From Sipunculus nudus (Eukaryota > Annelida > Sipuncula > Golfingiida > Sipunculidae): a stretch of DNA of 64,000 nt. A program made the position numbers and the translations under genes. Position 1 is the stretch's first letter, and every line of letters starts with the position of its first letter. Under the pieces are notes generated by a model. The model was not told the origin of the DNA and did not search any database. It was given only the letters and a program-made list of their open reading frames with translations. Shown in pieces: positions 1 to 64,000 of the stretch. The DNA is taken from positions 18,474,001-18,538,000 of the forward strand of contig CM049308.1 of assembly GCA_026874595.1 (NCBI GenBank), read 5' to 3'.

Positions 1-1447
1 TAGCTTTAACTAATCAAAATTTGATTGTATACCCAAAATTAGATCAAAATCTTTCAAATATTTTAAAAAATTAGCAAATATATAAAATTGGTACCTTACA
101 TTTTGCCCAAATTTGACCATGGCACGTTTTTTTCTCGTAAGTATATTTAATTTATTTTTCACAGCTGGGATACATGTGGATTTTATCTGTTGAATTCTGA
201 AATTTGAAGGTAAAAGCTTAAAAATTATTCTAATTATTGAAGTTTTTCAGATGCTCTAATGTATTTGCATTTTGTATATCCAAGACCCCAACTTTGCTCA
301 CTACAGCCTTGCCTAGGTAACCTTATTAGTGATGCAGCACTGGTAGAACAATAAGTATATGTAATAAACATATACTTATTCTCATGGGCCCTATCCTAAC
401 ACCCCCCCCCCATATCACCACCATCACCAATTATATTGCAATACATGCTTTGTTATTGTCAACTGTATTTCTTTAAATGTAAAGCTGTTTTTTATCCAAT
501 GTGTACAACTTTTCTTGAAATATTAATTTAAGAAGTAATCCAGGAGTTCTGATGTAGCATTTTTAAGAAATTATTTCCTTTTAAATAATTAAACAAAATA
601 TAATTTAACCCATCAGTAGACATAATTTGATAATATATGAAACATATCATGGATAAATAAAGGTGCAATTTAAAATTGTGAATTCTGGAGTGTTATTTTC
701 AAATATTTATTGCTTTGCAAATTTAAAAAATATATTTTATAAAAAAAAAAAGAAATATATCTGTGTGCATAATTCGATGTTACCTGACTGATAATAAGTA
801 TAAATATTGATGCAATTTAGATTTGTGATTCAATTTAAATATTCAGATATATATATGATATACTGTTAATATATAGTAAAATTTATAAACTTAAAAAAAA
901 AATTACTTAACAAAAGGAAAAATAGGATCTAATGCAAATATTTGTTCATAATTTTCCCATCTCAGTAGAATGGAAATTAAAGTTATTTGCTTTGTTTTCC
1001 ATCTCTGCCTGTTTTTAAATATTTAAAAATAATTTCATTTAAATTAAATTTTATCCTATACGTATATACAGAGGTGCTGTAACTTCCACCAGTCCCTGTA
1101 AGTACCATTGAATTTAATTCCATATTCTGTATTTATATCCAAAAATGTTGCAACTCTCCCCCTGCCAGTCATTGAGCCGTAGTTCCTGAGCACTGAGGAT
1201 TGTATTTTTATTGCAACTTCAAAAAATCTAAGGTGATGAAGTTTTAACTGTCACAATCAGCTGAGCTACGTGACCCATGGGTCCCTTGTTCCTTCTTTCC
1301 GATATGTTTCATTCATTTCATATTTCCATTCATTTTATTGTACTTTACTTTCTTGTACAAATAAAGATATATATAGATCATGCATTCCTGAAAAGTTGGC
1401 GTTCTGGTCATTGTTAGTTACACGTTGATTGGTCTCTTTGATTGTAG
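1..1447 (+). other. 3' part of an upstream XRN2 intron
   Basis: This is AT-rich DNA without a recognisable exon. The exon at 1448 needs a preceding exon ending in a single G (to make the Ala codon of GADAD), and none encoding the expected CLCGAD-type block is seen here. The intron therefore extends beyond the window. It contains a perfect hairpin at 350-380 and a C9 run near 404. Confidence 0.8.
350..380. repeat. perfect 12-bp hairpin
   Basis: AATAAGTATATG (350-361), loop TAATAAA, then its exact reverse complement CATATACTTATT (369-380). Intronic; could be a small foldback remnant. Confidence 0.7.
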
Positions 1448-1555
1448 CTGATCTGATCATGCTTGGCCTCGCTACACATGAACCTAACTTCACAATCATC
1501 AGAGAAGAGTTCAAACCCAACCAGCCAAGACCATGTGAAATCTGTGGGCAGCTAG
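1448..1555 (+). CDS. XRN2: XRN2 exon 1 (in-window): end of CR1 active-site block and start of zinc knuckle
   Basis: Encodes (A)[16 protein letters not shown], then [18 protein letters not shown]. The Asp is the second one of the GADAD motif, a metal ligand equivalent to yeast Xrn1 Asp208 (family knowledge). The first two Cys of a CX2CX4HX4C knuckle are here. Acceptor ttgattgtag, donor ctag|gtaag. Starts in phase needing one base from the missing exon. Confidence 0.96.
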
Positions 1556-4500
1556 GTAAGCTAAATTTGGAAATTATGCAGATAGAAAGATAAATTTCTC
1601 TAATTTTTCACATATATAGATTTTCTGTTAAGTACCTTATACTTTGCTTGCACCTGGAACACCATTTATAATTCATTTGCATATTTAATATGTAAAATAA
1701 TATGAAAGTATAATATGTGTATTTATTGATGATTATTATTTGTGTCATTTATGATGTGTATTAATATGTAAAATAATACATGAAGTGATACTGACCCTAA
1801 AATCAGTTTATTGAGTCAATGAAAATGTTATTTTTTCACATGTTTAAAGTAACTTGAGTGAACCATTACCAGATGGTGCTGGTGATGAATAGTGATATTA
1901 CTGTAAATATTAATTACCATTATTTTCAGTTGCATCAATCATGTTTTGCTTAATACATACATTTTGAAAGTATCATAAATGTATCATTTTGGTTGTATAA
2001 TATTTGATTTTTGTTCTTTTGTCACAGGTCATGAAATGAAAGAATGTGTTGGGATGCCAAGAGAAAAGCAGGGAGAGGTAGATACACTAGTCACCATGTC
2101 CATAAAAATTAATTATGATATGCATGAATCAACTACACATGACCAACCACTTCCTAGAATATCATTTTCACCATTCTCTTGCATGGAAGGGTAGAATATT
2201 GATCACAGGTTTATTAGGAATCTTCTGTTCTTGTCTTAGGAATTTTTTGGATAAAATCTTTTCCTGATCATTAATATGACTAAGCATGATTCTTGTGTGC
2301 GAGTATGTGTGTGCAGGCGAAGAGGGATTGTATTTTAAAAACATAGTACTCTGTCTCTTTCACACTGTCTTTATGTTTCTTTGCAGAATGATGAGGTGGA
2401 GAAATTGCCGGCTGCTGAGCAGGAGTTCATTTTCCTTCGTCTTTGCATCTTGAGGGAATACTTAGAGAAGGAGCTCCAGATGACCAACCTGAACTTCAAA
2501 CAGGACTTTGAGGTAAATTATGTGCACAGTTTAAATATGGCATATGGCATATGTACTACACCTGCAAAGTACGATTGCAGTATTGAGTAACCACTGAAAT
2601 CCTTGTATAAATTGTATATAGTACTCTGTGTTCTTAATTCTTTTAAAGATATGTTAATAAGTTCTGTGTCAAAATATCTCAATAGACCCTCTGAAAATCT
2701 TCTTACTTGGTAATTTGATAGTAGTATCTGCAACTGTTATGGTATACCCATGGTCCATCTGTCCATTGGTTAAATTACACCGGTTCTGGCACAATGCCAA
2801 GAATCAGACCAGTGTGGGTGGTACCTGTTTAAAATTTCGAGCTGGATGCACAATGTTGTACCATGCTCTCATTGGTCTAGATCTGAAAACAATTTTTTAT
2901 TATTTTGTGACTGAAAATTGACCTCTTTAATTTCTCCCAGAATGTGACTTTCATGTGTGAATGTTCAGTATTTATGTCACAGGTCAGCTGGTTGGCTGCA
3001 CATCATGATCCAGGGGTGATTGTTGTATGTGTTAAACTGCTGCACTGTGTTATTTTAAAGCCATCTAAGGATTTTCTTTTAAAACAAAACTAACCTTATT
3101 AATGTTATTTATTGTAGAGGGCCATAGATGACTGGGTCTTCATGTGTTTCTTTGTGGGAAATGACTTTTTACCTCATCTGCCGTCCTTAGCAATCAGGTA
3201 ATTACTGTTATTTTGACATACTGATGTTTTTTTAGCTCAGCTGACTGAAAGTCATCTGAGCTATAGTGATCATTCTTTGTCCATCTTCCATCCTTCTGTC
3301 TGTCCGTTAACCAGGCACAAATCATAACCCGTGGACCTGGAATCTTCTAACTTGATATCCAGGGAGGTCAATGAAAAATCTCCTTGGAAACCTGAAATTA
3401 AGTCCCTGTTTCCAAAGTCCTCTTAGCTATGGGGCTCAGAAGTACCCCCCCCTCCCCCCCAAAAAAATAATTAAAATGTGATACAAAAGTTCTAGCATCT
3501 GAACAACTAATGCATTGATCACTTTGATTATTTGCATGAATATTCATCAAGGAGTATTTCATCAGCTCCTGCAGACTGGGGGCACCACCTGGATTTTTTT
3601 TTTAATTTTTACGCATTTTTTTTCTCTATTTTGGAGACTTTCAAAAATGTTGTCATCCATTAGCAGGGCACAAATCATAACCATTGGACCTAGATACTTC
3701 TAACTGAACACCCAGGGAGGTCCATTTAAAATCTCTTTGGAAACATGAGGTCTCTGTTACTCATATCCTCTCAGCTATGCTTCAGTTGAATTGGGATAAC
3801 TCCTAAAATTTGGCATTTAGATGATAAAAATCATTTTGTGAATGTTTTCCTAGTCAGCTTAGCGTTATGACCCCTGGGTTATGTTTTTAGCTCAGCTGAC
3901 TATTAGTTATCAAAGCTATAGTGATGGTCCTTTGTCCCTTTCCATCCAGCCATCCATCCTGCCAGACAGCTATTAATAGGAACATTTTGAAACTGTTTGA
4001 CTTACAAATCCAAATTTAAAAAACCATTAGAATTTCTCTCACCATACCAAAAATTGGGTCACTGTAACTTGGTTCCTTCAAGAAAAAAGGAAAAACCTCC
4101 ATTTTCCATTTTAATCTTATTTTTTTCACTTCAGTACTGCCTAACATCAAATCCATGGGTGTTGTTTCATTCATATTTGGCATGACTATTCTTCTGTTTG
4201 TTTCCCATGTACATGCCAGAAATCAGGTCAATATTGCGTAATTTGTAGGAGTTATAATTATCGGTGGGAGTCGGTTCCTTTTTTATAGTCAATCATCGGT
4301 TTGAGCAAACCCAACTGATGATCGATTATTAATCAGTTCAGACAAATATATGCAATTATCAAAGAAATATGCAATTATCTGTGAAACTGTACCTGCGTTT
4401 CCCCGGCAGGTTTTCTCCACTCGCGCACGAGTGTAACGATCCTTTCACGTATAAAGACAATCAGACTAATTTAAGGATCAAATTTAATGACTGGTTATAT

Positions 4501-7500
4501 CTTTCATTATGGAAATTAAGAGCGTCTAAGAATGTTAGGCCTATAGAGGGGCTGTTGTTCTTGCACATGAAGGCAGATTTTACGGGCCCTGGTGCGCTTG
4601 GGGCCGATCATACCAAAAAAAAATTGTAGACTAGTAAAAAATATTCCAGCTGAAATCCAAATACTCGACTGGCCATATTAGCCCAAACAAAGATTTTTTT
4701 TAAGGACGGCCTAAACAGCGGCACCTGGCATCGGTTGAATAGATTATTTCCAAGAGAATCTTGCAAACTTGGCATAGACCTGGAGAATTTATGGAGTAAC
4801 GCCTTCCCGCCCATATTTTGCAATGTACATCTCCTAAGAAAACTCTCCGCTAATTCTTCAGCTCTCTGCGAGTTCACAGATAATAAGTTTAATCAGTCCT
4901 ACGTTCTCGCATCTACCGTGTCATACTCAGTTACATACGGAAGTTATTTGGGAACACAGACTCATTATATGAAGCGCAGAATATGGTAAAAAACTGAAGA
5001 ATAAATTTTACCTTTAACATACAGGCATTCTGGAAAGAATACAATCATTATTATGCTGTAATTGTATCCGCCAAAACAGAGTTTTGCGGATACTATGTTT
5101 TCAGCTGCACGCCGCCGCCGCCGCCGCGTAGGTTTCCGGAGAACTCCTCCGTAACCGCTGGGCGGAATTTTACGAAACCCGGGATTATGTTCGGGTCACA
5201 TGTGAACTGCTGCGCCCCAATTTTGTTTTGACCTCTGACCTTTCCTCTGCGCTCTGCGTCCCTTTGTGCGTCTGTTTCCACACATAAACCCACATATCTC
5301 GGGAACCGTTTGACGGATCAGGAAAATTTTTTCGCACAAATGTAGCCCTTGGAGAGCTTTATAACATACACAAAAAATGGTGGCGCCACCTGCAACCATG
5401 TTTGCACAGTGTCCATCTGTTCGTCTGCCTTGGGTTAAAATCACTCATATCTCTGCAGTGACTTGACTAATTCACCTGAAATTTGGCATGGGTATACATC
5501 CTGGATAGCTTTTCTGATTTTGTGACAGGTGGCGCCACCTACATTCACTTTTATGCTGCAGACATCCAAGCTCATATCTCGGGAACCGTTTGACCGATCA
5601 GGAAAATTTTTTTGCACAAATGTAGCCGTTGGGGATCTTTATAACATACGCAAAACTGGTGGCGCCACCTGCAGCCATTTTTGCACAGCTCCTGTCTGTT
5701 TGTATGCCATGGGATAAAATCACTCATATCTCGGCAGTGGTTTGACATATCTGGCTAAAATTTTGCAGGTTTATACATCCCCGACAGCTCTCATGATTTT
5801 ATGACAGGTGGAGCCACCTGCATTCTAGTTTATGCAGCAGACATCCAAGCTCATATCTTGGGAACCGTTTGACCGATTGGGCCAAAGTTTTGCATGTGTA
5901 TAGTTCTCACATAGCTCTTTATCATACGCAAAACTGGTGCCGTCACCTGCACCCATTTTTGCTCAGCGTCCATCTGATTGTCTGCCATGGGCTAAAATCA
6001 CTCATATACATGTAGTGGTTTGACTTATCTGCCTTAAATTTTGCATATGTATACAACTGGGACGGCTTTCTGGATTTTGTGGTAGGGGGGGGCAACCTTC
6101 ATACACAATTTGGCTGCAGACATCCATGCTGATATGCAACACTTCACTCTATTTCCCCTTGCCACTTAATCCATGCCTCACTTCACCCGTTCCACTCTGA
6201 TTTAGGCGGATACACGTAGTCGCTTGTCGACTACCCGTATTCTAGTTGATAGTTACAATCAAATTTGCTCTCAGTGGCAGCATTGCTGTCGGCATTTTGG
6301 AAATTAATAATACTTTTTAGTATTACTAATGATTTATCATTTATCAGCTGAAATATCACGAATCACGTCTATAATAAATGAAAGTTTAACTTTAAATATC
6401 CCGTGCCCCCCCCCCATTTCACGTGCACGGCCCGCCCACCCGGCACTCAAATTATTCTGAGCACATCCCTGGCTATATGTCTAGCCAGAAGGAATAGGTA
6501 ACTGTTGGAATTAGGAAGTTCTGGCTTGGTGAAATCACTGTAAACCTGGAATTTAGTCACTGTGACCTATTTAATTGTTTTGGAATTACTGCTAATTTCA
6601 TCTTTGAAAGGTACATCTCTTTTAGGAGACAGTTGGTGTAACATATCATGTTTAATGTTTTATTTTCATTTTCATGATGGATTTCAGGACTGAAAGCTGA
6701 CATTCATTACTTAGAGCTCTGCATTCATATGTCTGACTTTGGATGATAAAATTAATGAATAGGATCTCTGTCAAACCTATTTCTCTCTCAACAGTTCGAA
6801 CAAAATTATGCTATTCTTTGAAAATATAACTAATAATCATGAATTTTAGACCAGATGTTACCTTTTTCCTTGTTTTAGGGAAGGAGCCATTGACAGGCTG
6901 GTGAAACTGTACAAGAAAATGGTTCACAAAACCGGGGTAAGAATTTTTTATTCAAACTCTTCTGCTTTGATATGAATCACCTGAACAACCACACACAGGG
7001 GTACACAACCACACACGGTACACAACCACACACAGTGGTACACAACCTTGTGTATGAGGAACTTAAGTTAACTCAAAAGAAAAAAGGAATCTTCACTTTA
7101 CAGAGGATCTTAAAGGAGCTTAATATCTCAGTTTGAAAGTATGGTAGAGTTCTGTTTTTCTGAAAGCATCAGGGGACAAGCTTTTTGTTCAGAAAAAACA
7201 AAGTTTCGGAAAAACGATCAGAGGTCAAGTTTATACAAAAGTTAATTATAAACATGCCATTTTACCAGGGGAATAATATTTGTTTTAGACTTACGTAATT
7301 GATGGCTGGGACAAATATATAATATTGGATTTATTGCAGAGCTAAATCTGCACTTTTTTAGCACCTCCCTATTGTTGTCACCTCTATTACACATGCTTGA
7401 TGAGGTCCTGTGATTAATGGATTCAGAGGTCCAAACTCTCTCTAAAATACACATATTTCAAACAAATCCAGGTTCCTTCAGTGTCTATGATACTATGGTT

Positions 7501-10500
7501 CCTCTGTCGTTGTATGGTCTTAACTTAAATAGAAGGTTTCCATTTAAATGTATATGTATGTGGTAATTTAATTGTGTTTTGTGGTTCCAGGGTTATCTGA
7601 CTGACAGTGGGTTTGTAAATTTGAGCAGAGTTCAGCTAGTCCTGCAAGGTAGGAAACCTGTGGACAGTGTTTATATGTCTTGTCTTTTCCATCATATATT
7701 TTATGTTACAGGCAGCATCAATCCATCCCTAAAGTTTTTTGAGTCACTTTAATATTTTTTCAGGAATTTTGTTGATTTGCATGTAACTCACTATATATAA
7801 GTATCTGATACGAGTTAAGTTCTCAGCAAAACCTGCCCATTTAATGAGGTCAGAGGTCACCAAACTTCTTGGTGGTGTTGCTGCAGTAACTTCTCAGGAA
7901 TGTGACAGTTTTGATGAAACTCACTATAAATGTGAAATAATATTTGCCAATATAGTATTTCGTTTGGGTGTGATTCTAGGCAAAATCAACACTTTTAATG
8001 AGGTCGGAGGTCACCAGACTCCTTAATGGTGTTGCTGCAGTAACTTCCCAGGAGGTGACAGATTTTGATGAAACTGGCTATAAATGTTAAACAATTTTAC
8101 CAACATAGTATTTCACTTGAGTTTGATTCTAGGCAAAATCCACATATTTAATGAGGTCAGAGGTCACCAGACTTTGGCTTCACCACAAAAGCTTAGTTAC
8201 TTACCTGGAATTTGATGGGTTTTGAAGTAACTCACTTTGAATGTTAACCAATAAGGTATTTCATCTGAACTAATTTCTTAGCAAAATCTGCATATTATTA
8301 AAAAGGACACAAGAAATATCATTTGACTTTTTAGATGCTCATGTTTGAATAAAAGCAAATAGTATCGTATTTGCTGGAGGGCAGTGTTCATCAGTATAGT
8401 ACAAAAAATTTAGAATTATGTCTCCTGCATATATACATATCTACCTTAGTGTTTTTCTATCTGAGGAAGTCCAGGAACACTCCAGTTTCCATCTCTGTGT
8501 ATAAATATTTGTGAGCTGCACTTATCAACCTTGCAGGCTGCCTGTGGCCTATGGCCCTCCATCTGCTGCATAAAAAATACTGATTTCTTGTCTCACTCCG
8601 ATATGAGGGGCACTTCCTGTACGTAATATTTTTAATGAATGTTTTTGTAACCCACCATCAGGGTATTTGTTTCATGACTATTTCTCTGTACCAGATTGTA
8701 TTAGATTCATCATCACCTATAAGCATCTTTCACAGTTTTTACTTTAAAATAATAAAGTCTGGATAGTATCAAACTCATCTTAGTAAATTTTAGAGGTAAA
8801 TTTTGTGTGTGAACTGAGCAGTTCTTTCTTTGCTTTAGTGTCATGGAAAGTAAATGGCACAGTGACCATAATATTATTTATTTGACAGTAATCAAAATAC
8901 TAATTATAATTAATAATCTTTTTTTTATTTTTTTTTATTTCAGAGCTGGGAGAAGTTGAGGATGAAATTTTCAAGAAGAGAAGAACAGATGATGTAAATC
9001 TTAAAAATATTTTAAATTACTTTTAAATTAGGTTTAAAATGCTCTTTGGTACACTAAACCCCAGCTAAAACCTATATGCCTTTTATGTTCCCTGTTGGTA
9101 CTGTGTTCAAGCCATATAGCTGACACATGGCAAGCAATTAAAAAAAGTACAGTGGAACCCCACAATTACGACCACCCTGGGGACTGAGCAAAGTGGTCGT
9201 AATTTGGGGGTGGTCGTATTTGTGAAACTCTTACCGTGGTCGCATATAACACGCTGATATTTAATGTGTATCAGAGTTTATCTACTGCATATCTTTAATG
9301 TGAATTATAACAAAATATTTTACTTAGCGGAGGACCCTTATTTTGAATGTTTTTTTTTGTGTGTAGCTGAACATATTTATTCATGATAAAAATTAATATA
9401 CATGTACACATACGTAGTGACTGATGATTAACAAATAATAACACTAAGGCAATACGATTACAACCTACTGAATGCATATTGAACATAATACGTGGCTGTC
9501 ATATATTTAGCCTTCCGCTTGAGTATATATTGCGTGCACTTGAGTTTTCCCGACGCTAAACTGCTGAGCCATTTGGTGCTGACTGCGCGTGGTGTTGCCG
9601 CCTTGATAAACGCCACTTTATCCTTCAAGGAGAGCTCTTTCAGAGGCATGGTTGCCTAACAGCAAGCAATTTAAATGCAAACTTAACCAGTAGAGAAATA
9701 AACTGACAACGATCTATCAGAAAAGGCAAGTTAATGTGAGGGATTTTCCCCCCATGCAAGCTTTATTATACATTTTACTGACTGCTCAATACTCAGTGTC
9801 AGTAAGGTATGAACACATTTAGGATTAACTAGGTAGTTAATTTTACCAATGAGGATCGAACAATATGTGATGAGTTGAAATATTAAGCCCGCAACCCCAC
9901 ACTTAGTGTAGCTGTATTACAGGTGATCACTGAGGGGCAATTAGCATCTGACCCCAGGTCAGACTGGCTCATTAAGTAATCAGGCCGATGGTTACCATCT
10001 TTGATCTATAACCTACACCTCAACGAGTCCCAGCGAAGACACCGAGTCGGGAAGATATGCGGGACCAGATTAACACTCGGGTTAAGAAACCTTGTTACCC
10101 GCTTTGATCTTTCGTTAAGGCGTCTGTGACAAGACGCAGCCATTGACTCGTGACAAATGTTGTTTCAGTACTTCTCGGCGGTGGTCGCATTAGCGGGGTC
10201 GCATTAGCGCTGGGGCCAGGAAATCTGGTCGTAATTCTGAATTCAGGGGTGGTCGTAATTTTGAGTCATTTTTAAACATAAATAAACTAAAAAAAATTCG
10301 GGACCAAGCAAAATGGTCGTAATTGTGGGGTGGTCGCAATTGTGGGGTGGTCGCAAGGCGGGGTTCCACTTTAATTCCAGAAAAGAATTTCTTGGACAAA
10401 CTGTGCTTTCAATTCAGTAGTTTTGACACTAGAGTTTTTAAACAAAAACATGTTTGTAGTTTTGCAATTTTTTTTTTTTGCTGAATAATTTTAGACCACT

Positions 10501-13500
10501 GTGGTTAGCTTCATATTTGCAGGGTTAAAATTTCGCAATATTCATTTCTTCAGTGATTCACGAGGGTTTGATTTTTGTGATCTCACAATATAAAAGACCT
10601 GAACACAAAGTATAACCATTATTATGTGAATCATTTCTATATTAAATATCATGTGCACAAAAACTTATCAACAAAAAGTATTGTTTATTAATGGCAAACA
10701 ATTGAAAATATCTAATATCATTAAATATATCAATTTTTGAACATACACAATATATTTATATTATTCATTATGTCAACCTTTTACTTTCAAATTTGCCTTC
10801 AATAGTGTAACCTCTTGATCTTGAAGGTTTTATTTTTCGTGATAATTCACCTTTCATGAATATCATGAATTTGAGACCCTCACAAACAAAAAGGCAACCA
10901 TAGTAACTGAAACTTAATTAATTATGTTTCTTTGTTTTAGTTGCATTTCAGGAAGAGAAATAAAGAGAAAAGGAGGAGGGAGAGACAGGTATGATGTCAT
11001 ATCTTTCTGAAAATATTGGCTTTCTGTTATGACTAATGTTACAACAAATATTTGTTATTTTTTAATTGTAACAGCTTATTCTATTTTGCCATCTGGTGAC
11101 AAAATAATGAACTTGCACCTTAAATTTATTAATAATATTTAATAACAGAAATTTACACATATAAGTAAAAAAATAATTATTAATAAAAATAGAATATTAA
11201 ATAATTGTTACATGAAATTAATAGTTATAATGTTAAATTATCATAATATAATATTAGTGTCAGATGCTTATATGATATAAAATCAATAAATTTCATAACA
11301 TTAATTTGATAATAAATGAATTAAATATGTGCAATAATAGTAAAATACTTATGATTGATAATTGTATAAAGGTCATGTAAAATGAAGAAAAAAAGTTCAC
11401 TCATGTTTGTTTTATTTAATTCATGTATTAAGGGAAAATGATATTTGTATATAAAAAAAAGAGATTTCCTTTGTTTTCACAGTGGAAGAATGCTCCTGCC
11501 TATAAACCAGGTGGACAGTATACCCCACAGGTAAGTCTAAGAGACCTACATGATAAAAAAATACCATCTGGGCTTTCAGGAACGCAGGGGTATGTGTCTG
11601 TGACCCATTAAATCTCTGTTTAACACTTGGTTGTTTTGGTCCGATGGGACACACAAATTTCTGGCTGTAGGCCCAAGTGGATCAAAGTTTGCCCTTGTAA
11701 CAGTCGCTGACCATTGCTCGTTGCCTCAATCCAGACAGCCCCAAACCAGTGCAAACTCTGCACTGACAACTGCTCCTTAAATTTCACTGTAATCAAATAA
11801 TGATAATAAAATTAATGATAATCATATAATGACACCATTTTGACACAGATCATATCCCCTTAGGATGCTTCAAAATCAGATGGGACATTTTTGTCTGAGA
11901 AAAAAATAAGGAAAAGAAATTATTGAAAACAATGTCAAAATTATATCAGTTCCTAAAAATAAAAAATAAGAAGTTGATATTATACTCTCCATGTGCCATT
12001 TCTCTTGTAGGCTCCAAACAGAGGAGGCCCGTCTGCAATCCAGAACCCTAGACAGACCGCGTACGAAATGCGAATGGATGCCATGAAGTCAGGTGGGAGG
12101 AACCAGGCCAACGAGGAGGCAGCTGCAAACCTTCGCTCCATGCTGACAAAGAACGGGGTAAACATGTATACCATAAAAAGATGATACTTCCCAGCTTTCC
12201 TCAAGGTGTATGTTGGTAGTGTAATCATAAGATGAGTGTAAAGTGTAGTACATAGCCTAATGGTTAAGCCTTGAGGGGTTTGGACTGTGGTAGTTATATC
12301 TGAATCCACCAGGTGGCAGCGCCCTGAGAGCGTGGACAGATATTGGCCCGTTTCCTGTTACCACCCATGGTCACCCCTCTGTGAATGGACATATTGTCAG
12401 TTGTTGATTATATGCATGATACTGTTGGGATTCCCCACCATGTTTTATGTTTGATCAATAGACTATTCAATTTTAATTTTGTGCTAATAATTCATGTATA
12501 ACATCTTTCAGCCATGATAGGTCCCGGATTTGAACCAAACCACAGCCTGAAAGACAAAATGATGAAATCTTTGTAGAAGTTCAACAATTTGCTCCGTCTT
12601 ACTGACAGATTAATTCTTCTGGATCATTCCTGGCCATAGAAACTTGAAATCCACAAGATTTAATAACTACAATTCATTCTTATCCCATGGTTTTCTTTGT
12701 CCTCATTCAGTAAACATTGCCAGCAACAGGACCTATTCTTAAAAAAAAAGAGGAATGTAAAAGACATATTGTGGATTAATAGGCCTGTGAATTGGTTGTC
12801 AGTAGAGTTTGATTATTACACTCCTCACGCAGCAGTTATACACCGCGGTCATTCCAGATCTCCTTTGTTTTAACAGCTGCTTTGCATAGCAAGTTTTTTC
12901 AAGGTCTAAACACCAGGGCTGGCACAGGGCCAAGGTGTCACAAATTTAAAACGTGGGATACACTATTCAATATCAAGCTCTCATTGGTGTGATAATGATT
13001 GTTTGCCCTTTGCAAGCCCTGGTGGTGAGGCCTGGAGAATATTGCTATACAAAGCAGCGGTTAAAACAGAGGAGATCTGGAATAACTGCAATGAATGTCC
13101 TTTACATGAGGAGTGTATTTGACTTAATTATTGCCTTTTGATTCAATGCTTAATTTGACTATTGCTAACAATCATCATACTTTATTAGACAGCTGTTAAT
13201 CTTTCCAAATGATGTGAAAATGAACATTACATTGGTGTTAGGAATGTAGATCTTGTAATAATGAATCATGGATTCCTGTGCTAACATCTGATGTAGGATG
13301 TAAGATGACAAACCCCTGTCTAAAGAAAGATGTTCACTTCATATATAATGATTATCAAATTCTTGAGCTAGGGATCAGGAGGGTATGAAAATCACTGTGA
13401 CGCTATTCAGTTCAGATATTGATAAAAATCTGGCTTTGATTCCTTGTATCGGTCATTCATTGCATTGTGACAGACCCAGTGATCGGCAAGGTTGGTGTTA

Positions 13501-16500
13501 GGAATGATAGGGAGGGTTTCAAATTTTGTGCATGAGTAATTGATAGATATAAACTGAATCATACTTATGTACTCATTAGTTACACAAAACTTTGTGACAA
13601 AATATGCACAAATGGAAAAGTCCAATTTTAATTTGGAGCATTTTTGTGCACAGATTTGAAGATATATCCAAGCTGAATATAGACCAAAGTTAGTGATACG
13701 ATTTGTATATTTTTGTTTGGAACATGGATATGCCTGTATGGTAAGACGCAAGACATGGTGGGCTAGAAAATTTAGATGGTCAACTGGAGCTGATATTAAA
13801 AACAGTAGTCAGTAACAAACATACCTTCACTTTTTAATATTTTTGTTTGTCCAGAGTAATGCAGAGGGCTCTGATTCATCACCCAGAGGACAAAAACGGA
13901 AAGCTGAGGACATGGACTCCGATTCTGATCCCGAACCTGAAGATGAGGTCAAGTGAGTACATTGAAAAGCGGGTGCCCCATAGTAATCGACCTGTCCGTC
14001 CGTCTGTCCATCCACAAATTCTTTCCCGGATGATAACTCCAGTTAGGATTGACAAATTGAGTTCAAACCTGAAATATGTATTAACCATCAATTATTGAAG
14101 ATCCCTATCGATTTTTGGGTCCGGAGGTCAAATCTTCTTCTCCGAAACTGTCCAGCCAAACTGTCCAATATTTCACAGAAATGATCCCTGGAACAATCTT
14201 TCTCAAGTTTGTTCGAATGGTTTAAGTTCGGAGATTTTTGGCCGAGTTACAGGAGGTTGAACTTTGTTAACTGTGCAAAACAGCATATTAAAATTTAAAT
14301 CTCAGAAAGGGCTGGAGCTATCATCACCAAATTTTATGTCAATGTTGGTCACATAGGTCCTATCTGAATTGAGGTATTGGTGGCGCCACCTGCATCGGCC
14401 TTTTTTGTACGGGGTCATCAGTGCCTGTATCACACTGAGGGCTACAAAAAACTTCTATTCTGAAACCATATGGCCAAAATGTTAAATATCGCACAGAAAT
14501 GATCCTAGGGTACTGCTTTCTGAAATTTGTTCAAATGGTCTCTTTTCAGTGACTTTTGGCTAAGTTATGGGAAGCTGAATTTAGTCATATGCTGTAACAG
14601 CCCATTTTAGCTCAGTGGCTACAAAGATCTTCTCCTCAAAAACCACTGGGGCAAATTCTTAAATCTCACACATTAATTATCCTTAGATGTTGATAATTCA
14701 AGTTTGTTCAAATGGTTTTGGTTCAGTGATTTTTGGCTGAGTTATGGGAAGCTTAACTTAGCCATTTTGCTGTATTTTCCCATATGAGTTATAAACCTGT
14801 AAAACGTTTTTTGACTGCCGCTACTGAGGCCAATTAGTATGATATTTTACAAGAATAATCCCCTGAATAATTCTTATAATCTTTTATGGTTCCAAAGAAT
14901 TAATTTTGGCTGAATTATAAAGATTGAATTGAGTCATTTTACCATATATTATAGCTGTGTGAAGCAGATACATCTAGACTGGCACCAGTTTATCAGCATT
15001 TATTACATCATGCCTCTAGACATTTAGATTTCAGACATTTAGATTTCTATGGTTAATATTGACAAGAATGATTTTTAAAAGCTTTTAAAAAATGTAGATT
15101 TATGATTTTTAGATATTCCTCATGCCAGGCAATGTTTACAATTACTGGTATACAGCTCTCTGTGGGTATATAAAGACGGCTGTACATGGATTTTAAATAA
15201 TTAGTATCCATAGTCAAATTAATTCAAGATTTTGCCATCAGTGAGATGTATCTGTATTACAATTTTGCATTCAATATGCATCTGTAATATTTTTTAGGGA
15301 ACCTGTGAGCTAATGCGATGGTGTGGCGGTGTTTGTCTTCTGTACGTTAACCCATACTATTTTGAAAATGATTGGAGCTAGCATCATGAAATTTAATGCA
15401 AAAAATTAGCCATCTCAAAAACTCTGCATTTTCTTAAATTTTATAGAGAAAAAGCTAAAAAAACCTTTAAAAATCTTCTCCTCCAAAACACTCAAGCCAA
15501 ATTGTTCAATATTTCACAGAAATAATCTTTTATACCATCTCCCTCAATTTTGTTCCAATGGTTCAAGTTTGGTGAATTTTGGCCGAGTTACAGGAAGTTG
15601 AACTTTGTCATCTGTCCAAAAAAGCATACTAAAATGGCAGTCTCAGAAACAGCCGGAGCTATCATCACCAAATTTTTTGCCAGTGTTGGTCACATGAGTC
15701 ATATATGAAATTCAGGTATTGGTGGCGCTACCTGCATTGACCTTTTTTTGTATGGGGGTCATTGATCATCTTTTATTATTCTAGATATTTTGATAAAAAG
15801 TTTATGAATATGTCGGCTTGAAAAAAAAATTTTAGCCAAAGTCTTTCAGTATGTGTAAACAGATATACCAACAGGCCAAGATTGAATCCGTATCTTTAAA
15901 TAGGTTGAGAAACTGCCAACTGTTTCAGATTTGGCAACAGATCAAGAGTTCATACAGTGCAGCCAGATATAGGTCAAGAGTTCAATCAGTGCAGCCAAGC
16001 ACAAGGCATGTGATCACCTCATAGGTGATATGTGAACACCTCATGGGCACTATGTGATCACTTCATGGGTGTCAAGCCCCTCAGGGCAGGGCCCCTGCAT
16101 GAGCTTATGCAACGGTGTGGCTACTATTTCAGATTTGGCAACAGGCTAGAGGTCAGTCTGGATCTATTTATAGCTTTGGCAGACTGCCAACTGTATCAGA
16201 TTAGGCAAAAGGTCAAGAGTTCACTCAGTGCAGCCAGATATGGGTCAAGAGTTTACTCAGTGCAGTAGCTGCATTCTATTTATAGCTTTGGCAGACTGCC
16301 AACTGTGTCAGATAATGCAACAGGTCAAGAGTTCACTCAGTGCAGCCAAGTACAGGTCAAAAGTTTACTCAGTCTAGCCAGGTGCAGGTCATGAGTTCAC
16401 TCAGTGCAGTAACCTGAGCAAGCAATTTGTCACAGTTCACTCTGGGCAACAGGCTTTCGCACCTAAGCCTGGTCAGCCCCATGCATCAGACTCAAGATAA

Positions 16501-19500
16501 GTTTGATGTATTGGCCTAATAGTTTGACCTGTCCATGTGTCTTTGATCGCTTTCTCGCTCACAAGACAGGTGTCACCACCTACAATGACTTTTGCACAGT
16601 GTGTGTCCCTGCGTTTTTCTTAGAGGGGTTTGATATATCAGTCTGAAATTGGGCATATGTATATATCTCTGATAGCTTCGTTGTATACAAGACTGGTGGT
16701 GCCAGCTACAATCTTTTTAGTGTTGTGTGCACCCATGCCAGAATTTCAGCAGTGATGTTTGTGTAATTGTTTCTTATTCAAAATGTTTAGTACTTGCATT
16801 GTTCATATACATGAAAAGTAATGGTCCAGCATTGAAGCATTATACCTGGTGTATTTCCCAATGCACAGGTTCGCATTAGGCCTGTAGGCCTTGTTTCTGT
16901 AAGTTATGCGGTAAAAACCATTACTGAACACCTAGTAAGGTTGAGCTCTCTTAGCAAATATGCATGCAAAAGGACACACATTGTTAACACAATAACTCGT
17001 AAAAGTATTTCATATAAGGTCCCCAGACTCACGGCAGTGATGGACCTTTTGATGGGCTACATCATGTTTGAAGATGGGTGACCTTGATGGATTTTCAAGG
17101 TCACAGAGGTGATAATCCTAAAATGATGTTAACCAAATAGCTTGCAAAATAATTTGACTAACACTCACTGAACTTGCACCAGTAATGTTTGTTATGAAGG
17201 GCTAGGTCAAGTTCGAAGATGGATGACCTTGACAGAGGCGATATTTCTCAAATGATGTTAATGCAATAACTCGCATAGAATTTGATGAACAATCAAATTT
17301 ATTTCTGCATAATAACTCCCCTAACATATGATGGATAGGATTCAAACATAAGATGTATCACCCATGGCCTAAGGGAGAAGCTTATTGATATTTGGGTCAG
17401 AAGGGAAAAAAAAAGTAATACACAGTTTGGTGTTCAGTTGCTGGTGTCCCCTTCAGCGGGCCAGAAATGGATGAATCTTTTTTGAGTCACTTGTGTACAG
17501 AGGCATTACATTTTCACAGCATATTTTGTACAGACAATTTGAAGATTTCCCAGAAAAGGATACACTGGCCCAACGCACCACAGTGGCTCTCATTTAGACC
17601 ATCTTTGGACAAAGCTATCTCCACTTCCAGCATCTCAAGGAATTTGGACCTATTATAGTGACCATCAACAAATTTACATTGATATTCATATGTAGCCATT
17701 CTACACATCATAGCACATCTGTAGACCCAAGCCCAAGAATAGCTGAATCTCAATTCAAGAGAATGACCATTTTATCACTACTAACCAGCAGCTGACTCTC
17801 TCTAATACTACAAGGTTTATGTACAGACTCAAGCCTCACATATAATAACACTTTACCATATCTTTTCTTCCAGTTTATACATGTCATCTGTTCTTTACAG
17901 TTTCTTTAATTTTCAAATATCACTCTATCAGCCCATGCTATCAAAGTACACCAAATTCACAGTACTTAAATTTATAATGACTGCATCTTTTGGGGGACCC
18001 TTACTGACCTGTCAGTTTTCTAGTTTACAAAGTAGATGCACATCCAGCATATGTAAAATCTTAACAGCATGGGTGTCAGTCAATTTCAGCAAGTTAATTA
18101 CCAGTTTAGTTCTCCCTCAGTTTTGTGGGGACCAAAATGATCTGTGTGAGACGAACAGTCCAGAGGCAAGTGTTTAAACTAGTTCTAGGTCACATGCATT
18201 AAAAATAATGTGACACTGCATGCTATGTCACACTTGACTGCTCACAGAGGCCCTAGATTGGTTTAATCAATGGGTTGCAATTCAGTGTATTGATTATTTT
18301 TTGCATTCACAGACTCCTGTATATGATACTGTCATATAGATACTCATGTTGATATGAATTATTGTAGACTCTGGGAAGATGGATGGAGGGAGCGCTACTA
18401 TGTCAGTAAGTTTGGAGTTGATGCAGATGACCTTGACTTCCGCCATGCTGTGGTGAGTGTAGATGGTACCCTCGCATTACATCTATACATTTATTTAAGG
18501 GGCCCAATCACCTATCTGACTTTTATAAACTAAAGGTTATCCCTTGGAGCTTTTATAAAAATAGTCCAGAAAATGTGGATTTCACCGCACACAGGCTGCT
18601 TGTTTTGTTTATACCAACATGTTTGTATTATGTAGGGGCCCGCCAAAATAAAACAATTTCAACAAGGGTATCTGGCAGCAAGTCAGATAAGCCAGAGCTT
18701 TGCAAATGGCATTTTGACCACCTTAGGTTACATGTTTTTCTTATTTGTGAACATTGCTGTGTTTACAAACATGTTGTTGAGAAAAAATTTCATATATCCT
18801 TCAGGGTGGCGGTATATGAACCTTCCACAACCAAAATTGCCCTTAGATCATTAATAATAAACAGAGAAAGCCAGAAATCACTAAATCTGTTCCAAAAGGT
18901 AGGTGAATGGGCATCTTTAATGCAGGGTTACCCGTAAGATTATCAATGACACTAAAAGAACCAAAGCAATTATTGATGGCTCTGACAAGCATAGAAATCA
19001 TCAATACACAAATAATTCATAAACTTTTTCAACAGACAGAGCGAGTATCATTGGTAATTCATGATCAGTAGGAAACAAAAAAATCTGCAAGAAAGATTCT
19101 ATGGTGTTGAACATACAGGCTTTTTGTATGCTTCATTAAGACGATGTAATAATTCCATGATATCTCATCTGCAAATATGTTGCAACCAGGTGCAGTTATA
19201 TAAATTATATGTTACATAAATAAATTACCTACTCATGGTACAAAAATATACATTTTTATTGCTAATTCATCACCAGATTTTATCAAGTAATCAGTATTAT
19301 CATTCATTTCAATGTACAGCTTTTATATGATTTTATCAATTTATGATTATTATACGTTCACCAATTCTCAGTTACTATAGTCCGTTTCATCCCCTCATGT
19401 CCACCTGTTTTTTGCTATGAAAATTTTTATTAGTTACAACTAAGGGAAACAATTATAGTGTAGAGCAGAGGATTAAAGAACCTAATTTTCAACAAGGTAA

Positions 19501-22500
19501 ATAAATACCTACCTTACACCTTATTTAAGAAACAGAATTATTTTAAAATATGAGAAATCAGTCTACATTTTACAACATATCAGACCCATTTATGGCGGTC
19601 AAGGTCATTGGTCACATGCAAAAACAGCCTCAACTGACAGCTGTTGATTGGATGATCTCATGTAAACACTCTAAAAAATATAACCAGCTAAAACAAAGAT
19701 GGCTACTTCTGGAGGGACACTTCATATCTGCCAGATCATGGTGAAGAGACTAAAATGTTGTAAAACATAAACGGCAGATTTATTGTAAAATTCTTAATTG
19801 CAATATTAGGTTGTCACTTCCATATGTTAGTTTATTGGAAATTAATGAAAAATATAATCATTTAAGAAAATCATCAACAAAAAACAGGTAGACAGCATGT
19901 GGTGAAACGGACTATAATATTTCTACAGATGGTGAGCCCAAGCTCCTGGTATCATTAATCCTCCAATTACTAAGACAGTCAGATTGGGATTATGTAGCAC
20001 CTTAAAAACATGAAAGAATTCAAAACTGCAGAATTTAATTAGATAAATATCCTAAATTTTTTAGGAAAATATCCAGATGTCCATAAAGGTCCTTAAAATG
20101 ACCTAATTGTGCACCCAAATCTCTTAGTTTAAGCAACCATGAAAGCTTAATGAAAGCCATTTGAACATTGAAAAGGCAGGCTAATTGCCAAGAGGATGTC
20201 TAGCCTGTATACTGCTTTGTGGATAGCAGGGCTTATTATATATAAGCTGCAGAATTTTCTTTTCTTTTACCATAACCAAACATTTTTGCATCAGTTTTCC
20301 TCACATGTAATTGCCATGGATGACCTTATAAAAGTTTGACTTCCCAGTGTCCCAAAGTCATAGTCTGGACTGACAAATTTCAATCCTGCACACAGTTGGT
20401 GTTTGTGGTCAGCCATGACAAATGTAGTCACTTCTGTCACTTGATAATCTGTGTATAATAAAACACTCCAGTTTTGTAGGAATTACACAGCCATGTCACA
20501 GCAAACAGTTTTAGGAATGAAGATACATTTTGTCTTTGGTGAGATGGCGTTTGACATGTATATAAAAACTAAGCTTTCTTGCACTAAATGTTCTGTGTGA
20601 CTGGTCACACACTGCTTTGTGTCTCTTTATATGTTTATATGTAAAATAATTTCTATAATTTTGTTTTAGGCAAATGCATACGTCCAAGGCTTGTGCTGGG
20701 TGCTTAGGTATTACTATCAGGTAAGATTCTATTTACTCGTCAAACAAGTATGAGTGTTCTGTGTAGATGCATGTCTTGAGACACATAATTCAAGGCATAT
20801 AATTTCTGATACATCTGGTTAAATATCACAGTCTTCACTGTGATTGGTGTTTGTTTACTATCTTTGTAGCAAATATGATAATAGTGAATTTTTATCCTTA
20901 TATTAAATCATTGGTCATTCATTTAGATATTGTTAGAAAATATAGTCTAGATCATGGTTAAATGAAGAACAGTTCATACTTTAAAAGGCTGTCAGTCTTG
21001 TTAGTTAAAATTATTTATAAAAAGACTTTTCTTTTAAACGGTGGTTATAGTTGAGGATTATTGTTCTGACATATGTTTATTGTATGTATGATTACAGTAG
21101 TAGCACTGTAATTCAGGAAATTTTCTTAGCCTACAGTAGAAATTATTTTCACAAGCCTGTAAGTTTTGTTAAAGCTTTTTATCTACAATTTGGTGTGCTT
21201 ATAATTTACACAAGATGAAACCTCGGGCAAATTTTATGACAATTTACCGCATCTGACAATTTTATGACAGTTTACTTAAAGAGTCTTTGCTGTCACTTAT
21301 ACAACAATGACTTTAATTATTACATTAATATTTAATACATTATCCTATTTCAGGGATGTCCCTCATGGAAATGGTACTTTCCCTACCACTACTCACCATT
21401 TGCATCAGATTTTGTGAACATCGCTGATCTCAATACTGATTTTGAGAAAAACACAGCACCGGTAAGGAAACGTGTGTGTGGGCAGAGAGTTAAAATAATG
21501 AGCATCCCTTAAGCTCCGTTGTATACTCACTGTTAATCCATAACATAGAATATCCATCACATTGTACATCTGCTGTAAACCCAATTACACCCTGTAAAAA
21601 ATAAGGGGGCCTAGACAGTCGAGTGGTAACAAGCTTGGATCTCTTTGCTGGGGACCTGGGTTTGATTCCTGGTATGTTTTGTAGTTGGTTTCAGTGGTCT
21701 GTCCAAGCTGAGTAGTTTTTCCACTTAGGATGATATGATAACACATTCACTGTCAGGCTATGGTGCATTTTCCACTTAGAATTCAGTTTTAATGGACCTC
21801 TTTACAGTTAATGTGCATTTGTATATAAATTGTCTTCCTTTTTAACAGTTCAAGCCCCTGGAGCAGCTGATGGGCGTGTTTCCTGCAGCCAGTAAGCAGC
21901 ATCTACCTATCACCTGGCAGACCCTCATGTATGACCCGGTAAGTAGCAGTGTTGTGCCGATTAATCGATTATATCAATTTTTTTTTCATTGATAATCAGT
22001 GAAATCAGCAGCATTTTTGTATACTCAATCACAAATGATTATTTATGCACATGGAAGGAAAACATATTATCTAGAAAACCATTTTCCAGTACTGTCAGAG
22101 AACAACAATAAAACAACATTAAAACAACCTGCAGATAAATGTCAAAAACCTTATTTTTACTTTGTCCTTTCAAAATGACAGTGAACATGTTTTTAATAAG
22201 TACCCATTTTAAAGATGGCTACTTGTGTACTATAGTAACCAGTTGTGAGTGCCACCTTGTGTCATGTATGATTATCATAATAACATGATTTAACGAGTCT
22301 TCATATTAATACTGATGAGTAATGAGTGACTCCTTCACGCCCAGTACAGTATGTTTGTTGAGTCCGCATATGTAATATATCCAGGGTATTTTTATTTATT
22401 TTCATGTGCTTACCTACACAGTATTATAAGTTTGTGATAGCTGTGTCACATATCAGTTTCATGCTATCCATATTCTTCATGGGTGATAAAGGAAATCTCA

Positions 22501-25500
22501 TCTTATTATATTTATTTACATAAAAACCACAATTTACACAGCACACAGACCGCATCTGGAGAGTATACAAACTAATAATTTTACCTGTTCATTTCAGGAA
22601 TCAACAATTATTGATTTCTACCCGGAGAACTTTAAGATTGACCTGAATGGCAAGAAGTATGCATGGCAAGGGGTTGCCCTTCTGCCGTTTGTTGATGAGA
22701 AACGTCTTTGGAAAGCACTAGATTCCGTGTACCCAGATCTCACTGAGGAAGAACGTAAGAATATACAAGTTTGATTCTGCACATGAAAAGCATAATGATT
22801 TAAATCCACTGGTTTTTTTTTAAGTTATAAAAATTGATTTATTTAAATGATTTATTTTACTAAATTGATTTTTCATATTTTCAAAAATATAGGCTGATGA
22901 AAATGCTTGAAATGAATATTTCATCTTTATTTTGTACATAAAACTTAAACTTCTGAACATTATGTACATAAATAAAAATTTAGTTTTATGGCAAAAAGGA
23001 CATACTTGTTTATGTAAATGCATTTTATAGTGTGTTATGCCTAAATATCAAAATCAGATCAGTGTGGTACAACCCTAGTTTGTATGATACAAATTAAAGA
23101 ATATTAACAGAAAAAAGGATCCAGATTTATAAAGAGTTTATCTGATTTGCAGGTTCCAGAAATGTCCGTGGCAACGACCGATTATTTCTCAGGAAGGGCC
23201 ATGCAGCATATGATATGCTAAGTGTGATCTATGAGAACGGAGGTACCAGTGAGGTCAGTTACAGGATCATATGTACAGAAAATGCAAATATATGCAAATT
23301 TATAAAATTCCATCAGGGTATTGTTTAGCCCAAAACATTGATACAAGAAATGTACACAGCAAATTTCAACTGAAACATATAAAGCTAACTTGTACTCCAG
23401 CTGCAGATGTCTTAGGTATAATTTCAATAAATAAAAGACTTATTTTCTACATTTGTATTATCTGTGCTTGAAGATAATGTATCAGGAATATCCCAGTCAC
23501 CAAATGTTACCATCCAGGAATTATGTCTCCCCTTTTGTTATAGGATACACATAGTGTTTGGTCTGTTGTCTTTGGTGGTGGCATCCAGTATCTGCGTCAT
23601 TTCTTGTGAACACAATAAATTTTGAATTATTTCATATTCTTTCAACAAATTTTATGCACAGATTGTTTCAACCAAGTTCATGGATGAGTTAAAAAACTAT
23701 TGACCTTGATCTGGATCTTCAAGGTCAAATCAGCAGAATTATTGCTCACTGTTTCTAAGGTTTCTTATGAATGCAGCAACAGTGCATGATGGCATCATCA
23801 TCCTGTTTGTGAACAATGGTAAAACTAGGTTGAAACACTTTCTTGGGAAATTTATAAGTCATTGTGACATAAAGTGATACTGTCAGTAGACGATTAACAC
23901 TCGAGACCTTTGGGGATTTTTTAAATGTGATATAAATGAATTCTTTATTTAAAAGAATGATATTCAAGTCATGAACTGGTAAAGGATTTCTTATGAATGT
24001 GGTAACTTTGAAGCATTCCCCATATTAATTTGATACCCAAGTTGTTTCAACCAAGTTCTTGAACAGGCTGGACCCAGGATGATTACACTTCTAGGACCTG
24101 TAGGTGTGGAAGACACTAGGCCTGAGTGACACCAGAGTATAAAATAAAAAAAAAAACAGGAAGCAGGTGCTACCGACCTGTCACACCGTCCCAAACTGAA
24201 ATGGAACTACAGATGTACAGACTTAGATGAAGAATTAGATAAGACAGTATGTAAGAACTTTCAGGTAGTAAACTCTGCAAAAAAAATCTTTAAAAAAGGG
24301 GGTTTTACAGTCATGGAATTAATAATGATTGTTGTGGTGGCTATTGTGTTTCAGAAGATGGACATGAATGCAAAGTTAACTCAGGGAATGCAAGGGAAGG
24401 TGTGGCCAGACAAGTTTGCCGTTAGTGAAGGCAGGTGAGTTCCCCAGGGAAAGAGGTAGAGAAAAACTAAATCATATGAAAAGGTATCATAACAACTGCA
24501 TTAATAGCACTAAGAAAACACAATTTTATCCAGATCTGCACATAAAAAAAACCAGTGCCTCCAAACTTATCACTCAGTGCTCAGAAGTAGTTCCAAGTTT
24601 CCCCACCAGGTGTCAGCAACTGTCGACTTCTATGCAGGAGGTAATAATGATGGTACATGTTGTAGGTCATATTTAAGATACAACACATTTATCACTGTCA
24701 TGCAGATGTATCTGTATCTAATTAACAGTGCCATCTGTTGGCCATGATTTTAAACAGATGAATCTTTCATTAGTGGTTATTGTACCATTTGTTGATGACA
24801 GTGCACATATCTTATCTCAGTAACTTCAGAACAATTATGTATAAAAACAATGTGTGCAGGTGATAAATCACATTTTATCTTTAATTTGTAATACTGGTAC
24901 AAATCTATGCAGGGTTAATTTTCAAGTCATTTTAATTGTTAACTACATGTGTCACTACCTCATTGAGAAAAAACTGCTACTGACATGTTCTTCATATTTT
25001 ATACCAATACTGTCTTGAGAAGAGCATTTCAGACTATTCACAAGCCTATTTGCAGAGTTATTTAGACATGTATTTAATAAATTATGATTAAGCCCCTGAG
25101 AATTTCCTTTCTTTGAGGAAATGTTGGCAAAATTGAAAGTGATATTTATCTCTTTGTTGTAAGTGTTTGCCTTAGTAGTAAAATATACCACGATGTCAAA
25201 ATACCTTGTCACTTAATCTCAAACCAGCAATTGCACACTTCAGCTTGTATTAAAATTTTCTGATCCAGGACTGTCCATATCTTAAAAGTTTATAAAAAAG
25301 TATGTTAAAAAAGATACTGAATCTGTTTATTATGCCATTGAGATTATGCATGGCTCCATAGCAAATCATATTAAGCCAAACTATTTACTGCCGGAGTGTG
25401 TTCACAGATGATGACCTCAATGAATATTCACATAACCTACAGCTCTGCATATCAGTGGCTTGCTCATGTTCTTATGGGAATTATTTCACATGAAGAACAA

Positions 25501-28498
25501 ATGGTGTTATAACATATAGCTGAAGATTTGCTGTTGTAATAATTATCTAATTTTTTTTATATTTCTTATTGATTTATATAGAAAATAATATTTTTTGTTT
25601 CAGTGTTGTCAAATCACCACTTCCCAACTGCAAGGACCAAGGAAACAACCAAGTCATCAGGTAATACATAATTAGTGTTTATAATGCCTACAGTAACAAA
25701 TTAATTTTGATACAAGCTTAGCCCATGTATAAATTTTATTTAAATCAGAACTGCTTACAGATCACAATGGCAAAATGACAAACAAGAGTGCCTTCAAACT
25801 TTCCTCAGATGCTGCATTTAGCTGAAGTGACAAGTTTACCATGTCTGCTTGAGCAGATTCAGCCCCTAATATACACATTTAAGGGTCATAATGTGAGTTT
25901 ATACATTGTAAATCAAAATGAGTGTAGCCAGCATTGTCTGCTTGCAAAATGTTATTGTATGCCACTCTTGTCTGTATGTTGGAACTAGTTATCTTTTTTG
26001 TCAAGCCTTAATATTGTCATTAGTGCACATGTGACAGTGCAGCATTCAGATTTAACAGTGATATAAAGGGCATGTAACGATGATACCTAATATTTGTGTG
26101 GAAAAAAAAGATTGACACAATTTAATTTTTTTTTTAGTAAGAAGTAACTTTGTGAGTAACATAATGTGAGTTTATACATTGTAAATCAAAATGAGTGTAG
26201 CCAGCATTGTCTGCTTGCAAAATGTTAATGTATGCCACTCTTGTCTGTATGTTGGAACTAGTTATCTTTTTTGTCAAGCCTTAATATTGTCATTAGTGCA
26301 CATGTGACAGTGCAGCATTCAGATTTAACAGTGATATAAAGGGCATGTAACGATGATACCTAATATTTGTGTGGAAAAAAAAGATTGACACAATTTAATT
26401 TTTTTTTGAGTAAGAAGTAACTTGGACCTTGGCTGCAAGTGTTATTGTAATTTTATTGTAAGTTACACTTTCTGGCTGAGAACCATGACCTGCAGGTCAC
26501 CTTTTTATACCTCGCATGGCAAACTGCAGCTGTAAACTTAGTAGCAATGTGCAATAAGGATATATTGGAATTTGCTCTTGTGTCATACAGTTTTTTTTTT
26601 TTTTTTTACTTTTCTAGTGTGACATTTTTGGACCCACAGTTTGATGATGGATTTGTGTTCAAAGCGAAGATTCTTCCAAATGCAAAGTAAGTATCAGAAC
26701 AGGTTTCAGGTTTATGTTTATTCATTTCACTGATCTAACCAAGGAATTGGTGAACCTTGAAATGCATGTTATGTGTAGCTGTTTACCAAAAAGTGTGATT
26801 AGACTCCTGGTGGAGGTTTTGGTCTCTGACTGCTCTCTAGTGTTTGATCTGACCTTCACCTCTGCTCTTAGGGATTTGTCACAGTGAACTTTAGCCATTA
26901 CTTGCTCATTATTGCAAAAGCACATGAAATTTTCATTCAGTTATCTGGTGATCATCAATTTTTATCAAAGTCTTTCATTCTCCTTTCTGTTTTAAGCACT
27001 TGGTCACCAAAGATAACTATCAATTACATCACAATAAGGCCTAAAAAAGAACATCTCTAACAACCAGACTTAACTGTAAAAAATTGATTTATTCAAGAAA
27101 TTTTTATTACATTCTCTTAAAAACGCTGTGCTATTAATTTAAGATTAAGCTGGAAATCAGTTTTTGAGCTGGATTCTAAGTTAAGATATCAATAATTGGA
27201 CAGTATAATGCTCCAAAAATCTTTCAGTATTAAAGATGATGGATATTTAGGGTAACCCAATTATTAGTTGATCTTTTATGGGTTCACTCAAACTGATGAT
27301 GGATTATGATATAGGAACTGACTCCCACCACCATTTTCCTTGGCTTTGTACTAGAATTGATGAACTATGTATGGTAATGCAACTTCATCTTGGTTTGTTT
27401 AATTCTTGATATTCTAATCAACCTTTCAAGCTGAATCTTGTACTTTTATGTGTTTTGAGGTTTCCGGACAAAGTTCTCAAACCTGAGGACTTCAACCAGA
27501 ACCAGTCATGGCGGCCTCAACTTGGGTTCACCAGAGGTAGTGGTTATCGTGGTCGTGGCAGCTCCAGGCCGGACACCGCTCGCAGATTCATCAGGTAATT
27601 CACATAACCACCACAGCACATATGCCCAGCCCCCCTTTGACCTAATTATGTTAAAGGCCCCCAAAATGCTCCTACACAGAAGGCTTTCCATGCCTGGTTG
27701 TGAGAATGGTTTATAAGACAACAGTCACATCTTTTAGAAAGACGTCACAAAGGTTGTAATCAGCGGGAATTGCTATATCTCTGTTCTCCAGTGATAAATA
27801 TATTGCAATCAGTGTTTTGCCACATATTGGTTTATTTGTCTCTTATGAATTCAGTGCAAGATAAGACATTATTTACTCGGCAGTCAGTGGAATAGCTCCT
27901 ACAGCCTTTGGCCTAGAACTTTTTATATTGTCTTCTTCATATAAAAAATATCCTAGAAAATTTGCACGTTGGTACTAGTACAGACTACACATGTTCTGTT
28001 TTGGAGAGTCGCCCAAATTATGCATATATGCACTTGTCAGGTGATTGACTGTTTACATTGCCAATGTTAACTTGATTGGTTGCTTGCAATTGCTCTGCTC
28101 ATGATTATTCATTGAATGAATATGTGATTATAGTCACATAAAATTCATGGTATATTCTGTATCTAAATTGTAATGGCTTGACTTGTTATATAGATCTGCT
28201 ATTTCTGCATGTCATTATTAATAAATATGTTACATGGGCAGAGTTTGCAAATGGTTTTGCATGCTGTTTTTCAAATAAGGTATACATGATCACTTCTGAT
28301 TGTTCAAATATTTTTTATGTTTAGTGAACAAATTTTGAGGTTGTGAAAATGTTGTTTGCTCAACATGTAATTTCCAAAACATAACAAAGTCTCAGATGTT
28401 GCACCATACCTACAAATTAATTTAAAAATTTGAGTATTAATTTGAGGTAATATTGGTATGTAATGACAGATTTAATAAAACACTATTGTTTTGTTTTT

Positions 28499-28577
<79 letters not shown>

Positions 28578-31500
28578 AACATGTTATCATAATTTGTTTA
28601 GTTCCAAAAACTAAGAGCACCATGAGTAAGGCAGTTGTTACAACCAGTGAACCTACCAGTGTATTTTAGGTCTCTCTGCTCTGATGTCCGTCACCCAGCT
28701 TGCAACATGCGGGTTTTAGTCTGTATGGAAAACAAAGTGAGGGTTTGATAAGGACAGAGGGATGCAAAACAAAAGTACTTGAAGAACATCATCCAGGCTG
28801 GGGTACCGGTATATCGGAAAGAGTTGTGATCTGAATGAATTAGCTGATTTTGGAGTGAATAAGGGTTTTTGTACAACCAGCTCCAAATCGCCAAATTATA
28901 ATAGGGTGTATACAATTTCATGACCAGTGCATACTGAATACAGCATTTACATTATGACCAAGGATATATACATATATATTTTTGTTCTATATTTTAGTGG
29001 CAGCTTAGGTAATCAACCAAACCAGTTTAACAACAGAGGTGGCGGTCCTCCGTCACTGATGTCACAACAATTCTCAAGACCTGGAAGCCAGGGAGGAAGA
29101 GGTATGAATTTTTATAACTATCATTAACCTTACTTAAAATCATGAATATTCATGATCATTGACTAAACAAGTTTGAAAGACAAGAGAGCGTCAGAGGTAT
29201 GAATATTTATAAATATGTTGAACCGTTATGTTCAAATTGTTGACTAACATTATTAATGATCATCAGCATACTGCCAATTCTGGCATAGTTCAAATAGTTC
29301 TTGGTAGATGGTGCTGCAAACACCCCTTCCTAAAAAATATAAAAATATTAGGGGGAAATATTTGAAATGACACCCCCCCCCTTAGGACACATTTTGCATT
29401 ACTCCTGTCAATTCAAGACCAAAAAGTGGTATTTCCAACGCTTGATCACAGAAGAGTTGTGTGACAAAGTACAGTGTTACCACAGTCAATTATCATATTG
29501 ATTATGAAAATATGACTTTTAACATGGAAGACAAGGTAGCTGTGGGAAAAGATTTATTAATATTAATAATGATAAATAAATTTATATCTTGTAAATGTAA
29601 GACATTCGTCAACAGATAGATGTTTCTCACGCACCCCCCACATCAAACATTTTTTATTCCCTAGGTGTCACGTGGTAATCTGGTGACCTGCTTGATCCCT
29701 ATGCTTAAAAAAGTTAAAACTCCTGCGTCGGTCAGTTTCCCTCTGACTGATACTTGGGCCATATTTACCAATGAGTATACTTCAAAATATGATAATTCCT
29801 CTAAAACTTTGACCAATTAGACCTGTACATCATTTATAATTATCTCATATTTCTGTCTTTATGGACTATTTTCTCTAACAGCTGCTATGCTCAGTTTCTA
29901 TATGTAAACTAATCATTGTAAAAATAATCACTTAGAAACTGTCTAATTTTTGTGTGAAAGAATTCAAATCTAAAATTTAGTCCCACAAGGAGAAACTGTT
30001 TGCATATTTTACTTTTATGATTCCTGACTGTTCAGTGAGATTAAACATAACTGCCATCACGGCCCATCGGCAAATATCGTGTTCCAAATGAACTTTCATT
30101 ATACTTCTTTTGCAATTAAATTTTAAATAAGAAATATCAACAATGGTTATATAAGAATTAGAGAAATTTCTATTGTGTTTCTTTATAAACGATCTCAGAT
30201 CTTGTTTTAACAACGCATGACCATAATGTATTTTGATTGGGAATCCCCCATGTCATGGCCATTGGTGGGGCTGCGTGTTTCAGTGCTAATAGTGACATTT
30301 TGACACCCAAAGTATAATATAATCTGCTTTGTATGTTAATATTACACATAAAAGAAATAAAAATTTCACATATTTCGAAATTCCTTTCAAACTTTTGACA
30401 AATTTGACCTATAAATGGTTTATTGTCTCATATTTTAATCATTACTTGTCATTTCTATGCCAGTGCCTGACAAATAATTTATGATATTTTACGCTATTTT
30501 CACAGTAAAAAAAAAAAATAAAAGCCACCCAGATCATTTTCTGAAAAAAGTGCCTGAGAAACAGTTTTTTGGAGCCTAATGTTTGGAGGCCAGTGTCTAC
30601 TGCCATCTAGTGGCAGGAATAGATACTACATCACACTGTCATAGTAGACATTATTCTGGTGCTGTTTGTATGGTGCATTGTAGCCTTATTCTGAAGCTAG
30701 TCAAATGGCTGTAGTGACTCATTTTCCATGCTTAAAATACGGAATGTAAGATTATAAACTTTTTGAGGGGGGTTCCTTAAACTGGAGGAGCTACAGGATC
30801 TGTATATGTGTATTTTCCGCTCATCTGGCCATAGCCCGCTCAGCTGATGCCATGGTGATATAGCACCTGCACTGTTCATCTGCCATCCACAGTTCTCAAA
30901 CCCTGCTTCAAGTTTATTTTTTGACCGTTTTTATTTTGTCTGTTTTATCAGATAGAACTCATTGAAACTGTTGCATAGAATTTAAAATTCATGAATTAAG
31001 CAGATTTATTTTAATTTGTTCCAAATCACAGAAAAAATGCTGCTTCTCCATTATTTTGATTTAGTTTATCTAATATTGATAAGATGCTGCCTTCTATATA
31101 GAATTTTTAACCTGCAGGTGGGGCATCCTGAGACACAAACAACTGCTGTAATGAAATATATATTACATGCACTTCAGTGAAAATTGTATATGTCACAGGA
31201 GCTCTGGATGAGCACAATGTCATTATGGGGGGAGACATAGTGTTTGGTATGTCTGCTGCAGTGCCCGTTGTCTTCATCTTGTTATTTCTTGTGATTAAGA
31301 CTCAACATTTCTATATGAAATTTCAAATTTAAATTGTTTCTAGCAAAATCTTGTACGAGTTTGAATACTGGTGACCTTGACCTTTACAATCATGGTCAAA
31401 TAGGCCCAAATAAAAATTTTCTGTGAACCCCATAACTTTAGAAGTATAGCATATTTTTTTCCTCAACTTTCAAACACAAATTGTTTCAAACATGTTCTTT

Positions 31501-34500
31501 GAAGAGTTTGAAAACTGGTGACATTGACATGGATCTTCAAGGCCAAATTATCAAGAATATAAATTATTTGTGAACACATAACTTTTGAACCACTCTGTAT
31601 ATTTTCATGAAATTTGAAATTTAAATTGTTTCTACCAATATATCAAGTTTGAGAATTGATGACCCTGACCTTCATCGTCAAAATCAAATAGGTCAAAATA
31701 GAATTTTTTTTAACCCAATCACTTTTTAAGTATTACATATTGTTTCCTCCAGAATATAAATTATTTGTGAACACATAACGTTTAAACCACTGTATATTTT
31801 CATGAAATTTGAAACACTCATTGTTTCAACCAAGTTCTTTGTAGAGTTAAAAAAAAAAAAAGTGTCCTTGACCTTTATCTTCAATATCACATCCACCAAA
31901 ATAGAAATTATTTGTGAATGCTGTGACACTTGAATTAGTCTGTAATTTTTCCCTCAAATTTGGGGATGGGAGGCCAATAGGTAGGGGAGACATATCATTC
32001 TATTTATATGTTCTGGTTTTATGAACTGCTGTGGGTGGGTGCTGACCTCTGGTGGGGAGATTTGGCTCTATTAGGGAATGCTGTCAAGGAAGTATTCATC
32101 ATACTTCAGAAATGATACATGTTTATATTTAATTTTTTTATCAGTTTAGCAGAGCTAACCCTTAAGAGCATGTGAATTTGTATAAGTGTTTCTTTATGCT
32201 GTATTTGCCAAACGTATATGTATACTATGACACCCTGCTGTGTCAAAATACACCAGTTTTTGCAGCATTAGACATGATACCTTACTGAAGAAGTTTCCTC
32301 ATAAGTAAAGTGCCAAAAACTGTTTTTTATTTATGATTATCATCTTACAGTTTGCTTCAGATATAATTCATTTATTCAATCCAATCAGTTCCAGATTACC
32401 TCACCTGAAAAGTCATTCAAATGATATAAAAGAAATAAGGGAATAGCATACATATGCCATATATTCATTCAATTGAAATTGTATTTTACAAAGGAGGCCT
32501 GCAAAATCACTCTTTTTAAAAGTTTTTTCTTTGAGGATTTCCAGAAAATGACACTAATTTCTCTATTTTCACTCTTTTTTCAGCAGCACTCTTTTTTTTT
32601 GGTGAAAGAATTCCGATATATACTATTTCTCTCCTGCTTTAATAGTGCAGTTATAGCAATAATGAGACAGTTCACAATTTGAAAATGCCCTAATCTTTAT
32701 CCGGAGGATTTACGCCAATTATGTTTCTGGATTTGGGAACGATATGCTTAAATATATGTATACACAACTGTGGTATGTGAAGCACATCTTTATTCATTTT
32801 GTGATAAAAAATTGGGAATAGCTGGTAATTTTACTATTTTTTCACTCCTTATTTCAAAGAAGTCTACTCTTTTTTTCTGGAACACTTACTCTTTTTTTGG
32901 TGATTTACCCTTGGCAGGCCTGCAAAGATTGAAACTTTGTTGGATTTTTTTTTTTAAAGTGAGCTTGACAAAAATTCAACCTTCATTAAGTTGTATATTA
33001 ATATATATGTAGTTGTATAGGAACCAGCTAAAGGGTATCTTACACTAGTAAATGTGAAGTAAAGGGAAGGAAATATCTTGTCCAAGCTTATATGTATTCA
33101 AATATTGGCAAACTTCTTTTTGTTGTACAAAACAGTTTTCATTCAATTCATCAAGTGTATTTGAAATCCTAAGTGAGACCTTAAAGTTACTCAGTCATCA
33201 TTATATGTAATGTTTTCCAATTTTATCAGTAATGTAAAAGTCAAATTAACAGTATTTGAATAGCTGCCAATTGAGTCCCCCGGAGAACTATACTAAGGGA
33301 AAATAGTCACCAAAACAAAGTAATTACCAAAATTATTATGTGTTTAATCCTTTTTACTTAACATGGAAAATCAAGGTAACAGTGGTTGATAAGTGAATAT
33401 TTATGTTCATGAATGAATACAGTTTAACAGTTTACAATTAAAAATATATGACCCAGAGTCCAGACATAAAGTTCCAAGGAACCTAAAAAATTTCCCTTTT
33501 TTTCATGACTTTGACGTCAGTTCTGCACAGCAGGGAGCGACTTTGACAGCATGTCTCCATTAAATATTCTGCCATAAGGAAGGATTTCTCTGAAGGAAAC
33601 ATTATCTAAATTTATTAAATGTACATAAAATGTTCCACATGTCCTGTTATGTGCTGAGTATGCATATACCATATATGAGTAACAAGTACAAGATATATAT
33701 GTTTTACCTATGCACTAAGTTAAGCAGGGATGCTGTTTTTGCTTGCTTTTCTGTGTGCATGTGTCTCAGTGAATGTGTATGTTTGTGTCGGTGTCTGTGT
33801 GTCCAAGTTTGTATTTATATGTGTGCGGCCTTGAATTTATTTGTTTTTATGTTTTTGGCCCAGTTTGTGTTTTTCTGTGTGCCCTGTTCGTGTGTGTCTG
33901 TTGTGTTTACGTGTGTGGGTCTATGTGTGTTCTTGTTTCTATCTGTTTTTCTGTATGTGCCCATATGTGTCTGCATTTGTTTGTGTGTGTTTTTTTCTAT
34001 GTCCATGTTTATGTCTGTGGTTGTTTCAGTAAAGAATTTAAAACATTGTATTAATGGAACTTGAAACATTGACTTGAAGTTTAAAAATTTAGAACAGGTT
34101 AACACGTGCATAAATCAACTGTTACTAGGCCTGTTTGTAACTATGTGTTATTACTGCCATGTATGAACTGCCCCATATAGTCATACAGTCAACGCAGTCA
34201 AACTGAAGCACAGTAAGACACAGAGACTGTTGTTCAGCTCTTAAATTAAATATACACAATTTTAAAATTAATGTTAGTTGTAGGGAAGTGATTAAGATAT
34301 TACACTTCAGAACTGAAGATCTTTGGTTTGGTCCGTGCCAGAGTGTCAAAAGCACAGTGATGAAATAACAATACAAAAATCAGAGAATCTGTATGTGTCA
34401 TAATGATTTAAAGATAAGTCTTACCTGTGCATATAATATCTTGAATATAGAAGGCTTTATTATTATACAGCATTTCTATCATGTGGTACCGTTCATCCTT

Positions 34501-37500
34501 ATTCAGCAGAGTGCGCCACCCATATGTCATGGGCTGTACCTTAGCACATTCACTACATTCATTCTTAACTAATGGCTTCTTAACTTATTGTTAGCCTTCC
34601 CACCAAGAAGTTGTACATATAAATGACACATGATCAGTTTATGTTTTTATAAAAAAAAACATACTTTTTCTGCATTGGTTTATTTTTTCACCCTGGAGTT
34701 ACAGCAAGATGAAATAAATTATGAATCGTCTGAATTTCTGATATTACCTATAGAATTATATCTAAAATATTTGCTTCAGAGGTAATATAACTACTTGATA
34801 TAATATATTTTTTTTTTAATTATAATTAAAAGCTGTACAGGAGTATTTGATTCAAATCAGATTGATATAATTGAGCCTATTGTATTTGTAAAGGAATACA
34901 GAGAGTTAATATTATTGGCCCAAAATGGGGAGGGGGAGGGTGTTAAGTGAGTCACAGCCCAGTTTGTGCTTCCACATAAAGCAGTGAGTTTTATCTCCGT
35001 GCCTCGGAGTGCAGGGAAACAAGGCTTTTTGTTATTAGGGATACTTATCTCACATAACTGTCCATCCCTTATGGCCCTTTTCCAGGCTGTATTTATCAAG
35101 ACCAGATGAGAAATAAATTTACAAGGAAGACCATGCATAGTTGCTCAGAGCATCGAGAGGGTATGTAAATTAATGACGGAGTCATTACCCAGATATTATG
35201 AGAGAGAGGCCGCTTGTGTTTGCCTAGTCCCGGTTGTAACACTGCAGGCATCTGTGCCTTTCTCACCGACATCGTCAAATCCATCTATGTTTATGGCTGA
35301 TTTGCAAACCAGCTTTAATCATTAGTTTTATTTGACGCTGTATGTGCACATAACCTCTGCTTGTTTCAGAGTAATACTTCAGCCCTCACGATTGTTTGTC
35401 ATTTGATCTCAGTTATGTAAAATATATGCACAGATTCTTGAATTTTTTCAAACATTTGGGTTTATAGCACATTAATAAACCTCCGCATGCTTGGAAGGCC
35501 AGTTTGTTTAGGTATTGGACTATGTTGAGTTGAAGGTCCCCTGTTCAGGCCACCCAAAAACCAAAGATTTAAAAAATATTTCCTAATAAAACAGATATTC
35601 TCTTCAAGGTCTCATCATGATTCTTCCTGGGTAGGTACATTGAAAATTGATATTACAAAGTTCTCAGCAAATGCATCCAAGCACATGGACCAACTATCTC
35701 AAATTCACCGGCTTTATACATTTTGGCTCCTTGAATTTGTAAGCACAGTCTTTTTATACGCCTGTCATATGACGGGAGTATTTTGGTATACCCACTGTCC
35801 GTCCGTTCGTCCATTAACTTTTAGTGTCGCTGGGATAACTAACCGGGCTTTGATGGACTTTCACCAAACTCACCATATAACTGCTTACCAACAGATTATC
35901 TTGCCCAAGTCCAATTATGGGCAAAATCCACGCATATTTAATAAGGTCACGTGTCACTAGGCTTCTTTGTGGTGTCCCCGCAATAACTTACGAAGAATAT
36001 GAAGGATTTGACTAAAACTCATCTGAAATGTTAACCAATAAAATATCTCACCTAATTGTGATTTCCAGCAAAATCCCTGCATATTTAATGAGGTCAGAGG
36101 TCACCACACTTTGGAGGCACCAATTGAATTAAACAAAAATCCTGTGGATTTTCATGAAACTTGTACATATTTACCAATAGTTTCTCACTTCAATTAAATT
36201 CCTCAGCAGATTTAACGCATATTTGATGAGGTCAGAGGTCACAAGACATAAGATGGGCGTATTATGCACATTTGCGGTGCTCTTGTTTATGTTTTGCATC
36301 ACTTGTCATGCAAGCTCATTTGCATTATTGTATAGGATTATGCAAATGATTTTGATAACGAAATATTGGCAGTTGCCAAGATATTTTCTGGAGGAAACCC
36401 TGTACCTCATGTTTAATAAACATACATGATTTGTGAATAGGTCCCTTTTTAAAGAACATACTCTTATCATGAGGTTACCAATATCCTGTTTATATGACAG
36501 CACCATCTACAGGCTGTGGGTCTGTTTAAAAAAATAAAATCAAATAAAACTACCGTACTGAGACTGAAAGATCATGTGTTACACTGAGCACACCTTATAT
36601 TGGGGTGGGGTGGGGGACATGTGCACTAGACGTTAGATTAGCCTCTTGTTTAAACAAATCTGGCAAGCTTCGTGCATAGACCTACCAGGTGCATAGAGTC
36701 ATAACTGTTAAATATAAAAACTTCCCAAAGTGTTTCAGCCAGATGAGAACACAAAATCAGGTACCAGAGTGTGAAAACATGTAGTTTGACAAGCCAGCGT
36801 GGCTGTCCTCGTAGTGGGGTCTCCGTTTAGGTTACCATATGTTACATATGTCAAGACTTGACGTTTGAGTGTGAATTGGCCACTGCTGACGATTCACGTT
36901 TGCGGTGTCTGTTGATGTGATCCTGTCCTTCAGCAAAAGGGGACTTCTATTTCGTACTGATCCGCTAAAGTGCCAATAGTCACATGCTTGAGGGATAAAT
37001 CACAACATATGTTTTTCACCCTAACGAACATATCTCCAGCTCTGCTGCACTTGCGACTTTGCCGGGAGGTTGGCTCGGGCTGTTAAATGGAGAGGTTCAT
37101 GATCGCAGTACAGATTGTCTACACATTAAAATCGTGTGCTTAAGATAAAGTCACATCAGCTCTCGACAGGACACTTTGGCTTTGCTTGAGTATTATTATA
37201 TCCCTGAGTAGATTGTTCTCTTGGATTAACTTCTCTTAATCTTCTCTTACATAGCTTCAGTTGGCTCATTATACTGGACAAATCATATCATATTACATAC
37301 TGCACCCAGTAGCTGTCTCTCAGTGTTTGTTCAGGCTAATGGTTAAATATTTAGAAGTCTTTGTTGTTGATTATTTTTCATTAACCATTTAAACTCACGT
37401 ACACACAGACAACAGTGTCTTAAAGTAGAAAAAAAAAACTGAAATTTAGTTCAGATGATAACAGACCTGTATTTAAAGAGATCTAGATATCCTGCTCATG

Positions 37501-37523
37501 TTTAATATGTTTTACAGAAATGC

Positions 37524-37573
<50 letters not shown>

Positions 37574-40500
37574 GTTAATTACAGACTCTTGAATTAAAAA
37601 AAATAGTATCTGTATTTTGTCATATGGAATTTAGAAAAAAAATCAAATTATTTTTTTATTCATTTATGCGCTTTTAAAGTTTTTAAAAAAATGTGAAATG
37701 ATTTGGTTTTACCAGTTAATTGTAAATAAAGGTAAGAAACATGCAAGATGCATTCTGTGCAATTTTTTTTTTAAGGAAATGTTTCTTTGTATGCTTGTCA
37801 ATAAGACTTATAAAAGAAAATAATCATAATTATCAGATATTCCGAATTAATAATGCCTTAAGATTATTGAAATTTTATCTTCAAAATAATATTATGTATA
37901 ATTATGTATATCATAATTTCAACGTATAGAATATTGAAATTTATATTGTAATTATTTTATAATAATGTCATAATGATGATTAAAAATCTTACACTTATTA
38001 TAAATATTGTATTTTGCACCAGAAGAATAAAGTCAATTAGTTTTAATGTATCAAAAGACAGCATATTTATCAACAGTATTTAAACAACCTCTCTGAATAT
38101 GAAGTAGAACTTAGAAACACAAAGCCAGCAAGAACCAGCAAGTTCACTCACAACGTTTGTTGAAGAGTCAGAGAATAAATGAATTATCTGCAAAAAAGTG
38201 TTGACAAGGTCGTGTAATTGCACTTTGGTCAACAGTGATTGGGTATGGTTGCTACCCATGGGGAACATTTTCGTCAGTAGAAGAGGGTATCGGTACCAGT
38301 AAGTGTTCTCCGTCTGCGACCGGTTGGTTAGACAAACAGCACCTGGAACATGAAGAGAGTGTTAATCAGCGCGGGTTGCTAGTCTCTTGTCAGTTTAGAT
38401 GTTCCCGCTGTCTTCAGCCTCACCTCTCCGTCTCGTGAGTGTCCGACGGGGCAGGGAGGGGGGCCCGTGTGTTGGCCGCTGCTACAATTCCGGTGACGTC
38501 AAGTGTGTTTGTGCCCCCCTACCAAAGCGCAGATGGTTTCATTGAAAACTGACCTCACAACCCCATTAGTTCTTAAACAATTACGAGTGGTTTCTCCAAT
38601 TTTGCTAGGGTGACACTAGTGCAAATGTTGACTGTATCTTTGATGGTCTGTTAAATTCAAGTTTTGCCGACTTTGCCTAGGTGTATAGGGAGGGATATTG
38701 GTGGGATACAACTCACAATAAATATCACTATCTGTTGTCAGATTCAGAAGATGTTCAGTGTATAGCTCAATATTTCAAAATTTGCCAGGAAAAAATTTAC
38801 ATGGTATGTAAATATTAATTAAGCTTTTAATATATCATATTCATAAAGAATCTTATATATTTTTCATTGAAATGGGTTTATAATTGCAGACATACAGATT
38901 ATTCATACATTTAGAAGATATCACACTTTTTTTCTGACAGCAACAAAAAATAAGAGAGAAATAACAGAACACAAAGAGAACATTAATGCAATACCCATAT
39001 ATGGATATCCCTCAGTATAAATACAGTGAAATAAAAAAAATATGGATTTGGTATGATATTGGTACACAGTACAACCAGATTCCAGCACTGTAGATGTCAC
39101 ACATTTTATCAGCAAAAGTAACCTTTATATGTGCTCAAAATTATGAACTGTTTATTTTTTTTTAAATATAATAAACTTCTTATAGTTTATTAGAGCAAAT
39201 CTGCATAAATTTTGTGCAAAGTAAGGGTCAAGTATATGCTATTTGCTAAAATAGGGTTGAACCATGTAGAAAATAACAAGAGATATAAAATAATTTCTTT
39301 TACTTTTTTGAGGTGCAGAATTTTGAGATTTTGACTTGTATCTCTTTAGGATGAGATACAGCTGGTAACAGCTTATGAATTTAATCAAATTGGAGGACTT
39401 TTGGATGTATGTGGGAAAAAGATTAGAACTGGAGCTTTCTGTGGTTGTTCAAATGGGATCTGCAAATGAGAGGATCGATGGATCAATCAGAATTAAAGAT
39501 GGAAAGTGTGAAAGTTCATTAAATCTGTGAACAAGCTACTAGAAGGAGACAGAAATCTCCCCCAGTGTGGAGCAGGAAGGAGGGTTGTTTGCTTGAGAAA
39601 ATAAGGCAGGGCAGGCCATTGTGAGATGTGCCAGTCTCTCAGTAGCTAAATTGATTACTCGCTGGTTCAGATGCTACAGATAGCAACAAATTAACGTTGC
39701 TAAGAAGTCCCAAATCAAATGTAGCCCATCTCCGACATCCTCAGACCTGTCAGTCAACGAGATGGTGAAACATTTCATCAATGATCCTGAACCCAGATTC
39801 CTACTTTCAGGTCGCGTTATCTGGTCAGACCTGCTAATGAAGGCCTTTTAATTAAGCGGCAGATTGCCATGGACAATAACAAGGTATTATTAGTGAGTAT
39901 TAGTGTGAAGAGGAATGTTCACTCACCTTAAGCTCAGAGTTTACACCTGAGGTGTGATTTGTTAGTTTTCCAGCTTTTACACTTAAAACTCTTCTAAGCA
40001 GATCAACACTAATGGTCCCTAAATAAGATTACATCACCGGGATATTTAAGAGTAAGAGTACCAGAATTTTGATGAGGAACTCTCTTTGTTGATCTATTGG
40101 TCAGAACTGAGCCCTTGTGAATAGCGGCCCCACCTGGAGCACAATTGATACTTTCTGGTTTTTACAGGTGTTCTCTGCTCTGGAGGCAATACTTGGAATT
40201 AGTTAGGTAACCACACTAGGGATTAGCTTGGATAAGGGGTTTGGAGAATTTCAATGACATGTGATGGAATTTAATAGGTTTAAAAAGTAAATTCAATGTT
40301 TTAATCCATCTTTGATAAGACAAATGTAATCCAAAATATCATCAGGAAGTGAAGGTGTTTTTTTTTTACAGAAAATTCATTGATTCCCTTTCAAAAGTGA
40401 ATTTTATTGGTGATCATTTCCAGTTATTTTGTGAAACCATGATGAGACAGAAGTTAAACCTAAAAGGTTTATTTTTATCTGAATCAAAATTTCAGTCAGC

Positions 40501-43500
40501 CAGTTGAAATATGTCTTGTTAACAAAAGTAAATATTAAAGAGAGAGGGAACGGGGAGAGAAGGACAAAGCCCTAGACAAACTGAGACACAGACAGAATAG
40601 AGAGCCAGAGAGAGAGAGAGAGACAGATAAACAGAGAAAGAGATACAGAGGAAAACAGACAGACCTGTAGACAAACTCAGGAATAGAGAAAAGGCAAAGA
40701 AAGGCAGAGCTTGATCTAGACAAAACTAAAGAAAGAGAAAAAGAGGTAGACAATCAGACAGAAAAATTGAGAGAGAGAGAGAGGGTCACAGCAAGTGGAA
40801 GAAAAAAAAACGAGACAGCTTTGACTGTGTGTTTCTAGGCTACACCTAAGTGTTGTGTATTTTGTGACCATGTATTTCCCATCATCCTTTGCACAGAGGT
40901 CAGGTCACCTCGCAATTGTGTACACAGGTTCTTTTTTTTTGTTTTAGATAGCGATGCCACTTCAGCCCAGCTCTAGTGGCACTAAGTGTAATTTTATATG
41001 TGTCTCGTGACTTTTAGAGCAGCTTGCCGGGTAACTCAGTATGTTAAAGAGGCCTCAATTTTCACAGTCGCCAAGAGTGATATAAATTACAACGAAGCAT
41101 TCCAGTGACATATATTTTTAAAAAATTATAATTATTAAACATTTATGGTAGATATTTTATTATATATGTGTGGTATTTTATTTTGTGTTTATGGTAAGTG
41201 GAGGTAATTAATCAATCAGTTCGCTGGATGGGTTTTGATAAGGAGAAAATTAGGGTGAGCTCAGGTGCACTGGATGGAGTGTCATTTGAGAGGTGTGACC
41301 ACAAAGTCTGTACCCTTGATAGGGGTACGGTTAATGTTGTGAGCTAGAAGTACCAGGTATTTTATGTGCACAAGTAGATCTGAAAGAACGAGAGAGAGGG
41401 CCACAGGGAGTGTAAAATGACCATTTTATGGTAATTTAACACTTTTATGAATTCTTATTTGAATTTATTCTGTGGTAAAAGATGGCACAAATTACAGTGA
41501 AGGTACTCTTACATGTCAATAAAAATAAACCTGATTCAAGTGTAATGTTAATGTTCAGTCAGATAATTTCCATCACACTCTAGGATATATTTTCTTGTAT
41601 GAACTGATTATCAGTGGTGTTTCCACTTTTAACTCAGTTCACTTTGAAAATTGAAATTTAACAGTAGAACTTTTTACTGGTAAAACCTTTCATACTGGGA
41701 ACACCTCTCAGTTAAGGACAAGTACTATTCATGCATAGTTGCATACCTTTCAAGTATGATGGAGACCTCCAAATTTTGGCCACTATTGAATTATGAATCT
41801 TGTGGATTGTGGTTTACAGAAATTTTTATCAATTTGGATTTTTATAATTTTAACTAGTTCCATCAGGATCCATATAGCAAATTAATAAAAAAAATACTGA
41901 CTATAGTTTACAGTAAGTAATAATTGACTGAATACCAGAACTCGATTTCAGTTTACAGTCATATGTTAAATAGGTTCCTATCATAGTGATAGCTGAACTG
42001 AAGGGTACTCTTCAGGTATTTAATAACATTGTAAGGAGCAATACAAGTCAGTTATATTTGGTTTACATCATTGTATGACAGAAGTAGGCTAAAAATGAGA
42101 GGCACATGGAGAAAAAGCAGGAATAGTCAACCAGCGAGAATCGAGGACTCGTGATGTGATCCTCTGAAGAGTGTACAGCCATTCACAATCCCTTCACACT
42201 TTGAGGTCATTACTTCTATGATTAATGGTACAAAATAAATCTGTGTGTGTGTATTCTGAATGTCTTAACCTGTGGAATAACAAGCACTTGTTTTTCAGGG
42301 TACAATACAACGTAACACAGATTGACTGATGTGTTCTATATTAAACAGTATTAATCTCCATGTGTGTAGTATGATTGTCTTCACCTGTTGCATTGAGAGC
42401 ACTTGCATCACACTTTCAGGGTACACTACAACCAGATACAGTATGACTGATTTGTGAGAAATGATACAGTATCCTGATATAATTTGAGGATGTGGGCATG
42501 GTCAGAAAAAAATGTTATTCCTCTCTAAACTTGCCAGTACACATCCCCTTGCCACCAAACACTCTCTGCGGTTGGGTTTCTGCCTGCCTGGATACTGTCC
42601 TCTTTTCACATCACATCCCCATCACCCTTTTCAAACTCTTACAAGTTATCTCAGTTTCTCAAAACCACTTATTAGGGTTGCTATTTTGCATACACACTCA
42701 AACCAAGATGTCACAGATGGCAAGTCAGAATTATTGGTATACTGCTAGTATACTTTGTCTGTGTGTGTATATTATAATTAGTTTGAGCCATCAAGACTAG
42801 ATATATTCCATCTTCAGGGCAGAATACCACCTGACAGTAGCTTTTGACAAATCTATGACAAGCGATACAATATTAACCTGTATATATGTTTAACATATGA
42901 GTATGTATTATGAATATCCCAACCTCTGGCATGAAGAGCACTTGAATTATGCCTTCAGGGAATAACACAACCTGACATCCTGCCTCATAATCTGTGTGTA
43001 TTGAATGATAAAATTTTAACCTGTGCATGTGTATTTTGGAAGTCTTAACATGTGGCATTAAGAGCACTTCTTTTATGCCTTCAGGGCATATTACAACCTG
43101 CCACCTGTTTCATGTACCAGCTAACAGATTTTGTATGTTTACCCAGAGTCATACACCATATATGCCAGTAGTACAGTTGTGTTGAACACACAGCAAGGCT
43201 AAACTTCAGTGATCATAGTTTAATCTGTTCAACCTTCTGTATAATCTCATTAAATGCAACATTACCTGGCCAGACATTCTGTCTGCCAATAAAGCTTACT
43301 CAGCAGGGGGTTTAAGTCTCAGGATATATTTTTTATCAGTATGGATGTACTGTGTGGCATAATGGTAGTCTGTTTGAATCTTTGTATCTCGCAAATAGCC
43401 AAATGCTCTGTAATCCTGTGTGATCTTGCCGGAGGATTATTCAGGGATTAGTGTAGGGGGCTTGTCTCATGCTAAGTGCCTACTATATAAATCTCTTAGG

Positions 43501-46500
43501 CAGCTTTTAAAGACTATCTCTTGACAATTTATTATAATTTTATGATATGTTGTTACAGGTAACATAACATTTTTTTTTCTTTAATTTTCATGATGCCATG
43601 GTATTTTTCTATCCTAAGGTTTTCTGGTCATTCTATGAATGTTGAGACTTTTCTGAAGAAAAACATTTCTGGTTAGAATTATTCTTGAAGATTTATAAGT
43701 GTTCATGTTAAGATTTTGTAGGATGAAACCATCTTGGCAGACCTTAGATTATGACTCGGGTGTTATTTAATATTTCATAATTAAACATTACCTGAAAATG
43801 GTTAATGTTTCATAAATGTTCATTTCAACATACACAAAATATATAGATTTAATATGTAAATTAAAGAGAGTTCAACATGTAATTACTGACAGTGAATATG
43901 ATAGCCTAAAGGAGTGTAAATTCCTTTCTGCTTTAGACATTAATAAAGTACACATCTACCAGTCTATTTGATAAATGCCTCTACGCAGGTGTCCAGGCAC
44001 TTCTGAAGTAGTGAAGCGAGGGGACCAGTAAGGTTGCGGGGTGAGGTAAAACAGGAAAATCAACAGAGGATGGCTGACACGTTTGTTTAGTAGTTGACCT
44101 GCCCCTTTGTTTCATGCTGCGTTATCACTGCCTTTCATATGGCTCAGTGTAGCTTGTATTTTCATACAGAGGTCGCGTCGCTACCCTCCACCCAAACCCA
44201 CTCCCCACGACAACATTTGTCACTTATGTGTGATCTAATTCTAATCATGGTCACCGTAAATCTCACTTTTTACGGCTCCTGACACATTAAACAGAAGCAT
44301 GGTGGACGGTGTGTCTTTAAAACCTGTCGCACCATATCACTGGACCTCTTTCCTGTATGTTTTTGGTATGCGGCAGGCCAGAGGGTTGCGGTTGAAGCCC
44401 CATCATCTGTTATTGATATACTTGCTGTCATAAATTTCAACCTTCGTTTGATGTTAGGTGTTATTTTACAGAAGACCTTTTTGCCCCTGGTGTGGTTTAC
44501 CTGCACTTTGCATGCTAATCATGGAAACAAATTACAACGAACTCATTGTGACCTATAATAGGGACACTTATATTTGTTTAATGTTTACATTTTGTTTCTA
44601 AAGTCACTGTGTGCTTGGAACTATCTCCAGTATCAGATCTTGTTAGAACAATGAAACTGTCATTATCACATCCAGGTTTGGTCTAAACTATGATCTTTAG
44701 GTAATTTTCTGAATTCTGTATTTAGTTTAAAGGTGTTAAATTTAGCCACAAAATTCTGAAGTTATTAAATTGCAGGGCTGCACTGGTCTTTGTACAGATA
44801 TAACGAATCTTGTGACAGGATAGTGCTTAAAAAAACACAGAAGTTTCTTGACAGTTACTAAAAAAAATAATGAATAATATATTAATTGTTACATTCTTTT
44901 CTTCTTCCTCATTCAGTACTCAATTATGGAGAGTAATTTGATTAATCTTTAATGTAAACTTGTTCAGAGAGAAGTTTTGATTTTGACGCATCACCCTGAG
45001 TAACCAGCCCATTACAATGTACAGAAATATGTATACATGTATGTCCTTATTCTTCACTGTACACAACTTTTCACAGAAATCAGTGTCCATTAATTATAAA
45101 AGATTCATTTATATATGATAAGGTGTTAATAAAGAGATTAACATGGATAATAGGGGTCATCTAGCAAAATTATGGGCTGAATAAAAATTAAACAAAAAAA
45201 TTAACCAGATGATTGTTATCGGCAAACAATTACTCCCCCCCCCCCCCCCCCCCCCCCCCACAGCTGAGTGATTTTGGGGGATCAGTTATGGATTGTGACT
45301 TTGGAAATTTGTTCAAGGTCAGAAATAAATATAAGGTGCAAATCTGTCACCTATGATTAAAACTGAGCAGAAATGATTTTGAAAATCAGCCATATTTCAG
45401 ATTTAGCCCCAACACGGCCAAAAGAAAAGAAAAAAAAGAAGAAAAAAAATTGTATTTGATGGTTTTCCACTCTGGTTACCCACAATAATATTCTGACCCA
45501 TATATGAAAATAGAAATAAACTCATCCACCCCTATAAGTCTCTCTTCCTGCAAGAGGGGTTTAATTAAGTTACAAAGACATATCATTATGGATACACAAG
45601 AAGCAAAGTTTAAAGTGTTTCAACTGAAAAAAATATGCAGATATGTGTGATGTAAATCTGTTCTAAAATTCAAAACATTTATAACTTGTTAGGTGACTAC
45701 TAGATTCACCAGCAGTCACAGTTGCTCAGACATGACTAACATGGCAAGTACTAAACATAATGTAGTGTACAAAGAAGAGGTGTAATCTTTAGATCACCAT
45801 AACCTAACTGTAAAAGTGAGTGCATATATCCTTGCCTGATCGGAGGCAAGAATGTACATTTCATGTACGGATCTAATACTTCCTGTCTACGACACACAAT
45901 TTTGGATTGCCAGGAGATGGTATCGTAGGAAACACTTATGTCGGCCATGATTAATTTCCTGTTGGGCTGGGCATTTTATCGACACCTATCAGTATATGAA
46001 TGAAGGCAGGTGCTCGAAGCTCCAAGTGACCGAGTCGTTTACAGGGACAGATGGCTTTGCATCCAGGACTAAACAGAGGCTGGCGATTTAATATTTAGCG
46101 GTAGACATGCTTAGGTTGTACTGTAGACGCTATACTGTTAATCCTGTTGTGATACATGGAATTATAAGATCAATTTTGGTATAACATACAGTATGATAGA
46201 CATTGTATCAAACTCACTGAGTTAAATACCCCTCTTATGTCATAATAAGCCATGGTTACTGCAACATTTGATTAAATCATCACCAAATGGTTTGCTTGTG
46301 TTGAACCATGGGTCTGTTGTCAGTTTTACTGTATTGAATATGCCTTGTCCATTAAAAATAACTGCATTTCTGAAATGTTAAATATTTTTTTAGATGTTAC
46401 ATGTAATACTCAGAAAAAGGTTCACTAGCCATCACTTATCAGTTATTAGTAAAGTACACTAGGCAGTGTTTGTCACTAGTAGTGGTAGGTTCAGTGGATA

Positions 46501-49500
46501 GTACCTGTCAGTGGTAAGTTCACTAGGCTGTGGGCCTGTCAGTAGTAGTCAGTGGTAGGTTCGGTAGGCTAGTAGCCTACTAGACTGTGCCTGTCAGTGG
46601 TAGTCAGTGGTAGGTTCATTGGGCTGTGCTTGTCAGTAGTAGTCAGTGGTAGGTTCATTGGGCTGTGCTTGTCAGTAGTAGCCAGTGGTATGTTCACTAG
46701 ACAGTGTCTGTCAGTGGTAGGTTCACCAGGCTGTGCCTGTCAGTATTAGTTAGTGGTAGGTTCACTAGGCTATGCCTGTCAGTAGTAGTCAGTGGTATGT
46801 TACTAGACAGTGCCTGTCAGTAGTAGGTTCACCAGGCTGTGCCTGTCAGTGGTAGTCAGTGGTAGGTTCACTAGACTATGTCTACTAGGCTGTGCCTGTC
46901 AGTAGTAGTCAGTGGTAGGTTCTCTAGGCTGTGCCTGTCAGTAGTAGTCAGTTGTAGGTTCTCTAGGCTGTGCCTGTCAGTAGTCGTCAGTGGTAGGTTT
47001 TTTAGGCTGTGCCTGTCAGTAGTAGTCAGTGGTAGGTTCTCTAGGCTGTGCCTGTCAGTAGTAGTCAGTGGTAGGTTCATTGGGATGTGCTTGTCAGTAG
47101 TAGTCAGTGGTAGGTTCTCTAGGCTATGCCTGTCAGTAGTAGTCACTGGTAGGTTCTCTAGGCTGTGCCTGTCAGTAGTAGTCAGTGGTAGGTTCTCTGG
47201 GCTGTGCCTGTCAGTAGTAGTCAGTGTTAGGTTCTCTAGGCTGTGCCTGTCAGTAGTAGTCAGTGGTAGGTTCATTGGGCTGTGCTTGTCAGTGGTAGGT
47301 TCTCTAGGCTATGCCTGTCAGTAGTAGTCAGTGGTAGGTTCTCTAGGCTGTGCCTGTCAGTAGTAGTCAGTGGTAGGTTCATTGGGCTGTGCTTGTCAGT
47401 AGTAGTCAGTGGTAGGTTCTCTAGGCTATGCCTGTCAGTAGTAGTCAGTGGTAGGTTCTCTAGGCTGTGCCTGTCAGTAGTAGTCAGTGGTAGGTTTTCT
47501 AGGCTGTGCCTGTCAGTAGTAGTCAGTGGTAGGTTCATTGGGCTGTGCCTGTCAGTAGTAGTCAGTGGTAGGTTCTCTAGGCTGTGCCTGTCAGTAGTAG
47601 TCAGTGGTAGGTTCTCTAGGCTGTGCCTGTCAGTAGTAGTCAGTGGTAGGTTCATTGGGCTGTGCCTGTCAGTAGTAGTCAGTGGTAGGTTCTCTAGGCT
47701 GTGCCTGTCAGTAGTAGTCAGTGGTAGGTTCATTGGGCTGTGCTTGTCAGTAGTAGTCAGTGGTAGGTTCTCTAGGCTATGCCTGTCAGTAGTAGTCAGT
47801 GGTAGGTTCTCTAGGCTGTGCCTGTCAGTAGTAGTCAGTGGTAGGTTCTCTAGGCTGTGCCTGTCAGTAGTAGTCAGTGGTAGGTTCATTGGGCTGTGCC
47901 TGTCAGTAGTAGTCAGTGGTAGGTTCTCTAGGCTGTGCCTGTCAGTAGTAGTCAGTGGTAGGTTCTCTAGGCTGTGCCTGTCAGTAGTAGTCAGTGGTAG
48001 GTTCATTGGGCTGTGCCTGTCAGTAGTAGTCAGTGGTATGTTCTCTAGGCTATGCCTGTCAGTAGTAGTCAGTGGAATGTTACTAGACAGTGCCTGTCAG
48101 TAGTAGGTTCACCAGGCTGTGCCTGTCAGTGGTAGTCAGTGGTAGGTTCACTAGAATATGTCTACTAGGCTTTGCCTGTCAGTAGTAGTCAGTGGTAGGT
48201 TCTCTAGGCTGTGCCTGTCAGTAGTAGTCAGTGGTAGGTTCTCTAGGCTGTGCCTGTCAGTAGTAGTCAGTGGTAGGTTCTCTAGGCTGTGCCTGTCAGT
48301 AGTAGTCAGTGGTAGGTTCATTGGGCTGTGCCTGTCAGTAGTAGTCAGTTGTAGGTTCACCAGGCGGTGCCTCTCAGAAGTGGTCACTGGTAGGTTCACC
48401 AGACTGTGCCCGCCAGTAGTGGTCAGTGGTAGGTTCACTAGGCTGTGCCTGACAGTTATAGTCATAGGTAAGTTCACTAGGCTGTGCCTGTCAGTTGTGG
48501 TCAGTTTATGGCAGTTGTAGGTTCACTAGGATGTGCCTGTCAGTTATAGTTTGTAGTAGGTTCACTAGGATGTGCCTGTCTGTAGTAGTCAGAAATAGGT
48601 TCACTAGGCTGTGCTTGTCAGTAGTAGTGCCTTAAGTTCCTAGGGTTGCCTGCCTGTATAAGTTTTATGGTTATCTTTGAATATTATGAAAAACTGGAAT
48701 GAGTTGAAATTTAAGAATAATTTTTTAATAGTTTGAATTTATAATAAAAAAAATTTGTGTATTATACTTTTGACTTGTAAATGAATAGTTGTGAATGAAT
48801 CTAGTGACAATGGTAATATAATATTTACTGTCCTTGAGCCACCTGTCACGTTAATCCTTAGACACAATAGATCAAGTATTCATTCATGAAGGTCAAATTG
48901 CCCCCACTGAACTGTCCACACCACAGATATGCCATGTACCTCTGTGCTGTTTATTCAGAAGCCTTACTATGGTGATCAAATAATTGCCACCAGCTCTCAA
49001 AGAAGGCTCATAGTTACTCACCCTGTTATATTATATCCATTGTATTCAAATATCCATAATTTTAAATCCAAGTGTATGACTGACACTTGACACTGTCCGC
49101 TCCCATTTTAGGTTGTGCTGACCAAGCAGAATAGCAGTACTGACAGAAATAAACAAGCGACAGCAATCATAGGTTCCCGTTTAGTGGCAGCATGTTTGTG
49201 TTGAAGAACATTCACATTCTAATATAAGTGGCTGTATGTAACATGGGATTGTGAATGGCAAGAAGGTTTGCTTGCTATAGTTTACGCTAAGGACCCTTGT
49301 TCACCCCACCCCCCTGACACTGGGTACACACAGTATTAGAGACACCCGTGGGCTATGGGACATTTACTGCTTGTCCTTGCACACAATGCTGTGTTTGCGA
49401 GCCCAATACTGGAAATATTTACTTTTCAGATAGAGACCCTGCAAAGCACAATATCAGCGTTTTGGCCTGTTATATATCAATAGACAGTTATGTCGCAAGC

Positions 49501-52500
49501 AAGCATGTGGAATTCCTCATTGCTTTGATTGACAGGTCTAATCACTGTCGGAGACATGCATCCCAGCCTTGTATTGCTGTTACAATGGCGCCATCTGGTG
49601 TCAGGTACCAAGAAGTACAAGTAGATTTTTTTTCTACATCCGTGAAATAGATCAATGTTTTTCTATCTCAGATTTGTAAACAGTTGTAGAACCAACATAA
49701 GAACCAACATATGGTCAACATAAGAAATGTTGACACACAGGAAGGTGCTGCTGCTACATCGCTTGATAATGATAATGGTGATGATGGCGATGTTTATGAT
49801 GATCACATTAATAAAAGTAGTCAGGTCTAATATGGTCTTTTATTTCATTTCACATTTTCTTATCTCTGCCCTCTGTTTATATGTGTATATAAGTGTATAT
49901 ATTTGTATGTATATATAATGTTTCTATACATATATATATATATATGCAATGTAAAATGTGTCCATTGCTAAAGAAATACTTACTTGTCATGTGAAGGCAT
50001 TAAATATTAAGACGCTTTCACTTTCAGCTAAATGGAATATATACAAGTGTCAACTCAGATTATATATGGCATGATTCATACATATTCCTTATCATAATTT
50101 ATTTTTTTAATTTTATTTTGACCAATTCAGCAGATGTTTTCTGCCAAAGTACATAGATGTTTTGAAGAAGACTTAAGTTCTCTATACATTAATTTCTTTA
50201 TTTCACTGGTGGTTGATATTTCTCATTGAGCTTGTCTTGTTCTTCCCAGTGTTTACAGATAGTCTATCATGTTAACAGATGGTTTATCATGTTTACAGAT
50301 GGTTTATCAGATGCTCTTTCAGTTTTCTTTTGAAAAATCTAGCAGGAGTCTATTGTGAAACTTCACAGTATCCACAAGCATACTCCCGAGTACTACAAGA
50401 ATACTTGGATGACTAAAGCATGCTCAGAGAGGTCTATACTGGAATGAGTAGCCCCCTTGAATGTCGTATAAACCTGAGAACGACTTCCCCCGCAGCCTCT
50501 ACCCCAGCAGCAGAGTCAAGGGCACTCCTGTTTACCCTGTCGCACACTGACGACTTTAGAGACCACTCACAACTAGTAGACAGGCCATCTGATAGCCCGA
50601 GTGCTTTTTCTGCCGATATACTCTCCCTTGGTGTGAAATGCAATAACTGCTCCACCTGAGCAGTATTAATTGGTTAATCTCTCTCTTTAGGGCTTTCTGA
50701 GGGCTGTTCCAATAAAAAGGTACTTCTCTCTTTGGTCTCCTGAAGAGATGGCGCAGATCGACAAGCGTTTACGGGATCAATGGTGTCAAACCAAAGCGTG
50801 ATTTTTACGGTGGATAAACCCAGGCAGATTAGAGTTGGGTTTCTAACCATCAATATCACCGCTAATTGGTTGACATGATAAGCGCAAAATATTTTGCACA
50901 GAATTGAATCCAAGCCATTACCCTCAATGTAACCATTCGTGTGAATAGGCCAAATGGTAACATTTTATTGGGTAATTTGACACCCTGCAGATTTCTTCCG
51001 CAGCTCATGAAAAAAAGCTTGCGTTGCAGTAAAGCCAAAATGATTGAAGCTCCAATCCATATAACCGCAATACAAACAGCCAAAGGGGCAGTGGCAGTTC
51101 CTGGCAGTTTCTCATAAATGCAGTTTCTTCCAAGTCAGCAATGAGAATTCAAAGACAAATTGATACTATTAACAGATTAGCATGTGGGTTTTTACGGAGT
51201 GGCTACAGACAGTCTGTCTAGTGGTGATTTATCGCAAAATCAGAGTTTGTGATATCAGATTTGGAATCAAGTAAGATCACACACTGGTTCAAACAGTGCT
51301 TTACTGTAGAAATGAAATTTATATCATGTCAGACCTTCTTGCTGTTTAGATCCCCATCTTCTTCTCAGTGTTAAATTTGGTTAAAAAATATGCATTGACA
51401 CAAATCCTGTGTATATCATACACTCATTATATTTTTTTTTACGCAGCAGTAATACAGTGCAGTTGTTCCAGATCTCCTTCGCTTGGGCTGGCACAGTGCC
51501 AAACATTGTAATCAGACCAATGAGAACTTTGTATCGCAATGTGCATCAGACCAATGAGAGCAGGGTGTCATGGGATTGAAACTTTTACAGTAAAAAAATC
51601 CAAGCCTGCTTGGAGTTGGATGCACTATGAGATACCACACTATGATTTGTCTTTTTAAAGTTCTTTGCCCTGTGCCAGCCCTGGTGGTGAAACCTGGAAA
51701 ATCTTGCTATACAAAGCAGCAGTTAAAGCGAAGGAGATGAAGAATGACTACGGTTTATAATCGCTGCATGAGAAGTGTGTGTGTGTCATAAGTCCCTATG
51801 TATACATTTAAATGTTAATTAGCACCCTTCATCATTCTGTAAGATGACTGACCTACAATGCGATGTCATTATGCTCCTTCATATCATGTTGTGAATGACA
51901 TGTTATAGATGGCTGTATGATCTCATCTCATCACCACTATAGTCAATCATTGCTGTTCATCCTATTGGTATCTGCATTTGAATTTACATGAACATTCAAT
52001 CAGTTGAAGATGTTCACACTCTACTTCTGACCTATCTGACACATTTCATTATTAACCATATCACTGTTTTCAAGGTATCACAGAGAATCAACTTGAAACA
52101 ATAAACATGCTATTGCTTCAAACAGGAATACAATCAAGAATTTACACATTTAATTTAAGTCCCTTTTTCAGTATGGTATTTACTTAATATTTATGTTATA
52201 AGAAGGCACTTACTTGTAAATAAGTGAAATTAACCTCTGATATAAAATTTATAACAGCATGAGAAAGAAGCTTGCTTATAATGGGAAGACCAAACATGGC
52301 GAGTTTACAAGCTTTGGAACAGAGTCCTGCCATTTCCTCCAAGATGTTCATCTGCAGCAGAAAATGGTTATCCATGATTTCATTGGCCAAATAACCCGAT
52401 TGCCATGGCAACCTGTAAAAAGTATACTGTGGTTGGCTTTATATTAGCGAGGCTGAAATTTCATTTTCGGGATTGCACCAGAACCTCCAAAATCTAAGTG

Positions 52501-55500
52501 CAGCAGGGTCTTAGTTGACGGGGCATCTTATTCCTGAGGGTTTCATATTTGCGATTATTTCACATTTGCGTATATTGCAATATTAAAACTCTTGTGAATA
52601 AAAAGGCAACTACATTAACTCCTCAGTGGTGGTGTCATTTTTTTATGGATGGAATTATATAAAATCCATGTACAGAAAATTATATAATGTATTATAACAT
52701 CAAATATTTTTAAAGTTAACAGGTTAAAAAGTTGTGTTTATTTTGTTTCAGATTCCTACGGTCAGCAGGGAAGACAGGGGAACCAGGGTTCATACAATCA
52801 AGGCAACAGGTAGGAATCTCATGCGACGTACTATTATATGTATATATTGGGTGACAAAATTGTCTTGAGTCAGTTAGTTAAATATCATAAAACATAATTT
52901 CCATTTTTGCCAAAAAAAAGACAATGAATGACACATGGTATATTACCAAAAACAATTGAAATTCCTCCTCATTTGCTGTTTTTTTTTGCAATTTCAACTG
53001 AAGTACACCTGTTTATTTTGGTGTTCACAAGATTAAAAGGCACAACCTACAGCATCATTAGTGCCCTCTGGTGGTGGCTCCTGTGTATAACTTGAATACA
53101 CAAAACTTTCATAGTTTAAAATAATTCATTAATCTCGCAAAATCTAATATGTCCAAAAATGTGTTTTTGATAAGTAGGTGTAGTCTTTTGGGATTTTATT
53201 ACTGTTACTTTAATGAAATAGTTTATAATAATTTATTCAGTATTTCTACCAATGTAAGAATAAAACAAAGTGAATTCTAAGTTAAAGTAGCAGTAGGTCA
53301 ACCGCTGTCAATATATGAACAAGTTTCCTGCCAACTTTTGTGATATCATGATAAGTCTATTATGTCAAGAACATTGCAGATGTGAAAGATCAGCTTTAAA
53401 CTTTCATTTTAGTCTGTCAGTTAAGTATCTATGTAATTTTCTAAAATCAAATCTCCTATATGAAATTCATAAGAATTATATATAGGTGAAATTTCTTTTT
53501 CTTCAAAATTTATTTATAATCAATTGATATAAAAAGACAAGTGTTTCATGTATATAAATCAATACATTACTTATGGTCACTGGAAATAAAAAAATAATGT
53601 TTCAGAAAAAGTATTTCAGCTTTAAACTGTTTATTGTGGTCATTAACATGTCTAAATGATGCATATAAAAGGGTGTTAATTGAAAAGTTATATTTATATG
53701 ATCTCTGCAAATCAGAACATGTTTAAACATAAATTACTGCACTACAGAAAATACCTTTCCAATGCTAGGTCCATGATGCCTGAATTAGGAGTTCCGTCTC
53801 TAATGTTTTCAAGGCCAGATGTTTGTCAATGGCAAGTTTTGGTACCTCTAAGAAAATATTGTTGTGACTTTTGCAGTATAACATCAAGTGCATGCATGAT
53901 CAAGTACTAACACATTAATCTTGGAGTGAACCACTCATTATTAATATTAAGAGAAAAATGTGGCCATTTCAATTGTCCAAATAATTTGTGTATTTTTTGG
54001 TTACCTTTGTTGTTTTTACTGCAAGTTTGCAATTTTGGTTTTGTATACTTAAGGATTAATTTCAGACATATTTTACAGTTATTTTGACAGGTGTTTTGAA
54101 CTAACTTTTAAAGTCCATTATAAATGAGTTAACAATGCAGTATTTGAAGATACAGAATTTAAGATCCATTTAAATTTTGTTTCTTTTTGACTCAAACTAT
54201 CTCATCAGATAAGATAAGCAGTAATTTGGGATAATTCTCATATAATATTCTTTTTCCTGATATGGTAATTCTCAAATTGAATTCTAAAGAGAAGGTGAGA
54301 AAGGTCAGACTTGATATGTTCAGTTTTTCATACCTTATTAAGAAATTTATTATTTGTTACCATTTGAGCAAGTTAAAACTTAAACAGTGTATTTCAAATA
54401 ACTGTAATACTTCTGAATCAAATGTGAATACAGGTCAGCATTAGTGGATGATGAAAAAAATGTGACAGTAGATGATAAAAATAATATATATATCAAAAGT
54501 TGTATTGTAGATGTCTGAGTAACTATTATAGAAAATAGCTCAGAAAATTTATAAAATACATTAAAATGTTTCAGCAGTTGCTGTAGAAATCAAACTAATA
54601 AGCAGTTGCTAGGTAATTGACTAATTGTTCCGCAAAAAGACAATCATCAGTTACTGTGGAGATGATAAAAGAAGCAGATACTGTAAAGTGGCCACTGGGC
54701 ATTATGTCAGTAATATTAAATTTTGGTTTTAAATTAAAATTTCAGGAACCAAGGTAGTTATGGAGGACAGATGGGGTGGCAGCGCAACCTACAGGGACAA
54801 CAGAGTGCTCACCAACAGAATCAGCAGCGAGGCTACCAACAGGATCGCTATGGAAACAACAGAAGTGACAGAGGTTATGGGTCACAGCAGTCGACCTACG
54901 GAGGTCAGGTAGAGAGTTACTCCACCAGCAGCAGGAGTGGGTCCAGTAACTGGTCAAGGTCAGGGGACCAAGGTTATCAGGTAAGCAGTGAAAATGGGAA
55001 AAAAATTTATAAGATAGGCCAGTGGCTTGCTGGTACTTATTAAGCCTTCTTGATTTCAGACACTTTCTTGTTATACACCGCTATATCTCATCCGCTGTTA
55101 CCGCTCTTTCGTGTAGCAAGTTTCTCAGGGTTTTACCACCAGGGCTGGCACAAGGCCAAGAATTGTAATCAGACCAGTGAGAGCGTTGTATTGCCTTGTG
55201 CATCCAACCAGTTAGAGTGGTTAACGCTGGTTTGAAACTTTGAACTGGTTTCAAACCAGTGACACCATGCAATACCCTGCTCTCATCAGTCCTATTACAA
55301 TTCTTGGCTCTGTGCCAGCTTTGGTGCAGAAACTCAGAAAAACATGCTATACAAAGCAGCGGTTAAAGCAAAGGAGATTGGAACAAACACTGTGTGTGTA
55401 AGGAGCGTAGATTTCAGGTTTAGCATTTAGATAGATAGGAATAATCCTGAAGTCATACCCTATAATAACACATTACATTGAATCTCAGAGGTTCTGTTGA

Positions 55501-58500
55501 GATATCACCGTTATGATTGTCAACCTGTGTAGGGTTACCTGCTTCTATGGCACAGGTATTTGGGCACAGGACTCAAAGCTGGGAGAACATGAGTAAGAAT
55601 CTAAAATAAAGGTGGTGAGATTTTTCAAGGTGGGCCCCAACCCAGGGGAGTGCTGTGCTGGCTTTATGGGAAGGCCGTGCCCAATGGCTGTGTTTCACCC
55701 ACAAACGAGCACGCCTTTCAAGGCCCTCAGTGGTATGACCCTGCATTGGGGACTATTACACACCCAGCACAGACAGGTGCAGTAGTCACCAGGCCTGGTA
55801 AACACCAGGATATAAAATGAAAGGAAGGGTGTGATACTGCCCTGTCACATAGTCCGAAACCCGAATGGAACTCTTCAGATGTCCACATTCTTAGAGTTGA
55901 GCTAGCATTAAAAAATTAGGCAGTTACCTCCATATAACAATATGAAAATTTAAAAAAAAAGTCACCTTCTGCTGTGTAGTCCAGTGGCTAACCATTAGAC
56001 TTGTGTCCTTTGGCAAAGTCTCCTGTAAAGTGTTTGAAACACTTGGATGTGACACTCTGGTTGGCTTCATATCCATGAGTTTATATTTTCGCGTTTTTCA
56101 CCCATTCAGTATTTTTTTAAGGGTTTCATTTTTGTGGTTTCACCGTACAGTGACCTACACAAAGTATATCCGTAACTATATAAATATTTTTTATAAGTGT
56201 CAAAGAAACTTACAAAGTGGACAAAGGCCCAAGGGAACATTGATTGAGTGGAAATTCCTGTTAATTATTATTAGGTAATACAAGGTAATTTAAAAGGTCT
56301 GATATTATTTACAGTATCATTCTTCTGGTTACAGTAACATAATAACATAATCTGTTATTATTATTATATTATCAGTCTTTTGTTTTGACCTTCAATTGAT
56401 AACACATTGATAACATTAATTAGATTAGGATGTCACCAGTGTAGGTGACAAAGTATACATTTTTGTGATAATTCCCCTCTCATGAATATTGCAGACTTAA
56501 AACCCTCTAACCACATTATGCTCCTGAACAAAATAATTATAAGGCCAAAAAAAAATAAAACATAGTTCTCAGGCACCGCCCACAACAATTTTAAACCCCC
56601 CCCCCTCAAAGATTTTTATTTTTATTATTACCTTCACAAAGATAAATAATAAAATTTTGATAAGATTTCCTTTGTTATGTAGTGCTTTTGCCTGTTAAGC
56701 AAATCAATTCTGTTATTTTTATGCTTTTCCCTGATCTTATGACATTTTTATCGAAACCTACAAAAAAAGGTAAAATAAAATATTGCCCAGCCGCACTGGT
56801 ATCTGAAAAAAAAGCCTGAGGACCATACTTTTTTTTTTTGGCCTTAACTTGAAAATATAGCAGGATTCACATGAATGATGGAGTTCCTAGAAATTCCAAG
56901 AAATTATAAAATTTTCCTAGAAAACCTTGCAATATCAACATAATGGGGATCTTACAAACTAATTCTGTTCATTAAAAGGTAATCTTTGTTATCATGAACA
57001 AACCAGTTAGAAAAATGAAATTGTGTTTCTAAATTTCTCATCTGAGGCTTAACATATCTAAAAATGTCAAATTTATGATATTTTAAGACAATTATAGATT
57101 ATCTTCTATTATTTAGTCTTATTGGTTGCTCAAGATGTGTTGAATAGCAAATGATAACCCATAGGTTGTAGAATATCCATAATAACCAACTATCTACTTA
57201 CAGGATGCAAATACACAGATTGCAGCAGTTATTATTATAAAGCAACCAATACAAGTTGTATGCCATCAAGTCATGAAAATATTTTTAGAAATGATCATGT
57301 ACAACATTTTCACAAACAAAACACTGCATGCTGATGAACCCGTACAAGTGGATGTCATTACAATCATTAATGACAATACCAGGTGACGTCTACATTTTGA
57401 CGGACAGGCCACACTGACTGTATATCAAGGGGAATTATAATTCATCATATTTGATGGGTAAACACAGCCAAGCTTCAGAGCACTCTTGATCTATTGTATC
57501 CCCTATCCTTGACTGGCCCTTCGGGGCTGGAAATGCTGAATAACTGCTGACCAGCCTTGTGTGTAGGACTTTGCTCAGCTGGTTTATGGAGACCGTCCAG
57601 AGGTACAGCCCACACCTGTCGTGGAGGACCCTCTGTGGAAGTCTAATGGAACGGTAAATACAGTATTGATACGACCTTTGTATCATACAAACCTATTGTT
57701 CCACAAGTGGTGAAGCCTGGAGTTTGACATTCTCGCCCTCTCAAGGCCTCAGTATGTATTACATAGTCACACTAGTTACAAATTGAAATTCCAACATTTG
57801 TGCGTTATTGGTGTTGCAGCATCATAGACATTCCAATAGATTCAGTTCCAATATCATGATTTCAAAGTATACAATTAAAGAACAGCACTCACACCATCTC
57901 AAGACCTCGATGTGTGTTACTTAACAATTATTAGATATTCCAAATGTGGATCCGAGGACAGACATTTTTGTAGTCACCAAAGGAAATTTCAACTTCGGAA
58001 TCCAAGAAATGATCATTATCACATGAATGTTTTTGGACAGTCCAGAATGTTTATCCAGTGAGATAGATATTACCAGTATATCTCAGAAAAGACACTAATC
58101 ACATAGACACCAAATTAAATTCTAGCAGTTTTATCCAAAAAAGGACACGCACACACAGACACCTATAAACATTCCAGTGTTTTCTTGCAAGAAAATAAAT
58201 ATCATAAAGCCAGCAATGGAAACTCCAATATTTCTTCCAAGAGAATATGATTCTTATATAGCCATGAAAAATTATTCTGAAATTTGAGTATAAGGACGAA
58301 AATGATTACATGGTCATCTTTGAAATTATTACATGTTAGACTTAAAACCAGCTGATACATGTATCCTAGCATTTGCTTTGTACAAAAGAAACTGCTATTG
58401 TAAGTGTTACAGCATTACTAGGGATGTTTCAGCAATAATATTCCTGTGATTAAACCAAATTTAGGGAGTATTATGGATAGGCAAAGATATTTGAGCAAAC

Positions 58501-61024
58501 TTATCTTTTAAACTAATATATCAACAGAAATAATAGAATTTTTTGTGGGCAGTGCTACTTTTTACCTTTCAAGATGTAAATGGATTGTAAAATTTAACCA
58601 TAAGTGCATAAGTTATTTATGAACTTTGAAGTTTCTAAACAATTTTTATTGTGCTGTAAAGAATAAAAGTCAGTATAAGTGAAAAAAGTATATTGATCAC
58701 TAAATGTGTCAATCACAGGTAGTCTCCGTCCTGATACCAGTGATAGCTGTAATTGGATTTAATAATAAATTAATACAGTGTTTGACACTCAGAAAGAGAG
58801 ACTTGATGGAGAGATAGACACAATCATTTCAAAATTTTCTTTTAAACATCTTAATCAATAGAGCACCTGTACCTGATGGTTATTATTTCAAATACATTGT
58901 TCGATGAATATAAACATGCTGCACAGTGGGAGAACTTTACACCACGGACCATCAGTTGTGTGGTAAACAGTGTTGATATATATAGATTAACGATGAAAAA
59001 CATCTAATCCTTCCTGTTTGAAACTCAGGTGTTGGAGGAGTTTATATGTTCCTCAGCAGGGGGTGACCATGGAGAACAGTGTGACGCCTCTATCTGAGGA
59101 CATGAGTAGCGTGGGTGGTTCAGACGGTAGATGTTAGGGTCAACGTGAGAGATCGTGGGGAGGGGTGGAGGGATAGGTGAGGTAACCCACAAGTAACTGG
59201 GCAAGGCTTCTATGTGTAAGAGATGTCATACAGGTTGGCATTCCTGGCTTTTGAGTGTGTTTGGGTGGTCTTGTACGGAATCATGACAAATAATAAAACG
59301 GAAATTGTGCGTAATAATGAAGAGGAAATGATCAGATCAAGGGAATTTTCAAGAAAAGGACCTTTGCAGACCCCTTCATTTGGACCATCCCCATAACTAT
59401 TTGAATATTTCTGATCAGTTGTAATTTTTTCCTGGCGTCTATGATGTACAAAGATAAAGAAATAAATTGATATTAATGGTTAACATTAGAAAAAAAGCTC
59501 GTGCTTTAAAATTTTAATTTTGGAGCTGCAGGACCTTGGTTCATACCCTTTCAAGACCTTGCAAATTGAAAACAAGTATTTTCAACAGAAACCTGCAGTT
59601 TTGTTAAACTAGTGGTATAACAATATTTTCAAGGTGTAACCCATTACATCTAGGTTTAAGTGTGTATACAAAATGGCATCCTCATGAGTGGTTTTGAGTA
59701 ACTTAGTCTTGGAGGAGTAAACCTGTCAGTGTTAGATACGGATGTGGAGATGTGACGTGAAAGTACTGTGAGGACAGAGTCCAGGTGAGAATCTATTTGG
59801 GAAGACAGTTTTTGGCAGGGACAGCAAAAATTTGAGTGGAACAATATTTTTTTTTACCCCCAGGCTTATGGGCTATTGTCATCACAAATGCCGTCCAACT
59901 GTCTGGTGTCTGGTTGTTAACTTTTACCTTGTGAGCGGGATATCACAAAAAGATTTAAACATAGCTACCATACTTTTTCAGGGCAGATGTAAATTATAAC
60001 CAAATCTTGGTTTAGGTCTAAGTTGGATGAACTTGTTGACATAGTTTTAAAGGTCACACAGCTGTTTATGGAGAAAAAACTTCTAACCACTTTCTCAGGA
60101 ACCACATGATTGATATGAATAAAATATGGCGGGCTTATTTTAGATCTGGTGATTTGCTATTGCTGCAGCAGTGTGGTGTTGCCACCTGCAGCATTTGAAA
60201 TTTTACCAAATGTATTACGTTTTTCAAGTTTTGCCTTGTGAGCAGGATATCTCAAAAATTATGAAACATCAGTTCTTCATTACTTCAAGGCAGATCTATA
60301 TCAAGAAAATCCCAGTAAAGTTCAAAGATGGTTCACTTTGACCTACTTTTCAAGGTCACACAGCCATTTTAGAAAAAGAAATTGTGAGCCTATTTCCCAG
60401 GAACCATTGGATTGATTTGTATAAAACCTGGTGTATTGATTGGTCTTGGTGATCTGTTAATGCTGCACTAGGCTGGTGGCGCCACCTACAGTATCTTAAT
60501 TTTTACAAATTTTTATTACTTTTTTTTCAGTTGTGAACTAAATATCTAAAAAAGAATAAACAAATGTCCTTCATTTCCTCAGGACCTGCTTAGCAACAAA
60601 ATTTGGAAAACCTCAACTCAAAAAGACTGAAAGGGTAGGGCACAGCCAAATGGTCAAGACATTGGACCCTTGAGCAGAAAGTCCCGAGCAAACCCACCTC
60701 AGTCCCGTAGGCAAAAAGACGAAATCTTGATAGAAACTCAAAGGAGATTCACTCCAGTGTTTTAAGCACAACATGTGAAGTATTTGTAGTATCCTCGTTT
60801 CCCCATTTTTAGTAAAAATAGAACTGTCTAGTTAAGTTGATTATATATTTATAATACAACCACTGATATGGTATATTGTTCCATTACAGCAGAGAGATAA
60901 TCGTCAGGGTGGCTACAACCAGAGGGGTGGTAACAACCAGAGAGGTGGTCAAAACCAGCGAGGCGGTTACAGCCAGAGAGGGAGTTTCCCACAACCACCG
61001 TCCTACCAAGGCAGAAGGTACTAG
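1448..61024 (+). CDS. XRN2: XRN2, nuclear 5'-3' exoribonuclease 2 (3' 25 exons; 5' end outside window)
   Basis: XRN2/Rat1 degrades 5'-monophosphate RNA processively in the nucleus. It drives torpedo transcription termination and trims pre-rRNA and snoRNA. The exons joined here give 778 residues plus stop; with the missing N-terminus (about 235 residues in human XRN2) the protein would be near 1,010 aa, against 950 in human. Exons: 1448-1555, 2028-2077, 2387-2512, 3118-3197, 6879-6936, 7591-7648, 8944-8993, 10941-10988, 11483-11530, 12011-12157, 13855-13952, 18368-18452, 20670-20720, 21354-21461, 21849-21938, 22598-22754, 23153-23253, 24355-24434, 25604-25660, 26618-26686, 27460-27594, 28998-29101, 52752-52809, 54746-54980, 60890-61024. 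The lengths sum to 2,336, and every junction keeps phase. Visible features are the [12 protein letters not shown] catalytic block, a CCHC knuckle, the [10 protein letters not shown] motif, the CR2 blocks [24 protein letters not shown] and [12 protein letters not shown], and a Q/N/G/R-rich tail with RGG repeats. All splice sites are GT-AG. The extra length relative to human is in the tail. Confidence 0.97.
1556..2386 (+). other. XRN2 introns 1-2 (split by exon 2)
   Basis: AT-rich intron sequence on both sides of exon 2 (2028-2077). I see no repeat family or motif of note. Confidence 0.6.
2028..2077 (+). CDS. XRN2: XRN2 exon 2: second half of CCHC zinc knuckle
   Basis: Encodes [16 protein letters not shown] after completing the split Gly codon. 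With exon 1 it gives C-x2-C-x4-H-x4-C, the zinc knuckle of XRN2 proteins that yeast Xrn1 lacks. Acceptor gtcacag, donor gag|gtagat. Confidence 0.95.
2387..2512 (+). CDS. XRN2: XRN2 exon 3: CR1 helical segment
   Basis: Forty-two codons, phase 0 at both ends, starting [19 protein letters not shown] and continuing [13 protein letters not shown]. This aligns with the human EGEFIFLRLNVLREYLERE block. Acceptor tttgcag, donor gag|gtaaat. Confidence 0.96.
2770..2890. mobile_element. fragment of the fold-back element family
   Basis: Contains GGCACAATGCCAAGAATCAG, GAGCTGGATGCACAATG and CTCTCATTGGTCT, which match the internal parts of the fuller copies at 51418-51782 and 55058-55410. The long terminal arms are missing. 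Confidence 0.5.
3118..3197 (+). CDS. XRN2: XRN2 exon 4: [10 protein letters not shown] catalytic motif
   Basis: Encodes [20 protein letters not shown] followed by LPSLAI. The Asp in GND is the last acidic metal ligand of the XRN active site (yeast Xrn1 Asp292 equivalent). It ends with two bases of a split Arg codon. Confidence 0.96.
3227..3980. repeat. TTTTTAGCTCAGCTGA repeat, two units
   Basis: The start TTTTTAGCTCAGCTGACT occurs near 3229 and again near 3884, each followed by GAGCTATAGTGAT-like and CTTTGTCC sequence. Inside, GGCACAAATCATAACC with a downstream CCAGGGAGGTC recurs at about a 353-base spacing (3313, 3667). This start sequence is familiar from bivalve interspersed repeats (memory, not searched). 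Confidence 0.6.
4255..4345. repeat. interspersed repeat, copy inverted relative to 27240-27335
   Basis: GGTGGGAGTCGGTTCC followed by a stretch including CAACTGATGATCGATTA. The reverse complement matches 27240-27335 (GATGATGGATTATGATATAG then GGAACTGACTCCCACC), so these are two copies of one family in opposite orientation. Confidence 0.55.
4370..5000. other. unassigned CpG-richer island in intron 4
   Basis: Composition is less AT-rich and richer in CG dinucleotides than the surrounding intron. Open frames of 84-89 codons on both strands show no family I recognise. It could be the inside of a transposon that also includes the following tandem repeat. Confidence 0.3.
5064..6213. repeat. 280-bp tandem repeat block bounded by GTATCCGCC/GGCGGATAC
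   Basis: About three units of 279-280 bp, read from CATATCTC-GGGAACCGTTTGAC at 5293, 5573 and 5852 and a decayed start near 6130. Units carry the palindrome AGGTGGCGCCACCT or variants. The block is bounded by inverted 9-mers GTATCCGCC (5064) and GGCGGATAC (6205). A hairpin sits at 5064-5093: GTATCCGCCAAAAC, loop AGA, GTTTTGCGGATAC. A short CCG microsatellite is at 5111-5128. Probably a non-autonomous element with internal tandem repeats. Confidence 0.65.
6879..6936 (+). CDS. XRN2: XRN2 exon 5: CR1 helix
   Basis: Completes the split Arg, then encodes [19 protein letters not shown], matching human [20 protein letters not shown]. Acceptor ttgttttag, donor ggg|gtaaga. Confidence 0.95.
6978..7048. 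repeat. short tandem repeat, ACACAACC unit
   Basis: Three to four copies of an about 20-base unit ACAACCACACACAG-GGTAC in intron 5. Confidence 0.7.
7591..7648 (+). CDS. XRN2: XRN2 exon 6: CR1 ([11 protein letters not shown])
   Basis: Encodes [19 protein letters not shown] and the first base of a Glu codon. This is the conserved GYLT-SG-VNL segment at the end of CR1. Acceptor ggttccag, donor caag|gtagg. Confidence 0.95.
7820..8330. repeat. 154-bp tandem repeat family (GAGGTCAGAGGTCACC)
   Basis: AATGAGGTCAGAGGTCACC-type sequence recurs at about 7843, 7998 and 8151, each with GGTGTTGCTGCAGTAACTT and TTTGATGAAACT downstream. The same family reappears at 35755-36300. Confidence 0.7.
8944..8993 (+). 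CDS. XRN2: XRN2 exon 7: end of CR1 ([11 protein letters not shown])
   Basis: Encodes [17 protein letters not shown], matching human GEVEDSIFKKRKDDED. Preceded by a T-rich tract and ttatttcag; donor gat|gtaaat. Confidence 0.95.
9150..10371. mobile_element. pogo/Tigger-like DNA transposon remnant
   Basis: The left end CAGTGGAACCCC (9150) and right end GGGGTTCCACTT (to 10371) are inverted repeats, flanked by TA at 9148-9149 and 10372-10373 as expected for the Tc1/mariner superfamily. Both ends carry many GGTCGTAATT/GGTCGCAAT subterminal repeats. A minus-strand frame inside (9458-9649) looks like the N-terminal helix-turn-helix of a pogo/CENP-B type transposase. At 1.22 kb and without a DDE domain it is a deleted, non-autonomous copy. 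Confidence 0.75.
9458..9649 (-). pseudogene. transposase N-terminal HTH fragment (pogo/CENP-B type)
   Basis: A 63-codon frame begins [18 protein letters not shown] and continues with a Ser-containing turn and [13 protein letters not shown]. The pattern K-x-L-(S/T)-L-x-x-K-(V/L)-x-(F/I)-I-K, then a second helix ending in Q/I-L-K, is that of the psq/CENP-B N-terminal HTH that starts pogo/Tigger transposases. No DDE catalytic part follows and the frame stops, so it is a relic. It lies antisense within XRN2 intron 7. Confidence 0.5.
10500..10915. repeat. interspersed repeat ending AAAGGCAAC
   Basis: Starts around GGGTTAAAATTTCGCAATATT and ends with TCATGAATTTGAGACCCTC then AAAAAGGCAACCATAGTAAC. 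Related pieces occur at 52530-52620 (TTTGCG-TATTGCAATATT then AAAAAGGCAACTAC) and 56080-56515. Confidence 0.45.
10941..10988 (+). CDS. XRN2: XRN2 exon 8: basic linker
   Basis: Sixteen codons: [16 protein letters not shown], matching the human FRRRQKEKRKRMKR stretch. Highly basic, a plausible RNA or nuclear-import contact. Phase 0 at both ends. Confidence 0.92.
10989..12010 (+). other. XRN2 introns 8-9 (split by exon 9)
   Basis: AT-rich intron sequence flanking exon 9 (11483-11530). It contains one near-consensus CTCF-like site on the minus strand at 11087-11099; otherwise I see nothing. Confidence 0.5.
11483..11530 (+). CDS. XRN2: XRN2 exon 9: linker
   Basis: Sixteen codons: [16 protein letters not shown], in the position of human QPAFTPSGILTPH. 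Weakly conserved; supported by tttttcacag and cag|gtaagt borders and by phase. Confidence 0.88.
12011..12157 (+). CDS. XRN2: XRN2 exon 10: linker with RQTAYEMRM motif
   Basis: Forty-nine codons from [20 protein letters not shown] to [13 protein letters not shown]. The NPRQ-AYEMRM core is shared with human XRN2. The remainder is Ala/Asn/Glu rich. Phase 0 at both ends. Confidence 0.94.
12240..12420. mobile_element. tRNA-like SINE fragment (possible)
   Basis: AGCCTAATGGTTAAGCC resembles an A-box region and is followed by CCCATGGTCACCCCTCTG. Similar A-box-like starts occur at 21606, 34275, 35505, 55980 and 60645. The identity of the family is not established. Confidence 0.3.
12306..12318 (+). 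promoter_or_regulatory. CTCF-like motif, exact core match
   Basis: CCACCAGGTGGCA fits the core CTCF consensus CCASYAGRKGGCR at every position. It is followed by GCG, also CTCF-like. Confidence 0.4.
12818..13116. mobile_element. fold-back DNA element, copy 1
   Basis: Left arm ACACTCCTCACG ... CCAGATCTCCTTTGTTTTAA ... TTGCATAGCAA ... ACCAGGGCTGGCACAGGGCC. The right arm is its reverse complement with about 80% identity and ends GAGGAGTGT. Arms are about 115 bp around a short loop. No coding capacity, so a non-autonomous MITE or fold-back element. Further copies lie at 51418-51782 and 55058-55410. Confidence 0.8.
13855..13952 (+). CDS. XRN2: XRN2 exon 11: KRKAED nuclear-localisation/acidic segment
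   Basis: Encodes [20 protein letters not shown] then [12 protein letters not shown]. Human has KRKAEDSDSEPEPED at the same place. The basic KRK followed by Ser/Asp/Glu suggests an NLS next to casein-kinase-2 type sites (inference). Confidence 0.94.
13985..15790. repeat. tandem repeat family with GTGGCGCCACCT, intron 11
   Basis: Begins GACCTGTCCGTCCGTCTGTC. The motif AATATTTCACAGAAATGATCC recurs in decayed form near 14165, 14480, 14655, 14835 and 15505, each followed by a TTGTTC-AATGGTTT-GTT and TTTTGGCCGAGTTA block. TGGTGGCGCCACCTGCATCG at 14379 and a variant at 15719 link it to the block at 5064-6213. Confidence 0.65.
15900..16440. repeat. GGTCAAGAGTTCACTCAGTGCAG tandem repeats
   Basis: Many copies of GGTCAAGAGTTCACTCAGTG with CAGCCAGATA or CAGCCAAG, in a larger unit starting GGCAGACTGCCAACTGT. 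An open frame at 16032-16268 is a by-product of this repeat. Confidence 0.75.
16560..17300. repeat. decayed repeats (GGTGTCACCACCT; GATGGATGACCTTGA)
   Basis: 16567-16720 resembles the GTGGCGCCACCT family. 17010-17290 holds two decayed units with GAAGATGG-TGACCTTGA and AATGATGTTAA. Confidence 0.5.
17300..18367 (+). other. remainder of XRN2 intron 11
   Basis: Non-repetitive as far as I can see. Several 60-98 codon frames on both strands have no recognisable homology. Confidence 0.4.
18368..18452 (+). CDS. XRN2: XRN2 exon 12: start of CR2
   Basis: Completes a Lys codon, then [20 protein letters not shown] and DLDFRHAV. Matches human RLWEAGWKQRYYKNKFDVDAAD. Acceptor tattgtag, donor gtg|gtgagt. 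Confidence 0.96.
18500..19370 (+). other. XRN2 intron 12, 5' part
   Basis: AT-rich. A 120-codon open frame (18575-18937, plus strand) shows no domain or family I recognise and no splice context, so I do not call it a gene. Confidence 0.4.
19378..19914. mobile_element. 537-bp MITE with TAGTCCGTTTCA inverted ends
   Basis: Left end TAGTCCGTTTCATCCC ... CCACCTGTTTTTTG and right end CAAAAAACAGGT ... GGTGAAACGGACTA are inverted repeats of about 37 bp. TA flanks both sides (19376-19377, 19915-19916). No transposase is present. The TA target site suggests Tc1/mariner mobilisation. Confidence 0.75.
19917..20669 (+). other. XRN2 intron 12, 3' part
   Basis: AT-rich intron; no feature seen. Confidence 0.5.
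20670..20720 (+). CDS. XRN2: XRN2 exon 13: CR2 WVLRYYYQ
   Basis: Seventeen codons: [17 protein letters not shown], nearly identical to the human [16 protein letters not shown] region. Phase 0 at both ends. Confidence 0.97.
20721..21353 (+). other. XRN2 intron 13
   Basis: AT-rich intron; no feature seen. Confidence 0.6.
21354..21461 (+). CDS. XRN2: XRN2 exon 14: CR2 [17 protein letters not shown]
   Basis: Thirty-six codons starting [20 protein letters not shown]. This aromatic block is a hallmark of the XRN family CR2 region. Acceptor tatttcag, donor ccg|gtaagg. Confidence 0.97.
21604..21795 (+). mobile_element. tRNA-like SINE
   Basis: CAGTCGAGTGGTAACAAGC is A-box-like and CCTGGGTTTGATTCCTGG contains GGTTTGATTCC, close to the B-box consensus GGTTCGANTCC, at tRNA-like spacing. 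The body continues to about 21795. Confidence 0.5.
21849..21938 (+). CDS. XRN2: XRN2 exon 15: CR2 [15 protein letters not shown]
   Basis: Thirty codons: [20 protein letters not shown] then [10 protein letters not shown]. The first 15 residues are identical to human XRN2. Phase 0 at both ends. Confidence 0.97.
21939..22597 (+). other. XRN2 intron 15
   Basis: Near its start is CCGATTAATCGATTATATC, an inverted-repeat-like sequence that may be a transposon end. The rest is AT-rich without recognisable features. Confidence 0.4.
22598..22754 (+). CDS. XRN2: XRN2 exon 16: CR2 [25 protein letters not shown]
   Basis: Encodes [20 protein letters not shown], then [20 protein letters not shown] and [12 protein letters not shown]. 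The [14 protein letters not shown] block is strongly conserved. Ends with one base of an Arg codon. Confidence 0.97.
22755..23152 (+). other. XRN2 intron 16
   Basis: Strongly AT-rich (TTTAAATGATTTATTTTAC-like). No feature seen. Confidence 0.6.
23153..23253 (+). CDS. XRN2: XRN2 exon 17: post-CR2 segment
   Basis: Completes Arg, then [20 protein letters not shown] and [13 protein letters not shown]. Aligns with human RNSLGGDVLFVGKHHPLHD and ILELYQTGSTE. Confidence 0.94.
23520..23990. repeat. decayed GGATCTTCAAGGTCAAAT repeat
   Basis: TGACCTTGATCTGGATCTTC then AAGGTCAAATCAGCAG matches the family at 31190-31970. An ATAGTGTTTGGTCTG start (23550) parallels ATAGTGTTTGGTATG at 31230. Confidence 0.55.
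24055..24240. repeat. interspersed repeat related to 55560-55900
   Basis: Contains ACTAGGCCTGAGTGACACCA, AGTATAAAATAAAA and ACCTGTCACACCGTCCCAAA; the copy near 55790-55870 has TCACCAGGCCTGGTAAACAC, ATATAAAATGAAA and CCCTGTCACATAGTCCGAAA. Confidence 0.5.
24355..24434 (+). CDS. XRN2: XRN2 exon 18
   Basis: Encodes [20 protein letters not shown] then FAVSEG, with a split Ser codon at the end. Corresponds to human VPPELCHGIQGKFSLDEEA. Acceptor gtgtttcag, donor gcag|gtgagt. Confidence 0.93.
24435..25603 (+). other. XRN2 intron 18
   Basis: AT-rich. CCACCAGGTGTCA at 24604 is one base off the CTCF core. No coding or repeat feature otherwise seen. Confidence 0.5.
25604..25660 (+). CDS. XRN2: XRN2 exon 19
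   Basis: Completes Ser, then [18 protein letters not shown] and two bases of the next Ser. Corresponds to human VCSPVPMLRDLTQNTVVS. Confidence 0.93.
25887..26432 (+). repeat. 273-bp near-identical tandem duplication
   Basis: CATAATGTGAGTTTATACAT starts at 25887 and again at 26160. The two copies (25887-26159, 26160-26432) are colinear to GTAAGAAGTAACTT with only a few differences, for example TTATTGTATG versus TTAATGTATG. The near-identity points to a recent duplication in intron 19. Confidence 0.95.
26618..26686 (+). CDS. XRN2: XRN2 exon 20: [14 protein letters not shown]
   Basis: Encodes [20 protein letters not shown] then NA and a split Lys. Human has INFKDPQFAEDYIFKAVMLPGA. The acceptor follows a T17 run at 26591-26607. 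Confidence 0.95.
26687..27459 (+). other. XRN2 intron 20
   Basis: Mostly unremarkable; contains the inverted partner (27240-27335) of the repeat at 4255-4345. Confidence 0.5.
27460..27594 (+). CDS. XRN2: XRN2 exon 21: W-PQLGF motif and start of G/R-rich tail
   Basis: Encodes [20 protein letters not shown] then [20 protein letters not shown] and ARRFI. Human has VLKPSDWE and GRQWKPQLGFNRDRR here. The acceptor is a slightly unusual gttttgag|g. Confidence 0.94.
27595..28997 (+). other. XRN2 intron 21
   Basis: AT-rich, with the long AT microsatellite at 28504-28575. No other feature seen. Confidence 0.5.
28504..28575. repeat. (TA)36 microsatellite
   Basis: Uninterrupted TA dinucleotides over 72 bases; expected to be length-variable. 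Confidence 0.98.
28998..29101 (+). CDS. XRN2: XRN2 exon 22: low-complexity tail
   Basis: Completes Ser, then [20 protein letters not shown] and [14 protein letters not shown], ending on one base of an Asp codon. Low-complexity, so homology is weak, but the phase agrees with exon 23. Reading on past the donor meets a stop after nine codons (29125-29127). Confidence 0.88.
30601..30613 (-). promoter_or_regulatory. CTCF-like motif, exact core match
   Basis: The minus strand reads CCACTAGATGGCA, fitting CCASYAGRKGGCR at every position. Confidence 0.35.
31190..31970. repeat. about 145-bp tandem repeat (GTGACCTTGACC family)
   Basis: Begins near GGGGGGAGACATAGTGTTTG. Units with GAGTTTGAATACTGGTGACC, TTGACCTT-ATC-TCAAGGTCA and CATAACTTTTGAAC recur near 31363, 31509, 31652 and 31850. 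Confidence 0.65.
33733..34027. repeat. GTGT/CTGTGT-rich low-complexity tract
   Basis: Almost only T and G with periodic C (TGTGTGTCTG, TGTTTTTCTGTGTG). It produces overlapping false reading frames of 63-144 codons on both strands, rich in Cys/Val/Phe or Thr/His. Confidence 0.85.
34270..34350. mobile_element. SINE-like fragment
   Basis: GTAGGGAAGTGATTAAGATATTAC (A-box-like), then CTTTGGTTTGGTCCGTGCC (B-box-like). Weak but with tRNA-like spacing. Confidence 0.3.
34900..35345. promoter_or_regulatory. enhancer-like non-coding island A
   Basis: Non-repetitive, mixed composition, in contrast to the AT-rich flanks. Contains TAATGAC (35171) and GTCATTA (35181), an inverted pair with a 3-base spacer typical of paired homeodomain cores, plus TTTATTTGACG and TTAATATTATTGG. 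Conservation has not been tested. Confidence 0.3.
35755..36300. repeat. CGCCTGTCATATGACGGGAG repeat with GAGGTCAGAGGTCAC units
   Basis: Starts with a hairpin-like CCTGTCATATGACGGG, then TTTTGGTATACCCACTGTCC and GTCCGTTCGTCC. Three units carry AAGGTCACGTGTCAC, GAGGTCAGAGGTCACCA and GAGGTCAGAGGTCACAA. Same internal family as 7820-8330, here with its 5' start. Confidence 0.65.
36780..37300. promoter_or_regulatory. enhancer-like non-coding island B
   Basis: Mixed composition with CG dinucleotides, no repeats. Contains the perfect inverted pair GTCAAG-A-CTTGAC (36850-36862), whose TCAAG/CTTGA halves match NKX2-type cores, and GATAAATCACAAC (PBX/HOX-like TGATTTAT on minus). Functional status unknown. 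Confidence 0.3.
37526..37570. repeat. (TA)n microsatellite
   Basis: Uninterrupted TA repeat of about 22 units. Confidence 0.97.
38080..38560. promoter_or_regulatory. enhancer- or CpG-island-like stretch C
   Basis: The most CG-rich part of the giant intron (CTCCGTCTGCGACCGG; CGTCTCGTGAGTGTCCGACG). Holds a full CRE palindrome TGACGTCA (38494-38501) overlapping TCAAGTG (38499-38505), an NKX2-type site. Could be an enhancer or an internal promoter. Confidence 0.35.
39400..40130. promoter_or_regulatory. enhancer-like non-coding island D
   Basis: Non-repetitive and complex. Near 39847-39890 it has TTTTAATTAAGCGGCAG, GATTGCCATGGACAATAACA and AGGTATTATTAGTG, combining homeodomain (TTAATTAA), SOX-like (ACAATAACAA) and a partial X-box. 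No frame of useful length. Confidence 0.3.
40536..40812. repeat. purine-rich (GAGA/GACAGA) tract
   Basis: About 275 bases almost purely A and G with occasional C, built on GAGAGA, GACAGA and AAAGAGA. Produces a false Ser/Leu/Phe frame on the minus strand. Confidence 0.85.
42240..43110. repeat. about 120-bp tandem repeat (GAGCACTTG-TTCAGGG)
   Basis: Units share CCTGTGGCAT-AGAGCACTTG, CTTCAGGGTACA-TACAACC and TGTGTGTATTCTGAATGTCTTAA. Seen near 42275, 42390, 42810 (partial), 42930 and 43050. Confidence 0.6.
43985..44545. promoter_or_regulatory. enhancer-like non-coding island E
   Basis: Mixed composition, no repeats, several CG dinucleotides (GGTCGCGTCGCTACC, TTACGGCTCC) and homeodomain-like GATCTAATTCTAATCATGG and GCATGCTAATCATGG. 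No supported reading frame. Confidence 0.3.
45235..45259. repeat. C25 homopolymer
   Basis: An uninterrupted run of 25 C. Its true length is uncertain from assembly alone. Confidence 0.95.
45750..46145. promoter_or_regulatory. enhancer-like non-coding island F
   Basis: Complex, non-repetitive DNA just before the minisatellite, with GTCGGCCATGATTAATTTCC and TGACCGAGTCGTTTAC. It resembles the other islands in composition. Confidence 0.25.
46460..48625. repeat. 39-bp minisatellite, about 55 units
   Basis: Core unit reads GGCTGTGCCTGTCAGTAGTA then GTCAGTGGTAGGTTCTCTA (39 bases). Main variants replace TCTCTAGGC by CATTGGGC, CACTAGGC or CACCAGGC; edge units are diverged or shortened, and central units are nearly identical. 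Because 39 is a multiple of three and no stop arises in two frames, it reads as 13-residue repeats on both strands. It lies inside XRN2 intron 22 and shows no splice context or start consistent with real coding. Confidence 0.98.
49090..49635. promoter_or_regulatory. enhancer-like non-coding island G
   Basis: Non-repetitive, mixed composition. Contains TGATTGACAG (49526-49535), the canonical PBX-MEIS/PREP decamer, and a CTCF-like ACACCAGATGGCGCC on minus (49587-49601) with one mismatch in the core. A 100-codon frame here lacks any recognisable homology. Confidence 0.35.
50250..50309 (+). repeat. three 20-bp tandem units
   Basis: TGTTTACAGATAGTCTATCA, TGTTAACAGATGGTTTATCA and TGTTTACAGATGGTTTATCA follow each other exactly. 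TGTTTAC matches the forkhead core. Confidence 0.9.
50370..51130. promoter_or_regulatory. enhancer-like non-coding island H
   Basis: The longest complex, repeat-free island. It contains TTAATTGGTTAATC, CGCTAATTGGTTGACATG, GCGTGATTTTTACGG and ATTTTATTGGGTAATTTGAC, a dense set of homeodomain-like cores. Frames of 73-79 codons on both strands are unrecognised. A strong candidate for alignment between species. Confidence 0.35.
51418..51782. mobile_element. fold-back DNA element, copy 2
   Basis: Left part ACGCAGCAGTAATACAGTG with CCAGATCTCCTTCG, right part TTGCTATACAAAGCAGCAG with TTAAAGCGAAGGAGATG, mutual reverse complements. Contains GGCTGGCACAGTGCCAAACA and TGTGCCAGCCCTGGTGG as in copies 1 and 3. 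Confidence 0.75.
52240..52460. promoter_or_regulatory. island with RFX X-box
   Basis: Complex sequence including ATTGCCATGGCAAC (52399-52412), one base off the perfect RFX X-box palindrome GTTGCCATGGCAAC. X-boxes drive ciliary and neuronal genes through RFX factors (family knowledge). Confidence 0.4.
52752..52809 (+). CDS. XRN2: XRN2 exon 23: Q/G-rich tail
   Basis: Completes Asp, then [18 protein letters not shown] and a split Arg. Acceptor tttgtttcag, donor acag|gtagga. Phase 1 in and phase 2 out fit both neighbours, which supports its joining across the 23.65-kb intron. Confidence 0.88.
52810..54745 (+). other. XRN2 intron 23
   Basis: AT-rich intron. Apart from the CTCF-like match at 53062-53074, no feature seen. 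Confidence 0.5.
53062..53074 (-). promoter_or_regulatory. CTCF-like motif, exact core match
   Basis: The minus strand reads CCACCAGAGGGCA and continues C, a full match to CCASYAGRKGGCRS. Confidence 0.45.
54746..54980 (+). CDS. XRN2: XRN2 exon 24: Q/N/R/S/Y-rich tail
   Basis: Completes Arg, then 78 codons beginning [20 protein letters not shown] and ending [10 protein letters not shown]. Rich in Gln, Gly, Ser, Tyr and Arg, with repeated RGY and YGSQQ-like pieces, prion-like in composition. Acceptor atttcag, donor cag|gtaagc. Phase 0 out. Confidence 0.9.
55058..55410. mobile_element. fold-back DNA element, copy 3
   Basis: Starts 78 bases after exon 24. Left CACCGCTATATCTCATCCGC ... ACCAGGGCTGGCACAAGGCC; right TTGGCTCTGTGCCAGCTTTG ... 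CAAAGCAGCGGTTAAAGC. Long imperfect inverted arms as in copies 1 and 2. Confidence 0.75.
55560..55900. repeat. interspersed repeat related to 24055-24240
   Basis: Shares the TCACCAGGCCTGGTAAACAC / ATATAAAATGAAA / CCTGTCACATAGTCC block. The 5' half (GGGCCCCAACCCAGGGGAGT) is present only in this copy. Confidence 0.5.
57370..57730. promoter_or_regulatory. enhancer-like non-coding island I (intron 24)
   Basis: Mixed-composition island with GATGGGTAAACACAGCC (forkhead core GTAAACA), a hairpin-like GGCCCTTCGGGGCTGG and several CG dinucleotides. No convincing frame. Confidence 0.3.
58920..59280. promoter_or_regulatory. enhancer-like non-coding island J (intron 24)
   Basis: Complex sequence with GTGTGGTAAACAGTG (forkhead-like), AGATTAACGATG and GGGTGACCATGG. 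Similar character to island I. Confidence 0.25.
59876..60545. repeat. about 280-bp tandem repeat (GTGGCGCCACCT family), intron 24
   Basis: Two to three units with CTTGTGAGCGGGATATC, AAGGTCACACAGC and TTTTCTCAGGAACCA-TTGAT. The link to the blocks at 5064 and 13985 is TGGTGTTGCCACCTGCAG (60174) and TGGTGGCGCCACCTACAG (60475). Confidence 0.65.
60890..61024 (+). CDS. XRN2: XRN2 exon 25 (last): RGG repeats and stop
   Basis: Forty-four codons plus TAG at 61022-61024. Contains four QRGG/QRGS units spaced about six residues apart (NQRGG, NQRGG, NQRGG, SQRGS) and ends YQGRRY. Human XRN2 also ends with an Arg/Gly-rich then Gly-Arg-Tyr type tail. RGG boxes usually bind RNA and are Arg-methylated (family knowledge). 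Confidence 0.93.
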   Translation, partial: QRDNRQGGYNQRGGNNQRGGQNQRGGYSQRGSFPQPPSYQGRRY

Positions 61025-61180
61025 AGTCTGCCCCGGGGAAAATCCTACTGTCACTGCCAGATGTACCATATTCATACCAAGACTCAATGAGCAACTCACA
61101 ACATTGTGAAAGTTTCCAAAGAAACCAGCATCTGTGGAATTCATAGTTACTTCAATAAAACTCAAAGAATCAAAATTATG
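61025..61180 (+). other. XRN2: XRN2 proximal 3' UTR
   Basis: Short untranslated stretch after the stop, reaching about 20 bases past the first AATAAA (61154-61159). The cleavage site itself cannot be seen from sequence alone. Confidence 0.6.
61154..61159 (+). promoter_or_regulatory. polyadenylation signal, proximal
   Basis: AATAAA 130 bases after the XRN2 stop codon, followed by T-rich sequence from about 61180. This is the best candidate for the main 3' end. Confidence 0.6.
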
Positions 61181-63459
61181 TTAAATTATTTTACTCTTTG
61201 AAATTATAAGCTTAAAATCTTTGAAAATAATTTTTATATGTTTTTATCAAGAACTTGAAGGTGCTTGAAGGTAGCTTATTTAAAAAAGGTCTTTGAAAAA
61301 AAACCTTGAAATTAACATTAATGGCTGGCCAGTGGCCATAGCAGAAAAGACGAGCAGGGCATGCTTTAAACCTGTTACAAGAGATTTCCTTTTTTGTATA
61401 GACTTGTGTATGAAAATGGTCAATAAAGAAAACTGTAAGAGGGGCGGAACGTAAAAGAGTTGCCCAAAGGAGTCTGTGGAGGGAAAACTATTGGAAAACC
61501 CAAGCTGATCCTTGAAACGACGTTGAAATTGAACTTTTGAATTGAAATTAAACAACATCCAAGTTTATGGATGTTGATACTCTTGGTACACTCTTGGATG
61601 TAAATTCTTTTTTTTTTAATTCACATCTGAAAAATACCTTGGAGATGTCACAAACATAAAAACTTATAGGAAATTGTTCACAAAATGAAATGATTCAAGA
61701 AGTAACATTTTTTAACATTTAAAAGTAATAAAATTTATATGAAACATTATCTTAACAGATGCTGATTTCTTGAATGGCACATATCAGAATGTGTGGATAT
61801 GCCTATATATTGTATATTAATATAATATAAATTGTTTATATTTTCCTTGGATTATGGATAGGATGGTGCAGAGCTGTAAATTTGCAATGAGGATGGCGTG
61901 TGAAAGAGTAGATTATTTTTTCCGAAATATATAGATAGCCTTTAAACTAAAATATTTTCAGCCATGGTTAATACTTGTTTCTTTATAATACTGAGTTTCT
62001 TGTCCCGTCATCAGAAAGGCAATGTCTTGTCTCATATAAATTTTGAAATGTCATGAACTACAATATTTGTGACTGATATATTTTGTATAGGTTGCTTTGG
62101 GACTATGTTGGGAAATGCTCCTGGCATTCTGCCTCAGCAGGCCATCAGGTGTGTCTAATGGTATCAGACAATGTTCCATGAATATTCATAATAAATATTA
62201 TATGCAGGATAATTCATCATGAAGAATAATTGTTTATCATATGCACAGTAGAACTTTGTTTCTCTGAACGACAACTGGCACAATAGCTTGGTCCTGTTAA
62301 TCTTTGAATCAGAATATTTGACCAGTATTGTGAAGAAAAGTGGACATTCTGGTTATGAAAAACCGCTTGCTGAAGAAACGGAGGAATAGGGTTTCCATTT
62401 TAGTGATTCATTTGACCTTATTATCAAAGTTTAAATGTAGAATATTACATGAAGAATAATTATGTAATATGAACCTGCAGTTTTTCAAATTACTAACAAT
62501 AAACGGTGTTGAAGAAACATTTATAGACGTTTATTGTAGGCAATTAAAATGGAAATTATACCGTGAAACATGTTGAGTTTATTGGTATACTGGTATTTGT
62601 CTATATAAATATAAGAAAAACTCCCAAAGTCTAGCTCTAGATAAGTCAGTATTTTATTCTTATCCATATATTTGTTTTGCATTGTTGTTATTGACAGTAA
62701 GTGTTTTTATAAACCATAACTTATACAGTAATATTTAAAAAAATTCACTGGAACCTGTGTAAGCACAGATATAAGGGTCAGGTATGTTCTGCTTTTGATG
62801 AAAGAGTTTGCATAAAAGAGTTTTTTTTCAGAAATTTTATTTTCTGTATAAATAAGTTGTTTCTTTCTATTGAAGGAAATAACAGAGGGGACCAGTTGTG
62901 TATGAAAAGACTTTGCAGGTAGCGATTTTGTAGGTAGACCTAAAAACTGTTTTACTTACCCCGAAAAGCAGTAAAAGCAAATATAATCTCATGACATATG
63001 TAGGTATACATTTTAAATCAGGCTCTTAAAGTTTGTTGGCAGGTTTTCACATAATACTTTTGAATTGTATATAAATATATGTATGTATACATTTGTCGAC
63101 GTCATGTGGATGCATGCACTTGTACAAACAGGGGCATATACGGAATCACTAAAGTATTAGAAAAAGAATAGAAAAATAGATTAAAAGTGTTTTTAACAAT
63201 GAACATTGAAAGAAAAAAGTTGTAATAAAAAATGTGTATATAATTACGTGTTTGTCTCTTTCTGTATACCGTAGTGAATAAAAGTAGTTTTTAAGTTAAA
63301 AGTAAATAAGTTCGTAATGCGGAGACGTGCACGGGCACGCTTATTTTAATATATTTGATGCGCTTTTATTATTTCTTTGATCTATAAAGGAAAAGAAATG
63401 TAACTGAAAGGTTTTGATCTTTGAAGACTTCGTCCTTAAATTGAAGAATGCCAAACAGT
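61181..63459. other. intergenic DNA downstream of XRN2
   Basis: AT-rich. Open frames up to 92 codons (minus strand 61280-61558) are unrecognised. No repeat family identified with confidence. Confidence 0.5.
61422..61427 (+). promoter_or_regulatory. polyadenylation signal, alternative distal
   Basis: AATAAA about 400 bases after the stop. A further match lies at 61727-61732. Either could extend the UTR; AATAAA is common by chance in AT-rich DNA. Confidence 0.35.
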
Positions 63460-64000
63460 AGCAACTAAAAAAAACTGGAAGTCGGAGTTGATGAAATACC
63501 CGCAGAACCCGTCTATGCTTCAGAGTCGCGTGTCCTTAGGAAGAAAATGTAACAATTCTAGCATTTTGTTTGCCATCAAACAAAGACATATTGTGAAGCT
63601 ATTGGATGTACACGGAACCTTGAGAAAGTCTAATCACAGATAGGTTTCCTGTGTGCATGGGTTAATCCCCGAAGCCCAGAATTAGTTTGCTTGCCTGGCC
63701 AGACACTGCAAAGCGGAGGGATTGTCTTGGTGTGCACGCCGGATCAAGGGGTCCTCCATTTGGACGGATGAAATCGGAAACTTTCCCAGCAAACAGTAAA
63801 CAATGAATCGCTTCGGATCCCGACATGTTGGTTTTAGTGCGCCATTTGTTAACATTGTTGTGCTTATCGATTATGGGGAGATGCCGAGCTGGTAGAGACT
63901 GCGTGTTCCAGACAAGGCATCGATGGCGCTAATGGCAAGATGCGGCAAGATTGTCCGCCATCTCAATTCCTCAAATGGAGCGTGAAACGACCGAAATTAA
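63460..64000. promoter_or_regulatory. complex island K at window end
   Basis: Composition shifts to mixed with many CG dinucleotides. Contains GGGTTAATCCCC (63659-63670, K50 homeodomain-like TAATCC), GCCATTTGTTAACATTGTTG (SOX-like) and TTATCGATTATGG. Could be the distal regulatory region or upstream part of the next gene, which is not visible. Confidence 0.3.

Follow-up and report, generated by a model that had tools for sequence, protein, structure and literature searches.

Two non-transcription-factor genes of the pharyngeal cluster, slc25A21 and mipol1, have introns presumed to carry elements that serve pax1/9 and foxA. In the wnt7-atxn10 pair, regulatory elements are held by the introns of atxn10 (PMC8851819). 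As for xrn2, nkx2.1 adjoins it in all six spiralian genomes surveyed, it is associated with pharyngeal genes in every deuterostome surveyed, usually lying upstream of and adjacent to nkx2.1, and in two corals it sits beside nkx2 (PMC11175523). In human, a deletion covers KIZ, XRN2, NKX2-4, NKX2-2 and PAX1 together, and the FOXA2 control elements named in the same report lie far from XRN2 (PMC11220097). The xrn2-nkx2 linkage is thereby reported from corals to vertebrates, and PMC11175523, as far as its available text goes, gives no reason for it. On the accessible parts of these two reports (PMC11175523, PMC11220097), the first-pass annotation's placing of XRN2 beside NKX2-type genes is well founded, from the literature and not from the window, by which we mean the whole 64-kb stretch of DNA analysed here. 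On the basis of the xrn2-nkx2.1 adjacency in other animals (PMC11175523), an nkx2.1-type neighbour is expected at this locus.

The XRN2 gene and its oversized 3' intron

The gene that spans nearly the entire window on the + strand is XRN2: 14 PDB sequences were matched, the best one (E 1.7e-44) belonging to a homologue of 5'-3' exoribonuclease 2, the exon at 22598-22759 matches Pfam XRN_M (E 1.1e-22), and tblastn with an XRN2 query found the exons in order. One XRN2 exon, compared with collections of prokaryotic and viral contigs, brought up no confirmed relative, a result without bearing on animals. The 5' exons precede the window start, and the stop codon lies at 61022-61024, 2,976 bp before the window end. 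One exon or more is missing from the gene model between 23254 and 26617, where a peptide lies at 24361-24432, and the 3.4-kb intron modelled there is therefore an upper bound. As a 5'-3' exoribonuclease, XRN2 has a function unrelated to development, one mark of a bystander gene in a genomic regulatory block.

An intron far larger than the others had been noted in the low-complexity tail, and this was borne out: at 23,650 bp it is four times the size of the next largest among the 21 modelled introns (runners-up of about 5.9, 4.4 and 3.7 kb). Its splice sites are good (donor GAG/gtatga, acceptor attttgtttcag/ATTC), the phase is 1 on either side and the intron is real. The reading frame runs into a stop codon soon after 29101, and retention of the intron would yield a short alternative C-terminus.

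About 4.4 kb (19%) of the intron is masked repeat, with contributions from a minisatellite of 2.2 kb, a fold-back element and a repeat that also occurs at 7.8-8.3 kb. This share favours ordinary intron growth by transposable elements and satellites, in which case the GC islands of the intron (Table 1) would be old or partial transposon copies and XRN2 would have no regulatory role for a neighbour. Outside masked repeats lie 19,228 of the 23,650 bp (about 81%), such that the listed repeats alone do not explain the size of the intron.

A nested protein gene was rejected: three of the longer intron ORFs (35529-35957, 42483-42797 and 49318-49647) gave no match above cut-off in a Pfam scan that left out others, including 33594-34064 and the minisatellite ORFs. 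Intronic RNA genes were also rejected, the only matches in the intron being three sub-threshold ones on AT-repeat sequence (mir-297 on TA-rich repeats); neither an Rfam family at gathering score nor a tRNA gene was found in the window. A B-box-like pattern indicative of tRNA-derived SINEs occurred no more often than by chance (5 matches versus a mean of 3.4 in shuffles). The islands might instead serve XRN2 itself or intronic transcripts, as the gene's own enhancers, as alternative or last exons or as intronic non-coding RNAs. Such elements are possible in any large intron, the islands are gene-internal and the alternative C-terminus would fit this explanation, but the Pfam and Rfam results and the lack of tRNAs argue against it. 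XRN2 is moreover expected to be broadly expressed, and broad expression needs few distal enhancers; we consider a role of the islands for XRN2 itself or for intronic transcripts improbable.

Compositional islands in the giant intron

The composition of the intron is uneven, with a between-window GC standard deviation of 0.056 versus 0.024 expected from sampling alone, and 10 GC islands are present in it (GC >= 0.42 in windows of 400 bp after masking of exons and known repeats). The first-pass annotation had placed eight islands, seven of which fall in such stretches; the remaining one, at 52240, does not (500-bp GC 0.35). A clear island (Table 1) and two weaker ones (30511-30920 and 40531-40980) had gone unlisted. 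The excess of GC islands over the upstream introns is weak (10 versus 5, P 0.11 for density). The repeat and exon masks of the GC and CpG profiles derive from TRF, exon, self-match and splice-site listings, with eight short TRF rows (11169, 11790, 15018, 41153, 41675, 49688, 52541 and 60908) left unmasked and the transposon at 9161-10372 additionally masked in the GC-island profile. Windows were dropped when fewer than 300 of 400 bp were unmasked (GC islands) or when more than 60 of 300 bp were masked (CpG patches), and the island and patch thresholds were picked after the profiles were seen.

Complexity of 5-mers reaches at least the 75th percentile of the intron in eight of the 10 islands, island 40531-40980 being of low complexity (19th percentile). 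Several properties of the islands speak against an origin as transposon copies: five of them are at the 94th percentile of complexity or higher; the eight listed in Table 1 match no other part of the window; and, at the settings used and with the stretch 46501-48649 left out, no island is flanked by inverted repeats of >= 18 bp. The description of the islands as repeat-free stands for the most part, an exception being a 20-bp tandem repeat at 50250-50309 inside one of them. On the other hand, repeats that occur once in the window are invisible from the window alone, and young elements elsewhere in XRN2, namely a DNA transposon near 9145-10376 whose ends are inverted and a repeat zone at 4.1-6.5 kb, share the GC/CpG signature of the islands.

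Table 1. Positions of XRN2, its giant intron and the sequence features in and beyond it.
Feature	Position	Strand	Details	Evidence
XRN2 gene	1448..61024	+	first exon in the window (near residue 234 of human XRN2) up to the stop codon	tblastn with XRN2 query, PDB search, Pfam XRN_M, splice-site listing
Giant intron	29102..52751	+	phase 1, within Gly/Gln/Arg-rich C-terminal tail; 23,650 bp	donor, acceptor, frame on both sides
GC island	34851..35400	.	first placed at 34900; CpG o/e 0.42	GC windows
GC island	36491..37290	.	first placed at 36780; CpG-retaining core 36776-37175	GC windows, CpG patches
GC island	38031..38830	.	first placed at 38080; CpG-retaining core 38151-38650	GC windows, CpG patches
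GC island	39361..40000	.	first placed at 39400; CpG-poor, o/e 0.30	GC windows
GC island	43851..44580	.	first placed at 43985; CpG-retaining core 44076-44450	GC windows, CpG patches
GC island	45681..46160	.	newly listed, clear; CpG-retaining core 45801-46150	GC windows, CpG patches
GC island	48961..49700	.	first placed at 49090; CpG o/e 0.35	GC windows
GC island	50141..51150	.	first placed at 50370; CpG-retaining core 50726-51050; holds the 20-bp tandem repeat	GC windows, CpG patches, TRF
39-bp minisatellite array with degenerate edges	46418..48658	.	intron filler; TRF row 46579-48628, 52.7 copies	TRF, self-match
Fold-back repeat (MITE-like), dispersed	51485..51778	.	between two islands; copies at 12817-13117 and 55085-55378	self-match, inverted-repeat search
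CpG-normal stretch	63026..64000	.	o/e 1.07; 3' of XRN2 end, runs off window; candidate edge of a neighbour's unmethylated domain	CpG profiles

CpG retention and motif content

The islands have a higher CpG content than the remainder of the giant intron (CpG o/e 0.44 versus 0.26), which is what unmethylated elements would show. With the CpG background rate for patch calling fixed by hand at 0.25, there are five CpG patches in the giant intron and four in the upstream introns, the latter with higher CpG o/e and two of them sitting in the DNA transposon. The islands of the first-pass annotation overlap four of five CpG patches, at P 0.012 with unmatched and P 0.29 with GC-matched controls, and their link to CpG is gone once they are compared with GC-matched stretches. 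Molluscs and annelids are described as having mosaic methylation, under which the CpG-depleted body of XRN2 (CpG o/e 0.29-0.34) is as expected for a methylated, steadily expressed gene (PMC11292947). According to the available part of that report, demethylated regions are less strongly linked to open chromatin in annelids than in deuterostomes, and the majority of intronic demethylated regions in annelids carry transposable elements (PMC11292947). Past the 3' end of XRN2, CpG content climbs to normal from about 63.1 kb.

The islands had also been described as rich in homeodomain cores, a claim that did not hold. TAAT counts centred on the island positions first placed averaged 5.25, 8.50 and 13.12 at half-widths of 150, 250 and 400, versus 5.23, 8.68 and 13.80 for the intron. 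When 500-bp islands beginning at these positions were compared with stretches of matched GC content from this intron, TAAT occurred 50 versus 42.8 times (P 0.17), TAATTR 5 versus 7.6, AAGTG 14 versus 14.9 and TRTTTRY 13 versus 12.6 times. None of the 10 motifs in the coordinate-centred comparison and none of the 11 in the GC-matched one was in excess in the islands at P 0.05, homeodomain (TAAT), NK2-, FOX-, SOX- and GATA-type motifs being at the background level of the intron. This lack of motif excess is a further point in favour of intron growth by transposable elements and satellites, an explanation that we regard as possible, if on the doubtful side. Three TGTTTAC sites cluster near 50250-50530; they were spotted post hoc, are partly the tandem repeat itself and are not counted as evidence.

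XRN2 as a possible host of elements for a neighbouring gene

A search of the 64-kb window for homeobox, paired and forkhead domains by tblastn found none, the matches being at chance level (best E 0.12). With NK2 homeodomain queries, even the best match in the window was not credible (E 0.12, with an internal stop), and a scan of the window for WFQN-type motifs gave zero matches. The reading that we prefer, at a little under even odds (roughly 0.45), is that XRN2 is a bystander gene whose intron islands are candidate cis-regulatory elements acting on an nkx2.1-type gene beyond the window. Points in its favour are the size of the intron and the small share of it that listed repeats explain, the GC islands with their complexity and CpG content inside a CpG-depleted gene body, the CpG rise past the 3' end, the adjacency in other animals and the wnt7-atxn10 parallel. 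Points against it are the lack of a homeobox gene in the window and of any motif excess, the CpG overlap that is not unusual under GC matching, the CpG patches of upstream introns, the weak excess of GC islands, the annelid data on demethylated regions and the distance of the human FOXA2 elements from XRN2. The oversized 3' intron would host several such elements in the form of the CpG-retaining islands, with candidates near 36.8-37.2, 38.15-38.65, 44.1-44.45, 45.8-46.15 and 50.7-51.05 kb. Their target would be an nkx2.1-type gene just outside the window, probably past 64000, to which the islands, as enhancers, might loop across the last two XRN2 introns.

A broader proposal is that the giant 3' intron has hosted enhancers of nkx2.1 since ancient times and that this, not chance, explains the xrn2-nkx2 linkage from corals to vertebrates: the two genes would have stayed together because moving either would cut regulation. 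We consider this extension unlikely. Should the islands be repeat remnants only, the intron is an ordinary large one. With a concrete list of candidate elements from one XRN2 intron, the bystander explanation would become open to direct tests in spiralians.

Like XRN2, slc25A21 and mipol1 are general neighbour genes with introns as presumed hosts of elements, and unlike it they belong to another gene pair. The wnt7/atxn10 regulatory block (PMC8851819) differs in that at the XRN2 locus the neighbour and the elements are putative; the likeness is that XRN2, too, is a general-function gene with large introns, and many animals are reported to have it beside a gene for a developmental transcription factor. 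As to the xrn2-nkx2 microsyntenic block of the pharyngeal gene cluster, an nkx2.1 neighbour would lie out of range of the window here, and the main text of the report, in its available form, is without the terms 'intron', 'regulatory element' and 'bystander' and does not make the enhancer-host reading of xrn2, but the gene is the same in both cases, XRN2 (PMC11175523).

Extent of XRN2 and its giant intron

XRN2-matching exons start at ~1447 and follow in order on the forward strand as far as the stop codon (61022-61024). A joined three-exon fragment matched 14 PDB sequences, all of them 5'-3' exoribonucleases by name or members of the XRN family, with a 5'-3' exoribonuclease 2 homologue as the top match (E 1.7e-44), and exon 22598-22759 matched Pfam XRN_M (E 1.1e-22). 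The earliest residue matched corresponds to about residue 234 of human XRN2, which places the 5' exons outside the window, ahead of its start.

The outsized intron claimed by the first-pass annotation was borne out: it spans 23,650 bp versus about 5.9 kb for the next largest (then about 4.4 and 3.7 kb) among 21 introns in a model that lacks at least one exon within 23254-26617 (peptide at 24361-24432). The donor (gtatga) directly follows exon end 29101 and attttgtttcag precedes exon start 52752; both junctions are phase 1, and splicing restores the Gly/Gln/Arg-rich reading frame. Masked repeats, chiefly a minisatellite, occupy about 4.4 kb, and 81% of the giant intron is therefore unrepeated within the window. 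Ordinary intron growth may account for such an intron, a plausible reading that we rate somewhat below the bystander reading.

Several repeats of the locus deserve description. Because its unit is a multiple of three, the minisatellite stays open over long stretches of either strand (frames of up to 277 aa); it is almost certainly non-coding. The giant-intron copy of the diverged repeat is immediately preceded by a gtccgtccgttcgtcc stretch. Another XRN2 intron holds a near-perfect (99%) 273-bp tandem duplication (25887-26423), whose identity implies that it is recent or an assembly artefact.

Features of the XRN2 locus, in window coordinates
Feature	Position	Strand	Description
Giant XRN2 intron	29102-52751	+	23,650 bp; defined by splice sites and frame
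Additional GC island	45681-46160		clearest island absent from the first-pass list
39-bp minisatellite	46418-48658		2.2 kb, about 53 copies; chief masked repeat of the giant intron
Fold-back (MITE-like) element	12817-13117, 51485-51778, 55085-55378		roughly 300 bp, 3 copies
Diverged repeat	7812-8296, 35885-36250		about 154-bp unit, gaggtcagaggtcac; common to two introns
DNA transposon	about 9145-10376		CpG-rich; inverted ends cagtggaacccc, subterminal ggtggtcg repeats
CpG-normal stretch	63026-64000		past XRN2 3' end, runs off window; last 300 bp GC 0.49

Composition and motif content of the islands

Scanning 400-bp windows for GC >= 0.42, with known repeats and exons masked, yielded 10 GC islands in the giant intron, 5 in the XRN2 introns upstream of it, 3 in the last two introns and 1 in the 3' flank (5.2, 2.35, 4.56 and 3.36 per 10 kb, respectively). 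Relative to the upstream introns, the giant intron shows a weak excess (P 0.11). Of the five upstream islands, two sit within the 4.1-6.6 kb repeat zone, two include exon sequence (11941-12500, 24051-24460) and the fifth overlaps a tandem array near 16.3 kb. Seven of the eight island coordinates originally listed lie inside the 10 GC islands, although 52240 falls outside. By 5-mer complexity, 8/10 islands reach at least the 75th percentile of the intron; the other two stand at the 72nd and the 19th. Both the outsized intron and its compositional islands are real.

The islands had also been described as rich in homeodomain cores, and here we found no excess over intron background or GC-matched stretches. 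Across the three widths used, no motif out of ten rose above intron background at P 0.05, SOX-type ACAAWG being if anything rarer, and none of eleven exceeded GC-matched stretches of the giant intron in the eight listed islands or in five CpG-retaining patches, AAGTG in the patches coming closest (14 versus 9.5, P 0.13). The specific evidence offered for enhancers does not hold. At 50250-50309, adjoining a CpG-retaining island, a 20-bp tandem triplet (tgtttacagatggtttatca) combines Fox-, E-box- and GATA-like cores, which may be chance.

CpG is depleted throughout the XRN2 gene body (o/e 0.34 upstream of the giant intron, 0.29 within it and 0.29 beyond), which is what a methylated gene under steady transcription should show in animals whose methylation is mosaic (PMC11292947). 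Pooled islands have a CpG o/e of 0.44 versus 0.26 for the remaining giant intron. A separate patch test found CpG-retaining patches in the giant intron (5), upstream (4) and the 3' flank (1), and none in the last two introns. The listed islands touch four of the five giant-intron patches, above random placement (P 0.012) but not above GC-matched placement (P 0.29). Upstream patches show a CpG o/e of 0.68-1.02 versus 0.70-0.77 in the giant intron, and two of the four lie inside the DNA transposon, so CpG retention alone cannot separate enhancers from transposons here. This transposon is apparently TA-flanked, and its ends may resemble those of pogo/Tigger elements. Nothing in this evidence tells enhancers from old repeats as the identity of the islands; that they are XRN2's own elements we consider unlikely.

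XRN2 as a possible bystander host

A search of the window, which extends 2,976 bp past the stop codon, turned up no homeodomain, paired or forkhead domain. CpG is normal from about 63.1 kb on, a rise consistent with either a neighbouring domain free of methylation or a further young repeat. In the human genome NKX2-4 presumably lies past the XRN2 3' end, and on this sole ground an nkx2.1-type neighbour would be expected past 64000. That XRN2 hosts, as a bystander, candidate enhancers of an nkx2.1-type neighbour in these islands has, in our estimate, a probability of roughly 0.45.

Among titles and abstract openings, most subscription papers being outside coverage, we recognised no description of enhancers within introns of xrn2; in PMC11175523 the terms 'intron', 'regulatory element' and 'bystander' occur nowhere in the main text. 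The bystander-gene concept itself is already established, as excerpts of PMC8851819 and PMC2688929 indicate. XRN2 is the gene where such a role is most to be expected, and, judging from the literature, an nkx2.1-type neighbour is likely here. Human XRN2 is grouped with NKX2-4, NKX2-2 and PAX1 (PMC11220097), and protostomes show partial pharyngeal-gene linkages (PMC7978419). The passages of PMC11175523 on this linkage report no such block in the two sponges examined, xrn2 together with nkx2 in two corals, part or all of the linkage missing in other cnidarians, association of xrn2 with pharyngeal genes in all deuterostomes analysed, usually adjacent to nkx2.1, and xrn2 adjoining nkx2.1 in 6/6 spiralian genomes analysed.
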